Position numbers and translations under genes: made by a program. DNA of 64,000 nucleotides from Thraustochytrium sp. TN22 (lineage: Eukaryota > Sar > Bigyra > Thraustochytrida > Thraustochytriidae). The notes below the pieces were generated by a model. It had not been told where the DNA came from and ran no database searches. It worked only from the letters and a program-made list of their open reading frames with translations. The stretch lies in assembly GCA_013306675.1 (NCBI GenBank), contig JABLUY010000057.1, forward strand, positions 62,001 to 126,000. Direction: 5' to 3'. This document shows, one piece after another, positions 1 to 64,000 of this stretch; the first letter of the stretch is position 1, and each line of letters begins with the position of its first letter.

Positions 1-255
1 ACACCTTGTCCTCGGGCGCGGCGCCGAGCTGCGTGCGAGAGAGAGAGCGTCGTGTCAGTCGGAGCGGAGCGGAGCGAGTCCTGCGCGCACGTGCGGTACG
101 GCACGCAGGCCGCCCATCGACCATGGTCGTCGGGGCCCTCGCCGATGACTTACCCCGCCGCCGGAGCCGAGCGCGCTGAGCTGCGCGTTGAGCGCGTCCA
201 TGTCGGGGTCGCCCGTCGAGGCGGCCCCGCCGCGCTTCTTGCTGAAGCGGTGCAT
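1..255 (-). CDS. 5' part of an unidentified gene: exon 1, intron, start of exon 2
   Basis: The minus strand has an ATG at 255 that opens a 34-codon exon (255-154), beginning MHRFSKKRGG and containing MDALNAQLSALGSGGG. It ends exactly at a GTAAGT donor (153-148). A pyrimidine-rich CTCTCTCTCGCACGCAG acceptor ends at 29. Splicing out these 125 nt keeps the frame (phase 0) and continues as LGAAPEDKV to the window edge. The ideal donor and acceptor and the charged, non-repetitive peptide make a real gene likely. The start MHRF plus basic residues loosely recalls ESCRT-III CHMP5/Vps60 proteins, but too little is present to name it. The rest lies left of the window. Confidence 0.6.
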
Positions 256-3200
256 GGCGGGCGCGAGCGCGAGCGCGAGGCCGAGACCGTCTGCGCCGCC
301 GCCGCGGCTGCCAGACAGTGCGCGGCGCCCACGCTGGCCGCCGCCTCGCCGAGCCTGGCAGCGCGAGCGGGCGTCGGGGTGCCTGATATCAAGCCCAGGG
401 TCCAGGCGCTGCCCGCGGCGGCCGCGGAGGCGGCGGCGGGCGCGTGCAGGTACGAGTCTCCGGCCCCGGAGCGAGCGCGAGCGCGCCGTGCGTCCAGGCC
501 ATGGGCGCGGGCTTGTGCTTCGACCTGGCCGACGACGAGCGGGCGGCGCACCTTGAAAGGGGAGCGGACGAGTACCTGGCCGGGGACGTGGAGGACTTGG
601 ACAAGTTGGACGACGACGAGCCTCGGACGAGGGGTCTTTCTTTCGTGATGAGCGGGTGAGAAGTTGAAGCTGGGCGGGTTCAGATGGGCAGCGGCGAACT
701 TGCGAGCGAGGGAGCGCGAGGCTACGGGACGGGGTCGACTCGAGGCTTGTGCTTCAGAACCTTGAAGGCGTCTGGTTGGGCAAGAGCGAAAAGGTGGAAC
801 GCGCGAGAGAGCGAGCGATGGTCGCGAGGCCTTGACCACCGAGCACCGCGGGCCTGCGGCCCTGCACGACATGCGCGCTCGCTCCGGCCGCTGGCTAATG
901 GCTTGTTTCCTCCATACGAAGACCGACGAACGGGGTCAGCGAAGCGAACAGCCAGAGTGGTGGTGGTCGGTGTTCTCACTGCTAGCCAGCTGAGCTACCA
1001 ACTTACCTCTCGACGTCTGAACGCAGGGCAAGAAGCTGGTCAGGCGGGTAGGGCGAGGGAGGCTGAGCCCAGACACGCAGCCCGTGCCGCCGGTTCGGAC
1101 GGATTCAGCGGGTCGGGACCGAGGCGAGCTGTCGCACACCGGTGACCGCCGGCAAGTGTCCGCTGGGTTCGTTGTGAGGAATCCTGGGAGGCTTTGGGTT
1201 CCGGAGAGCGTGGCAAAGCTTCGCCGAATGCAGCAAACGTTAGAAGAGCTCAGAGATCTCACGCCAGGGCGCGCTACGAGGTCACGGAGGTCTCGCTGAT
1301 GGCTTGTGGCCGCACAACGTGAAGCCTCACGACTCACAAGGCTAGCTAGCTAGAGACTGTGAAAAAGAAGGCTCGCGCTCTTCTCACACTGGCGCATCTG
1401 AATCAGACTTGCGAGGTGGGTGCTCCAAGATTGCAGGTGGAGCACACCATGGGGCTTCTGAATCCCAGGTAAGAAGAAGGACGAGCAGTGGCGCGTGGCG
1501 CTTCTGCTCTTGTGCGAAGCACGGTCTCAAGGCGTCAGACTTGTCTGCAAGACTTCAAGCAAGCGTGTGTGGGCGCGCGCCGGATTCGGTCTAGCCTCTT
1601 CTCAGCGTGCAGTTTCTCCGGGACAGGCACGTACCACAGCACGGCGACGGCGAGCAGGCGCGCGTGACCATGCCAGCCAGCCAGCCAGCCAGCCGCGCAT
1701 GAGTCCTAGCAACGAAGACAAGCAGAAAGGCCGGCTACCATGCCCGCGGCCGCAGTGCTAGCTAGGCTAGCTATGCTGCTTGCTCTGCTTCAAGCATCAA
1801 GTTGCAGCGGCGGCCGCCGCGGGCCCGTAGTCACGCAAGACTCCCAGACAAAGCGAACTTCCGCGGGTACTCCCTGCGGCAGTGGTGACGCGGCGCCGCG
1901 GCGCCGACTGCCAGTGGCGGAGGGGTCGGCGAGCAGGGCCAGCAGGCTGATCAGAGAAAGTTGGCGCTGGCGCTCCATGAGAAGACCAGGAGACGAGGCC
2001 CGTGTCCCGGACGGCGTTGGCAGGCGCGGCTTGGCGTGGCGTGGCGTGGCTTGGCCTGGCGCTTGCTCGCTCGCTGCGGCCAGCGGCCAGCCACGAGCCT
2101 GTTGGGCTGAGAACGGGCGGACCAGGCCAGGGCCGCCCAGGGCCCCAGCGCGCCGCAGCGCGCCGCAGCGCCGCAGCGCGCCGCAACTGACCTGAGCCCA
2201 GGTTCGCACTGGCGCTGCACTGCAGCCCGGAGATGCTACGACTAGCCTACCCTACTAGCTGGCTGCGCGGAGCCCGTCGATTCGATCGCGGAGTCGGAGC
2301 GTCGCGGAGCGTCGATGGCGAGGAAAGCGCGCAAGCCTGGCTGCGGCTGCATGCCGCTGTGGTGCTGCATGGCATGTCAAGATCGAGCGACACCAAGCGA
2401 GCGACTTTCAGGGGCGCCAGGCCCGCGGCCAGCCAGCCTGAGCCAGGTGCAGTCCGAGTCCGGTGTCCCGAGCGAGGCTTCGAGGCCACCGGCCCGGCCG
2501 TGACGCACGCCCAGGCTGCCACCAGCCAGCCAGCCAGCCAGCCACCAGCCAGGCAGGCTGAGCCAGCAACCACTGCAGGATCGATCTCTGAAGCCACTTC
2601 CGCTGGCTAATCAGGCTCACTGGCACTGGCAGGCTGCTGCTCTTTGGCACACACTCGTACAGACGCACACACGTGTCACGCGCGTGGCCGCTAACATGTC
2701 TTTGCCAGTTGCTCTCGCCTCTCGCATGGCTCACGAATTGGTTGGTAGTTGATCCGCGGCGATCCGAGCTGAATCAGCGTCGAGCCAAAGCTAGGCTAAC
2801 CAGAAAATTCGGCGACCAAGGGCGCGCCGCTCCCTCGCTCGCTCGCAAGGATAGCCAATCGAGCTGTCTCGTGACTCTCGTCTCCGAGTCGAGAGGAGCT
2901 CGGGCGCCACGCGGCGCGCGGCAAGTCTTGTGCCGTTGTGCCACGGTGTTGGCTGGCGCGTCGCAGTGAGACTAGACAGCGTGGGCTGCCAGAGTGTGGC
3001 GACGAGGTGTGCGCTGTTCTTTGCAATCAAAGGGGGATGAAGTTCATTCAACGCTGCCGCTAGCTAGCTAGCTAGAGCTCTGCACACATGTAATTTTCTG
3101 GCTGGCTGGCCGCTGGCGGGCTCGAATCTTTCTTGCACTTCAACAGCCCTTGTGGCTTCAACTTGACCCCAAAGGGAAAGCTTTCAAGTTCAACCAAGCA

Positions 3201-4340
3201 AGGACAAGCTCCTGTGGGAGGTCCGCGTCCTCAAACTTGTGCCCCGCCTCGCGCCTCGGGCAGCAGCCGGGCCGGGCCTGCTCGCGCGCCCTGCGCTGCT
3301 GCCGCTGCTGCACCCACTCGCTCGCGCTCGCTCGCGCTCGCCGGCGCCGCGCGTGCTCGCCGCGCCCGCCTGCAGTTCGCGCGCTCGCCTAGCTTGCTTG
3401 AAGTTGGAGTGGCGAGCAACCACAAGCCAAGGCACGCAAGGGCAAGCCAAGCCGAGCCCGGCAAGTCATAGTCAGCGCTCGCGCGGGCCGGCGCTGCTCC
3501 GGCTGGCTGCCAGCAAGCAAGCTAGCTGCTGATGCTCGGCGCACGAGTAACTTAAGTTCCGCACGAGACGAGACAACTGCACGGTCCCGGCCAGCCGCCG
3601 CCGGCCACGGCGGGCGCCTCCTCCGCGCTCAGCGTTCACGTGCGTGCAGTCAGACTGTGCAGTGCAGCGCAGTGCCGCTGGCCCAGCCCGGCCAGTGGCC
3701 ACGGTCACGGTGGCTGCGCGCGGCGCGGCGCGCGTCACGTCACGCCTCACGGGTCTCCCGGCGTGCAGCGCACTGTGATGATGCCTGGCGTGCCCGCCGT
3801 GGCCACTGACACTTCCGCCTGCGCCGCGAGCAGGCACGGGCACCGGTCCGGCGGTCATGGTCTTCGAAGGATGATGAATCGCAGCGCATGGCATGGATGC
3901 CATGGCATGATGGCAAGCAAGCTCGGCCGCGAACGGAGCGGGCGAGCGTGCGGGCTGCGCTGCAAGCAGCTCGACCGCGCGCCGCGCTAAGCCTCGAGGC
4001 GAGGCGAGGCGGCGTCGGGCGGCCTGCTGGCGGGCGCTGGCGGGGTCAGCAGTGGCACGCACCGTTCGAAGTAAGCTAGTTGGCAGCCGGCGCCGAGCCG
4101 CGCGCGCCGCGCCGAGCGCGCCGCGGCCGGGTTGTCTGGCGTGCGCTGCGCTTCTGGGACGGCGATGAGATGATGCTGCTCGCGGTTTCGTCGCGCGCCC
4201 GAGCTTGATCTTGAGCACGAGGAATGAAGACTTGCGTCAACTTGCGTCAACTTGCGCCAAGGCGCCCCCGCCTCAGCGCAGCGGTTTCCCGCCCTGGGCT
4301 CGCGAAACGCTGGCGGCCAGGCGGGGCGGGGCGCCAGGCG

Positions 4341-4392
4341 GGGCGAGGCGAGGCGAGGCGAGGCGAGGCGAGGCGAGGCGAGGCGAGGCGAG
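4341..4392 (+). repeat. (GGCGA)n pentanucleotide repeat
   Basis: About ten head-to-tail GGCGA units run without interruption. The repeated GG steps could in principle form G-quadruplex-like structure. A sister array of CGCCG units follows at about 4869-4910. Confidence 0.85.
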
Positions 4393-4868
4393 GTGCTCGC
4401 GGTGCCTGTGACTGTGATCAGCTGGCGCACTGCGCTGCGCTGCTTCAAGTTCAACTTGGCTTGGATCCGGCCGCCGAAGTCGGTCCTTGGGACCTGGCCT
4501 CTTTCATTCAGCGGGCGGCCGCGCTCGCGGAGCGCCCCCTGCTCTGGCGGCGCGCCCCTCGGGCCGGCGCCGTTCGGCGCGCGCGCAGGTTGCGCCGCCT
4601 CCCAGGGCGCCGCGCATTCAGCCGCGCGGCGCCAGGGGCGGCCGCCTCGGCGGAACCCTGGCGCGGGAAGTGCCGAGGGGCGCCTGATCCGGCGCGCGGG
4701 TTTTTCCCAGGGGGCACGGCGCGCAGCACGTGGGGAGCGCGGGGAGCGGCGCGGAGTCTAGTTTTTGTAGTGGACAGCCAGCCCGAGACAAGCCGGCCGG
4801 CCTCGCCTCTCGCTCGCTCGCTCGCGCGCGGCGCGGCCCTGCGCCTCCGCGCTGTCGACGGATGGAGG

Positions 4869-4910
4869 CGCCGCGCCGCGCCGCGCCGCGCCGCGCCGCG
4901 CCGCGCCGCC
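4869..4910 (+). repeat. (CGCCG)n pentanucleotide repeat
   Basis: Roughly eight uninterrupted five-base units. They are followed directly (4921-4962) by a degenerate run of GATGCGGTTC/GATTC units. Confidence 0.8.
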
Positions 4911-5615
4911 GACCCGGTCGATGCGGTGCGGTTCGATTCGATGCGGTTCGATTCGATTCGACGGCCGCGGCTGCGCGGCCAGTGGCCGGCGATTCAGCGG
5001 GCGGTGAGAGGCCTCCGGACAGTGGGGAGAGGAGGGGGTGCGCCCGCGACGCCCAGTGGTGCGCCGCGATCAATTAATTCCGTGCGGAGTTGACTCCGGC
5101 GGCTGAGCTTGCTTGCTTGCATTGTTAGTTAGTTGAGCAGCACCTTCGGTGAGTCCTGGCGTGCGTGCCTGGCTGATGCTCACAGCTTGGCGGGCTTCGA
5201 TCCAAGTTGTCGGGGGTTTGCCTGGTTGCTCGGCTCGGCAGCCAGCCATGGGTAGTTCTTGCCATCCATGAGTCGGCTCGACGAGTCAGCGACATGGCGG
5301 CGAGCAGCGGCACATGCTAATTCTAGCTGGCAGGCAGCAGGCAGCAAGCGGCCTGGACGCGGCGCGGCGGCGCGGCGGCCTGCAGCAGAATCGCAACGCG
5401 GTTGCTCGAGGCAGCCGCATTCTACTCGCTCGAGCAGCGAGGCAGCAGGTACGTGGGTGAGGAGCTCGAGCTGCAGCAGCTGCTGCAGCTCAGCTGCTGC
5501 AGCTGCGGCAGCGCGGCGAGGCAGGGGAGAGAGAGAGAGTGCAAGGCAGCGCAAGGGACGAGGGCGGGGCCCCATTAGCCAGCTGCGACACTGGGGCGCT
5601 CGCACACTCGCCCAA

Positions 5616-5702
5616 GCAATGCGATGCGATGCAATGCGATGCAATGCAATGCAATGCGATGCCATGCCATGCCATGCCATGCCATGCCATGCGATGTGAT
5701 GC
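5616..5702 (+). repeat. (ATGCN)n pentanucleotide array with three unit types
   Basis: About seventeen five-base units share ATGC and vary at the fifth base. ATGCG and ATGCA units alternate first, then a block of pure ATGCC units follows, and ATGCG closes the array. Because the unit is five bases, every frame reads as Met/Cys/His/Ala-rich low complexity, and it should not be taken as coding. Confidence 0.85.
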
Positions 5703-6343
5703 GCGACGGCATGCGTGCGTGCGAGCAGCGTGCGAGCGAGGTCGTCGGGCAGCGCGAGGATTGTTCCCTCCGTCTGTCCATCTGCGCCTCAGCTGCAGCA
5801 CTGCGCCCGGCGAGGGGCGGGGCGTGCGTGCGTGGGCGGCGGCCGGGACTGCGCGGCGGCGGTGCTGCACGCACAACTAGCCGCGTGCCGACGCGCCGCG
5901 AGTGGGGGGGCGGGCGACCGGGCCGCGCGCGGGAAAGCGCTGTCGCGCCGCTGTGCTTTTTTGAAAAAAAAGGCTGGCTGGCTGGCTGGCTGGCGGCCGC
6001 CGCCGCCTCCGCGCACGCGCGCCGCGCCGCGCCCCGCCGCCGCTGCCGCTGCGCGCGTGCGTCGTCACGGGAGCGAGGCCTGGCTGGCTGGCTGGTCGAG
6101 GCCGGGTTCGGAGCGCGGGATCCGCGGCGCGGCGGTATCCTGTCGTCGCTGGTGGCTGCCAGTGGTGCTGTGCCTGCCTATTCTTCCTTTCTTTCCTTCC
6201 TCCTTTCTTTTCCGCGGGAAGGAGAAAAGGGGATGATGTGAGGCGCAGGCTGGCAGCGCGGGCAGAACCCGAACGAGCGCGAGAGCGGCGCGGGCGAGGC
6301 GAGGGGCGCGGGCGAGGGCGAGGGCGAGGGCGAGAGCGAGAGC

Positions 6344-7280
6344 ATGGCGGAGGAGCCGAGGGCTGACGGACTGGAAACGCAGGCGAGCGACGACACGATG
6401 AGTCTGGAGAACGAGTCGACGACGGCGGACATGACGCCGGAGGAGTCCACGGCGGCCGCGGGCGACGCGGCGCCGGCCGTGACCGGCACCTCCACGACGG
6501 AGGGCACGAGCGCCGAGGCGACGAGCGCGGACAAGAGCAAGGAGGCCGCGGCCGCCGCGGAGCCCGCGGCGGAGGCGGCGCCGGTGGAGAAGAAGGAGGA
6601 CAAGGCCGGGCTGCTGGAGCAGCAGGACCGCGAGTCGCTGCACGCGATGAAGGACCTTGTGAACGAACAGGCCCAGGGCAAGATGGAGGACGCCGGCGGC
6701 GATGACGAGTTCGACATCGCGGCGCTGACGATCGACGAGGCGCTGGCCAAGTTCAACACGTCGCGCCAGGGCCTGACGTCGGAGGAGGCCCGCGCGCGCC
6801 TGGAGAAGTACGGCCCCAACGCGCTTCCGGAGCACACGGAGAACAAGTGCCTCAAGTTCCTCAGCTTTATGTGGAACCCGCTCTCGTGGGTCATGGAGGC
6901 CGCGGCCATCGTGGCCATTGTGCTCTCCAACGGCAAGCAGCCCTACCTGTTCCCGAACTCGAATTGGGCCCCGTTCGACTCGGGCAACCCGGAGGATGGC
7001 GACATGCCGCCGCCCGACTACCCCGACTTCGTGGGTATCGTTCTGCTGCTGCTGGCCAACTCGTGCATTGGCTTCTATGAGGAGTCCAAGGCGGGCGACG
7101 CGGTGTCGGCGCTCATGGAGCAGCTCAGCCCGGAGTGCACGGTCAAGCGCGACGGCCAGTGGGCGACCCTGCCGGCCAAGGAGCTCGTGCCCGGTGATAT
7201 CGTGACCATTAAGCTGGGCGACATTATCCCGGCCGACATGAAGGTGCTGGAGGGCGAGCCCCTCAAGGTGGACCAGGCTG

Positions 7281-7311
<31 letters not shown>

Positions 7312-9628
7312 GGAGCCCGGTGATGAGGTCTACTCGAGCTGCGTCGTCAAGCGCGGCGAGATCGACTGCATGGTGCACGCGACCGGCCTCGACACCTTCT
7401 TCGGCAAGGCCGCCAACCTGGTGAGCGAGACGGAGGAGCACGGCCATCTGCAGCAGGTCCTCAGCGCCATCGGCCTCTTCTGCATGTCCTACATTGCCCT
7501 CTGGATCGTCATCGTCGTCATCGTGACCCCCTCGGCCTACACCTGGTACTACCGCGGCATCATCAACGTCGTGCTGGTTCTCCTCATCGGCGGTATCCCC
7601 ATTGCCATGCCCACCGTGCTCTCGGTCACCATGGCCATGGGCGTCAACGAGCTCGCCAAGCAGGACGCCATCGTCACCCGCATCACCGCCGTCGAGGAGA
7701 TGGCCGGCATGGACGTGCTCTGCTCGGACAAGACCGGCACGCTCACGCTCAACCAGCTCACCGTCGACACCCCGTCCACCTGCGGCGAGTTCACGCCCGA
7801 GGAGGTCATCCGCGCCGCCGCTCTCTCGGCCAAGCGCGAGGGTGACCCGGACGCCATCGACAAGTGCATCACCAACGCCGCCGTGGAGCAGGGCCTCAAC
7901 TTCGACGACTGGGAGGAGTCCCACTTCTTCCCCTTTGACCCGGTCAACAAGCGCACCCAGGCTACCCTCAAGAGCAAGAAGGACGGCTCGGTCTACGTCG
8001 TGTCCAAGGGCGCGCCGCAGGTCATGATTGATCTCGCCTACAACGCCGACGAGATCCGCGTCGAGCAGGAGAAGCTCATCGACGACTTTGCCCTCCGTGG
8101 CCTCCGTGCCATTGGTGTCGCCGAGAAGAAGGGCGAGGACGGCAAGTGGGAGTTCATGGGCCTCATCCCGCTCCTCGACCCGCCCCGCCACGATACCAAG
8201 CAGACCATTGACGAGGCCATCCGCCTGGGCGTCGCCGTCAAGATGATCACCGGTGATCAGGTTGCCATCGGCAAGGAGACCGCGCGCCGCCTCGCCATGG
8301 GCGTCAACTTCCACAACGCCAAGATCCTGCGCCAGGAGTTCGTCGAGGGCATTCCCATCGCTGACATTGTCGAGGAGGCGGACGGCTTTGGTGAGGTCTT
8401 CCCCGAGGACAAGTACCGCGCCGTGCAGATTCTCCGCAAGTCCAAGAAGGGCCCCTTTGGTGGCTACCACGTTGTCGGCATGACCGGTGATGGTGTCAAC
8501 GACGCCCCCGCCCTCAAGGCCGCCGACGTCGGTATTGCCGTCGCCGACGCCACCGATGCCGCCCGCGCCGCCTCGGACATGGTGCTCCTCACCCCCGGTC
8601 TCAACGTCATCATCCATGCTATCATCGGCTCCCGCAAGATCTTCCAGCGCATGAAGAACTACGCCATGTACGCCTGCGCCACCACCGTCCGCGTCGTCAC
8701 CACCTTTGGCCTCCTCGCCTGCGCCTTCCAGTTCTCCTTCCCGCCCTTCATGGTCCTCCTCATCGCCTACCTCAATGACGGTACCATCATGACCATCTCC
8801 AAGGATAACGCCTCGCCCTCGCCCACCCCGGACGCCTGGCGCCTCAAGGAGATCTTCCTGCTCGGCCTCAACATCGGCCTCTGGCTCACCATCTCCACCG
8901 TCGTCTTCTTCATCGTCATGATGTACACCGACTTCTTCCAGACCGTCGCTCCTGCTCCGCCCAATCTCATGGTTCAGGACGACACCATCTGCAGCTTCTA
9001 CAACTCGCAGAACTTCCTCGCCTCCAACACCTACGCGAGCAACGCCGGTCTCAGCATCGACGACATGCGCAGCGCCAACCTCGCCTCGGCCGCCGACGTG
9101 CGCTTCGCCCCGGACAACGACTGCCTCTCCGCCTACCAGGTCACCTACGGCAACAACGACATCGGCAAGCGTCTCAACGCCGTCATTTACCTGCAGGTCT
9201 CCATCACTGGCCAGCTCGTCATCTTCTCCACCCGCACCCGCACCTTCTTCTTCCAGGGCGCCCCGCCCTCGGTGTGGCTCATGGGTGCCGTCGCCCTCGC
9301 CCAGCTCATTGCCACCTTCCTCGTCGTCTACGCCGACTGGCCCTTCACTTCCATCTTCCCCATTGGCTGGGGCTGGGCCTGCATCGTCTGGATCTGGTCC
9401 ATCATCTGGTTCCTCCCCGTCGACCTCGTCAAGATCGCCACCCTCTGGGCGCTCTACGGCAACCCCTGGCAGGCCGCTTCCCGCCAGCGCCTCATGCTCT
9501 CCATGGCCGTCAACGGCGGTGCCTCCCACCTCGGCTCCCGCGCCGGCTCGCGCAAGGCGCCCAACTCCCGCGCCTACGCTCGCGCCTCCGCCGCGCGTGC
9601 CGAGGCCCGCGCCTCCCGCCGCAAGTAA
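6344..9628 (+). CDS. PMA1: P3A-type plasma-membrane H+-ATPase
   Basis: A single uninterrupted 1,094-residue frame from ATG at 6344. It encodes a proton-pumping P-type ATPase that would energise the plasma membrane. Visible hallmarks are TGES of the actuator domain (315-318), the phosphorylation loop DKTGTLT with D462 as the phospho-acceptor, and the hinge MTGDGVNDAPALK (713 on). The LNDGTIMTISKD stretch and the Pro-rich PSPTPDAW after it are typical of plant and fungal PMA pumps. The first ~110 residues are an acidic, Ala/Thr-rich cytosolic extension. A long loop with DNDC and CSFYNSQ (about 870-945) lies between late membrane helices, where fungal and plant pumps have only a short connection. 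The C-terminus ends in a basic Ser/Arg/Ala tail that could be regulatory. The signature motifs make the family assignment very secure. Confidence 0.96.
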
Positions 9629-10364
9629 GCAAGCTGCGGCGAAACCGCGCCTGTCTGACATCCACAACGGTATAACAACTGATCAAAGAGAAGACCACAT
9701 CATAATCATTCAAAGCATTGATTTGTCGCGTCACCCACCCACCTTGCCATTGGAAACAACCACGACGACAGAGTCAAGACGGTTTCGCACGAAGATAGAC
9801 GAAGCCTAAGATCATGGTCGCACAAGCCTCAAGAAGGGTCGGGACAGGTCCCTCGAGCCCGCCCTGAGGCTTTCTACTCGGTGCCATTCCAAGCCCGAGC
9901 GAGTCTGTCTTGTGCATGGCGCCAGCCACCAGCCAGGATGTCTGTCTGTCTCTCGTTTTCTTCAGTGGTACCTACCACAGGATTCTTACATCCTCGGGCT
10001 GAGTGAGTGAGATTAGCGTCTTGGTGGTCTCCATGGCCAATCACATCACCATGTGCTGCGCCTGGATGGCCCTGGCGGCCGCCGCCTCGCGCGACCCTCG
10101 CGCTGGCTCAGCATGATCATCATGAGCAGTGAGTGTCCCCGGCGGCCATGTGCGATACGACCGGTTCAAATCCCACAAAGCAGGCGACTGTCAACTGGCT
10201 GACTCGGATAGTGACAGTGTCACGTCACAGTGAGTGAGCAGTGGCAGCACTCAGACTTGGGCTCTTGCCAGTGGCAGTAGTGCCGCTCCGCCGCGCACGC
10301 GCCGGGCATACCTGGAATCACTACGAGCTCACGGCCGCCGCGCAGCCGCCAGCGCAAGCGCAAG
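9629..10364 (+). other. Intergenic spacer between H+-ATPase and HHIP-like gene
   Basis: No coding region is supported. The left part should be the 3' UTR of the H+-ATPase gene (AT-richer, about 9650-9720). The right part, directly before ATG 10365, must contain the next promoter. I see no clear TATA box, tRNA or repeat. Confidence 0.5.
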
Positions 10365-12251
10365 ATGCCTGCAGCAGCGGTCGGCAGCAACGCCGCGGCC
10401 CTGCTGGCCGCGGCTCTCGCCGCCGCCACCGCCGCAACCGCCAACGCGCACGAACTGTGCGCGGACTTTACCTTCCCGCAAACGTGGGAGCCCAGCGAGT
10501 ACAGCGCTTGCCCGGAGTACGACGACCAGCGCACGTGCGTCAGCCCCGCGGACGAAGCCGCCGTCATCAGCACACCCGATGTGGACTTCGGTGTCTCAGA
10601 GGCCGCCGCGCCAGCGTGCTACGAGCGTCTGCGCCAGATGCTCTGCGCCGCCATGGACGGCTGGGGCGCGCACCTCTTCAACACCGAGTCCGGCGCAGGC
10701 CAGAACGTGCCTATTCTTTGCGAAGACTTTGCGCAGGCCCTCTTTGACGCCTGCGAGAACGTTGACATGACCACCAGCAATCCTTTCCTGGCCGCCGCCG
10801 CGCCAGGCACCCTCGCCTCCGTGTACGCCGACGCCGCCTCCTTCCTCGCCGACTTCGCGGCGACGGGCTACTGCTTCGATGGCAATCCGTACGAACCCGT
10901 CCCGGCGCAGCCGTACACGGGCTCTGAGGCAATCTGCGTCGAGTACGTCGGCTACCCCGTCGACGGCGTCACCACCCTGACGCCGGTCCCAGGCTTCAAC
11001 GAGACCGAGAACATCATGGCGGCCGCCTCCCAGAGCGGCGTGATCGTCCTCATCCGTGTCGGCGTGGCTGGCGACCTTGGTGAGACGCTCGGCACCCTCG
11101 CGGACGTATCCTCGCTAGTTCACAACCAAGGCGAGCAGGGCCTCCTCGGCCTCGCCTTCCACAAGGACTTCTTCTCCAATGGCCGCGTCTTCCTCAGCTA
11201 CTCCTGCGAGGCCGCCTCTGGCGTCTGCGGCACCCAGGGCGGCACTACCGTGCACGAATTCACCGTCACCTCGCCCGGCGCCGCGCCCGAGGACCTTGAG
11301 CTCGACATGGCCTCGGGCCGCGTCATCTTCACGCTGCCGCAGCCCTACAGCAATCACAACGGCGGCCAGCTTCTCTTCTCGCCCGCCAACGACGATCCTT
11401 ATCTGTACGTTTTCTTGGGCGACGGCGGCGGTTCGCCCGAGACTCGCTCGCAGGACCTCGACGACCTGCTTGGCAGCGTCCTGCGCCTCGACGTCGACAG
11501 CACGCCCGACGTCACGGACGGCCTCAACGACTACGCTATCCCGCCCGAGAACCCCTTTGCCGCGGATAACAGCTCCTCGCTGCGGCCCGAGATCTACGCA
11601 TTCGGCATGCGCAACCCGTGGCGCTGCTCCTTCGACCGCGACAACGCCGCCTACCTCTTTTGCGGCGACGTCGGCGAGGGCAACGTCGAAGAGGTCGACC
11701 TCATCGTCAAGGGGGGCAACTACGGCTGGCCGCGCTACGAAGGCTCCAGCGACTACGCGACCGGAGTCGCCATCTCGCGCGGTCCCGTCGTTTTCCCCGT
11801 CATTGAGTACCGCCACGCCGACATCACCGGCGTCGCCGAGAGCGCCTCCATCACAGGCGGCTTCATGTATCGCGGCCCCGTCGCCTCGCTCTACGGCTCC
11901 TACATCTTCGCTGACCTCTACGGAGTTCTCTTCATTGCCGAGGAATCCGCGCCAGGCTCCGCGCAGTTCACATCCTCGCGCGTCGGCGTCGCCTGCGCCG
12001 AGTCATCCGCAGACTGCAGCACCGACATCTTTTTCATCACGACCTTCGGCGAGGCCACCAACGGCGATATTCTCTATTCCACCGGCGGCCCGCTCCACCG
12101 TATCGTCTCGCCAGAGCGCTGCAACTTCCCCCCCGCCACCACTTCAACGCCGACCACATCGCCGTCGGCCAGTCGCGCGCCGACATCGGGAGCCTCTGCA
12201 ACGAGCACATGGCCTGCCATGGCCCTCCTGGGATGCTTGCTGCTTCTCTGA
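10365..12251 (+). CDS. Secreted HHIP-like glucose/sorbosone dehydrogenase-family protein, probably GPI-anchored
   Basis: An intronless 628-residue protein. Residues 1-28 are a signal peptide (Ala/Leu-rich, cleavage near ANA-HE). A cysteine-rich segment (about 30-130) resembles the folate-receptor-like N-domain of hedgehog-interacting protein relatives. From about 205 to 585 comes the six-bladed beta-propeller of the glucose/sorbosone dehydrogenase family: GEQGLLGLAFHKDF, HNGGQL with H331, FLGDGGG, EIYAFGMRNPWR (RNPW at 416-419), GDVGEGNVEEVDL and KGGNYGWP (452-456). Some relatives are PQQ- and calcium-dependent aldose dehydrogenases; others, like HHIP, are binding proteins. The C-terminus is a Thr/Ser/Pro linker followed by a short hydrophobic end (MALLGCLLLL) with no basic tail, which fits a GPI-attachment signal. 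Enzyme activity cannot be told from the sequence. Confidence 0.88.
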   Translation: MPAAAVGSNAAALLAAALAAATAATANAHELCADFTFPQTWEPSEYSACPEYDDQRTCVSPADEAAVISTPDVDFGVSEAAAPACYERLRQMLCAAMDGWGAHLFNTESGAGQNVPILCEDFAQALFDACENVDMTTSNPFLAAAAPGTLASVYADAASFLADFAATGYCFDGNPYEPVPAQPYTGSEAICVEYVGYPVDGVTTLTPVPGFNETENIMAAASQSGVIVLIRVGVAGDLGETLGTLADVSSLVHNQGEQGLLGLAFHKDFFSNGRVFLSYSCEAASGVCGTQGGTTVHEFTVTSPGAAPEDLELDMASGRVIFTLPQPYSNHNGGQLLFSPANDDPYLYVFLGDGGGSPETRSQDLDDLLGSVLRLDVDSTPDVTDGLNDYAIPPENPFAADNSSSLRPEIYAFGMRNPWRCSFDRDNAAYLFCGDVGEGNVEEVDLIVKGGNYGWPRYEGSSDYATGVAISRGPVVFPVIEYRHADITGVAESASITGGFMYRGPVASLYGSYIFADLYGVLFIAEESAPGSAQFTSSRVGVACAESSADCSTDIFFITTFGEATNGDILYSTGGPLHRIVSPERCNFPPATTSTPTTSPSASRAPTSGASATSTWPAMALLGCLLLL

Positions 12252-13106
12252 TCATGCCCGCCCTCTACCTTTTCTTTACATAAGTTGGAATGCAAGGTCT
12301 TGACTGTTTGTCTATGATGAGATGTCGAGTGTTGCGCGCGCTGCGCCAAGACACAACGTGAACGAAGTGGTCAGCCAGCTGGGTCATCGGCATCAAGAAT
12401 GCCCTCCAAGGCCTCCAATGAAACGGCGGCGGCCGCTCTTCTGCCCACCTCTGGACAGCGCAAGCCCTTCGTCACTTCGACTCGATGCACACCCGGGCCA
12501 AGCGCCGCGGCAAGGCCGGGTTGACGCGGCCCCAACGAGGGAACCCGCCGCCCACAGTGATGCGATGATGCCGCGATGCCGCGCAAGCGCCCTCTCAGCA
12601 CTGCAGCCTGCGCGCGGTAGGAGCGAGACTCGGAGAGAGCTAGCTCTCTTGACGCGCGCGTGTTACGTGCCTGTTGATTGCGCGCAGCCTCGCAGACACG
12701 CTCGGGACAGGTCAAGCGCGCTCAGGCGCAGCCGCTGTCTCCGACCCGGCAACGTGCTGGCCACCCCCCCTCGGGCACATGGACGCTGTGCACGAGTGTG
12801 AGGACGTCCGAGCGAGCACGCCGAGATCGGCTCGGCTCGAGCGAACGACGACGGACGAACCACGGGTGAGAGCCCTCGGCCCATTCCGGGCCCCCCTCCG
12901 ACCTGCCTGGACGAGGGAAGGGAAAGTGATGAACGACACGGGCGCTCCAGATGACCGACAGAGGAACACCATGCTCTTAGTGGCTCGCTCGCTTGCGGGC
13001 TTAGGCTGGCGCAGGCACGAGATGGGACGATCTCGCGCATGACAGAACCTGATCTTGGTGAGCAAGAAGGGGAGCAGCGAAGAGCGCACTCACTGCAGGC
13101 TCAGCG
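12252..13106 (+). other. Intergenic spacer before G8 copy 1
   Basis: No gene is supported. Short open frames on both strands are low-complexity. The region should hold the 3' end of the HHIP-like gene and the promoter of G8 copy 1. The CCGAC-N4-GTCGG element found before copies 3 and 4 was not seen here. Confidence 0.45.
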
Positions 13107-16100
13107 ATGAGGGCAGCCGCCGCGCTCGTGGCGTTGGCGATCCATGTTGCTCGTGCAGGAGCACAATGCACGCCAACGTCAACGGCCGACGCGCCAGCCT
13201 ACCCGGATAGCTCAAGCGCCTTCAGCACCAGCGGCCTCATCGGCATGAGCTCCGCGACGGAGAACATTCAGCTGCGCTTCACGCCCAACTCGCCACCCGA
13301 CGGCTGGGACGACCGCGCCGACTGCCCGCACGAAGCGTCCGGGCTTGTGGCCTGGGAAGACGCCGCTACCTGGGGCGGATCCGTGCCCGCCAGCGGCGAC
13401 GATGTGACCCTGCCGGAGAATACCAAGGTGCTTGTGGGCGGCTGCTCCGTAGCCAGCGGCACGGTCTTCGGCACCATCACCATCCCGGCCACCTCCGAGC
13501 TCATCTTCGCCGATGAGGACATCGAGTTCGCCACCACTGGCATGTCTGTCGAGGGCAAGCTCGTCATGGGCTCCGAAACCTGCCGCATCAACAGCAAGAT
13601 CGTCGTCACGCTCCACGGCAGCCGCCCAAGCACGATCCCGGCCGCCGCCACGTGCAAAGGCATCGTGGCCTCCGGCAGCGGCGTGCTGGACCTGCACGGC
13701 GCCATCTACCACCCGACGTGGACGCGGCTGGCGGCGACCGCCTCCCCGGGCGACACCGAGATCTTCCTCATGCACCGCGTCAACTGGCAGCCCGGTCAGA
13801 GCGTCTTGCTTACCGGTACCGAGCTCAAGGACTCGCGCGACTGGCACCGCAACGAGGTGCGCACCGTCGCGTCCGTGGCCATCAACGGCGAGTTCTCGCG
13901 CGTCACGCTCTCCGAGGCGCTCGACTACCGGCACTACGGCGGGCACGAGTACCAGGGCGAGGTGGGCCTGCTCTCGCGCAACATTGTCATTCAGGGCGAC
14001 GAGGCCTCCGAGCCTACCGACGCGACGCCCGTGGCCTGCAGCGACTACTACTACGACTCCTACCCGTGCTACGACACGCACCTGACGGGCTTTGGCGGCC
14101 ACACCATGGCGGCCGGGCCGGACGCCACAGCGCGCTTCGAGGGCGTCGAGCTCTACCGCATGGGCCAGACCAACGCGCTCGCGCGCTATCCGTACCACCT
14201 GCACTTGGTGGGCGAGGGCGGCTCGCGCTCGTACCTCAAGCACTCCAGCATGCACCACACCTTCTTCCGCTGCGCCACCATCCACGGCACCAACAACACG
14301 CTCATGCAGGACAACGTGGCGTACGACGCCATCGGCCAGTGCTACTACTCGGGCGAGGACGGTGACGAAGAGAACAACATGCTGGCGTTCAACCTGGCGG
14401 CGCACGTGCACTTCATCGGATACCCGCAGCGCGGCCTGGGCCAGTACATCTCCAACGTGTACAGCAACAGCACCTTCACCCAGCCGGCGGACTCGACGGC
14501 CAGTGGCTTTTACATCACCAACTCGCGCAACTCGTACGTGGGCAACGCGGCGTCAGGCGGCTACTCGGGCTTTGCTGTCGTGTACCTGTCATCGCCCATC
14601 ATGAACGCGCGAGAGAGCCCGATTGTGCCGCACAGGCAGCCCTTTATCGAGTTCGACGGCAACTCGTGCCACTCGGCCGGCTGGTGGTGGCACAGCGCCG
14701 CCTGCATCTACGTCGGCGGCCAGCTGGAGCACGTCGACTCGACGACTGATGCGCTCGTCTACACGCCGGGCCGCGCCGCCACGCGCGCGACGCGCTGCCT
14801 GGACGACTCAAGCGCCGAGTGCCCCCTGACCATGACCAACACCAAGATATTTCTGAGTCGCTGGGGGCTCAACAACTGGGGCAAGCGGTCCACCATCGAC
14901 GGCCTCGAGGCTCACGACACAGTGAGGCCCGTGGCCGTCATCGGCGCGCACTACGTCACCAACATGCTCACAGAGTGCAGGACGGGCTTCGTGCCGGAGG
15001 CGCCCGGCACCAAATTTATCGAGACGCAATGGTTCAACTACCACGTTGGCTTCGAGTTTTACGACACATACCAGCGCCATGTAGTGGACGGCGTCACCTT
15101 TCGCAACTGCGGCGACTCCACCACGTCGGACCCGAGCCCAGTGTGGCGCTTCCTGACGCACTCGGACCGTTTCGTGCCGGGCTTCATCCAGGCCACGCTC
15201 AACGTTGTGTACGAGAATGTGGACAGGGCAGCGCTCGCGATGCCGTCCGTGTCAGACTACCTGGCTATTAGTGGCTACCTTGCCTCCTCGTTTGATGCGG
15301 ATGGCTCCTTCTTTGGTACTTCCGCCACGCCCAAGCAGATTGGGTCTGCTCGCGACGGCATCGAGTGGTGGCGCCTCGACGACGATTGCATCATGCACGG
15401 CGACCTGTGGTACGAGTGCGAGTACGAGTCGCCGTACACGGGCAAGTCGCGACGTGTCGCGAGCCTCACGGTTGTGTACAACGACGAGACGGCCGAGGAG
15501 ATCGCCAACGGACTGCGGTGTGGCAATGGGTACGCTGCGCCATGCGATCGCCTCGGGTCGGCCATGCACCTTGGTCAGGACGGCGACCCCGAGGTGGTTG
15601 GTCTGCCCATCAAGGACAACGCCGTCATCACGGGGCCGGCCAATGGCTTGGGCTGGCTGCTGCTGTATACGGATGGCAGCCCGGCTAGCGCGCGCTTCGA
15701 GCTAGCACAGGTCGACGAGGATGATGTCGTGCTGGTTGCGCTGCCGTACCCGGCCGGCACGAGCTTCTCGGTGAGCTACAAGGCGGTGTACTGGTGCGAC
15801 CCGTCGTGGTGGTCGACGTCGGCGGACCCGACGCTGTGCGAGCAGCCGTACACGGCGGTGGACTCGTTGCAAGCGGTCTTGGACCGCAGCAAGGGTGACG
15901 CGTACTACTACTCGGCGGAGCGGCAGCTGCTCTTCTTCCGCATGATTCAGCAGCCGATCGCGCCGCTGGACTTCTCGCAGCCAGTCGCCTACCCGAACCT
16001 GGGCGCAGCTTACTATGAGCGTGGGGGCGTACGCTTTGCGCCCGACGTGTGGGGCGGTGGCATCTACGTGGAAGCGAGCGGCTGCACGCTGAGCTCGACC

Positions 16101-16400
16101 AACTCCCTGCACTGCGAGCCTGCGGAGTACTCGACTGCGAACATCTGCGACGAGTTTGACGCCTTTGAATCGGGCAGCTCGCCGGTGGCATACGACGGCT
16201 GCACACGCGACTCGGTCCCGACGGCGAGCCCTGTGAGCGGCGACTCGAGCGAGAGTGCGAGGTTCGGCCTGGTGCCCCTGCTGCTGCTGAGTCTCCTACT
16301 CATCGCTTCCACCGTGTTGGGCGGATGGCGGCTGGTCAATCACTTCCGCAAGGGCCAAGAGCCCACGGTCGAGATGAGACCCGCTGACAGTATGTTGTAA
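13107..16400 (+). CDS. G8/beta-helix protein copy 1 (core group A), membrane-anchored
   Basis: An intronless 1,097-residue CEMIP/TMEM2/PKHD1L1-type protein. The signal peptide is residues 1-19 (cleavage before QCTP). The G8 domain lies at about 80-205 (W83, WGGSVP at 89, VLVGG, ADEDIEF). A parallel beta-helix region follows with family hallmarks: [28 protein letters not shown] (R360, H364, H366), [13 protein letters not shown] and [18 protein letters not shown]. In animals the family binds or cleaves hyaluronan; the protist substrate is unknown. After the core ends at VAYDGC (about 1032), a transmembrane helix (about 1052-1074) and a short basic tail follow, so this copy would sit in the plasma membrane. 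No other copy here has such an anchor. The core is almost identical to copy 3 (30813), but the signal peptide and tail differ entirely. Confidence 0.93.
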   Translation: MRAAAALVALAIHVARAGAQCTPTSTADAPAYPDSSSAFSTSGLIGMSSATENIQLRFTPNSPPDGWDDRADCPHEASGLVAWEDAATWGGSVPASGDDVTLPENTKVLVGGCSVASGTVFGTITIPATSELIFADEDIEFATTGMSVEGKLVMGSETCRINSKIVVTLHGSRPSTIPAAATCKGIVASGSGVLDLHGAIYHPTWTRLAATASPGDTEIFLMHRVNWQPGQSVLLTGTELKDSRDWHRNEVRTVASVAINGEFSRVTLSEALDYRHYGGHEYQGEVGLLSRNIVIQGDEASEPTDATPVACSDYYYDSYPCYDTHLTGFGGHTMAAGPDATARFEGVELYRMGQTNALARYPYHLHLVGEGGSRSYLKHSSMHHTFFRCATIHGTNNTLMQDNVAYDAIGQCYYSGEDGDEENNMLAFNLAAHVHFIGYPQRGLGQYISNVYSNSTFTQPADSTASGFYITNSRNSYVGNAASGGYSGFAVVYLSSPIMNARESPIVPHRQPFIEFDGNSCHSAGWWWHSAACIYVGGQLEHVDSTTDALVYTPGRAATRATRCLDDSSAECPLTMTNTKIFLSRWGLNNWGKRSTIDGLEAHDTVRPVAVIGAHYVTNMLTECRTGFVPEAPGTKFIETQWFNYHVGFEFYDTYQRHVVDGVTFRNCGDSTTSDPSPVWRFLTHSDRFVPGFIQATLNVVYENVDRAALAMPSVSDYLAISGYLASSFDADGSFFGTSATPKQIGSARDGIEWWRLDDDCIMHGDLWYECEYESPYTGKSRRVASLTVVYNDETAEEIANGLRCGNGYAAPCDRLGSAMHLGQDGDPEVVGLPIKDNAVITGPANGLGWLLLYTDGSPASARFELAQVDEDDVVLVALPYPAGTSFSVSYKAVYWCDPSWWSTSADPTLCEQPYTAVDSLQAVLDRSKGDAYYYSAERQLLFFRMIQQPIAPLDFSQPVAYPNLGAAYYERGGVRFAPDVWGGGIYVEASGCTLSSTNSLHCEPAEYSTANICDEFDAFESGSSPVAYDGCTRDSVPTASPVSGDSSESARFGLVPLLLLSLLLIASTVLGGWRLVNHFRKGQEPTVEMRPADSML

Positions 16401-17035
16401 GCACGCTCGCGCTGAGGTCGCACACATGTTGGTAAGTTCTTTGACGACCTCGACCGGCGCGGGCGGAGCGAGAGCGACAGCTGCAGCGCGGGATCCTGGT
16501 AGTCAGCGATCAAACGCTTGACAGCATGGATCTAGGACCAAAGTCCAGATCAACGCATGGCGCGGAGCCAGGACGCCGCAGCCTGATGCGTGTCTCTTTT
16601 CTATCCAGCTCGCCGAGCGAGCAATGCCAGACCTCGAGCAGATCTGAATCGCCGGAGAGCGAGGATCCTAGCAAGCGAGAAGCAGTAGAGCGACGAGCAG
16701 CAGCGTTCGCTCACCTACAACCTATTCTCGCCCCGTCCTCTCGTTCCACCTCGGTGGACGGGGGGGGCGGGGCTTTCTTTCGTTTGTTAGAGCGTCACCA
16801 AGCATCTCTCCTCCCCATAACTCTCATAACCCAATCCCATCGCCCTAGACGGAGTTTAATCAGGATAGCCATATTATCCCTAGTAAATCGGCTCTCCTGC
16901 TTGCGCTCGACTGACCTGTTGCTATCATGATTCTAATCATTTTTGGAACTTTCAACTACTGGGTTTGTATGGAAGCGTAAAGTGTTGGTCACTTCCGACT
17001 GGCCTGTGCGGATGCTGAGGCCAACTTGGGCTGCA
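16401..17035. other. Spacer between G8 copy 1 and the transposon remnant
   Basis: AT-richer than its surroundings, with no convincing gene. A G-rich run (GGGGGGGCGGGG) lies near 16759-16771. The part from about 16800 may belong to the flank of the element that follows. A TTAA occurs at about 16856, the target of piggyBac elements, but I could not match terminal inverted repeats. Confidence 0.35.
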
Positions 17036-18902
17036 TCAAGGGCACGATGGACTCGTGCTGAGGCTGCTGCGAGAGGATCTTGAACTATGGCTTGATGGGG
17101 TGTCGGTGTAGCTGGCTTGGGCTACGTGGTCGTTCCTGCTCTGCGCTGTAGGGGTACCGGACGAGGCACTGGCGCTGCTCGAATCGACATGATCGAGGCA
17201 AATGGGCGAAGGTGTTCCGTTGACGTTTGTCTTGCGCTTCTTGAAGCCTTCGTGAGGCTCGACGCGCACGCGCGTGTGCCACTTGGAAAAGCAGGTTGTG
17301 CGTTCATTCTTTCTCATGAACACGTGCAGAGGCACACCGCAGATGGTGCAACGACGGTGCGTTTGCTTGCCGCAGATGACGCAGAGCCGCTTGGCGGGAA
17401 TCCTCTTGTTGTTGGCGTTGAAGGATGCCTTTCCCGCTGCCTCTGAGTCATGTTGCAGTGCGGCATCGAGGCGGATGTCGCGGGCTTGGCCGTGGTTGAA
17501 GAACTTCTGCAACTCGGGGGTTCGCTTGCGCTTACCGGCGGTCACGAGGTCCCTCGCCGCTTCCCTGGTGAGCCCAGTGGGCTTGGGCATGCTTGGCTGC
17601 ATGTTGAACTCCACCTGCGCCGTATCGAGCTGCCTGCTCCTGTAGACGTGACGGACCATGTCGACAGTGAGGCGGAACGAGACAGTGCTGAGCGCTTCAG
17701 AGCGGTTCACCTTGTCGCGGAGGGCCTTTAGCCCGTCGCTGTCTTCGAGGTTGCTCTTCCTCGCAGCCTGTAAGTAGCGGTAGACCACGATGGCGTTGAC
17801 AACGAGCTGCTTGTACGTGCGCAACGCGATGTTCTGGTCGCAGCTCAGATTCATGCACTGCGTGTTGGTGATCTGCTCCACGTACTGTGTGCTTCCGTCG
17901 ACGCCGCCCTTTGCGACGTTGTATAGCTCCTGCGGTAAGCACTTGATGACATGCACGGGCCGCATGGGCCCCTTCAGAGCGACAAGCTTGCGCATGGCGC
18001 GCCACAGCCGGAAGTGCGAGCTCAGCACCGCCCCCTCCTCCTCGCCGAAGATGGCAGGTGGCTTGGGCGGCGCACCCGCTGTCGATGCTCTGGTGCGCCC
18101 ATGTCGTGAGCTTGTCCGCCCACGGTTTCAGAGCGCGCTCCATGGCGAGCCGGGCGTCCGGAGGCACTTCAACGAGGCAGGCGTACAAACACGAACTCGT
18201 GCTGGCAGCAACGTAGAGCACGTGATCGATTTGGAGGACCACAGCTTGGTGCAAGACTTGCGCGCGGTGCTCGGCAGGTATGGCCTTCCACCAAGTCTCG
18301 TCCCCCACGTGTTCATCTGGGTGCTCACGATACGTGCGTCTACCGCGCCTCCAGGCGCGACGCGCGTCTTGATCTCGACGCTGCATAGTACTGACGATGC
18401 GTCGCACTCCGCGCCTGGAAGCCGGACGCGAGCGACTCCATCCGGCGAGACTGCGAGCCCCGGAACGGTCTTGTGCGGAATGAGGCCGACCTCGAACATG
18501 CACTCGCACCACGCGTCGGTTCGTCGACCAACGCAAGTATGTCTTCGAAGTCTTGCTGCGCAGCGGCCTCAGCACGAGCATCCTCGTCGCCAAGCTCCTC
18601 TCCTTCTTCGTCTTCGTCCCCTGTGTCCCGCTTGTCCAGGGGCACGAACTCGCTGTCGCTGTCGCTGTCGCTGTCGTCCTCCACGCGGTGGTTAGGCCTC
18701 GCCGATGCCATGATGTCGCAGTGCGGGCCCGACTCCACGTCCAAGCGCTGCGGCAGGGGCGTGCGAGCTGAGAGCAGGCACAAGGCACCCGCCAGGGCCG
18801 CCTGCAGCCGCGCGCCGCAGCGCCTGCGGCTCCAGCGCGCTCCGCGACGAAGTCGCGCGCGAGCTCCCCCCAAAGCCGCTCTGGGCGAACTGCCGAGCTC
18901 AT
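17036..18902 (-). mobile_element. Broken piggyBac-like DNA element with a YqaJ-type nuclease region
   Basis: Three kinds of sequence lie in order on the minus strand. First comes an acidic, Ser/Asp-rich segment (about 18710-18510). Next is a stretch with PGLAVSPDGVA and SVEIKTR (about 18490-18290) that matches the PD-(D/E)XK pattern of YqaJ-type nucleases, followed by more recognisable sequence to about 18070. Last is a long open part (18028-17036) with YNVAKGGVD, the motif that holds the third catalytic Asp of piggyBac transposases, and a C-terminal zinc finger (CVICGKQTHRRCTICG, then CFSKWH) like the piggyBac cysteine-rich domain. The reading frame is broken in about two places, so it looks dead. 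The rest of the piggyBac DDE core is not visible; the nuclease region sits where it would be expected. No clear terminal repeats were found. Confidence 0.6.
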
Positions 18903-19215
18903 CTCATCCTAACCACCACGCCTTCGGCCAAAATGAATAGGGGGCAGGAGCCTTGGGTCGCTTCGAGTGGGCCTCTTCAAGCTCGGCCCCATCGCTGCGT
19001 TTTTGATCGAATGCGGAACTAACTTCGCCAGACTCTAGGCCACTTTTTTGGAGCAAATCGGGAGTAAAGTACCCTCTTAATACGCTTTAGTGCCCCCTGT
19101 GCCGGGCGTCACCGAGGGACCCCCGCGTGGTAGGCGGATACGAGTAAGCATAGAGGTGTGATTGGGATAACACCGTAAGTGGCAAGAACTGATCAAATAA
19201 GGAAAAGCAAGATGG
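18903..19215. other. Spacer between transposon remnant and orphan minus-strand gene
   Basis: No gene is seen. It is relatively AT-rich for this window, with a TTAA at about 19077 that could be an edge of the transposon remnant. The last bases should be 3' UTR of the minus-strand gene ending at 19216. Confidence 0.35.
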
Positions 19216-19917
19216 TCAATTAGTAATAGAGATTTCCTTCATGAGCATGAAGCGGTTGACGAATTTCGAGTAGGCCCTGCACGCGCAGAAGAGACGCACA
19301 AGCTCTCGCGGCTCGGGCCCACGACGTCCGCGCAGAGTTGTGCAGCGCAAGACGAGAGCTAGCTCTGCAGGTGTCAAGGTGAGGCCCGTGCGCTCAAAGG
19401 CGCACACTACAAGTTCGCGCCGTGCAGCGAGCAAACGCCGGTGGTCCTCTAGCGCCTCCAAGTCGCGGACAAGCGTCCTTGGGTCCGTTCCGGTACTCAC
19501 GGGCTGGCGCGCAAAGTGCTTCTCGAGGCGCGCGCAGAGCTTGAAAAAGACCACCTTCTCCGTCTGCTCAAGGCGGTCCAGCAGCACGCGGCGCTGCACG
19601 TGCACGAAGGCGTCGTCCTCCTCCGCTTCGCGCCTGAGCTGCTTGCCCTGGCTCAGGGTGCTGTCCGCATGGCAGAAGCCACACCAGCGACGGCGGCCCA
19701 CGCATGCTTCGCAGCGCGCATCGTAGTGCGACCCCTTGCGCCTGCGCTGCTCGCGCTGCTCGCGCTGCGCCTGCGTTAGCGCCGGTCTAGGCGGCCCTTC
19801 CTGCGCGAGCAGCCGCTCACGCCAGACCTCTTCGTACTTCTCCGCCGCTTGGCGCAGGCGACGCACCACATCGGCCTCGGCGCGGACCGCCTCACGCAAG
19901 GCGTCCACGCCCACCAT
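19216..19917 (-). CDS. Orphan basic coiled-coil protein with a CxxC...CxxC motif
   Basis: A 233-residue protein read from ATG 19917 (MVGVDALREAV). The frame is open further upstream, but without an ATG in better context. Residues 1-60 form a charged helix (RLRQAAEKYEEVWRERLL), then a Gln/Arg-rich stretch (LTQAQREQREQRRRKG). A compact cysteine motif CEACVGRRRWCGFCHAD follows, possibly a zinc knuckle. The rest is helical (LDRLEQTEKVVFFKLCARLEKHF) and ends in a helix-loop-helix (LTPAELALVLR...PEPRELVRLFC). That shape resembles an EF-hand without the calcium-binding Asp/Glu pattern. The regular charge pattern and non-repetitive composition favour a real gene, but I do not recognise a family. It sits between the transposon remnant and G8 copy 2, so it could also be passenger sequence. 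Confidence 0.55.
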   Translation of the reverse strand: MVGVDALREAVRAEADVVRRLRQAAEKYEEVWRERLLAQEGPPRPALTQAQREQREQRRRKGSHYDARCEACVGRRRWCGFCHADSTLSQGKQLRREAEEDDAFVHVQRRVLLDRLEQTEKVVFFKLCARLEKHFARQPVSTGTDPRTLVRDLEALEDHRRLLAARRELVVCAFERTGLTLTPAELALVLRCTTLRGRRGPEPRELVRLFCACRAYSKFVNRFMLMKEISITN

Positions 19918-20531
19918 GGCCTTGCACTTCGCTCGGTGCAGACGATTGCTTCTCTGTGGCAAGCAGTGAGCGAGAATGCAATGCACGCTTGCAGTGATGC
20001 TCGCGGCGCTGCTGTCACGGCGGAGAACGCCATAACGGACCGGGGCCCTGTTCTCATGTGTCCCCTGCAGGTCCTCTGCAACCGAGCGCTGCCGCAGCAC
20101 TGCAGTGCTGCGTGCACGGATCAGGGGCACAGGCGCGCACGGCGAGCATGTGTCGAAGCGGCGAGAGGCTGCGGCGAGACGCTGCGGCGAGAGGCCGGGC
20201 TTGTACCTACGCCCTTTCGGATGAAGAATGCTGCCGTCGGGGCTGCGGAGAGCGGGTCATTGGTCGGCACGTAGACCAGGTTTTCGGTGGCTGGGTGACG
20301 GCAGCCAAGGCCCGAGCCGCCACGCATGCTCTCTCGCCGCCGATGAGCCGCCCGGCAACGGCAGCTCACGTGCGCCGGCAACGAGACTTCTCATGCTGGC
20401 GCTTCACACGAAATGAAGTTTGGCCTTGAGACCTTTCCTCATTCGGCGAGATGCGCCGCGCTCTTTCATTTCAGGCACTCAAAGGGACAACGGCGCGTCG
20501 TTGATTGCAACCAGCCCGAGATCGAGATCGC

Positions 20532-20587
20532 TGAGAGAGAGAGAGCGAGAGGGAGAGAGGGAGAGGGAGAGAGAGGGAGGGAGAGAT
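20532..20587 (+). repeat. Purine (GA/GGA)n tract
   Basis: About 55 bases of almost pure G and A (GAGAGA and GGGAGA units) on the plus strand. Long homopurine runs can form triplex or H-DNA, but no function is shown. Confidence 0.8.
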
Positions 20588-20652
20588 CACGCAACGCGAA
20601 GAAAAGATGAATCCGTCCAGCTTTCCAACCCCCGCGCGGATCTGCCGGTTCG

Positions 20653-20760
20653 CCTGGCTGGCTGCCTGGCTGCCAGGCTGCCTGACTGCCTGGCTGCCTG
20701 GCTGTCTGGCTGCCTGGCTGCCTGGCTGCCAGGCTGCCAGGCTGCCTTGCTGCCTTGCTG
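20653..20760 (+). repeat. CCTGGCTG-type minisatellite
   Basis: About a dozen imperfect CCTGGCTG units (some GCCAGGCTG or CTTGCTG) in tandem. One frame reads as Leu/Pro/Trp/Ala repeats, which is a repeat artefact. Confidence 0.8.
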
Positions 20761-21730
20761 CACTGCACCTGCCTCTGCACCCTCGCGTCGACGCATGGAG
20801 TCGATCGGAGCGCAGCAACCCCAATCGTTGGCACTGCAGGCAGGCTACGCACGGCTGCACGCTCGGGCCCGGACCAGGCCTCACTGTCAGGCCTGTCGCT
20901 CTTGACCACCAAGCTGATGGCCGCCGCGGACATCGCTCCGAAGCCGCGGCCCCTGCCCAAGGCGGTCAAACCGAGCGAGCGTCTTTCGCCATCGCGCCTT
21001 CGCGTCTGCGCACCAGCTCGCACGGCCGTGAACGTGCCGGAGCGGGCGCAAGCGCGCGCAAGCGACGGGTCTCGGACTCGGAGGCTGGCACTGCACGCTT
21101 GCCGCGGTTGGTCGCCGTTGGTGCGCTACGCGGCGGGCGGTCCGGTCCATGCAGGATGGCCGCGCGGGCCACTCGGCCCCGGCGCAGTCAGGGAGCCGCC
21201 ACATGCGCGTCTGCCGGCGGACGAGTCGGGCGCGACTCGCTGGGGCGCGCTCCCGGCCGGGCCGAGTCCGCCGAGCTCGAGTCCGAGGCTGAGTCCAAGT
21301 CCGAGTCGGACCCCGACACAGGCAGGCTCTGTGAGGTGAGTCCGAATCCGGGTCCGGGCCCGAGGCCGTGGAGGCGGCGGTTGGGTCGGCTTGCGATGCC
21401 CGCGAAGGCCATCCTCGCTCTCGAGCTTGGCTCCAGTGCGCTGGGAGGGAAGATGCTTGACTTCTTGCAGCAGAGAGGCCTCAAGGACGAGCGCATGCCC
21501 CAGCCCAGGGCGGATGGTCTGGCGCCTCTCAGGCTGAAAACCTTCGCGCGCCCACTCGTGTGGCTGGAAGTAGCTCCCTCACCGCCTTCCAGCCCCTCCC
21601 AATCCTTGTCCTCACGGAGGCGGAGCATGGCTTGGCCGCGCGCACAAGCAAGCAAAACCAGAATTGCAATTCACACGGGAGCAAAACAGCCGCAGCATCA
21701 GCAAGCAAGGAAAAAAGTGCAACTCCAGCC

Positions 21731-24700
21731 ATGGCGTCGCGCGCGACGCTCGTCGCCGTGCTCGCACTCCTGGCAACGCACGTTGCTGGTCAATGCACGC
21801 CTGCATCGACCTCGACCGCCCCAGCCTACCCGACCAGCTCGTCCGCCTTCACCACGAGTGGGCTCGTCAGCATGGCCACGTCGACGGAGAACATTCAACT
21901 GCGCTTCACGCCCAACTCGCCCCCGGCCGGCTGGGACGACTACACCAACTGCCCGCATGAGGCAACCGGCCTGCTCGCATGGGAGGACGCTGCAACCTGG
22001 GGAGGATCCGTGCCGGCCAACGGCGCGGCCGTCACGCTGCCCGCCAACACCAAGGTGCTCGTGGGCGGCTGCTCCGTCCCCGCCGGCACCGTCTTCGGCC
22101 TCATCACCATTCCGGCCACCTCCGAGCTCATCTTCGCCGACGAGGACATCGAGTTCGCCACCACCGGCATGTCCGTCCAGGGCAAGCTCGTCATGGGCTC
22201 CGAGACCTGCCGCATCAACAGCAAGATCGTCGTCACGCTCCACGGCAGCCGGCCCGCTAGCCTGCCGGCCACCGCGACGTACAAGGGCATCGTAGCCTCG
22301 GGCAGCGGCGTGCTGGACCTGCACGGCGCCATCTACCACCCGACGTGGACGCGTCTCTCCGCGACAGCGTCGCCGGGCGGCACGGAGCTCTTTCTGCAGC
22401 ACCGCGTCAACTGGCAGCCTGGACAGACCATCATGATCACCGGCACGGAGATTAAGGACTCGCGCGACTGGCACCGCAACGAGGTGCGCACCGTCGCGTC
22501 CGTGGCCATCAACGGCGAGTTCTCGCGTGTCACGCTCACGTCAGCACTCAGCTACACGCACTATGGCGGCTCCGAATACCAAGCTGAGGTGGGCCTGCTC
22601 TCGCGTAACATTGTCATCCAGGGCGATGTCTCGTCCGAGCCCACCGACACGACCCCGCTCGTCTGCAGCGACAACCTCTACCGCTCGTACCCATGCGAGA
22701 ACACCTTCTTGACGGGCTTTGGCGGCCACACCATGGCGGCCGGGCCGGACGCCACAGCGCGCTTCGAGGGCGTCGAGCTTTACCGCATGGGCCAGACCAA
22801 CGCGCTCGCACGCTACCCATACCACCTGCACCTGGTGGGCGAGGGCGGCTCGCGCTCGTACCTCAAGCACTCTAGTATGCACCACACCTTCTTCCGCTGC
22901 GCCACCATCCACGGCACCAACAACACCCTCATGCAGGACAATGTGGCCTACGACGCCATCGGCCAATGCTTCTACTCGGGCGAGGACGGCGTTGAGGTGA
23001 ACAACACGCTGGCGTACAACCTGGCGGCGCACGTGCACTTCATCGGCTACCCGCAGCACTCCGGCGCGCAGTTCATCGACAACGTCTACAGCAGCAGCGA
23101 TCTCATTCAGCCCGCCGATACCACGGCCAGCGGCTTCTACATCACCAACGCGAATAACCGGTACTACGGCAACGCGGCTTCGGGCGGCTACGCAGGCTTC
23201 GCCATTGTCAAGCTGCCGCGGCCCATTATGAACTTTCAGACCACGGGCGAGATTATCCCGGGGCACGGGCCGGACCAGCAGCCCATGCTCGAATTTGACG
23301 GCAATTCCTGTCACTCCACGGGCTTCTGGTGGGTGGTACGTCCTCAGCCTTGTCTCGCTTGTCGGCTGGCTGGGCCAAAAGAAAAACTAACCAACACGCA
23401 CGCGTGTACAATGCACAGATGTCCGGCTGCGTCTACGTCGGTGGCCAGCTCGAGCACGTGGGCGACACCACGCAGCTCGTGTACAACCCGGGACGCCAGC
23501 CCTTTGGCCGCGACACGCAGTGCCTGACCAACCCAGACAGCGAGAGCATCTACAACCGGTACTCGGAGTGCCCCCTGGTGATGAACAACACCAAGGTCTT
23601 TCTGTGCAACTGGGGCATCAACAATTGGGGTCAACGGTCCACTATTAATGGCGTCGAGGCGCACGACACTGTGCGCGCTGTGGCCGTACTGGGCGCGCAC
23701 TTTGTCACCAATGTGCTCACGGTATGCCGCACCGGCAGCTTCGTGCCGGAGCAGCCCGAAGAAGGGTACTACGGCACGCGCTGGTACAACGGGCACATGG
23801 GCTTCGAGTGGTATGACACTGCGCAGTACCACCTGGTCGACGGCATCACCTTCCGCAACTGCGGGGCGCCGCCGGTTGACCCGAACGACCCGTACGACTT
23901 CGGCTCCCCAGTGTGGCGCGTGCTCACGCACTCGGACCGCTACGTACCAGGCCACCTGCAGTCGACCAAGAACGTGCGCTACGAGAATGTCAACTCCAAC
24001 TACCTGGTCATGCCCAATGGGCCAGATACTCTCGCGGTGAGCGGCAACCTGAGCAACTGGATCGACGAGGACGGCTCGGTCTTTGGCAAGTCGTCGCCGC
24101 AGCTCATCGGGTCGCGGCGCGGCGGCATGGAGTGGTGGCGCCTCGACGACGCGTGCACCTCGGAGAACAACGATTATTGGTACTCTTGCGATCGCATCTC
24201 GCCGTACACAGGCCTGCGCCGTGGCGTCGGCAGTTTCTACATTGAGCACAATGCGGCACTCAAGGCACGTTTCGACAGTGGCGAGATCTGCGGCAACGGC
24301 GAGAGCCCGCGACTCCCCTGCCCGACCATCGGCTCCGTTGTGCATCTCGGCCAGCAAGGCGACCCGGCCGAGGTGGGCCTGGCGCTCTCGTCGAACACGG
24401 TGGTGACCGGGCCGACGAACGGGCTTGGGTGGCTTATCCTCTTTGACAAGGGCAGCCCGACGTCGGCGACCTTCAACTTTGCGCAGATCGACGAGGACGA
24501 CCTCGTGCTTGTGGCGCTGCCGTACCCGCCCGGCACGAGCTTTGACATTCGCTACAAGGCCGCGTACTGGTGTTACGCTCCACTCTACACATGCGAGGTG
24601 CAGCTCTCGGCGGCCGCCTCGCTGAGTGCCGTCATCCAGGGCAACGGCGACCTGTACTACTACGACACGAATCGCGGTCTGCTTTTCTTTCGCTTTGTGC

Positions 24701-25770
24701 AGCAGGTGATGGACCGACTCGACTTCTCGCAAGCGCCGGCCTACGGCACCCTGGGCACGACATACTTTGAGCACTCCGGCATGCGCATCGCTCCCATCAT
24801 GTGGGGCGGCGGGATTGAGCTGATCGCCACGGGTTGCACACTCAACCCAGCCGACAATGCCTACTGCACGCCGTCGACCTACTCTCAGGATGGCATCTGC
24901 CAGGATCACGGGTTCGCGTCGGGCACGGTGCCAGTAGCGTACGATGGCTGTGCCCAGTCGGCTGGTGGTGGAGGCGGCGGCAGCAGCAGCAGCTCTCCAA
25001 CGATGGTGCCGACACCTCTCCCGACGCCGACAGCAGCGCCGACCTCGACCGAAGCCACGACTGCGCCTACGACTGCGCGGCCGACGACTTCCGCGCCCAC
25101 GGTGTCAGCACCGACCACATCGACGCCGGAACCCACCACAGGCGCAACGGCGGAGCCCACCACCTCTGACGAAGGTCCCTTTTGTAACTGGGGCGCAGAG
25201 CTCGTCCAGGGCGAGTTGCTCGACGCCTTTCCGAACGTCAACTCGTGGCAGGCGTGCCAGACCCGGTGCCGCCAACTTGAAACGAGCGGCTGCCTCGCGT
25301 GGAGCTGGTATGAGGACGATGGCGTCCCCTACTGCAACCTGTATTCGCAAATCACCGGCGTGACCATCGAGCCCGATTTTATCTCTGGCGCGCTGGAGTG
25401 CGAATCGGCGCCCATGACCGCGGAGCCCACAACTGCAGAGCCGACGCCAGCGACTGAGGCGCCCACCACGTCAGCACCGACCGCACCGACGCCGGATCCA
25501 ACGACTCTCGCAACGGCGGAGCCCACTGCCTCTGGCGAGGGGCCCTTTTGCAACTGGGGCGCAGAGCTCGTCCAGGGCGAGTTGCTCGACGCCTTTCCGA
25601 ACGTCAACTCGTGGCAGGCGTGCCAGACCCGGTGCCGCCAGCTTGAAACGAGTGGCTGCCTTGCGTGGAGCTGGTATGAGGACGACGACGTCCTCTACTG
25701 CAACCTGTATTCGCAGATCACAGGCGTGACCATCGAGCCCGAGTTCGTCTCTGGCGCTTTGGACTGCTAA
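21731..25770 (+). CDS. G8/beta-helix protein copy 2 (core group C), secreted with two PAN-like repeats; one intron
   Basis: Two exons, 21731-23335 and 23419-25770, encode about 1,318 residues. The intron (23336-23418) has a GTACGT donor, a CTAAC branch-point-like site and a CACAG acceptor. It is phase 0 and removes a segment that intronless copies lack. The signal peptide is residues 1-20 (cleavage before QCTP). The G8 domain and beta-helix match copy 1, with RYPYHLHLVGEG and EDGVEVNNT. The core ends at VAYDGC (about 1045). A Gly/Ser/Thr/Pro linker precedes two PAN/Apple-like repeats (about 1120-1195 and 1242-1318), each starting FCNWGAELVQGELL with six cysteines. An AATAAA lies 13 nt after the stop (25783-25788). 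No membrane anchor is present, so it is secreted or bound to matrix. Confidence 0.93.
23336..23418 (+). other. Intron of G8 copy 2
   Basis: 83 nt, GTACGT...CACAG, with AAAACTAACC as a likely branch site. Nearly identical to the intron of copy 7 and ten bases longer than that of copy 6. Confidence 0.85.
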
Positions 25771-26142
25771 GGAAACAAAGTAAATAAATGTCTGGCCATT
25801 CACAATAAGACCACTTTCCATTCGTCCTGCCGCTTTCGTCTCGTGACATGAGACTCGCAGTCTTCGTGCGGCATCCTGTGCAACCGGGCCTGCGCCCAGA
25901 GTGGCAAAGCGCAGCGTCGCAAAGCGCAGCGTGGCAAAGCGCAGCGTGGCAAAGCGCACTGGCTGGAGCGTGTCAAAGAGGGGCGGCCTACGACGATGGG
26001 CTGCTTGCCTCCCAAAGGGCAACGGAGTTTGTCTTGGGGCGCCGACACGGCGGCTGACCCTGCAACCGCGTGGCGCCGAGTCGGAGGTGGCGCACGGCGT
26101 GGTCGCGCAGCAGCAGGAGAGGGAGCGAGCGGCTGGACGCGG

Positions 26143-26178
<36 letters not shown>

Positions 26179-26194
26179 GTCTCTCTCTCTCTTT
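26143..26194 (+). repeat. (CT)n tract
   Basis: About 50 bases of nearly uninterrupted CT dinucleotides, broken once by TTTGGT and ended by TTTGGC. Confidence 0.85.
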
Positions 26195-26496
26195 GGCAAT
26201 TCGGGGCGGCCTACGCGTCGATACGCCATTTGGCCCAGCCAGTTCGGCACGCCACAGAGATTTCCGGCGGGGTCAGGGAATCAAGGGCGGGACGAGCACA
26301 AACGGCGCTGGGACGCGAGCGCGAGGGAGCAGCGCAGAGAGAGCGCGGGCGCGGGCGCGGGCGCGGATGCGGGGCCGGCGAACGCAAAGGCGAGGCCCGC
26401 GCGGCGCAGCGCCCTCCGCGTGGCGCGGCCTTGGCGCCGCGCGCCGACTGCGACTCGCTGCGCTCGCGCGAGGGGCACGGGGAGGCGAAAGAATCT

Positions 26497-26842
26497 GAGG
26501 CGGCGGCGCGGCGGCGACGGTTGCACAGTTTTCGTCACGGGAACCGAGCTGGTTACAAGTCGAGCGCGCTGTGACGCAAGTGAACGTTGGTGCGCGCGAA
26601 GTGACGGCGCGAGGAACGGGGCGCTTCAGAGCTTATGCGATCGCGTATGAGCATGAATCGGTGAGGCGGCGGCGCGGCGGCGACGGTTGCACAGTTTTCG
26701 TCACGGCCACCGAGCTGGTTACAAGTCGAGGCCAGGCTTGAGCGTGCCGTGATGCAAGTGAACATTGGTACGCGCGAAGTGACGGCGCGAGGGACGGGGC
26801 GCTTTAGAGGTTATGCGATCGCGTGTGAGCATGAATCGGTGA
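26497..26842 (+). repeat. Imperfect tandem duplication, period about 166 bp
   Basis: Two head-to-tail copies (about 26497-26662 and 26663-26842) share GACGGTTGCACAGTTTTCGT, CGAGCTGGTTACAAGTCGAG, GCGCGAAGTGACGGCGCGAG and TTATGCGATCGCGTGTGAGC-like blocks, with scattered substitutions and a short insertion in the second copy. Neither copy has a good open frame. The position, about 500 bases upstream of the coiled-coil gene, would suit a duplicated upstream control region, but that is a guess. Confidence 0.85.
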
Positions 26843-27029
26843 GGAGGGCGAGCGGCCGCAGTCTGTTACGATGAAATGGTTAAACTTATAGCGCGGATCT
26901 GGGCTTGCAACGCAAGTCGGCGCTGCGTTGCGCAAGTAAGATACGCGGCCTTACGTTTGATTGGTGCGGAGGTCGGTTGCGGATCGCCTCGGCCCAAGCG
27001 GTGCCAGGCTGGCCCGCCGGGCGAGTCCC

Positions 27030-27037
27030 TTTAAAAG
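27030..27037 (+). promoter_or_regulatory. TATA-like TTTAAAAG box
   Basis: An isolated AT-rich TTTAAAAG in otherwise very GC-rich DNA, about 310 bases before ATG 27349 of the coiled-coil gene. It could be a core promoter element if the 5' UTR is about 280 bases. Confidence 0.3.
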
Positions 27038-27348
27038 CCCAACAGGCAGGCGCTCTGCGCTAGCCCTTGCGCGCGCGCGCACGCTCACGCCCGCGCTCGC
27101 GCAAGCGCGTGCGTGCGTGCGTGCGTGCGTGAGAGCAAGCAAGCGAGCAGCCGTGCGAGCAGGCTTGGGAGAGAGCGTGCCTGCAAGCGAAGAAAACAAG
27201 GCTCAGATCACCACGGCGACACAGCTCGCATCGCAGCCGCCAGTCCTCCTAGCCTCGCTCGCTGCCATCGCGCACGTCGAGCTCGCCACCAAGGACGTTG
27301 ACGACTGGAGCACTTGTCTCGCCGAGCAACACGAACCGTGACGCCGCG

Positions 27349-29550
27349 ATGGACTCGTCCGACGCCCCTGGAGGCTTCGGCGAGTGCGCCAACCTGGAGG
27401 AACTTGCCCACGCACCATCTTCCTTCAATGCCGGCTTGCTGAGCACGCCCCGCGAGCAGAGCGTCCAGGCTCCTGCGCCGACTCCGGTTGGTGAGAACCA
27501 CCTGCTTGCACTCGACCGCGACAACATGCGTCCCTACCAATCGCAGCAGCAATGCTTCCAACTTGGAGACCTGTCTCAAGCCATTTCCGAGGTGAGAACT
27601 GAGCCTCGCCAGCCTGCAGGCAACCAAGCTGGTGCCTCTCAGGAGCAACTTGAAGAATTGCATCGCTACAAGAACCTGGCGGTCAACCTGAAGGCCGCCC
27701 TGGACCAACACCAAACCGAGACTGCTGAGTACACAAAGCATTACTCCGCCGTGGTTGAGAGCTTTATGATGTACAAAGAGGCAATTCGGGAGCAGCACGC
27801 GACCATGGTCGCTGAGCAGGAGGGGCTTGCCCGCCTCCATAAGCTTCAGCTCGAGGCTTCGGCGCAGGAGACAGCGCTCGCTCAAGAAGAGCTGCAGCAT
27901 GTGAAGGACCTTCTCGAACATGAGCGGGTCGAGCACAAGGATGTCCTCGAGGTTGCGCGCAAGGAGCAGGAGCAGGAGCGCGAAAGGCTCGCTCGTGAGG
28001 GCGTGCAGCTCGAACATGCTCACCAGCAGGTCGAGAAGCTGCGTGATCACTTGAAGCTCAACTGGCAGCAGCAAGAGCAGCAAGGCGAGCAGTTCAAGCG
28101 CGACTGCGAGCAGCTTGCACAGGAGCGCGAGCAGCTTGTGCGCGACAAGCGGCAGCTGGTGCAGGAGCGCGAGCAGCTGAAGCGCGAGTGCGAACCGGTG
28201 GCGCAGGAGCGTGAACGGCTGAAGCGCGACTGCGAGCAGCTTTCGCAGGCGCGAGAGCAGATCATGCGTGACAGTCAGCAGCTCGCGCAGGAGCGCGAGC
28301 TGCTGAAGCGCGAGCGCGAGCCGGTGGCGCAGGAGCGTGAACGGCTGAAGCGCGACGGGCAGCAGCTTGCAGAGGGGCGCGAGCAACTTGTGCGCGACAA
28401 GCTGCAGCTGGCGCAGGAGCGCGAGCAGCTAAAGCGCGAGTACGAGCAGATGTCTCAGGAGCGTGAACGGCTAAAGCGCGAGGGACAGCAGCTTTCACAG
28501 GAGCGCGACCAACTTGTGCGCGACCAACTGCAGCTGGCGCAGGAGCGCGAGCAGCTGAAGCGCGAGTGCGAGCCGGTTGCGCAGGAGCGCAAGCGGCTTG
28601 AGTGTGATCGCAAGCAACTGGAGGACGAGCTGCAGCGGCTCAAGCGCGAGTGCGAGCAGCTCGCGCACGAGCGCGAAGGGCTGAAGCGCGAGTACGAGCC
28701 GCTTTTGCATGAGCGCGAGCAGCTTGCACTTGAGCGCAGCCAGGTGGAGCGGGACGGTCAGCAGCTTGCACATGAGCGCGAGCAACTGAAGCGCGACGGT
28801 CAGCAGCTCGAGCATCAGCGCGAGAAGTTGAAGCGCGAAGGCGAGCAGCTCACGCACGATCGTGAGCAACTGAAGCGCGACGATCAGCAGCTCGTGTCCG
28901 AGCGTGAGCACTTGAAGCGCGAGAGCCAACAGCTCAACGACGACCGTCAGCACCTCGCGCACGAGCGCGACCAGCTCAAGCATCAGCACGCGCGCGCCCA
29001 CGAGCAGATCCTTGGTGAACGTGAGCAGGATGTGGCGGAGCGCCGCCAGCTTGAGCTCAAGCGCGATCAGGAGCGCGAGCAGCTTGCAGCTGATCGTTCT
29101 GAGCTTCTCAAACTGCGCGAGCATTGCCAGACCCAGGCTGAGCTTGAGCTGCAGCAGCAGGCGAAGCTCGAGGAGCTGAAGGCTGCTTACGAGGACCAGC
29201 TTGCCCATGCAAACAAAGCCTGGGAAAAGAAGCTGGAAGAGCTTGGTATGGCGTCCAGGAAGAAGCAGGCCAAGCTGAGGCTTGCTCTGGACCGGGAGCG
29301 CACCAAGGTCATCTTCAGCGCCGTGGCGCAGACTCCGCCGCCTGCCGCGCGTAGCCACGCCGCAAAGGGCCCGGCGACGAAGGAGGCGCCTTCCACGATG
29401 CTGCGGGCGCCGCATCCTGTATGTCAAACCACGACCGACGGGTTGCCGGGAAGCAAACGGCCGCGCGAGACGACGCCGGCGCAGCATCTCGAAGATTGCA
29501 CCGCCATCGAGGGTCCGGCGAGCAAGAAGCGCCGTATTCCGGACGCTTGA
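27349..29550 (+). CDS. Long coiled-coil protein with C-terminal nuclear-localisation motifs
   Basis: A 733-residue frame from ATG 27349 (MDSSDAPGGFGE). The first ~100 residues are mixed sequence. Residues ~105-650 form a nearly continuous coiled coil built from EQL-KRE-E and AQEREQL-type heptads, very rich in Glu, Gln, Arg and Leu. Part of this rod (about 28100-28600) repeats at DNA level with a 126-bp period, i.e. 42 residues or six heptads. The last ~80 residues are not coiled and contain two basic clusters, SKRPR (about 702-706) and SKKRR (725-729), that look like nuclear-localisation signals. No enzymatic domain is seen. Such rods are common in nuclear scaffold and centrosome proteins, and BLAST similarity to myosin or trichohyalin would be compositional. 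It lies between G8 copies 2 and 3. Confidence 0.82.
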   Translation: MDSSDAPGGFGECANLEELAHAPSSFNAGLLSTPREQSVQAPAPTPVGENHLLALDRDNMRPYQSQQQCFQLGDLSQAISEVRTEPRQPAGNQAGASQEQLEELHRYKNLAVNLKAALDQHQTETAEYTKHYSAVVESFMMYKEAIREQHATMVAEQEGLARLHKLQLEASAQETALAQEELQHVKDLLEHERVEHKDVLEVARKEQEQERERLAREGVQLEHAHQQVEKLRDHLKLNWQQQEQQGEQFKRDCEQLAQEREQLVRDKRQLVQEREQLKRECEPVAQERERLKRDCEQLSQAREQIMRDSQQLAQERELLKREREPVAQERERLKRDGQQLAEGREQLVRDKLQLAQEREQLKREYEQMSQERERLKREGQQLSQERDQLVRDQLQLAQEREQLKRECEPVAQERKRLECDRKQLEDELQRLKRECEQLAHEREGLKREYEPLLHEREQLALERSQVERDGQQLAHEREQLKRDGQQLEHQREKLKREGEQLTHDREQLKRDDQQLVSEREHLKRESQQLNDDRQHLAHERDQLKHQHARAHEQILGEREQDVAERRQLELKRDQEREQLAADRSELLKLREHCQTQAELELQQQAKLEELKAAYEDQLAHANKAWEKKLEELGMASRKKQAKLRLALDRERTKVIFSAVAQTPPPAARSHAAKGPATKEAPSTMLRAPHPVCQTTTDGLPGSKRPRETTPAQHLEDCTAIEGPASKKRRIPDA
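28100..28610 (+). repeat. 126-bp internal repeat in the coiled-coil gene
   Basis: The block AGCGCGAG-(T/C)-(G/A)-CGAGC followed by a CAGGAGCG recurs at about 28181, 28307, 28433 and 28559, exactly 126 bases apart. The unit equals 42 residues, so expansion or contraction keeps both frame and heptad phase. Confidence 0.85.
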
Positions 29551-29889
29551 ATCGGGTCTCGCGCACTTTTGCGCACAGCTCCAGTCGGAAAGATCTTCTC
29601 TTGCAGAACGCAGCAATAAGCGGCAGCAGCAATTGTGCAGCAACCTGCGTGGCAGTTGAGCAAGAGCAAGAGCACGAGTATGAGCACCTGGCGTGACATC
29701 ACGGCCATCACTGTCACGGTCGCGGTTACGCTGGACACAGGCACCGGCACCGGCACCGGCACGATGATCATCATGATCATCATGAAATCCCCTGAATAGG
29801 CCTTTAAATTTTCAACAATAGCCCTTTAAATCGCAGCAAGCTTGCATTCTGTGAGTCACGGTGCATTCACGCGAAGAATGTCGTTGCGC

Positions 29890-29958
29890 GCTGCGTCCGC
29901 TGCGTCCGCTGCGTCCGCTGCGTCCGCTGCATCCGCTGCGTCCGCTGCGTCCGCTGCA
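29890..29958 (+). repeat. (GCTGCGTCC)n nine-base repeat
   Basis: About seven or eight tandem nine-base units with one A variant. It would encode Ala-Ala-Ser repeats, but it lies in no supported gene. Confidence 0.85.
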
Positions 29959-30422
29959 GCTCGGCTAGCTCGTTCCGTAGGGTGCGCGTCTCGCGGCGTG
30001 AGAGCTTGCGGCGCGAGCCGGACCACGGGAGGACGCGGTCGGGCAATCATCGGTCCCATGCACGATGGGACGAGTCTCGCCTCGGCGCCAGGTCGGAGTG
30101 TCGCGCCTGGGATCCCTGAGAGGATTTCCTGCACGCGCGTCCATGTGAAAGAGGCTCCGCAGGCCCTGGCTCGATTGCCTGGTGGCGCCGGCCCAGCCGC
30201 TACATACATACACACGCAGCTGGCGAGCCTGGCCTCGGCGAGAGAGCTCTTTCTCCCCACCCCTCTCTGCTGACAGCCTGAGGCTCTCTCTCGCCCAGGC
30301 TGCTGACAGGCTCCTCCCGCTACGGGAGGCTAACGGCGCTCACAGTCAGGGGCCCAGCCGCTGCGCCGCAGCGTCGCAGCGGTCGGGTCGGCCCAGCTCG
30401 CTCGCCGCGGGTGGGAGGGAGC

Positions 30423-30448
30423 GAAGTGACCCGACTACTGTCGGCCCG
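30423..30448 (+). promoter_or_regulatory. Conserved dyad CCGAC-N4-GTCGG upstream of G8 copy 3
   Basis: An inverted repeat (arms 30431-30435 and 30440-30444) preceded by GAAGTGAC. The same 26-base block with only two mismatches lies before G8 copy 4 (36121-36146). The surrounding DNA is otherwise not obviously similar, which suggests a conserved protein-binding site. It lies about 380 bases before ATG 30813. Confidence 0.45.
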
Positions 30449-30812
30449 CCGCCACCTCCAAGGCGAGCCACGCGCGAAATTCTCCGAGCCAGACATTGGC
30501 ATTCATCATCACAGTCAGTGCGCATCGCCAGGGGCCCAGGACCGACAGAAGGAGAACAGAGTGGATCTCTCCGACCATCGCTGGCTGCGTGGAGCATGTG
30601 CGGCCGCGGGACGTGTATGGACGTCGGTGCAGACAAGTTTGCTTGCATTCTAAGTTAGAGCGCATGCTCGTCACAGCGGTCGAGATTCGTCCCAGGTCCC
30701 GCGCGCGAGATTGAAGCCATGCGAGCCTCTCCGACCCAATCGCTCGACCCAAGAGGCGAAGGCAGAACTCAATCCTGAAAACGCAAGCAAGAGAACAAGA
30801 GCCACAAAAGCC

Positions 30813-33800
30813 ATGAAGGAGAACCTCAAGATCGTAACGCTTGTCCTGTCTTTCGTCGTTGCACGTCACGGTGTGAGTGCGCAATGCACGCCAACGTCAA
30901 CGGCCGACGCGCCAGCCTACCCGGATAGCTCAAGCGCCTTCAGCACCAGCGGCCTCATCGGCATGAGCTCCGCGACGGAGAACATTCAGCTGCGCTTCAC
31001 GCCCAACTCGCCGCCCGACGGCTGGGACGACCGCGCCGACTGCCCGCACGAAGCGTCCGGGCTTGTGGCCTGGGAAGACGCCGCTACCTGGGGCGGATCC
31101 GTGCCCGCCAGCGGCGACGACGTGACCCTGCCGGAGAATACCAAGGTGCTTGTGGGCGGCTGCTCCGTAGCCAGCGGCACGGTCTTCGGCACCATCACCA
31201 TCCCGGCCACCTCCGAGCTCATCTTCGCCGATGAGGACATCGAGTTCGCCACCACCGGCATGTCTGTCGAGGGCAAGCTCGTCATGGGCTCCGAAACCTG
31301 CCGCATCAACAGCAAGATCGTCGTCACGCTCCACGGCAGCCGCCCAAGCACAATCCCGGCCGCCGCCACGTACAAAGGCATCGTGGCCTCCGGCAGCGGC
31401 GTGCTGGACCTGCACGGCGCCATCTACCACCCGACGTGGACGCGGCTGGCGGCGACCGCCTCCCCGGGCGACACCGAGATCTTCCTCATGCACCGCGTCA
31501 ACTGGCAGCCCGGTCAGAGCGTCTTGCTTACCGGTACCGAGCTCAAGGACTCGCGCGACTGGCACCGCAACGAGGTGCGCACCGTCGCGTCCGTGGCCAT
31601 CAACGGCGAGTTCTCGCGCGTCACGCTCTCCGAGGCGCTCGACTACCGGCACTACGGCGGGCACGAGTACCAGGGCGAGGTGGGCCTGCTCTCGCGCAAC
31701 ATTGTCATTCAGGGCGACGAGGCCTCCGAGCCTACCGACGCGACGCCCGTGGCCTGCAGCGACTACTACTACGACTCCTACCCGTGCTACGACACGCACC
31801 TGACGGGCTTTGGCGGCCACACCATGGCGGCCGGGCCGGACGCCACGGCGCGCTTCGAGGGCGTCGAGCTCTACCGCATGGGCCAGACCAACGCGCTCGC
31901 GCGCTATCCGTACCACCTGCACTTGGTGGGCGAGGGCGGCTCGCGCTCGTACCTCAAGCACTCCAGCATGCACCACACCTTCTTCCGCTGCGCCACCATC
32001 CACGGCACCAACAACACGCTCATGCAGGACAACGTGGCGTACGACGCCATCGGCCAGTGCTACTACTCGGGCGAGGACGGCGACGAAGAGAACAACACGC
32101 TGGCGTTCAACCTGGCGGCGCACGTGCACTTCATCGGATACCCGCAGCGCGGCCTGGGCCAGTACATCTCCAACGTGTACAGCAACAGCACCTTCACCCA
32201 GCCGGCGGACTCGACGGCCAGTGGCTTTTACATCACCAACTCGCGCAACTCGTACGTTGGCAACGCGGCGTCAGGCGGCTACTCGGGCTTTGCTGTCGTG
32301 TACCTGTCATCGCCCATCATGAACGCGCGCGAGAGCCCGATTGTGCCGCACAGGCAGCCCTTTATCGAGTTCGACGGCAACTCGTGCCACTCGGCCGGCT
32401 GGTGGTGGCACAGCGCCGCCTGCATCTACGTCGGCGGCCAGCTGGAGCATGTCGACTCGACGACTGATGCGCTCGTCTACACGCCGGGCCGCGCTGCCAC
32501 GCGCGCGACGCGCTGCCTGGACAACCCGAGCTTGGCGTGCCCCCTGACCATGACCAACACCAAGATATTTCTGAGTCGCTGGGGGCTCAACAACTGGGGC
32601 AAGCGGTCCACCATCGACGGCCTCGAGGCTCACGACACAGTCCGGCCCGTGGCCGTCATCGGTTCGCACTACGTCACCAACATGCTCACAGAGTGCAGGA
32701 CGGGCTTCGTGCCGGAGGCGCCCGGCACCAAGTTTATCGAGACGCAATGGTTCAACTACCACGTTGGCTTCGAGTTTTACGACACATACCAGCGCCATGT
32801 AGTGGACGGCGTCACCTTTCGCAACTGCGGCGACTCCACCACGTCGGACCCGAGCCCAGTGTGGCGCTTCCTGACGCACTCAGACCGTTTCGTGCCGGGC
32901 TTCATCCAGGCCACGCTCAACGTTGTGTACGAGAATGTGGACAGGGCAGCGCTCGCGCTTCCATCTGTGCAGGACGAGCTCGCCATCAGCGGCTACCTGG
33001 CCAACTCCTTCGACGCGGACGGCTCCTTCTTTGGCTCATCCGCTTCGCCCAAGCAGATTGGGTCTGCTCGCGACGGCATCGAGTGGTGGCGCCTCGACGA
33101 CGACTGCATCATGCACGGCGACCTGTGGTACGAGTGCGAGTACGAGTCGCCGTACACGGGCAAGCCGCGACGCACCGCGAGCCTCACGGTTGTGTACAAC
33201 GACGAGACGGCCGAGGAGATCGCCAATGGACTGCGGTGTGGCAACGGTTATCCAGCTCCGTGCGATCGCCTCGGGTCGGCCATGCACCTTGGTCAAGACG
33301 GCGACCCCGAGGTGGTCGGCCTGCCCATCAAGGACAACGCCGTCATCACGGGGCCGGCCAATGGCTTGGGCTGGCTGCTGCTGTATACGGACGGCAGCCC
33401 GGCTAGCGCGCGCTTCGAGCTAGCACAGGTCGACGAGGATGATGTCGTGCTGGTTGCGCTGCCGTACCCGGCCGGCACGAGCTTCTCGGTGAGCTACAAG
33501 GCGGTGTACTGGTGCAACCCATCGTGGTGGTCGGCGTCGGCGGACCCGACGTTGTGTGAGCAGCCGTACACGGCGGTGGACTCGTTGCAAGCGGTCTTGG
33601 ACCGCAGCAAGGGTGACGCGTACTACTACTCGGCGGAGCGGCAGCTGCTCTTCTTCCGCATGATTCAGCAGCCGATCGCGCCGCTGGACTTCTCGCAGCC
33701 AGTCGCCTACCCGAACCTGGGCGCAGAGTACTATGAGCGTGCGGGCGTACGCTTCGCGCCTGACGTGTGGGGCGGTGGCATCTACGTGGAAGCGAGCGGC

Positions 33801-34910
33801 TGCACGCTGAGCTCGACCAACTCCCTGCACTGCGAGCCTGCCGAGTACTCGACCGCGAACATCTGTGACGAGTTTGACGCCTTTGAACCGGGCAGCTCGC
33901 CGGTGGCCTACGACGGCTGCCTCTTCGCCAACGGGCCGACGACGAGCTCGCCCACCACGGCGCCGACGACGAGGGCGCCCACCACGGCGCCCACCACGAG
34001 GGCGCCCACCATGGCGCCGACGACGAGGGCGCCCACCATGGCGCCGACCACGAGGGCGCCCACCATGGCGCCGACCACGAGGGCGCCCACCACGGCGCCG
34101 ACCACGAGGGCGCCCACCACGGCGCCGACCACGAGGGCGCCCACCATGGCGCCGACCACGAGGGCGCCCACCACGGCGCCGACCACGAGGGCGCCCACCA
34201 CGGCGCCGACCACGAGGGCGCCCACCACGGCGCCGACCACGAGGGCGCCCACCACGACGCCCACCACGAGGGCGCCCACCACGACGCCCACCACGAGGGC
34301 GCCCACCACGGCGCCGACCACGAGGTCGCCCACGTCTGCCCCGACCCCGCTCTTGTCTACAAAGGCACCATCCACGACTCCGACGACGCCCTCGCCCTCG
34401 CCCTCGCCGAGCGACTCATGCGAGGTAACGTTGAGCGCAGACCTGTACATCCAAGGCAGCAAGCTGGACCAGGTCTCCGCGTCGAGCATCGACGCGTGCG
34501 CGCAGGCGTGCACCACACACACGGAGTGCGGCATGTTCAACTATCAGGCCAGCAACAACCGGTGCAACCGGATGGTACGCGCGGACCATGTGGTGGTGCT
34601 CAAGTCGGGTTGGTCTTCGGGTATCATAACTTGCCCCGAAGAGGACTCCGTGCAGCGCAGCTGCAAGGCCACGTTCAAGAAGGAGGCCGACGGCGCCCCG
34701 ATCGCGACGCTGAGCGGCACGGAGGGCTGGAAGGCTTGCCAGCAGGCGTGCGCCACGGACTCTCTCTGCAAGTACTGGGGCTGGCGGAGCAACAACGGCA
34801 AGTCGTGCGACCTCTTCGAGTCCATCACGGGCTGGCATTCGACCTCGTACACGTCCTACATTGGCCCTGCGGACTGCGACGACCTGGACGACCCCGTCCT
34901 TGCGAGATAA
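30813..34910 (+). CDS. G8/beta-helix protein copy 3 (core group A), secreted, long Thr/Pro linker and PAN pair
   Basis: An intronless protein of 1,365 residues from ATG 30813. This start gives a clean signal peptide (MKENLKIVTLVLSF, cleavage near VSA-QC). The frame is open upstream but has no plausible leader. From the mature N-terminus to about residue 1036 it is nearly identical to copy 1, with scattered changes such as SVQDELAISGYLANS for SVSDYLAISGYLASS. The tail then differs completely. A linker of nine-residue TTAPTTRAP units (about 1040-1200) looks heavily O-glycosylated. It is followed by two cysteine-rich PAN-like modules: one with CGMFNYQASNNRCNRM and RADHVV (about 1203-1275), and one with WKACQQAC, YWGW and [11 protein letters not shown] (about 1284-1360). 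No membrane anchor is present, so it is secreted. Confidence 0.93.
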   Translation: MKENLKIVTLVLSFVVARHGVSAQCTPTSTADAPAYPDSSSAFSTSGLIGMSSATENIQLRFTPNSPPDGWDDRADCPHEASGLVAWEDAATWGGSVPASGDDVTLPENTKVLVGGCSVASGTVFGTITIPATSELIFADEDIEFATTGMSVEGKLVMGSETCRINSKIVVTLHGSRPSTIPAAATYKGIVASGSGVLDLHGAIYHPTWTRLAATASPGDTEIFLMHRVNWQPGQSVLLTGTELKDSRDWHRNEVRTVASVAINGEFSRVTLSEALDYRHYGGHEYQGEVGLLSRNIVIQGDEASEPTDATPVACSDYYYDSYPCYDTHLTGFGGHTMAAGPDATARFEGVELYRMGQTNALARYPYHLHLVGEGGSRSYLKHSSMHHTFFRCATIHGTNNTLMQDNVAYDAIGQCYYSGEDGDEENNTLAFNLAAHVHFIGYPQRGLGQYISNVYSNSTFTQPADSTASGFYITNSRNSYVGNAASGGYSGFAVVYLSSPIMNARESPIVPHRQPFIEFDGNSCHSAGWWWHSAACIYVGGQLEHVDSTTDALVYTPGRAATRATRCLDNPSLACPLTMTNTKIFLSRWGLNNWGKRSTIDGLEAHDTVRPVAVIGSHYVTNMLTECRTGFVPEAPGTKFIETQWFNYHVGFEFYDTYQRHVVDGVTFRNCGDSTTSDPSPVWRFLTHSDRFVPGFIQATLNVVYENVDRAALALPSVQDELAISGYLANSFDADGSFFGSSASPKQIGSARDGIEWWRLDDDCIMHGDLWYECEYESPYTGKPRRTASLTVVYNDETAEEIANGLRCGNGYPAPCDRLGSAMHLGQDGDPEVVGLPIKDNAVITGPANGLGWLLLYTDGSPASARFELAQVDEDDVVLVALPYPAGTSFSVSYKAVYWCNPSWWSASADPTLCEQPYTAVDSLQAVLDRSKGDAYYYSAERQLLFFRMIQQPIAPLDFSQPVAYPNLGAEYYERAGVRFAPDVWGGGIYVEASGCTLSSTNSLHCEPAEYSTANICDEFDAFEPGSSPVAYDGCLFANGPTTSSPTTAPTTRAPTTAPTTRAPTMAPTTRAPTMAPTTRAPTMAPTTRAPTTAPTTRAPTTAPTTRAPTMAPTTRAPTTAPTTRAPTTAPTTRAPTTAPTTRAPTTTPTTRAPTTTPTTRAPTTAPTTRSPTSAPTPLLSTKAPSTTPTTPSPSPSPSDSCEVTLSADLYIQGSKLDQVSASSIDACAQACTTHTECGMFNYQASNNRCNRMVRADHVVVLKSGWSSGIITCPEEDSVQRSCKATFKKEADGAPIATLSGTEGWKACQQACATDSLCKYWGWRSNNGKSCDLFESITGWHSTSYTSYIGPADCDDLDDPVLAR
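33945..34340 (+). repeat. 27-bp coding repeat (Thr/Pro linker of G8 copy 3)
   Basis: About fourteen 27-base units encode APTTRAPTT, with ATG/ACG and GAC/CCC variants. The array is in frame and uninterrupted, so length changes would alter only the stalk. Confidence 0.9.
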
Positions 34911-36120
34911 TTAGATGATGAGACTAACCCCCCAGCTGAGACTACTAGCCTACTAGCCTTTAGTTACACGTGACGCGGTTGCGGGCCTTGCGGCGAGATC
35001 GAGCGCGAGATCGAGATCACGCAAGCTCTCGGCGCGCGCACCAGCGAAAAGCTCAGTCAGGCTGTCTGCCAGTGGCCCCGGGCGGCGGCTGCTCTCTCTC
35101 AACAGGGCTCAGCAGGCGAGAGCCCGAGAGCTTCCTGGAAGGCAGGCACCACGCGCTCGGCCCCGGAGCCGATCTGCGCCGCGGCTGCAAGCTCTCCGCG
35201 CGCTGCGGCTGCCGTGCCAGTGAATCACAGGCCGCCCGAGACCGTTGCAGGCTTGCAGCTGCCACTGGCCGCGCTCCGATTCTTGAGAGAGCTTGAAGCT
35301 CGGCAGCGGCCGGAGCAGAGGCAGCAGATCCCAGCGCGTGCACACAGAGTCTCGAGAGCGACCTGAGCCTGGCGAGCAGCAAGCAGCCTGCCACCAACCA
35401 CCTGGCCGCCGACTCGGACTCGGAGGACCGCGGCAAACGACTCGGCCTCCGACCAGCGACCGCGCAACGGCGGCGCGCGCTCGCGGCTGGCCTGGCCAAC
35501 AACCTCGCGCGCCGCGCGCCGCGAGACTTGGAGGCCGACGCTGTCGCGCTGGTGCGGGAGGGCGCGCGCCGCCGCCGCGGTGGCGAAAGACCGCGGGCTG
35601 GCGCGGGCCGGCGAGCGGCGCGCCGCGGCGGCGTACGAGCGCGCGAGGGCGCACGAGACGGAGCGCGAGGCGACTCGGAGGGACCGCAAGGAGCCCTGGC
35701 GCTCGCGGGCGGCGACGAGCCGGGCGCAGATCTCGGAGGCCGCCCGGGGGGGGCGGGACTCGGAGCAGGGCAGGGCTGCGCACAGTCAGCGCGTGGGTGC
35801 ATGACCGCCGCGCGTGCGGGCGGCGCAGACCGAGACGAGGCCCGGCTCGGGCTGCACATACATGGGCGTGGGGACGTGGGACTTGCCGTCTGGGACGAAT
35901 CGGAAGCGGGCAGACAGACCGCCCGAGTCGGAGTCGGAGTCGGCCAGCCTGCCTGCCTGTGGCCTCGCAGACGCTCGGAGGCAGCTCGCCCGCCAGCGCG
36001 AGAGCCTGCGAGCCAAGTCGGGACGAGGCGAGCATGGACGAGTGGGTGGGCACCCGTCCATGGGGCAAGCAAGCTCGAGCTAGTTTCAAGTTAGATCTCT
36101 GGCACTGCACTCACTGCAAA

Positions 36121-36146
36121 GAAGTGACCCGACTACCGTCGGGCCG
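36121..36146 (+). promoter_or_regulatory. Conserved dyad CCGAC-N4-GTCGG upstream of G8 copy 4
   Basis: Arms at 36129-36133 and 36138-36142, preceded by GAAGTGAC. It is the partner of the element at 30423-30448, with two mismatches over 26 bases. It lies about 280 bases before ATG 36423. Confidence 0.45.
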
Positions 36147-36287
36147 ACGATGCTTTCAACGACGCTCCCCTCCCGGCGCGACTTCCGATGGCGACCTGTG
36201 CGGCGTCCTGGAGTCGAAGCAAGCCTGGTCTGCCCTTGGCTCGCCTCCGGTGCCTTAAAGAGCTTGGTGGCCGCAAGACTGCAGAGC

Positions 36288-36385
36288 GCGCAGCAGCAGG
36301 ATGCGCAGCAGCAGCTGGGCAGCAGCTGGGCAGCGGCTGGGCAGCAACAGCAGCAGCGGCAGCCGCAGCAGCCGCAGCAGCAGCA
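36288..36385 (+). repeat. CAG-rich trinucleotide repeat upstream of G8 copy 4
   Basis: Interrupted CAGCAG runs just before the chosen ATG 36423. If translation began at 36150 they would give a Gln-rich leader in front of the signal peptide, which is unlikely for a secreted protein. They are best read as 5' UTR. Confidence 0.7.
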
Positions 36386-36422
36386 AAATTCAAACCCAAA
36401 TCGGCACAGCCGAACCCGCAAC

Positions 36423-39400
36423 ATGAAGACGACTTCCACCGTCGTGGTGCTGGCACTGGCCATTGCACGTGCCGACGCACAATGTACGCCAGCGTCAACT
36501 AGCAGCGCGCCGGCCTACCCTGCCAGCTCCTCCGCCTTTAGCACGAGCGGACTTATTGGCATGGATGATGCCGCGGAGCTCGTGCAACTCCGCTTCACGC
36601 CCAACTCGCCCCCGGATGGCTGGGATGACAGCACCGACTGCCCGCACGAAGCATCTGGCCTGCTCGCCTGGGAGGATGCTGCAACCTGGGGAGGATCTGT
36701 GCCGACCAACGGCGCGGCCGTCACGCTGCCCGCCAACACCAAGGTGCTCGTGGGTGGCTGCTCTGTCGCCGCCGGCACTGTCTTTGACACCATCACCATC
36801 CCAGCCACCTCCGAGCTCATTTTCGCCGACGAGGACATCGAGTTCGCCACCACCGGCATGTCCGTCCAGGGCAAGCTCGTCATGGGCTCCGAGACCTGCC
36901 GCATCAACAGCAAGATTGTCGTCACGCTCCACGGTAGCCGGCCCGCCAGCCTGCCGGCCACAGCGACGTACAAGGGCATCGTAGCCTCGGGCAGCGGTGT
37001 GCTGGACCTGCACGGCGCCATCTACCATCCGACGTGGACGCGTCTCGCCGCGACGGCCTCGGCGGGCGACACCGAGATCTTCCTCATGCACCGCGTTAAC
37101 TGGCAGCCCGGCCAGAGCGTTGTGCTTACCAGTACCGAGCTCAAGGACGCGCGCGACTGGCACCGCAACGAGGTGCGGACCATTGCGGCCGTCGCCATCA
37201 ACGGCGCGTTCTCGCGCGTCACGCTCACCGAGGCACTCGACTACTCCCACCACGCGAGCACCAAGTTCCAGGGCGAGGTGGGTTTGCTCACGCGTAACAT
37301 CGTCATCCAGGGCGACGAGTCCTCCGAGCCTAGCGACACCACTCCGCTCGCCTGCAGCGACTCGACCTACTCCAGCTACCCGTGCGAGAACACCCACCTG
37401 ACGGGCTTTGGCGGCCACACCATGGCGGCCGGCTCCGATGCCACGGCACGCTTCGAGGGCGTCGAGCTCTACCGCATGGGCCAGACCAACGCCCTCGCGC
37501 GCTACCCGTACCACTTGCATCAGGTTTTTGAAGGTGGTTCGCGTTCGTACCTGAAGCACTCGAGCATGCATCACACCTTCTTCCGCTGCGCCACCATCCA
37601 TCGCACCAACGGCACTCTGATCCAGGACAACGTCGCCTACGACGCCATCGGCCAGTGCTACTACTCGGGCGAGGACGGCGACGAGGAGGACAACACCGTG
37701 GCCTTCAACCTGGCGGCCCACGTGCACTTCATCGGCTACCCGCAGCGCGGCGCCGCGCAGTACATCGACGACGTCTACAGCCATACAGATCTGATCCAGC
37801 CGGCTGACTCGACGGCCAGCGGCTTCTACATCACCAACACGCACAACTCGTACTACGGCAACGCCGCGTCGGGTGGCTACTCCGGCTTCGCCATCGTGCA
37901 CATGGCGAGTCCGATCATGAACGCCCGCGACAGTCCCATCGAGCCGCACAAGCGGCCCTTTGTCGAGTTCGACGGCAACTCGTGCCACTCGTCCGGCTGG
38001 TGGTGGGGCAGCGCCGCTTGCATCTACGTCGGCGGCACGCTGAAGCACGTCGACGACTCGAGCCTGGACCTCGTGTACAACCCGGGCCGGTCGTCAACGC
38101 GCGACACGCGGTGCGAGGATGACGCGAGCAAGGAGTGCCCGCTCGTGACGACCAACACCAAGGTGTTTCTCAGCCGCTGGGGGCTCAACAACTGGGGCCA
38201 GCGCTCCACGATCGACAGCCTCGAGGCCCACGACACGGTGCGCGCCATCGCGGTCCTCGGCTCCCACTTCATCACCAATATCCTCACCGAGTGCCGCACG
38301 GGGTTCACGCCAGAGAGCCCCGGCACCAAGTGGCTCGAGACGCAGTGGTTCAACTACCACGTTGGCTTCGAGTTCTACGACGTCTATCAGCGGCACGTGG
38401 TGGATGGCATTACCTTCCGCAACTGCGGCGACTCCACGACATACACGCCAAGCCCGGTGTGGCGCTTCCTGACGCACTCGGACCGCTACGTGCCGGGCTT
38501 CATCCAGGGCACGCTCAACGTGGTGTACGAGAACGTAGACCGCGATGCCTTTGCGCTCCCGTCGGTCCCGGACTACCTGTCCATCAGCGGCCACTTGGCC
38601 AACTCGTACGACGCGGACGGATCCTTCTTTGGAACCTCGGCCTCGCCCAAGACCATCGGGTCGGCGCGCGGCGGCATCGAATGGTGGCGCCTGGACGACG
38701 AGGGCTGCACCAAGCATGGCGACCTGTGGTACGAGTGCGAGTACGTCTCGCCGTACACGGGCAAACCGCGGCGCACGGCGAGCTTCACCGTGGTGCACGA
38801 CCAGGACATGGCGGACGACGTCAACAACGGTGTGCTATGCGGCAACGGCAACCAGATCCAGTGCGACCGCATCGGGTCGGTGATGCACCTGGGCCGCGAG
38901 GGCGACCCCGACGTGGTTGGCCTGCCCATCAAGAACAATGCCGTGCTCACTGGGCCGGCCAACGGCCTCGGCTGGCTGCTGCTTTACAATGACGGCAGCC
39001 CGGTGAGTGCCAAGTTCAACCTGGCGCAGATCGACGAGGACGACGTGCTGCTCCTCGCGATGCCCTACCCGGCCGGCACGAGCTTCTCGGTCAAGTACGT
39101 GGCAGCGTACTGGTGCAACCCGGCGTGGTGGTCGAGCGTGCCGACGGCGTGCGAGCACCCGTTCACGGCGGTGAGCTCGGTGCAAGAAGTCCTGGACAGC
39201 AACGGCGACGCGTACTACTACTCGACGTCGCGACAGTTGCTCTTTGTGCGCTTCGTGCAGCAAAAGATGGCGCCGCTCAGCTTCACACAGACGCCGGCGT
39301 ACGGCAACCTAGGCACGGCCTACTACGAGCGGTCGGGCGTGCGATTCGCACCAAACATGTGGGCCGGGCACTTGCAGGTGGACGCGAGCGGGTGCACGCT

Positions 39401-40301
39401 GAGCTCGAGCAACTCGCTGCACTGCGAGCCGACGACGTACTCGACGACGGGTATCTGCGACGAGTTCGACGCGTTTGCGACGGGCAGCTCTCCCGTGGCC
39501 TTTGACGGCTGTGTGGCGAGTGGGAGCACCCTGACCGCTGCGCCGACGACGCGCTCGCCCACGAAGGCTCCTACGCCATTCCCAACCACGCGCTCACCCA
39601 CCAAGGCTCCTACGCCGTACCCGACAACGCGCTCGCCTACCAAGGCTCCTACGCCGTACCCGACCACACGCTCACCCACCAAAGCTCCTACGCCTTACCC
39701 GACGACACGCTCCCCGACCAAGGCACCGACGCCGTACCCGACGACGCGCTCGCCGACGAGGGCGCCTACGCCGCTTCCTTCGGCGGCTCCTGAAGACGAC
39801 TCGTGCTCAATCGCGACGAGCCCGGACCTTTTCATCCAGGGGAGCAAGATCGACCAAATCACTGTGTCGAGCATCGAAGAGTGCGCCTCGGAGTGCATTG
39901 CGCACGGAAGTTGCGGCATGTTCAACTTCTACTTCAGGTCCAGTGGCAGTCATCGCTGCAACCGCATGGCGCGGGCCGACCATGTTGTCTCGCTCAAGAC
40001 GGGCTGGACTGCCGGTGTTATCACGTGCCCCGGCGACAGTGCAGTGCAACGCAACTGCAAGGCAGCGTCCAAGAAGGAAGTCATCGGGACTCCGATCGAG
40101 GAGCTCTCCGGCACGGCGAACTGGAAGGCTTGCCAGCTCGAATGTATCGCCAACCCCGACTGCCTGTACTGGGGCTGGGATAGCTACAACGGCAAACACT
40201 GCAACCTCTTTGCAGCCATTTCTGGCTACAACACGCAGAGTTACTCAGCCTACATCGGCCCTGCCGACTGCGATAACCTCGACGACCCGCTCCTGGCTTG
40301 A
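36423..40301 (+). CDS. G8/beta-helix protein copy 4 (core group B), secreted, PAN pair
   Basis: An intronless protein of 1,292 residues. ATG 36423 is chosen because it starts a typical signal peptide (MKTTSTVVVLALAIARADA before QCTP). G8 domain and beta-helix are as in the family, but with group B features: [13 protein letters not shown] near the N-terminus, [12 protein letters not shown] in place of YHLHLVGEGGSR, and [13 protein letters not shown]. The core ends at VAFDGC (about 1030). The linker (about 1036-1124) is built of [13 protein letters not shown] units. The tail (1128-1292) is a PAN pair with HRCNRMARADHVV and YWGWDSYNGKHC, ending IGPADCDNLDDPLLA. This tail is closest to copy 3, although the core belongs with copy 5. 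Likely secreted; glycan binding or cleavage is inferred from animal relatives only. Confidence 0.93.
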   Translation: MKTTSTVVVLALAIARADAQCTPASTSSAPAYPASSSAFSTSGLIGMDDAAELVQLRFTPNSPPDGWDDSTDCPHEASGLLAWEDAATWGGSVPTNGAAVTLPANTKVLVGGCSVAAGTVFDTITIPATSELIFADEDIEFATTGMSVQGKLVMGSETCRINSKIVVTLHGSRPASLPATATYKGIVASGSGVLDLHGAIYHPTWTRLAATASAGDTEIFLMHRVNWQPGQSVVLTSTELKDARDWHRNEVRTIAAVAINGAFSRVTLTEALDYSHHASTKFQGEVGLLTRNIVIQGDESSEPSDTTPLACSDSTYSSYPCENTHLTGFGGHTMAAGSDATARFEGVELYRMGQTNALARYPYHLHQVFEGGSRSYLKHSSMHHTFFRCATIHRTNGTLIQDNVAYDAIGQCYYSGEDGDEEDNTVAFNLAAHVHFIGYPQRGAAQYIDDVYSHTDLIQPADSTASGFYITNTHNSYYGNAASGGYSGFAIVHMASPIMNARDSPIEPHKRPFVEFDGNSCHSSGWWWGSAACIYVGGTLKHVDDSSLDLVYNPGRSSTRDTRCEDDASKECPLVTTNTKVFLSRWGLNNWGQRSTIDSLEAHDTVRAIAVLGSHFITNILTECRTGFTPESPGTKWLETQWFNYHVGFEFYDVYQRHVVDGITFRNCGDSTTYTPSPVWRFLTHSDRYVPGFIQGTLNVVYENVDRDAFALPSVPDYLSISGHLANSYDADGSFFGTSASPKTIGSARGGIEWWRLDDEGCTKHGDLWYECEYVSPYTGKPRRTASFTVVHDQDMADDVNNGVLCGNGNQIQCDRIGSVMHLGREGDPDVVGLPIKNNAVLTGPANGLGWLLLYNDGSPVSAKFNLAQIDEDDVLLLAMPYPAGTSFSVKYVAAYWCNPAWWSSVPTACEHPFTAVSSVQEVLDSNGDAYYYSTSRQLLFVRFVQQKMAPLSFTQTPAYGNLGTAYYERSGVRFAPNMWAGHLQVDASGCTLSSSNSLHCEPTTYSTTGICDEFDAFATGSSPVAFDGCVASGSTLTAAPTTRSPTKAPTPFPTTRSPTKAPTPYPTTRSPTKAPTPYPTTRSPTKAPTPYPTTRSPTKAPTPYPTTRSPTRAPTPLPSAAPEDDSCSIATSPDLFIQGSKIDQITVSSIEECASECIAHGSCGMFNFYFRSSGSHRCNRMARADHVVSLKTGWTAGVITCPGDSAVQRNCKAASKKEVIGTPIEELSGTANWKACQLECIANPDCLYWGWDSYNGKHCNLFAAISGYNTQSYSAYIGPADCDNLDDPLLA

Positions 40302-41494
40302 TGATAAACGTTAACTTACCGCACAACGTCTCGTGCAATGCTAGGATGCAGGGCAGGATGATTTTAGAGAAAAGCTTTTTTTTAGATGTCCTCACAGTCA
40401 GCTCTCGCTGCCCTCTTGGTCCTGGTAGCTGTTCCACAAGCTCCTTGGCTGCGCAGTGCCGGTGCGAGCCAGCCATCGTTACCAAGTGTGGAGACGCCGC
40501 CGGCGCTAGATTGTCCGCCTGCCTCACTGTCTGAGTCAGGCTCAGAGCCTTCGGACAAACCCGATCTCGCCCACTGCACCAAGCCGCCTGGCCGCCAGAC
40601 TTCGGCCATGGAGCTTCTCTCCAACTGCCCGCCGGGCGGGCGGCCGGTCCGGCCGGTGCATTGCCGCACGCTGCTCGTCGCGCCCGGCACATGTCGCTCG
40701 ACCCGCCTCCCCACTGCAAAGCGGCGAAGCCAGACCGCCTGCTCAAGACGCTGGTACCCGGTACCTGCAGCCTGACTCACACCATGGCTGGACTCGGCCT
40801 CGCCTCGTCGGCCGGGCTCGGGGTCGGAGTCGATCAAGCCTGCCAAAGTGCGTGCAAGCGAGCGGAGCAGCCATGGCCAGTGCACGCACGAGCTTGCTCC
40901 CAGTGCAGTGCGCATCATGGCCGCCCTCGCTCGTTCGAGTTGCCGGCCGCGGCCCGCCGGGCCCCGCCCACGCTCGCTCGCTCGCTCGCTCGCTCCCTCG
41001 CTCCAAGTCGCTCGTGATCGCTCGCTCGCTCACACATCGAGATGCGCGCTCAGAGGGGACTGGACACGGGTGTCTGGCCGTTTGCAAGATGGCGCCTCTG
41101 GCCCTGCGCGGGCGCGCGCTCGCCACGGTCGGCGGCGTCGGCGGGCGGACGGCGGACGGCGCCCTGCCAATGGACGCCCGCCAGGACCCGCCCGCGATCA
41201 CGAGCTTCGGCTCAGATCTGCTCCTCCCAGCCTGGACTGCAGTGGCAGTGGCGGCGAGGAGGGCGGCCGGCGCGCCACGCCACTGCGGCCCGGCTCGAGG
41301 CGGAAGACGCACGCAACGCCCCGGCTCCTGGCCCGCCGCCGGCCGCCGGCGGACCCCGAAGTCCCTGGCAAGGAGCGCCGCGGGGGTGGCTGGGCGCCAG
41401 GGGAAGCGTGGTGCGACGCACGAGCGCGGCGCGTGAAGTGCATGCGACTTCTCGGAGTGAGACGAGCAAAGACGAATCGCTAAGTATCGTAAAC
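40302..41494 (+). other. Intergenic spacer before G8 copy 5
   Basis: No gene is supported. It contains a CTCG run (about 40970-41000). The frame of copy 5 is open upstream to an ATG at 41042, but that stretch is low-complexity Arg/Pro/Ala and lacks a leader. Confidence 0.5.
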
Positions 41495-44400
41495 ATGGCG
41501 CGCGCCGCTGCAGTGGGCGCGGCCGTGCTGGCGCTCCTCGCGGCCTACGCTCGGGCAGCATGTACGCCGACCTCGACCAGCAGCGCGCCGGCCTACCCGG
41601 CCAGCTCCTCCGCCTTTAGCACGAACGGGCTCATTGGCATGGATGATGCCGCCGAGCTCGTGCAGCTGCGCTTCACGCCCAACTCGCCCCCGGATGGCTG
41701 GGATGACAGCGCCGACTGCCCGCACAAGGCGTCCGGCTTGCTCGCATGGGAGGACGCCGCAACCTGGGGCGGCTCCGTGCCCGCCAACGGCGCGGCCGTC
41801 ACGCTGCCCGCCAACACCAAGGTGCTCGTGGGCGGTTGCTCTGTCGCCGCCGGCACCGTCTTTGGACTCATCACCATTCCGGCCACCTCCGAGCTCATCT
41901 TCGCCGACGAGGACATCGAGTTCGCCACCACCGGCATGTCCGTCCAGGGCAAGCTCGTCATGGGCTCCGAGACCTGCCGCATCAACAGCAAGATTGTCGT
42001 CACGCTCCACGGTAGCCGGCCCGCCAGCCTGCCGGCCACCGCGACGTACAAGGGCATCGTGGCCTCGGGCAGCGGTGTGCTGGACCTGCACGGCGCCATC
42101 TATCACCCGACGTGGACGCGTCTCGCCGCGACGGCCTCGGCGGGCGACACCGAGATCTTCCTCATGCACCGCGTCAACTGGCAGCCCGGTCAGAACGTGC
42201 TACTGACGGGCACGGAGATCAAAGACGCGCGCGACTGGCACCGCAACGAGGTGCGCACCATCGCGGCCGTCGCAATCCGCGGCGCGTTCTCGCGCGTCAC
42301 GCTCACCGAGGCACTCGACTACTCCCACCACGCGAGCACCAAGTTCCAGGGCGAGGTGGGTTTGCTCACGCGTAACATCGTCATCCAGGGCGACGAGTCC
42401 TCCGAGCCTAGCGACACCACTCCGCTCGCCTGCAGCGACTCGACCTACTCCAGCTACCCGTGCGAGAACACCCACCTGACCGGCTTTGGCGGCCACACCA
42501 TGGCGGCCGGCTCCGATGCCACGGCACGCTTCGAGGGCGTCGAGCTCTACCGCATGGGCCAGACCAACGCCCTCGCGCGCTACCCGTACCACTTGCACCA
42601 GGTTTTTGAAGGTGGTTCGCGTTCGTACCTGAAGCACTCCAGCATGCATCACACCTTCTTCCGCTGCGCCACCATCCATCGCACCAACGGCACTCTGATC
42701 CAGGACAACGTCGCCTACGACGCCATCGGCCAGTGCTACTACTCGGGCGAGGACGGCGACGAGGAGGACAACACCGTGGCCTTCAACCTGGCGGCCCACG
42801 TGCACTTCATCGGCTACCCGCAGCGCGGCGCCGCGCAGTACATCGACGACGTCTACAGCCACACGGACCTGGTTCAGCCGGCTGACTCGACGGCCAGTGG
42901 CTTCTACATCACCAACACGCACAACTCGTACTACGGCAACGCCGCGTCGGGTGGCTACTCCGGCTTCGCCATCGTGCACATGGCGAGTCCGATCATGAAC
43001 GCCCGCGACAGTCCCATCGAGCCGCACAAGCGGCCCTTTGTCGAGTTCGACGGCAACTCGTGCCACTCGTCCGGCTGGTGGTGGGGCAGCGCCGCCTGCA
43101 TCTACGTCGGCGGCACGCTGAAGCACGTCGACGACTCGAGCCTGGACCTCGTGTACAACCCGGGCCGGTCGTCAACGCGCGACACGCGGTGCGAGGATGA
43201 CGCGAGCAAGGAGTGCCCGCTTGTGACGACCAACACCAAGGTGTTTCTCAGCCGCTGGGGGCTCAACAACTGGGGCCAGCGCTCCACGATCGACAGCCTC
43301 GAGGCCCACGACACGGTGCGCGCCATCGCGGTCCTCGGCTCCCACTTCATCACCAATATCCTCACCGAGTGCCGCACGGGGTTCACGCCAGAGAGCCCCG
43401 GCACCAAGTGGCTCGAGACGCAGTGGTTCAACTACCACGTTGGCTTCGAGTTCTACGACGTCTATCAGCGGCACGTGGTGGATGGCATTACCTTCCGCAA
43501 CTGCGGCGACTCCACGACGTACACGCCAAGCCCGGTGTGGCGCTTCCTGACGCACTCGGACCGCTACGTGCCGGGCTTCATCCAGGGCACGCTCAACGTG
43601 GTGTACGAGAACGTGGACCGCGATGCCTTTGCGCTCCCGTCGGTCCCGGACTACTTGTCCATCAGCGGCCACTTGGCCAACTCGTACGACGCGGACGGAT
43701 CCTTCTTTGGAACCTCGGCCTCGCCCAAGACCATCGGGTCGGCGCGCGGCGGCATCGAATGGTGGCGCCTGGACGACGAGGGCTGCACCAAGCATGGCGA
43801 CCTGTGGTACGAGTGCGAGTACGTCTCGCCGTACACGGGCAAGCCGCGGCGCACGGCGAGCTTCACCGTGGTGCACGACCAGGACATGGCGGACGACGTC
43901 AACAACGGTGTGCTATGCGGCAACGGCAACCAGATCCAGTGCGACCGCATCGGGTCGGTGATGCACCTGGGCCGCGAGGGCGACCCCGACGTGGTTGGCC
44001 TGCCCATCAAGAACAATGCCGTGCTCACTGGGCCGGCCAACGGCCTCGGCTGGCTGCTGCTTTACAATGACGGCAGCCCGGTGAGTGCCAAGTTCAACCT
44101 GGCGCAGATCGACGAGGACGACGTGCTGCTCCTCGCGATGCCCTACCCGGCCGGCACGAGCTTCTCGGTCAAGTACGTGGCCGCGTACTGGTGCAATCCG
44201 GCGTGGTGGTCGAGCGTGCCGACGGCGTGCGAGCACCCGTTCACGGCGGTGAGCTCGGTGCAAGAAGTCCTGGACAGCAACGGCGACGCGTACTACTACT
44301 CGACGTCGCGACAGTTGCTCTTTGTGCGCTTCGTGCAGCAAAAGATGGCGCCGCTCAGCTTCACGCAGACGCCGGCGTACGGCAACCTAGGCACGGCCTA

Positions 44401-45388
44401 CTACGAGCGGTCGGGCGTGCGATTCGCACCAAACATGTGGGCCGGGCACTTGCAGGTGGACGCGAGCGGGTGCACGCTGAGCTCGAGCAACTCGCTGCAC
44501 TGCGAGCCGACGACGTACTCGACGACGGGTATCTGCGACGAGTTCGACGCGTTTGCGACGGGCAGCTCTCCCGTGGCCTTTGACGGCTGTGTGGCGAGTG
44601 GGAGCACCCCGACCGCTGCGCCGACGACGCGTTCACCGACGCCGTACCCAACGACGAGGTCGCCGACCAAGAACCCGACGCCGTACCCAACGACGAGGTC
44701 GCCCACCAAGTCGCCAGCGACAACGCCGACGCGCACGCCGACAAAGAACCCGACGCCGTACCCAACGACGAGATCGCCCACCAAGTCGCCAGTGGCAACG
44801 CCGACGCGCACGCCGACCAAGAACCCGACGCCGTACCCAACGACGAGGTCGCCCACCAAGTCGCCAGCGACAACGCCGGCGCCGACGGCGACGCGCCTCG
44901 TGGGCGACGCCTGCGGCGTCTCAACGAGCGAAAACCTCTCGATCGCTGGCCGCAGGATCGCCTCCAAGACCGTCTCTGACGACAGTGCATGCGCTGAGGC
45001 CTGCGCTGAGAAGAGCAAGTGCGGAATGTTCAACTTTGACACGGCCACTGGCAAGTGCACGATGCTCAAGCGCAAGGATCACACCGTCACGTCGACGGAG
45101 GGCGTCGTGGCGGGCGTCATCTCGTGTGCGGGAGAAGACGAGCTGGAGCGGTCATGCAAAGCGAAAGGCACTGGCCTCAAGCTCACTGGAACAGTGGTCG
45201 ACGCCTTCGACAGCAGTAACTGGAAGAAATGCCAGCAGCGCTGCGTCGACGACAGCTCCTGCGCCTATTGGACCTGGTTTAAGCAGGGCGGTAAACGCTG
45301 TGAGCTCCTCTCGTCCATCACTGGAACGGCCAGCGCCAAGAGTGGCAAGCGCGGTCCTGCCGACTGCGACGACCTTGATAATATTTAA
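41495..45388 (+). CDS. G8/beta-helix protein copy 5 (core group B), secreted, PAN pair
   Basis: An intronless protein of 1,297 residues from ATG 41495 (signal peptide [21 protein letters not shown], before ACTP). The core is almost identical to copy 4 from [11 protein letters not shown] to VAFDGC (about 1033), including [12 protein letters not shown]. It differs in scattered places, such as [12 protein letters not shown] where the others have PHEA. The linker (about 1037-1138) uses [13 protein letters not shown] and [12 protein letters not shown] units. The tail (1140-1297) is a PAN pair with [22 protein letters not shown] and [14 protein letters not shown]. It is clearly closer to the tail of copy 7 than to that of copy 4. 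So the two tandem neighbours 4 and 5 share a core but not a tail. Secreted; no anchor. Confidence 0.93.
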
Positions 45389-46238
45389 AAACTGTGATAA
45401 TCATGATACGAAGCTCTTGTTCCTCTTTCACTTTGTAGAACAATCATGATACGAAGCTCTTGCTCCTCTCGCTCTTGTTCTTCTCGCTCTTGTTCCTCTC
45501 GCTCTTGTTCCTCTCGCTCTTGTTGCCAGCCTCATTTCATTTCAAGAAAGGCAAAATCCGACCGAAGATCGACATTCGGCCCGGCAAGGCCCGCCAAGTC
45601 GGATGAATCTTCCCCTTCCAGACGCTAGCTTGCTTGACACCACCCCTCGGGTCATCATTCCCTCGCACGCTCGCTCCCTCGCACGCTCGCCCCCTCGCGC
45701 TCGTGCAGCTCGCTCGCCCAGACACTTCGCTTGCCCAGCGGTGGCCGTCCAGGCCATGCAAAACAAAATGGCCAGCATGTGGGACTTCCCTGCTGTGGGC
45801 ATCGTGTGGCGCTCGTGCATTCGCGTGCGTGTTCTAACTGCTGTCCTCCTTGCTGGGCCACGTGCTGAGCCATGCGTCTGATTTCTTTCTCGCCCGCCCT
45901 CAGTGGCCTGCACGGCCATTCGCGTGCGCGTCAACTGTCCTCCTTGCTGGGCCATGGCACCATGCCCGAGATCTGCCCATGCGCTGCCACGTGGTCTGGC
46001 CGGCCGCGTCGGACGATGACAGCGCCAGCTTGATGCCGCGCGCACCTTGATTGCTCGCTCGCTACTGCCTCACAACGGCACAAGAGGCCGCCCGGGGCCT
46101 CACATGGCTCGCATGGCCCGCGCGGTCATCCCTTTCAACCTCCCAGGACGCCGTCGCCGGCGCTGCAATGCAGCACCGCATTGGAGGAAGCAGACCTGCA
46201 TTGCCCACGCAAACCAAACCCTCAACCAAAACAAAAGC
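45389..46238 (+). other. Intergenic spacer before G8 copy 6; upstream part duplicated before copy 7
   Basis: No gene is supported. The first ~140 bases hold the short repeats listed at 45399. From about 45567 to the ATG the sequence resembles 51595-52245 before copy 7, so both share promoter and 5' UTR (last ~45 bases before the ATG identical). Confidence 0.6.
45399..45526 (+). repeat. 43-bp duplication plus 15-bp GCTCTTGTTCCTCTC array after G8 copy 5
   Basis: AATCATGATACGAAGCTCTT occurs at 45399 and again at 45442. The second copy is followed by four to five 15-base GCTCTTGTTCCTCTC units. It begins ten bases after the stop of copy 5, so it would lie in its 3' UTR. Confidence 0.8.
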
Positions 46239-49200
46239 ATGGCGCTCCATTGGCGTGCCATCCTCTTCTTCATCGCGACGACAGCCAGCCTCCTCGTCCA
46301 CACCACGTTTGCGCAGTCCTGTTCGCCATCGTCGACGAGCGCTGCGCCTCGCTATGGCGCCAGCGCAAGCTTCCCAACCGGCAGCCTCATCAGCATGAGC
46401 ACGGCCACAGAGAACATCCAACTACGCTTCACGCCCAACTCGCCGCCGGCCGGCTGGGATGACCGCACCAGCTGCCCACATGAGGCCTCCGGCCTGCTCG
46501 CCTGGGAGGATGCCGCCACCTGGGGCGGCTCCGTGCCCGCCAACGGCGCGGCCGTCACGCTGCCCGCCAACACCAAGGTGCTCGTCGGCGGCTGCTCTGT
46601 CCCCGCCGGCACCGTCTTCGGACTCATCACCATTCCGGCCACCTCCGAGCTCATCTTCGCCGACGAGGACATCGACTTCGCCACCACCGGCATGTCCGTT
46701 CAGGGCAAGCTCGTCATGGGCTCCGAGACCTGCCGCATCAACAGCAAGATCGTTGTCACGCTCCACGGCAGCCGGCCCACCAGCCTGCCGGCCACCGCGA
46801 CGTACAAGGGCATCGTGGCCTCGGGCAGCGGCGTGCTGGACCTGCACGGCGCCATCTACCACCCGACGTGGACGCGTCTCTCCGCGACAGCATCGCCGGG
46901 CGGCACGGAGCTCTTTCTGCAGCACCGCGTCAACTGGCAGCCTGGGCAGACCATCATGATCACCGGCACCGAGATCAAGGACTCGCGCGATTGGCACCGC
47001 AACGAGGTGCGCACCATCGCGGCCGTCGCCACGAAAGGCGAGTTCTCGCGTGTCACGCTCACGTCAGCACTCAGCTATACGCACTACGGCGGCTCCGAGT
47101 ACCAGGCCGAGGTGGGCCTGCTCTCGCGCAACATCGTCATCCAGGGCGACGCCTCGTCCGAGCCCACCGACACGAGCCCGCTCGTCTGTGGCGACCACCT
47201 CTATCGCTCGTATCCGTGCGAGGACTCCTTCCTGACGGGCTTTGGCGGCCACACCATGGCGGCCGGGCCGGACGCCACAGCGCGCTTCGAGGGCGTCGAG
47301 CTCTACCGCATGGGCCAGACCAACGCGCTCGCGCGCTACCCGTACCACCTGCATCTAGTGGGCGATGGCGGCTCGCGCTCGTACCTCAAGCACTCCAGCA
47401 TGCACCGCTCCTTTTATCGCTGCGCCACCATCCACGGCACCAACAACACCCTCATGCAGGACAATGTGGCCTACGACGCCATCGGCCACTGCTTCTACTC
47501 GGGCGAGGACGGCGTCGAGGTGAACAACACGCTGGCCTACAACCTGGCGGCGCACGTGCACTTTATCGGCTACCCGCAGCACTCCGGCGCGCAGTTCATC
47601 GACAACGTCTACAGCAACAGCAATCTCGTGCAGCCCGCGGATTCGACCGCGAGCGGCTTCTACATCACCAATGCGTACAACCGGTACTACGGCAACGCGG
47701 CCTCGGGCGGCTACGCAGGCTTCGCCATTGTCAAGCTGCCGCGGCCCGTGATGCACTTTCAAACCACGGACGAGATCATTCCGGGCCTGGCGCCGGACCA
47801 GCGGCCCATGCTCGAGTTTGATGGCAACTCGTGCCACTCCACGGGCTTCTGGTGGGTGGTACGTCTTCTTGCTTGTCTTGCTTGTCGGCTGGCTGGGCCA
47901 AAAGAAAAACTAACCAACACGCAATGCACAGATGTCCGGCTGCGTCTACGTCGGTGGCCAGCTCGAGCACGTGGGCGATACAACGCAGCTCGTGTACAAC
48001 CCGGGACGCCAGCCCTTTGGCCGCGACACGCAGTGCCTGACCAACCCAGACAGCGAGAGCATCTACAACCGGTACTCGGAGTGCCCCCTGGTGATGAACA
48101 ACACCAAGGTCTTTCTGTGCAACTGGGGCATCAACAACTGGGGCCAGCGCTCCACTATTAATGGCGTCGAGGCGCACGACACTGTGCGCGCTGTGGCCGT
48201 ACTGGGCGCGCACTTTGTCACCAATGTGCTCACGGTATGCCGCACCGGCAGCTTCGTGCCGGAGCAGCCCGAAGAAGGGTACTACGGCACGCGCTGGTAC
48301 AACGGGCACATGGGCTTCGAGTGGTATGACACTGCGCAGTACCACCTGGTCGACGGCATCACCTTCCGCAACTGCGGGGCGCCGCCGGTTGACCCGAACG
48401 ACCCGTACGACTTCGGCTCTCCAGTCTGGCGCGTGCTCACGCACTCGGACCGCTACGTGCCGGGCCACCTGCAGTCGACTAAGAACGTGCGCTACGAGAA
48501 TGTCAACTCCAACTACCTGGTCATGCCCAATGGGCCAGATACTCTCGCGGTGAGCGGCAACCTGAGCAACTGGATTGACGAGGACGGCTCGGTCTTTGGC
48601 AAGTCATCGCCGCAGCTCATCGGGTCGCGGCGCGGCGGCATGGAGTGGTGGCACCTCGACGACGCGTGCACATCGGAGAACAACGATTATTGGTACTCTT
48701 GCGATCGCATCTCGCCGTACACAGGCCTGCGCCGTGGCGTCGGCAGTTTCTACATTGAGCACAATGCGGCACTCAAGGCACGTTTCGACAGTGGCGAGAT
48801 CTGCGGCAACGGCGAGAGCCCGCGACTCCCCTGCCCGACCATCGGCTCCGTTGTGCATCTCGGCCAGCAAGGCGACCCGGCCGAGGTGGGCCTGGCGCTC
48901 TCGTCGAACACGGTGGTGACCGGGCCGACGAACGGGCTTGGGTGGCTTATCCTCTTTGACAAGGGCAGCCCGACGTCGGCGACGTTCAACTTCGCACAGA
49001 TCGACGAGGACGACCGCGTGCTTGTGGCGCTGCCGTACCCGCCCGGCACGAGCTTTGACATTCGCTACAAGGCCGCGTACTGGTGCTACGCTCCACTCTA
49101 CACGTGTGAAGTGCAGCTCACGGCAGCCACCTCGCTGAGTGCCGTCATCCAGGGCAACGGCGACCTTTACTACTACGATTCGACCCGCGGCCTGCTCTTC

Positions 49201-51303
49201 TTCCGTTTTGTGCAGCAGGTGATGGACCGACTCGACTTCTCGCAAGCGCCGGCCTACGGCACCCTGGGCACGACATACTTTGAGCACTCCGGCATGCGCA
49301 TCGCGCCCATCACGTGGGGCGGCGGCGGAATTGAGCTCAGGGCCTCAGGTTGCACGCTCAACGCGGCGGACAGCGCCTACTGTGCGCCCTCGGCCTACTC
49401 GCAGGATGGCATCTGCCAGGATCATGGTTTCGCGTCGGGCACGGTGCCTGTGGCGTTCGATGGCTGTGCACAGCCGTCTGGCGGTGGAGGTGGTAGCAGC
49501 AGCAGATCTCCAACGATGATGCCGACGCCTCTCTCGACGGCGACAGCCGAGCCGACCCTCGCCGAAAGGACAACGGCGCCCACGACTGCGCGGACGACCG
49601 CCGCGCCAACTACGCCAGCACCGACTACACCGACGGCGGAGCCCACGAGAGGCGCAACGGCGGAGCCCACGGCATCTGACGACGGCCCCTTTTGCAATTG
49701 GGGTGCAGAGCTCGTCCAGGGCGAGCTGCTCGAGGACATTGGGGACGTTGACTCTTGGCAGGCGTGCCAGACCTGGTGCCGCGAATTCGAAACGCGTGGC
49801 TGCATCGCGTGGAGCTGGTACGAGGACGAAGGCGCCCTCTACTGCAACCTGTACTCGGAGGTCACTGGCGTCAACGTTGAGCCCAACTTTCTCTCCGGCG
49901 CGCTGGATTGCGGATCGGCGCCGACGACGAATGAGCCTGTCACGACAGACGCGCCGACAACGCCAGCCTCGGCTGCACCGACGACGGAGCCTACGACACG
50001 CGCAACGGCGGAGCCCACGGCATCTGACGACGGCCCCTTTTGCAACTGGGGTGCAGAGCTCGTCCAGGGCGAGCTGCTCGAGGACATTGGGGACGTTGAC
50101 TCTTGGCAGGCGTGCCAGACCTGGTGCCGCGAATTCGAAACGCGTGGCTGCATCGCGTGGAGCTGGTACGAGGACGAAGGCGCCCTCTACTGCAACCTGT
50201 ACTCGGAGGTCACTGGCGTCAACGTTGAGCCCAACTTTCTCTCCGGCGCGCTGGATTGCGGATCGGCGCCGACGACGAATGAGCCTGTCACGACAGACGC
50301 GCCGACAACGCCAGCCTCGGCTGCACCGACGACGGAGCCTACGACACGCGCAACGGCGGAGCCCACGGCATCTGACGACGGCCCCTTTTGCAACTGGGGT
50401 GCAGAGCTCGTCCAGGGCGAGCTGCTTGAGGACATTGGGGACGTTGACTCTTGGCAGGCGTGCCAGACCTGGTGCCGCGAATTTAAAACGCGTGGCTGCA
50501 TCGCGTGGAGCTGGTACGAGGACGAAGGCGCCCTCTACTGCAACCTGTACTCGGAGGTCACTGGCGTCAACGTTGAGCCCAACTTTCTCTCCGGCGCGCT
50601 GGATTGCGGATCGGCGCCGACGACGAATGAGCCTGTCACGACAGACGCGCCGACAACGCCAGCCTCGGCTGCGCCGACGACGGAGTCTACGACACGCGCA
50701 ACGGTGGAGCCCACGGCATCTGACGACGGCCCCTTTTGTAACTGGGGTGCAGAGCTCGTCCAGGGCGAGCTGCTCGAGGACATTGGGGACGTTGACTCTT
50801 GGCAGGCGTGCCAGACCTGGTGCCGCGAATTTAAAACGCGTGGCTGCATCGCGTGGAGCTGGTACGAGGACGAAGGCGCCCTCTACTGCAACCTGTACTC
50901 GGAGATGACCGGCGCCAACATCGAGCCTGACGTTGTCTCTGGCGGACTGGAGTGCGGCTCAGCGTCCCCGAGTGCAGAGCCCACGACCGCTGAGCCCACC
51001 TCGGCAGCACCCACGACTGCCCAGCCTACGCCAGCCACGCCGGCGAAGCCATTTCCTGTCGATAGCCCGCAATGCACCTGGGCTGAGCGGGCCGTGCAAG
51101 GCGACGTGGTGCGTTCCATGAACCGAGTGCGCTCCTGGAAGGCCTGCCAGAACAAGTGCCGTAAGCGCAAGGCGCGAGGCAAACGAGGCTGCGAAGCATG
51201 GACCTTTTACAAGGACAAGGAGGTGCGCTTCTGTATTCTCTACTCTCGGGTCACAGGCGTCACCACCGAGCCCGGCTACATCTCTGGCGCGCGGGAGTGC
51301 TAA
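46239..51303 (+). CDS. G8/beta-helix protein copy 6 (core group C), secreted, five PAN-like repeats; one intron
   Basis: The largest copy: exons 46239-47858 and 47932-51303 give about 1,663 residues. The phase-0 intron (47859-47931, 73 nt) runs from GTACGT to CACAG with CTAAC inside. The signal peptide (MALHWRAILFFIATTASLLV, cleavage near TFA-QSC) is identical in copy 7. Core features are as for copy 2, but with HRSFYRCATIHGTN and YDAIGHCFYSGEDG. The core ends at VAFDGC (about 1052). A Thr/Pro linker precedes four near-identical 116-residue units (starting near 1123, 1239, 1355, 1471), each a PAN-like FCNWGAELVQGELLEDIG module plus a Thr/Pro spacer. A fifth, diverged module (about 1585-1663, CTWAERAVQGDVV, basic) closes the protein. 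There is no membrane anchor. The repeats suggest multivalent binding. Confidence 0.92.
47859..47931 (+). other. Intron of G8 copy 6
   Basis: 73 nt, GTACGT...CACAG, branch-like AAAACTAACC. It lacks a ten-base CACGCGTGTA-like stretch present near the acceptor of the copy 2 and copy 7 introns and differs in the pyrimidine-rich 5' part. Confidence 0.85.
49678..50960 (+). repeat. 348-bp tandem coding repeat (PAN modules of G8 copy 6)
   Basis: Units begin at about 49678, 50026, 50374 and 50722, exactly 348 bases apart. Units 1 and 2 are almost identical; units 3 and 4 share GAATTTAAAACG where 1 and 2 have GAATTCGAAACG. The last unit drifts at its 3' end. The near-identity at silent sites indicates very recent amplification. 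Confidence 0.93.
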
Positions 51304-52245
51304 GCAAAACCTGCAACTACCTTGCTTATAAATCTTACGAATTCAGATTGTCTCTTTCATGTTTCATTCGCACGGACAAGCAATGCGTGGGCTGCCGCTC
51401 CCAATGCACGAATTTTGCAGTTGTGTCGCCGTGTCTGCGGAGCTCTCCGCCATGGCGTGATGTGGCATAGCGCAGCGAGCTAGCTAGCCTTTTGACCTGC
51501 TCCTTATTAAGGAGGGTGGCAAGCGCTGTGAGCCCCTCTCACTCGATAGGAAAGAAAAAAAAGACGACGATCGCCGGCGTAGCCCGACCAGAAATCGACA
51601 CTCAACCTGGCAAGGCCCGGCAAGTCGGATCAATCTTCCCCTCCCGGACGCCCGCTTGCTTGCTATAAGTATTTCCCCCGGGCCCTCGCTCCCTCGCACG
51701 CTCGCTCCCTCGCACGCTCGCGCCCGAGTGAGGGAGCTCCCTCGCAAGCTCGCACGCTGAGCTCACACTTCTCTCGCCCATGCGCGGATGCCAATACGTT
51801 GCCCACCACAGGGAAGCCCAACGTGCTGGGCCATCCGCCACGCGGTCAGATTGGCCTCCACGGCCATTCGCGTGTGCGTCAATTGTCCCCCTTGCCGGGC
51901 CATGGCACCATGCCCGAGATCTGCCCATGCGCTGCCGCAAGCACACGTACATGGTCCGGCCGGCCGCGTCGGACGATGATTGCGCCGGCTTGATGCCGCG
52001 CGCACCTTGATTGCTCCACTCGCTCGTTCGCCCGTGCCTCTTACTTACTTACTCACTTACTTACTTACCTACAACGCCGCGGGGCCGCGCGGGGCCTCAC
52101 ATGGCTCGCATGGCCCGCGCGGCCATCACCTCCAACCCTCGCTTCATCGACTCCACGGCTTCCAGGAAGGACGCTGCCGCGCCGGCGCGGCAGCAAGCAA
52201 ACCTGCATTGCCCACGCAAACCAAACCCTCAACCAAAACAAAAGC
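51304..52245 (+). other. Intergenic spacer before G8 copy 7, part of the 6-kb tandem duplication
   Basis: No gene is supported. About 51595-52245 is homologous to 45567-46238. A (CTTA)n microsatellite at about 52041-52070 is present here and not before copy 6. The last bases before ATG 52246 match those before copy 6. Confidence 0.55.
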
Positions 52246-55200
52246 ATGGCGCTCCATTGGCGTGCCATCCTCTTCTTCATCGCGACGACAGCCAGCCTCC
52301 TCGTCCACACCACGTTTGCGCAGTCCTGTTCGCCATCGTCGACGAGCGCTGCGCCTCGCTATGGCGCCAGCGCAAGCTTCCCAACCGGCAGCCTCATCAG
52401 CATGAGCGAGGCCACAGAGAACATCCAACTGCGCTTCACGCCCAACTCGCCGCCGGCCGGCTGGGATGACCGCACCAGCTGCCCACATGAGGCCTCCGGC
52501 CTGCTCGCCTGGGAGGACGCCGCCACCTGGGGCGGCTCCGTGCCCGCCAACGGCGCGGCCGTCACGCTGCCCGCCAACACCAAGGTGCTCGTCGGCGGCT
52601 GCTCCGTCCCCGCCGGCACCGTCTTCGGACTCATCACCATTCCGGCCACCTCCGAGCTCATCTTCGCCGACGAGGACATCGACTTCGCCACCACCGGCAT
52701 GTCCGTTCAGGGCAAGCTCGTCATGGGCTCCGAGACCTGCCGCATCAACAGCAAGATCGTTGTCACGCTCCACGGCAGCCGGCCCACCAGCCTGCCGGCC
52801 ACCGCGACGTACAAGGGCATCGTGGCCTCGGGCAGCGGCGTGCTGGACCTGCACGGCGCCATCTACCACCCGACGTGGACGCGTCTCTCCGCGACAGCAT
52901 CGCCGGGCGGCACGGAGCTCTTTCTGCAGCACCGCGTCAACTGGCAGCCTGGGCAGACCATCATGATCACCGGCACGGAGATTAAGGACTCGCGCGACTG
53001 GCACCGCAACGAGGTGCGCACCGTCGCGTCCGTGGCCATCAACGGCGAGTTCTCGCGTGTCACGCTCACGTCAGCACTCAGCTACACGCACTATGGCGGC
53101 TCCGAATACCAAGCTGAGGTGGGCCTGCTCTCGCGTAACATTGTCATCCAGGGCGATGTCTCGTCCGAGCCCACCGACACGACCCCGCTCGTCTGCAGCG
53201 ACAACCTCTACCGCTCGTACCCATGCGAGGACTCCTTCCTGACGGGCTTTGGCGGCCACACCATGGCGGCCGGGCCGGACGCCACAGCGCGCTTCGAGGG
53301 CGTCGAGCTCTACCGCATGGGCCAGACCAACGCGCTCGCGCGCTACCCGTACCACCTGCACCTGGTGGGAGACGGCGGCTCGCGCTCGTACCTCAAGCAC
53401 TCCAGCATGCACCGCTCCTTTTATCGCTGCGCCACCATCCACGGCACCAACAACACCCTCATGCAGGACAATGTGGCCTACGACGCCATCGGCCACTGCT
53501 TCTACTCGGGCGAGGACGGCGTCGAGGTGAACAACACGCTGGCCTACAACCTGGCGGCGCACGTGCACTTTATCGGCTACCCGCAGCACTCCGGCGCGCA
53601 GTTCATCGACAACGTCTACAGCAACAGCAATCTCGTTCAGCCCGCCGATACCACGGCCAGCGGCTTCTACATCACCAACGCGAATAACCGGTACTACGGC
53701 AACGCGGCTTCGGGCGGCTACGCAGGCTTCGCCATTGTCAAGCTGCCGCGGCCCATTATGAACTTTCAGACCACGGGCGAGATTATCCCGGGGCACGGGC
53801 CGGACCAGCAGCCCATGCTCGAATTTGACGGCAATTCCTGTCACTCCACGGGCTTCTGGTGGGTGGTACGTCCTCAGCCTTGTCTCGCTTGTCGGCTGGC
53901 TGGGCCAAAAGAAAAACTAACCAACACGCACGCGTGTACAATGCACAGATGTCCGGCTGCGTCTACGTCGGTGGCCAGCTCGAGCACGTGGGCGATACCA
54001 CGCAGCTCGTGTACAACCCGGGACGCCAGCCCTTTGGCCGCGACACGCAGTGCCTGACCAACCCAGACAGCGAGAGCATCTACAACCGGTACTCGGAGTG
54101 CCCCCTGGTGATTAACAACACCAAGGTCTTTCTGTGCAACTGGGGCATCAACAACTGGGGTCAACGGTCCACTATTAATGGCGTCGAGGCGCACGACACT
54201 GTGCGCGCTGTGGCCGTACTGGGCGCGCACTTTGTCACCAATGTGCTCACGGTATGCCGCACCGGCAGCTTCGTGCCGGAGCAGCCCGAAGAAGGGTACT
54301 ACGGCACGCGCTGGTACAACGGGCACATGGGCTTCGAGTGGTATGACACTGCGCAGTACCACCTGGTCGACGGCATCACCTTCCGCAACTGCGGGGCGCC
54401 GCCGGTTGACCCGAACGACCCGTACGACTTCGGCTCTCCAGTCTGGCGCGTGCTCACGCACTCGGACCGCTACGTGCCGGGCCACCTGCAGTCGACTAAG
54501 AACGTGCGCTACGAGAATGTCAACTCCAACTACCTGGTCATGCCCAATGGGCCAGATACTCTCGCGGTGAGCGGCAACCTGAGCAACTGGATCGACGAGG
54601 ACGGCTCGGTCTTTGGCAAGTCGTCGCCGCAGCTCATCGGGTCGCGGCGCGGCGGCATGGAGTGGTGGCGCCTCGACGACGCGTGCACCTCGGAGAACAA
54701 CGATTATTGGTACTCTTGCGATCGCATCTCGCCGTACACAGGCCTGCGCCGTGGCGTCGGCAGTTTCTACATTGAGCACAATGCGGCACTCAAGGCACGT
54801 TTCGACAGTGGCGAGATCTGCGGCAACGGCGAGAGCCCGCGACTCCCCTGCCCGACCATCGGCTCCGTTGTGCATCTCGGCCAGCAAGGCGACCCGGCCG
54901 AGGTGGGCCTGGCGCTCTCGTCGAACACGGTGGTGACCGGGCCGACGAACGGGCTTGGGTGGCTTATCCTCTTTGACAAGGGCAGCCCGACGTCGGCGAC
55001 GTTCAACTTCGCACAGATCGACGAGGACGACCGCGTGCTCGTGGCGCTGCCGTACCCGCCCGGCACGAGCTTTGACATTCGCTACAAGGCCGCGTACTGG
55101 TGCTACGCTCCACTCTACACGTGTGAGGTGCAGCTCACGGCGGCCACCTCACTGAGTGCCGTCATCCAGGGCAACGGCGACCTGTACTACTACGATTCGA

Positions 55201-56003
55201 CCCGCGGCCTGCTCTTCTTCCGTTTTGTGCAGCAGGTGATGGACCGGCTCGACTTCTCGCGGGCGCCAGCCTACGGCACCTTGGGCACGACGTACTTTGA
55301 GTACTCCGACATGCGCATCGCGCCCATCACGTGGGGCGGCGGTGGAATTGAGCTCACGGCGAGCGGGTGCGCCAAGAATAGCGCGGACAAGAAGTACTGC
55401 AGGCCGGTCAGTTATAGCACGGCAGGCATCTGCGAGGATCATGGTTTTCCAGCGGGGAGCACGCCCGTCTCGTATGACGCCTGTGCCGTCCAAAACGGTG
55501 CCGGATCAGAATGCACGGTGGAGACGAGTGAGGGCCTCCGTATCGCGAGCGGCGTGGTGGCCAAGTCGACGGAGGCGAGCGTGTCTGCGTGCGCGTCGGC
55601 GTGTGAGGCACATCCCAAGTGTGGAATGTTCAACTTCGAGACGGCCTCGGGCAAGTGCTCGCTGCTCAAGCGCAAGAAGCACTCCGTCTCGGTGGACTCA
55701 GGTGTGACGTCGGGCGTTCTAACGTGCCCTGGGGACGCGGCCAGTGTGCCGCGCACGTGCAAGGCGGCCAAGTCGGGCTCCAAGCTGACGGGCACGGTGT
55801 TAGACGACGTGGCGACGAAGAACTGGAAGGATTGCCAGGAGCGCTGTGCGGCCGACAGTGCGTGCGCCTTTTGGACGTGGTTCAAGGAGGGCGGCAAGCG
55901 GTGCCAGCTGCTGTCGGATATCTCCGGCACGACCAAGGCCAAGGGCGGCAAACGCGGACCGGGCAACTGCCGGGACCTGAACAATCCTCGTCTCCTCCCG
56001 TGA
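52246..56003 (+). CDS. G8/beta-helix protein copy 7 (core group C), secreted, PAN pair without linker; one intron
   Basis: Exons 52246-53865 and 53949-56003 give about 1,224 residues. The intron (53866-53948, 83 nt) is the copy 2 type. Signal peptide and first ~240 codons follow copy 6. After that the core switches repeatedly between copy 2-like and copy 6-like sequence. It has HRSFYRC and YDAIGHCFYSG like copy 6 but [13 protein letters not shown] and MNFQTTGEIIPGHG like copy 2. The core ends at VSYDAC (about 1051) and passes almost directly into a PAN pair (1061-1224: KCGMFNFETASGKCSLLKRKKH, WTWFKEGGKRCQLL) related to the tail of copy 5. There is no Thr/Pro stalk, unlike copies 2 to 6. Secreted; no anchor. 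Confidence 0.92.
53866..53948 (+). other. Intron of G8 copy 7
   Basis: 83 nt, GTACGT...CACAG, branch-like AAAACTAACC, essentially the same sequence as the copy 2 intron 30 kb away and unlike the adjacent copy 6 intron. Confidence 0.85.
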
Positions 56004-56227
56004 TGACGCTGGTTGGAGGTTGAACAAGGTTCACCGGCCTGCGCCAGACCGCGGATTCGATGATACGTGCGTAAAATGAAAATGAGGAACCTGTAATTCC
56101 TTTCTTGCTCGCACTCTCAGTCGACTTGAGAAGCTTATAGCTAGTGTACTGCGAAGATGAGCGACGAGTTCGCTGACCCCCCACGCGCTCCCCGATCCAA
56201 TCCTGTCCCTCTTTGTGCTTCACTTTT

Positions 56228-57178
56228 TCATTCCTTCTTGGACTTGCTGATTGCCGTGTTCCCACGGCCAAAGACACAGCGCAGCACAGTGCGCATAAAA
56301 AAGTAAATGAGCAACAGGTTGAGAATGGCGAGGAACGGCCAGGCCACGGCAATGGTGCGCAGCAGCGTGCGGCCAATGACGATCTCGGAACGCGAGTTGG
56401 AGTTCGGAAATGGCTCGTCCGGCACGGGCAGGCCAAGCGCGTCGCAGAGCGGCTCCCATCCATCCTGCACGGTCATGTCGATGAGATGGTCGGGCGGGAC
56501 CTCGGCGCGCACACTAGCCACGTAGGCCTCAATGCCACGCACGCAGTCGTCGACGTTAATCTCATAGTCCCAGACCGTGCGGATCCAGGGCGCGTAGGTA
56601 GCGTTCCACCAGATCTCCTTGTGTGTGCAGCCCATGTTGCGCTGCAGGCCGTGCGAGAAGGGCCCGACTAGGTCGCCCCAGGTCGGGATGAGCCAGTTGA
56701 ACGGGTAGCCCGTGATGGAGCTGAAGGCGCGCGCCTGCTCGATGAAGCTCTCGGCCCAGACCGTGGTATTCTCGCGCGTGAGCAACAGCACTTTGGCCTC
56801 CGGGGAGCGCGCCAGGAACTCGCGCCAGTAGAAGCACATGGGCACGTCCACGGCCGCATCCTTGCCGCGCGCCAAGACCGTGTCGATCCACTCCTGCATC
56901 GCCTCGTCGCTGCCGGCCATGGCGCGGCCAGCCACCACGTGGTCCTCGCCGGCGCAGTCCTCGCCGTGGTACACGCTCAGGCCCAGCTTCTCCAGCGCCG
57001 CCTTGACGGACTTGGTCCCGGACTTGGCCAGCGCCGCGCTCACCACGCGCATCTCCTTCTTTTGCGGTACCTCCGCGTCGTCCAGCTGCACGCCCGTCGC
57101 CACGCGCAGCATCAGGTACAGGTTCGTCTGCCGGAACTGCTCCATCCAGCCTGCGCCTGCCTGCGCTGCGTCCGCCAT
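56228..57178 (-). CDS. Sulfotransferase-like P-loop protein with C-terminal membrane helix
   Basis: A 316-residue protein from ATG 57178. The segment VVSAALAKSGTKSVKAALEKLGLSVYH (from about residue 45) matches the PAPS-binding loop and following helix of the protist/animal sulfotransferase-4 group, although the usual Gly-Thr-Thr loop is here SGTKS. VLLLTRENTTVWAES (about 130-147) corresponds to the 3'-phosphate-binding Arg/Ser region. Trp-rich PTWGDLVGPF and EIWWNATY follow, also usual in that group. Near the C-terminus a hydrophobic stretch (about 275-299, AVAWPFLAILNLLLIYFFM) precedes a basic, Lys-rich end, so it may be a tail-anchored Golgi or ER membrane protein. The substrate is unknown. 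It is divergently arranged with the WG-repeat gene and convergent with G8 copy 7 (224 bases between stops). Confidence 0.75.
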   Translation of the reverse strand: MADAAQAGAGWMEQFRQTNLYLMLRVATGVQLDDAEVPQKKEMRVVSAALAKSGTKSVKAALEKLGLSVYHGEDCAGEDHVVAGRAMAGSDEAMQEWIDTVLARGKDAAVDVPMCFYWREFLARSPEAKVLLLTRENTTVWAESFIEQARAFSSITGYPFNWLIPTWGDLVGPFSHGLQRNMGCTHKEIWWNATYAPWIRTVWDYEINVDDCVRGIEAYVASVRAEVPPDHLIDMTVQDGWEPLCDALGLPVPDEPFPNSNSRSEIVIGRTLLRTIAVAWPFLAILNLLLIYFFMRTVLRCVFGRGNTAISKSKKE

Positions 57179-58622
57179 TCTGCCCGCCTGCGCGCCTGCC
57201 TGCGCGCCTGCCTGCGTGCCTGCGTGCCTGCGCGCCTGCCTCGCGCTTCGTGTGATGCGATTCTGCGGTGCTGGCCAGCTGCTGTCGGAGTCCTAGACTC
57301 CTAATGCACGTCACGGTCGAATCGGCCAGCACGTGCGTGAAGCAGGATGACGCAAACCTGCTTAGGCCTATTGTCGTCAGCCATTGTCAGGTCACAGTCC
57401 GAGTCAGTGCATGAGAGTCCGAGCCTGAGGCAGGCCGCGTCGTGACCATGTCACGCGAGCAGAGTAGGCCCGAACCGAGCGGCCGTGCCCTGCGCCCCTG
57501 CAGGCGGAAGCCCGACGCGAGACTCGGACCGCGAGGCCGCGGCGCACTGCAGCCGCGAGGCGCCGCGACTCGGTTCGGTGGGGCGGGCTAGGCTCTTGCG
57601 TCGTGTCTACCTACGTCTACCAACACAGGCATCGCACTGTCGTCATGCTCAGCGTAATCTCGCACGACGAGGGCTCCTCGTGCCGCCGGCTGAACCTCCC
57701 GCGTCGCGGCACAAGGCAGCGCCGCGGCCGCCGCGGCCGCCAGCGACGAATTCATCGACGACGAATCAGGCCGTGGCCGCTCGGATGAGGGCCGGCTCAT
57801 CCAGCTCGGAGGCTTGGCTTTGGCGAATGTGGATTGTGTCAGATGGTTGCTCGGCTGCCGCCGCCGCGCCGCGGCGTGCGCAACGCACATTCTCGCCGCG
57901 CGGAGCCGGTCGCGCCGGCGCGTACAAAACGCGGCGGCGACGTCCCGGCGGCGTCCGCGACGGCGCAGCACGCGCGGTCCGGGCCGCCATCTTGGACCCG
58001 GCCTCGCCTCGCGGCCCTCGCGGCTTGCGAGGCTCGTCGAGGCAGCCGCTCAGCTGCCGCTGCACGGCCTCATCAAGAGTTTCTGAGTCAGCATGGCATC
58101 AGCGTGGGTCTCGCTCAGCTGATCCCGAGGCGCGTGCTGGCCAGCGCCGTCACGCCGCCTGCCAGCGCCTGCCAGTGCCTGCAACTGGAGCAACTTTTAA
58201 TTTCGACTTGGAGCGGGGCCGGGCAACAGGCGGCCGCGCCGCCGGCGAACTCGCGCAGAGGCGCGCGACTCGGACTCGCAGCCTGCCGACTCGCGCTCGT
58301 CAGTCGCAGCCTGACTCATGAGCAGACTGCCGACTCGGACGCGGCGGCAGCGGCAGGCGCAGGCTGGCCGCGCGTGACTCTGACGGCGGCGCGCGCGCGC
58401 AGGCGGCAGAGCCCCATCGCGAGCGGCGCGCGGCGCGGCGGCGCGGCGGCGCGGCGCGGTTCCCCGGGCGCGCGGCGCGCGACGCGGGACCTGGGCGGGA
58501 GACTGGACTGCGCCGGATCGGGCATCGGGAGCGGGGGCGCGCTCGTGACGGCGGCTCCAGGCGAGAGAGAGGCGCAGCAGAGCAGAGCGGAGCGGAGCGA
58601 GAGAGGGAGCGAGGGAGGGAGC
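57179..58622. other. Divergent intergenic region between sulfotransferase-like and WG-repeat genes
   Basis: It must hold both promoters. A CCTGCCTGCGCGCCTG-type repeat lies at 57183-57240, directly upstream of the minus-strand start. The plus frame of the WG-repeat gene is open upstream for hundreds of bases, but it is Arg/Ala-rich and has no leader. A GAGAGAGGGAGCGAGGGAGG purine run immediately precedes ATG 58623. Confidence 0.5.
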
Positions 58623-60215
58623 ATGGCGCGCGCGTGGGCCGCGGCCGTGGCGGCGGCGCTCGTGGCCCAGACGTGCGCAGCGGCGTCGCTGTACGAGCTG
58701 GTGCTGATCGGGCCGAACATGAACTCGGCCACGCCGTCGCTGTACCGGGACGAGGTGACCAAGGTGGCGGCCTCGGGCGGCGCGTACGCGATGCTCTTCG
58801 AGACGGGCGCCGTGGTGGCGTGGGGGAGCACAGAGTCCGGCGGCAGCCCGTCGCAGACGGTGCAGGCCAAGATCAACTCGGGCGTGGCGGACGTGGTGGG
58901 CAGCCGCATGGCCTTCGCCGCGCTCAAGACGGACGGGTCCGTGGTGACGTGGCCGTCCTCCAAGGCGTGGAGCGGCGGCGACAGCTCGTCCGTCCAGTCG
59001 GACCTGACCGACGTGACGGCCATCTTCAGCAACGACTGGGTCTTCGTGGCCACCAAGGCCTCCGGCGAGCTGATTGCCTGGGGCGACGACTACTACGGCG
59101 CAAGCATTCCGACCGACCTGGACATGTCGGTGGCCGTGTCGACCATCGTGTCCACGCGCCGCGCCTTCGCCGTCCTGCGCACGGACGGCTCCGTCGTGGC
59201 CTGGGGCGAGGACGACTGGGGCGGCGACACGAGCGCCGTGGCGAGCGACCTCACAAGCGGCGTCACGCAGATCGTGGCGGCCGAGGGCGGCGCCTTTGCG
59301 GCCATCAAGGACGACGGCTCCGTCGTCTGCTGGGGCAACGCCAAGCGCGGCGGCGATGCCTCGCTCGTGCAGTCGGAACTGGTCGGGGTCACCTCCATCG
59401 TCGCGACCTTCGACGCCTTCGCCGCCATCACCGACCTGGGCACCGCCGTGGCCTGGGGCGACAGCGTCTCGGGCGGCAACCTGCGCTCGGTCTCGGACGT
59501 TGTGCAGCGCGGCGTCGAGTCCATTGTCGCAAACAAGTTCGCCTTCGCCGCGATCAAGGCCGACGGCTCCGTCAAGACCTGGGGCGATGCCTTCTACGGC
59601 GGCGACTCCACGCTCAAGGGCGTCGAGGCCGACGTCGAGTCCATCGTCGCCACCTCCTTCGCCTTTGCCGCCACCAAGAAGGACGGCACCGTGCTCACCT
59701 GGGGCGCCGACCAGTACGGCGGCTCGCTCACCAGCGTCGAGGGTGACTTCTTCTCCATGTTCAAAATCTCACAGCTCAACGCGCGTTGCAACGGCGGTAC
59801 CAAGTACTCCTCCAACACGCTCGAGACGTGCGCGCGAGAGTGCGCCAGCCGCTCTGCATGCGCGTACTTTAGCTTCAACTACGACGAGTCCACCGTCGAT
59901 GAGCGCTGCACCACCTACGCCGCGGCCAAATGCACAAGCCCACTTATTGCCACCAGCCAGACGCTCTACATCCTCGACACCGACATTGAGTACGCCGAGC
60001 GCAGGGACCTTGCCAAGCAGGCGCTCAGCGAGCGCAACGTCCAGGCCATTTACGCCAACGACTGGTCCTTCCTCGCCGTCCTGAAGGACGGCGCCGTCTC
60101 TTGGGGCGCTGCCAACTTTGGTGGCAGTATCGACACTACCCTCCCGGATGGTTCAATTGAGCAGGTCATTCCCAACGCGAATGGCTATGGCCTTCTCTAC
60201 AAGGTCAGTGGCTGA
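58623..60215 (+). CDS. Secreted WG-repeat (RCC1-like) protein with a PAN-like insert
   Basis: A 530-residue intronless protein. ATG 58623 starts a signal peptide (MARAWAAAVAAALVAQTCAA). Residues ~45-378 are about seven repeats of roughly 47 residues with the pattern FAAIK-DGSV-WG-GGD, as in RCC1-like beta-propeller proteins. A cysteine-rich segment (about 382-446: LETCARECASRSACAYFSF, CTTYAAAKCTS) resembles a PAN/Apple module. One more WG-type repeat (FLAVLKDGAVSWGAANFGG) follows, so the PAN-like piece looks inserted before the last blade. True RCC1 is nuclear; the leader here suggests an extracellular protein instead. No catalytic motif is seen. PAN-like modules also end most of the G8 proteins upstream. 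Confidence 0.8.
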   Translation: MARAWAAAVAAALVAQTCAAASLYELVLIGPNMNSATPSLYRDEVTKVAASGGAYAMLFETGAVVAWGSTESGGSPSQTVQAKINSGVADVVGSRMAFAALKTDGSVVTWPSSKAWSGGDSSSVQSDLTDVTAIFSNDWVFVATKASGELIAWGDDYYGASIPTDLDMSVAVSTIVSTRRAFAVLRTDGSVVAWGEDDWGGDTSAVASDLTSGVTQIVAAEGGAFAAIKDDGSVVCWGNAKRGGDASLVQSELVGVTSIVATFDAFAAITDLGTAVAWGDSVSGGNLRSVSDVVQRGVESIVANKFAFAAIKADGSVKTWGDAFYGGDSTLKGVEADVESIVATSFAFAATKKDGTVLTWGADQYGGSLTSVEGDFFSMFKISQLNARCNGGTKYSSNTLETCARECASRSACAYFSFNYDESTVDERCTTYAAAKCTSPLIATSQTLYILDTDIEYAERRDLAKQALSERNVQAIYANDWSFLAVLKDGAVSWGAANFGGSIDTTLPDGSIEQVIPNANGYGLLYKVSG

Positions 60216-60834
60216 GGAGAATGACGAGGAGGAGGCGACGGCAGCAGTGTGCTGGAGCAGGTGTCTGAAGGCGGCGGCAGCAGCACTGCTGGAGCAAGTG
60301 TCTGGAGGCGGCGGCAGCAGCACTGCTGGAGCAGGTGTCTAGAGGCGGCGGCGGCAGCACTGGTGTCTGGAGGCGGCGGCAGCAGCACTGCTGGAGCAGG
60401 TGTCTAGAGGCGGCGGCGGCAGCACTGGTGTCTGGAGGCGGCGGCAGCAGCACTGCTGGAGCAGGTGTCTGGAGGCGGCAACACCCGAAGCAGCAGCTTT
60501 GAAGGCGATGCCGCGAGGAGGACCATCCTGCAGGCCTGCGGGCCGATTTCCTCTGCATTTTGCGAGCCCATGGAGAGAGAGAGAGAGAGAGCGCGCGCGC
60601 CACGACACCATCAGGCCGGGAACATCTTATGATTTGTACGCTATTGTGAGAGCGAGCTTTAAAAACCTTTTCCTGTGGCAAGTCGCTTGCTCGCCGTGAA
60701 CACGGTCGACAGCAGCCTCCAAGTCCGCGACCCAGGGCTTGTCACCGTGAACACACTCTGGCCCATGGCCGGCACTGGCATGGCCGGCCGAAACTGAAGT
60801 CCGTCCGAAGACAAACAAAACAACCCCCCAAGCC
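60216..60834 (+). other. Spacer between WG-repeat and TPR genes
   Basis: It contains the 37-bp minisatellite, a short (GA)n run (60573-60591) and the upstream region of the TPR gene. No coding sequence is supported. Confidence 0.55.
60243..60484 (+). repeat. 37/27-bp minisatellite (GCTGGAGCAGGTGTCTGGAG)n
   Basis: Units of about 37 bases (GCTGGAGCAGGTGTCTGGAG plus GCGGCGGCAGCAGCACT) alternate with shorter units lacking the first ~10 bases. About seven units begin only ~30 bases after the stop of the WG-repeat gene, so they lie in its 3' UTR. Confidence 0.9.
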
Positions 60835-62388
60835 ATGGCCGCTGCGTGGGCGAGCGCCGCAGCGCGACTCGTGCTGGCCGCGGCCGAGGACGGCGTGGCG
60901 GCCGGCAACGAAGCGCCCGTGCTGGTGCTGGACAGTGGCGCGGAGCGCGATGGCGGGCGGCGCGGGTTCCTGGTGGCGACCGAGCTGCTGAGGCTGCGCG
61001 GGGCCTGGGCCGACCCGGCGCGGCCGCCCTTCGTGTACGTGCTGGCGGCGCGCGAGGCGGCGGCGCTGCAGGCGCTGCAGGCGGATGAGCGCCTGCGCAC
61101 GCTGGCGCGCCAGGACGTGCTGGACTTCGCGCGCGTGGACCTGGACGCCCTGGCGAGCGGGGCCTGCAGCGCGGCGCTGACGCTGCTCCGCTCCGGCCGC
61201 CGCGCCAGCGAGGACGAGCCGTGGCGCGGCGTCATCATGCCGGTGCTCGCCAGCGATGCGCCGCCGCTGCGCGCCGACGCGCTGCGCCTGCTGGATGGCG
61301 ACCTGCAGCAGGGCGTGCAGGGGGCCGAGGACGCCGACGCGGCCAGCAGCCCAAGCTGGCGCTTTTGCGAGGTGGCGCCCGCGGCGCCGCCGCTCGGCGA
61401 CGTGGGCCGCGCGCGCCAGGACCTGGCCTGGCTGCTCGACGAGTACTGCGCCGACTTCTTTGGCCAGAGCGCCGCCTTCACCGTGCCGGTGGGCCTCGTC
61501 ACGGCGCTCGCCGCGCTGCGCGAGGTATGCTCCGACAAGCTCGTCGCACTCGTGTGCGACCATGCCGTCACGGCGCCTGCGCAGATGCGCGGCCGTCGTG
61601 CGCCGCATGCGGGCCGCACCAACTTCCACGCGCTCTGCCGCCTCGTCGAGAGCCGCTGGCACGGGTCTGCGCTGCTCTCGCCGGCCCCGCCGCTCGCCGG
61701 CCCGCACGTGGGAGCCAATGCCCACGCCAACGCCAACGCCCACGCCGACGCCGACGCCGAAAAGCCCGAACCCGCACCTGAGGCCCAAGCTGCGCTCTGC
61801 CTGGCCATCTCCGCCGTGCCCGGATGCCGCCCGCTCTGCGCGCAGCTCGCTGTCGAGTGGCTCGACGTCGCTCCGCGCCTGGATCTCAGCACGCTCGCCG
61901 CGCTCGAGACCGCCGTGCTGCGCGGCGCGGCCTCGGGCGCGGCTGATCTCGCGCCGCTGCTGGCCGTGCTGCGCCTCGCCAACCACGACCCGGCCGTCTT
62001 CTTCCGCCTGCGCCACGCGCTGCTGGCCCAAACCCCGTTCGCCTCGCGTGCGCAAGCCTCCGACCTCGTGCAGGACCTCGCCGCCGTGCGCGCGCGCTGC
62101 TTCGTGATGCGCGCCGGCGAGAGCCCGGACATCTCCTTCGCGCTCGGCCGCATGCTCATGGGCTTGCGCCGCTACGCGCTCGCCATCGATGCCTTCGAGG
62201 CCTCGCGTGCGCACCATGGCAGCCACCCGGCCACGCTCTACAACCTCGGTGTCTGCGCCTTTCACTGCGGCCGCTTCGAGGCCGCCTCGACCAGCCTCGA
62301 GGCGAGTTTGGCTCTCGATCCGGAGCAGGCCGGCGCCGCAGTCTGGCGCGCCCGCGCGCTCGCCCGCCTCGCCGCCGACCAAGGCTGA
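60835..62388 (+). CDS. TPR-containing protein, possibly related to SAM-methyltransferase-like TPR proteins
   Basis: A 517-residue intronless protein from ATG 60835. Residues ~20-250 contain VLVLDSGAE, GFLVATELLRL, DLAWLLDEYCADFF, FTVPVGLVTALAALREVCSD and TNFHALCRLVESR. This order resembles a bacterial/protist family of TPR proteins sometimes annotated as methyltransferase-like. I do not see an intact SAM-binding glycine motif. An Asn/Ala/His then Asp/Ala low-complexity insert lies at about 298-312. The C-terminal third has two recognisable TPRs (FALGRMLMGLRRYALAIDAFEAS, then LYNLGVCAFHCGRFEAASTSLEASLALDP). There is no signal peptide, so it is probably cytosolic. The function is not known. Confidence 0.7.
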   Translation: MAAAWASAAARLVLAAAEDGVAAGNEAPVLVLDSGAERDGGRRGFLVATELLRLRGAWADPARPPFVYVLAAREAAALQALQADERLRTLARQDVLDFARVDLDALASGACSAALTLLRSGRRASEDEPWRGVIMPVLASDAPPLRADALRLLDGDLQQGVQGAEDADAASSPSWRFCEVAPAAPPLGDVGRARQDLAWLLDEYCADFFGQSAAFTVPVGLVTALAALREVCSDKLVALVCDHAVTAPAQMRGRRAPHAGRTNFHALCRLVESRWHGSALLSPAPPLAGPHVGANAHANANAHADADAEKPEPAPEAQAALCLAISAVPGCRPLCAQLAVEWLDVAPRLDLSTLAALETAVLRGAASGAADLAPLLAVLRLANHDPAVFFRLRHALLAQTPFASRAQASDLVQDLAAVRARCFVMRAGESPDISFALGRMLMGLRRYALAIDAFEASRAHHGSHPATLYNLGVCAFHCGRFEAASTSLEASLALDPEQAGAAVWRARALARLAADQG

Positions 62389-62448
62389 CTTGGAGCGACC
62401 ACGAGCGGCTTGAGATCTTTCAAGAAAGCTAGTGGAGCCTAGCCAGAG

Positions 62449-62973
62449 CTAGCGCGTCGGGTCGCGCGCAAAGGAAACCTGGCGCTCCACCTCCTCGCCG
62501 ACGCCGTCAATCTTGCGCGCCAAAGCGTCGAAGCCGACACCCTGCGCAGCCGCCGCCGGGCCCTCCGTCTCGCCGCGGATGCGAGCGATCGTGCGCAACA
62601 GCGAGGCCTGCTCCTCGGCCTGCTTGAGCTGCGCCTGCAGCCTGAGCGCCTCGCGGCGCAGCTCCACGGCGCGCGCCTCGCTGGCCTGCGCGCGCTTCTC
62701 CGCCGCGCCGCGCCGCTCGCGCTCCGCCGCCAGCGCCGCGCGCGCCTCCTCCACAGCCGCGCGCACCGCGCCGTTCTCCGCCTTCATGTCGCGCCAGAGC
62801 TCCCGGAACTTGCGGTCCAGCGCCGCCATGCGCTCGTTCGACGCCTCCACGCGCGCGTCCGCGTCCGCCAGCGCCCTCTCGTGCGCTGCGCGCGGCACCG
62901 CATCCTTTTGCGCCGCCGCCAGCCGCCGCTCCAGCTCGCGGGCCACTGCGGCCGCCGTCGCCTCCGCCTGCAT
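62449..62973 (-). CDS. Short coiled-coil protein
   Basis: 174 residues from ATG 62973 (MQAEATAAAVARELERR). It is one long charged helix with heptads (LERRLAAAQ, RMAALDRKFRELWRDMK, VRAAVEEARAALAAERERR, LRREALRLQAQLKQAEEQASLLRTI). It ends in a segment with FDALARKIDGVGEEVERQVSF. The true start may lie upstream. An ATG at 63119 opens MITIDISLE and reaches a weak GAG|GTCGGC donor that could splice in phase to the AG at 62968, giving MITIDISLE-AEATAAA. I could not decide between the two. It is convergent with the TPR gene (60 bases between stops). No family is recognised. Confidence 0.6.
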   Translation of the reverse strand: MQAEATAAAVARELERRLAAAQKDAVPRAAHERALADADARVEASNERMAALDRKFRELWRDMKAENGAVRAAVEEARAALAAERERRGAAEKRAQASEARAVELRREALRLQAQLKQAEEQASLLRTIARIRGETEGPAAAAQGVGFDALARKIDGVGEEVERQVSFARDPTR

Positions 62974-63694
62974 ATCCCGGCGGGCGCTCGCGACGAGCCT
63001 CAATCCCGGCCTGCCGCCGCACGCGCGCGCATGCGCGTGCTCCCTTCCAACGCACTGCAGCGCTCCCTCGCGCGGTGCGTGCCGTCGCCGACCTCGAGGC
63101 TGATGTCGATGGTGATCATGACATAAATCCGAGCCTCGCGGTCTCGTCTCGCACACCGTTCCTGCTTGCCCCACAACGGCCCGCGCCTGGGGTCCTCGGT
63201 GTCCTCTCACTATCAGCTCGCGGTCCTCGGAATCGCGGAACGCTCCAGAACGCGACTTTGCAGTGCGAGTGCGCTGCAGTGCACACCGTGGCACAAGTGG
63301 AACTCGTAAGTTTCGCTAAGTTGGCCTAAGTTGCCTAAGTTGCAGTAAGTACCCTAAAAGGCCTAGGAAAGTGAAATGTACCGCAGCTTGGCGCAGCTTC
63401 AAGTTGGCTTGCCATGTTGGTCCTACAGCCCGGTACAGCGGGTGCCAAACTCAAACCTGAGTCGGCCACCGAAAGCGCGCAAACCTGCGCTGCAGCGGAG
63501 CACCGGCCGCCGGGGCGGACTCGCTCGCAGCAAACGCGGCGCGGCCGCAAAGCCATAACGCAACGCAGCGAGCGCGGCGAGCGGCGAGTGCGGCGAGCGC
63601 GGCGAGCGCAGAGCCGCCGTGGATACTGGCGCCCGGCCACGGCGTGTCCGGAGCGAGCGAGCGAGCGAGGGCCGGCGCGGCGCGCCGTATCAGG
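62974..63694. other. Divergent spacer between the coiled-coil and VOC genes
   Basis: It holds both upstream regions. TAAGTT/GGCCTAAG-type short repeats occur at about 63308-63362. A GCGAGCGCGGCGAGCG run lies at 63567-63608. Apart from the possible upstream exon of the minus-strand gene (63119-63093), no coding is supported. Confidence 0.45.
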
Positions 63695-64000
63695 ATGGGA
63701 CCCGGCCAGGGACTCAAGTATGAGGACGTCAAGGCCATGTCGGTGGAAGATCTGCGCGAGAACTTCGGGCGCCACCGCGAGGACGGCGTGCAGGTGAATG
63801 GCGTAAACGTGAGTTGGGCGCGACGTGAGTGGGGCGCAGGTCCCGGCGGGCTCGCACTTGACTGACAGGAGGGCGCCGCGCAGCACGTCGCGTGGGTGTC
63901 TTCGGACATGGCCCGGACCATCTGGTTCTGGTCCGAGGGCCTCGGTCTGCGCCTCACCAAGACCATTCAGCTGCCGGACGGCGGCCAGCACTTCTTCCTC
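63695..64000 (+). CDS. VOC/glyoxalase-family gene, first two exons (3' incomplete)
   Basis: Exon 1 (63695-63808) encodes MGPGQGLKYEDVKAMSVEDL through VNGVN and ends at a GTGAGT donor. The intron is 63809-63868 (60 nt, CTTGACTGACAG at its end). Exon 2 (63869 onward, phase 0) reads QHVAWVSSDMARTIWFWSEG, then LGLRLTKTIQLPDGGQHFFL to the window edge. This is the first beta-alpha-beta-beta unit of the vicinal oxygen chelate fold (glyoxalase/bleomycin-resistance/dioxygenase superfamily). The His in QHVAW is the usual first metal ligand. The enzyme class cannot be told from one half-module. Confidence 0.75.

Follow-up and report, generated by a model that had tools for sequence, protein, structure and literature searches.

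TMEM2 (CEMIP2) and CEMIP (KIAA1199/HYBID) have a G8 domain and a CEMIP beta-helix in common with the genes described here, and TMEM2 has type II topology. In TMEM2, an insertion after three turns adds lectin-like domain 1 together with a small beta-sandwich, and the structure paper leaves the active site unassigned (PMC10206443). TMEM2's own activity is disputed between two reports (PMC10206443 versus PMC10474455). The literature searched contained no protein that joins G8 to PAN. In gene clusters of the UGT1 and protocadherin type, conversion homogenizes one part and another stays diverse; concerted evolution with unshared ends is of a known kind. Our locus resembles these clusters in that one part has, as we propose, been homogenized, and differs from them in that each unit is a complete gene of its own and neither end is shared.

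The window, the whole stretch of 64,000 nucleotides of Thraustochytrium sp. TN22 that was analyzed, has a GC content of 65.7%. It carries a tandem array of seven G8/CEMIP-type genes (c1 to c7), all on the + strand (positions 13107-56003) and all with open reading frames. The 37.9-Mb genome (453 contigs) encodes 11 G8 and 11 CEMIP_beta-hel genes, seven of the 11 being in the array and the other four G8 genes on contigs 34, 416 (two) and 451. A preliminary description had recognized seven same-strand genes with a core of about 1,030 residues, and domain searches agreed, placing both G8 and CEMIP_beta-hel above the Pfam cut-offs in every copy. Domain X (CEMIP_X) completes the common core of approximately 1,030-1,050 residues, which ends at residue 1030-1052 across the copies; it was matched at E <= 0.001 in all seven and exceeded the Pfam cut-off in c2, c6 and c7 only. 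Leaders are unlike each other except in c6 and c7. The first gene (c1, 13107..16400) is intronless and lacks PAN, with a leader, the core (about 13161-16202) and a short C-terminal tail. The next four have leaders of their own: in c2 (21731..25770) the core is followed by a T/P-rich linker and then, from about 24952, by two beta-PAN units; c3 (30813..34910) has its core at about 30879-33920, then a long TRAPTxAPT-type linker and an alpha-PAN pair of the c3/c4 kind; c4 (36423..40301) and c5 (41495..45388) are close to each other in core and linker and end in alpha-PAN pairs of the c3/c4 and c5/c7 kinds, respectively. In c6 (46239..51303), the leader common with c7, the core and a linker precede four beta-PAN units and a diverged fifth PAN (from about 49468), and c7 (52246..56003) joins that leader to a core with c2-like and c6-like tracts and, with no T/P linker, to a c5/c7-kind alpha-PAN pair. 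The frames of c2, c6 and c7 look split because each has one phase-0 intron at the same site (23336-23418, 47859-47931 and 53866-53948, as inferred from reading frame and splice signals), where the contig-34 gene (C34) also has a candidate intron.

TMEM2 (8c6i) was the only solved relative at E <= 0.01 (E 3.8e-39). The lectin-like domain 1 insert is missing from the array: where the array profile spans about 11 residues (208-218), the 8c6i chain spans about 176 (167-342), and c1-c7 had no lectin-type Pfam match. Nor did the C-terminal lectin-like domain 2 have a Pfam match in these genes, which have the c1 tail or PAN tails in its place; PAN tails (c2-c7) are new relative to TMEM2 and CEMIP. 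Both genes of the contig-416 pair start with a hydrophobic anchor that is type II-like, as in TMEM2. The array cores are relatives of CEMIP and TMEM2 without the lectin-like domains of TMEM2, six of the seven carrying PAN/apple modules instead. A scan of genome contigs gave 53 pattern matches and one relative among them (L027), on a Ktedonobacteraceae MAG contig; it has G8 and CEMIP_beta-hel above cut-off, 43% identity in the matched part and, like the array, no lectin-type Pfam match. This bacterial frame is partial (3,146-base contig), PAN being absent from the part present and the C-terminal end lying beyond it. No relatives were confirmed in viral contigs using c1 and a seven-row alignment as queries. 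GGH, RYPxHxH, T[IV]H and EDG are kept in the 11 protist copies, the bacterial relative and TMEM2, providing a short list for mutagenesis. Homology alone suggests an enzyme role for the array cores.

The tails sort the genes differently. PAN_1 exceeded its Pfam cut-off in c2-c7, and the PAN repeats of the FCNWGAELVQG type noted earlier in c2 and c6 proved to be two and four units, respectively, distinct from the alpha-PAN pairs of c3, c4, c5 and c7. The transmembrane anchor ascribed to c1 corresponds, as judged by eye, to a TM-like hydrophobic segment with a basic tail behind it. A model of the c3 alpha tail (mean pLDDT 84.9) matched apple domains, pointing to a tandem apple/PAN fold; an AlphaFold model of c1 with ten array sequences had a mean pLDDT of 29.9 and was left unused. 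Fold matches to the alpha tail included kallikrein/factor XI apple domains (E 3.4e-7) and the Sarcocystis lectin SML-2 (2.6e-6). Over both modules, the overall TM-score against apple proteins is about 0.37 and the rmsd about 11; superposition therefore works for individual modules only (plasminogen, 72 columns at 1.6 A).

Core and tail phylogenies are in strong conflict. The core tree, ((c1,c3),(c4,c5)) and (C34,(c2,(c6,c7))), supports the groups A (1,3), B (4,5) and C (2,6,7) at 100/100 each, whereas the tail tree, (c3,c4)|(c5,c7), gives 100/100 to both of its pairs, as the preliminary description had anticipated for cores and tails alike. AU tests rejected each topology on the other's data: the tails rejected c4+c5 (p 2.2e-57 for DNA, 3.0e-5 for protein), and the cores rejected c3+c4 (p 2.6e-43 with 11 cores, 2.2e-51 with four). 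Tree conflict by itself cannot tell which part moved. The earlier proposal was that tails shifted between cores to give new core-tail combinations, and c6 and c7, whose promoter and leader are shared along with the greater part of the core but whose tails are unrelated, could be read that way. Yet leaders also differ within c1/c3 and c4/c5, where a tail move alone is insufficient, and no close donor for the alpha tails was found elsewhere in the genome (the best matches, at E 3.2e-6 and 4.7e-6, were 27-31% identical). The beta-PAN unit had zero genome matches outside the array at E <= 1e-5, and tblastn (E 0.01) of the array's intergenic DNA found no PAN relics between genes. At that threshold, the nine matches not wholly within gene models were all array genes whose ends slightly overran.

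Divergence at 4-fold sites, which protein-level selection leaves untouched, points to the cores as the part that moved. In all six alpha-tail pairs, the two genes had diverged more in their tails than in their cores, most extremely in c4-c5 (0.75 in the tail versus 0.07 in the core). The partners in the tail tree differ at 20/37 (c3-c4) and 25/47 (c5-c7) 4-fold sites, and the core partners at 30/537 (c1-c3) and 39/537 (c4-c5), or 0.06-0.07. One-sided Fisher tests of tail versus core gave p values from 7.6e-15 (c4-c5) to 0.034 (c3-c4) in the alpha pairs and only 0.061 and 0.11 in the beta tails; 4-fold sites are scarce in the tails (23-47) and tail conservation is poor, which inflates the apparent age of the tails. 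These data favor recent exchange of cores between genes whose tails stayed in place. They disfavor simple tail swapping, and we regard movement of tails as unlikely, although replacement from donors since lost might conceivably have occurred. The earlier idea of diversification by core-tail recombination is supported as to the incongruence and disfavored as to the tails being the moving part.

Purifying selection could, with no exchange at all, have kept the cores alike as unconstrained tails and leaders diverged. The low core dN/dS (0.08-0.34 in the seven pairs computed) is in line with this scenario, but the 4-fold values of the c1-c3 and c4-c5 cores against that of the c4-c5 tails rule out purifying selection alone, barring extreme synonymous constraint on core codons. 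Tree conflict also speaks against an explanation without exchange, which we consider the least probable of all. We found no evidence for the antigen- or recognition-diversifying role once suggested for the locus: beta-PAN dN/dS is likewise low (0.11-0.34, four pairs), and the alpha tails are too diverged for meaningful dN/dS.

The edges of the exchanged tracts agree with core movement. Near-identity of c1 and c3, the closest core pair in the array (97.3%), is confined to the core (13161..16202, + strand; 30879-33920 in c3) and ends abruptly at both sides, identical bases per 100-base block falling from 99 to 30 at the 5' edge and from 95 to 40 at the 3' edge. In c4/c5 and the contig-416 tandem pair, as in c1/c3, near-identity sets in at the mature N-terminus; for the contig-416 pair, identity is 93.6% over 3,112 core bases but 71% in the N-terminal TM part (187 bases), showing the same N-terminal edge as in the array. 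The c6/c7 block (45904..49343, + strand; 51852-55360 in c7; 94.2%) begins 335 bases upstream of the c6 ATG and runs almost to the core C-terminus. Beyond this upstream segment and the named tails, no flank similarity between copies was detected (E 1e-10, at least 80 bases). With a genome in 453 contigs, chimeric joins or haplotypes placed end to end could be imagined; however, even the closest cores fall short of identity, flanks and leaders are individual to each copy except c6/c7, none of the seven frames is interrupted and contig 416 repeats the pattern, making an assembly artefact very improbable.

The group C cores are mosaics. Segment trees unite c6 and c7 at columns 51-280 (100/100), and c2 and c7 at columns 287-370 (97/97) and 508-890 (90/94). 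Along the core, c7 tracks c2 or c6 in 30 runs versus 91.6 expected (0/5000 permutations), in a test that gave 0/5000 in all eight triples tried and may be over-sensitive to clustered sites. On the array, PHI gave 0/1000 permutations both with all sites and with silent sites alone. Divergence between c4 and c5 drops from 0.34 in the first core window to <=0.05 from the fourth onward. In the window of columns 151-250, B copies differ from C copies by 0.10-0.13, but array copies differ from C34 by 0.45-0.50. The array thus contains tracts of shared ancestry at odds with their flanking sequence, as gene conversion produces, although silent runs between core groups are weak after pair correction: three pairs lie near 0.04 among the ten listed for the set of 11, two of them involving C451 on another contig, and only c5-C451 passes in the one-per-clade set (global p 0.025). 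A dedicated process that replaces the core in its entirety, beginning where the leader stops, in mating-type fashion, would account for near-identity beginning at the mature N-terminus in three pairs. But the edges coincide with the end of homology, which ordinary conversion could not cross either, the tracts are partial in group C and c4/c5, the c6/c7 tract crosses the N-terminal edge, and no recombinase or silent cassette came to light in passing; such directed cassette replacement seems very improbable.

The array is probably best explained by gene conversion that homogenizes the cores of an old tandem array and leaves leaders and PAN tails outside its tracts. In an ancient array, promoters, signal peptides and C-terminal tails would each have diverged at their own locus, whereas the long intervening core was overwritten again and again by copying among the genes, presumably by ordinary gene conversion. 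Concerted evolution would be confined to the core, save for the c6/c7 tract, which also covers promoter and leader. The product may be a beta-helix protein, either secreted or bound to the membrane, that acts on a polysaccharide, and the PAN/apple modules of c2-c7 or the membrane anchor of c1 may set where, or on what target, the common core acts.

These results correct the direction of the domain-shuffling story and describe a lectin-less relative of TMEM2 and CEMIP in a microbial eukaryote and a bacterial contig. The genes may plausibly combine a core active on polysaccharides with tails that differ. More speculatively, and with rather little confidence, the core might be kept current in many genes by copying, perhaps targeted to the whole mature core, as each gene keeps a long-established promoter and leader and a tail for binding or anchoring. 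If so, one improved polysaccharide-active core would reach several cell-surface and secreted addresses at once.

Seven genes, all on the + strand, occupy positions 13107-56003 of the window (c1 to c7, in order), which confirms the G8/beta-helix array proposed in the preliminary description. In every product a leader precedes a core of ~1,030-1,050 residues, which contains a G8 domain, a CEMIP_beta-hel domain and a weakly matching domain X and is followed by a C-terminal tail. Genes c1, c3, c4 and c5 read without introns, and c2, c6 and c7 share a single intron site (83, 73 and 83 bases, respectively). The genome (37,891,866 bases in 453 contigs, the window being on contig 406) gave 11 matches to G8 and likewise 11 to the beta-helix family: seven in the window, one on contig 34 (C34), two on contig 416 and one on contig 451 (C451). 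C34 carries a candidate intron of 156 bases at the site used by c2, c6 and c7; the introns of the contig-416 pair (92 and 105 bases) lie at a different site. Between c1 and c2, on the - strand, are overlapping, apparently degraded frames with a C-terminal Cys/His cluster (17036-18902), which had no significant match in a Pfam search and may be piggyBac-like. A 750-residue + strand frame between c2 and c3 (27298-29550) has charged heptad-like repeats of coiled-coil appearance and contains DNA repeats. The + strand gene at 10365-12251 joins Folate-receptor-like and glucose/sorbosone dehydrogenase domains, an arrangement known from HHIP-like proteins.

The core tree grouped c1 with c3 (group A), c4 with c5 (group B) and c2 with c6 and c7 (group C), with C34 nearest to the last, and the tail tree paired c3 with c4 and c5 with c7. 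Approximately unbiased (AU) tests rejected the core arrangement on tail data and the tail arrangement on core data. The conflict suspected earlier is thus real, yet the direction of movement cannot be read from it alone. Divergence at 4-fold sites was higher in the tail than in the core in all six pairs of genes ending in the alpha-PAN pair (one-sided Fisher p 7.6e-15 to 0.034): 18/24 in the tail versus 39/537 in the core for c4-c5, 20/37 versus 163/438 for c3-c4, 25/47 versus 126/370 for c5-c7, 18/23 versus 155/439 for c3-c5, 15/27 versus 131/379 for c3-c7 and 21/33 versus 140/368 for c4-c7. The beta tails of c2 and c6 diverged by 0.20-0.35 (eight unit comparisons) versus 0.13 for the c2-c6 core, with p of just 0.061 and 0.11 in the two comparisons tested. 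Because the tails are more diverged than the cores, the cores are the younger part. The proposal that tails moved between cores is borne out in its tree conflict, but copying of the cores accounts for the pattern better than movement of tails.

For c1/c3 and c4/c5, the case for copying combines block edges, tree conflict and uneven divergence. Identity between c1 and c3 falls from 99/100 bases just within the core to 30/100 just beyond its 5' edge, and from 95/100 to 40/100 at the 3' edge. Similarly, c4/c5 identity drops from 90 to 36 per 100-base block at the 5' edge, and the shared block extends past the core into the linker. The dS between c1 and c3 was 0.022 in the 5' half of the core and 0.143 in the 3' half; between c4 and c5 it was 0.157 and 0.026. 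A 94.2% block shared by c6 and c7 begins 335 bases before the start codon of c6 and finishes near the core end; no flank similarity was detected between other copies at E 1e-10. The contig-416 pair is 93.6% identical over 3,112 core bases, and in the N-terminal part identity is 71% (187 bases); this flanking part is still recognisably homologous but older, as predicted if conversion halts at a divergence edge.

Gene conversion inside group C is well shown. In the c7 core, c2-like tracts are interspersed with c6-like ones (30 runs versus 91.6 expected; 0/5000 permutations), and local trees supported (c6,c7) at columns 51-280 (100/100) and (c2,c7) at columns 287-370 (97/97) and 508-890 (90/94), with weaker support in the remaining core segments. 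Silent-run tests in the array were significant for c2-c6 and c6-c7 (0/2000 each) and c2-c7 (0.02), all group C. PHI on the array gave 0/1000 permutations, whether all or just silent sites were used; with one gene per clade, silent sites gave p 0.010. Conversion between core groups is likely, though less secure because the between-group silent-run tests are weak: c2-c5 (0.038, set of 11) was the sole between-group array pair to pass. At core columns 542-662, C451 has unusually long silent matches to group A and group B copies of the array (global p 0.025-0.04), which look like exchange across contigs and may be due to chance.

The endings were judged by eye where hydrophobic. At the end of c1 a hydrophobic stretch is followed by a short basic tail, and C451 looks similar; C34 has the stretch without the basic tail, and the contig-416 pair carries one at the N-terminus and has no tail. 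The alpha-PAN pair ends c3, c4, c5 and c7. Its model (mean pLDDT 84.9) matched apple domains, both those of kallikrein/factor XI and those of SML-2, a lectin; the overall TM was low, as its modules are placed differently relative to each other. Beta-PAN units (FCNWGAELVQG-type) number two in c2 and four in c6, which has an additional diverged PAN. The c6 units (49594-51300) differ by 0-12% in protein from one another and by 26-30% from those of c2; the repeats were therefore homogenised within the gene. A search with the c5 alpha tail (E <= 1e-5) recovered all four alpha tails of the array, a single PAN of c2 and, outside the array, two weak PANs (E 3.2e-6 and 4.7e-6); at the same threshold, the seven matches of the beta unit were exclusively c2 and c6 units. 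PAN_1 is otherwise strongly expanded in the genome (at least 106 matches at E <= 0.001 among 150 candidates scored). Tandem clusters of PAN-rich open frames were seen on contigs 413 (75-120 kb), 428 (41-50 kb), 296 (0.7-9.3 kb), 420, 44 and 22. The dN/dS values of whole cores (0.08-0.34, seven pairs), half cores (0 to 0.39) and beta units (0.11-0.34, four pairs) give no sign of diversifying selection when averaged; the alpha tails have diverged too far for the ratio to be informative.

A literature search of limited reach found no protein combining G8 and PAN. For Cafeteria burkhardae, one study links a G8-domain entry to cell-adhesion genes whose expression was altered (PMC7852580). Homology predicts that the core is a parallel beta-helix of the type known from polysaccharide-degrading enzymes. 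The alignment of the 11 copies with a bacterial G8/CEMIP beta-helix protein (a partial frame on a Ktedonobacteraceae MAG contig) has 146 invariant columns. Those also identically aligned in TMEM2 (8c6i), the sole solved relative found, include H332, R360, H364, H366, H393, E417 and D418 of c1, a candidate active or metal site. One group observed no hyaluronidase activity of TMEM2 and could not assign its active site (PMC10206443), in disagreement with a second group that reports intrinsic activity (PMC10474455). The former locates the reported activity-abolishing substitutions in the inserted lectin-like domain 1 (PMC10206443). The stretch in which TMEM2 carries this domain is missing from the array core. 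PAN modules, or a membrane anchor, would replace the built-in lectin.
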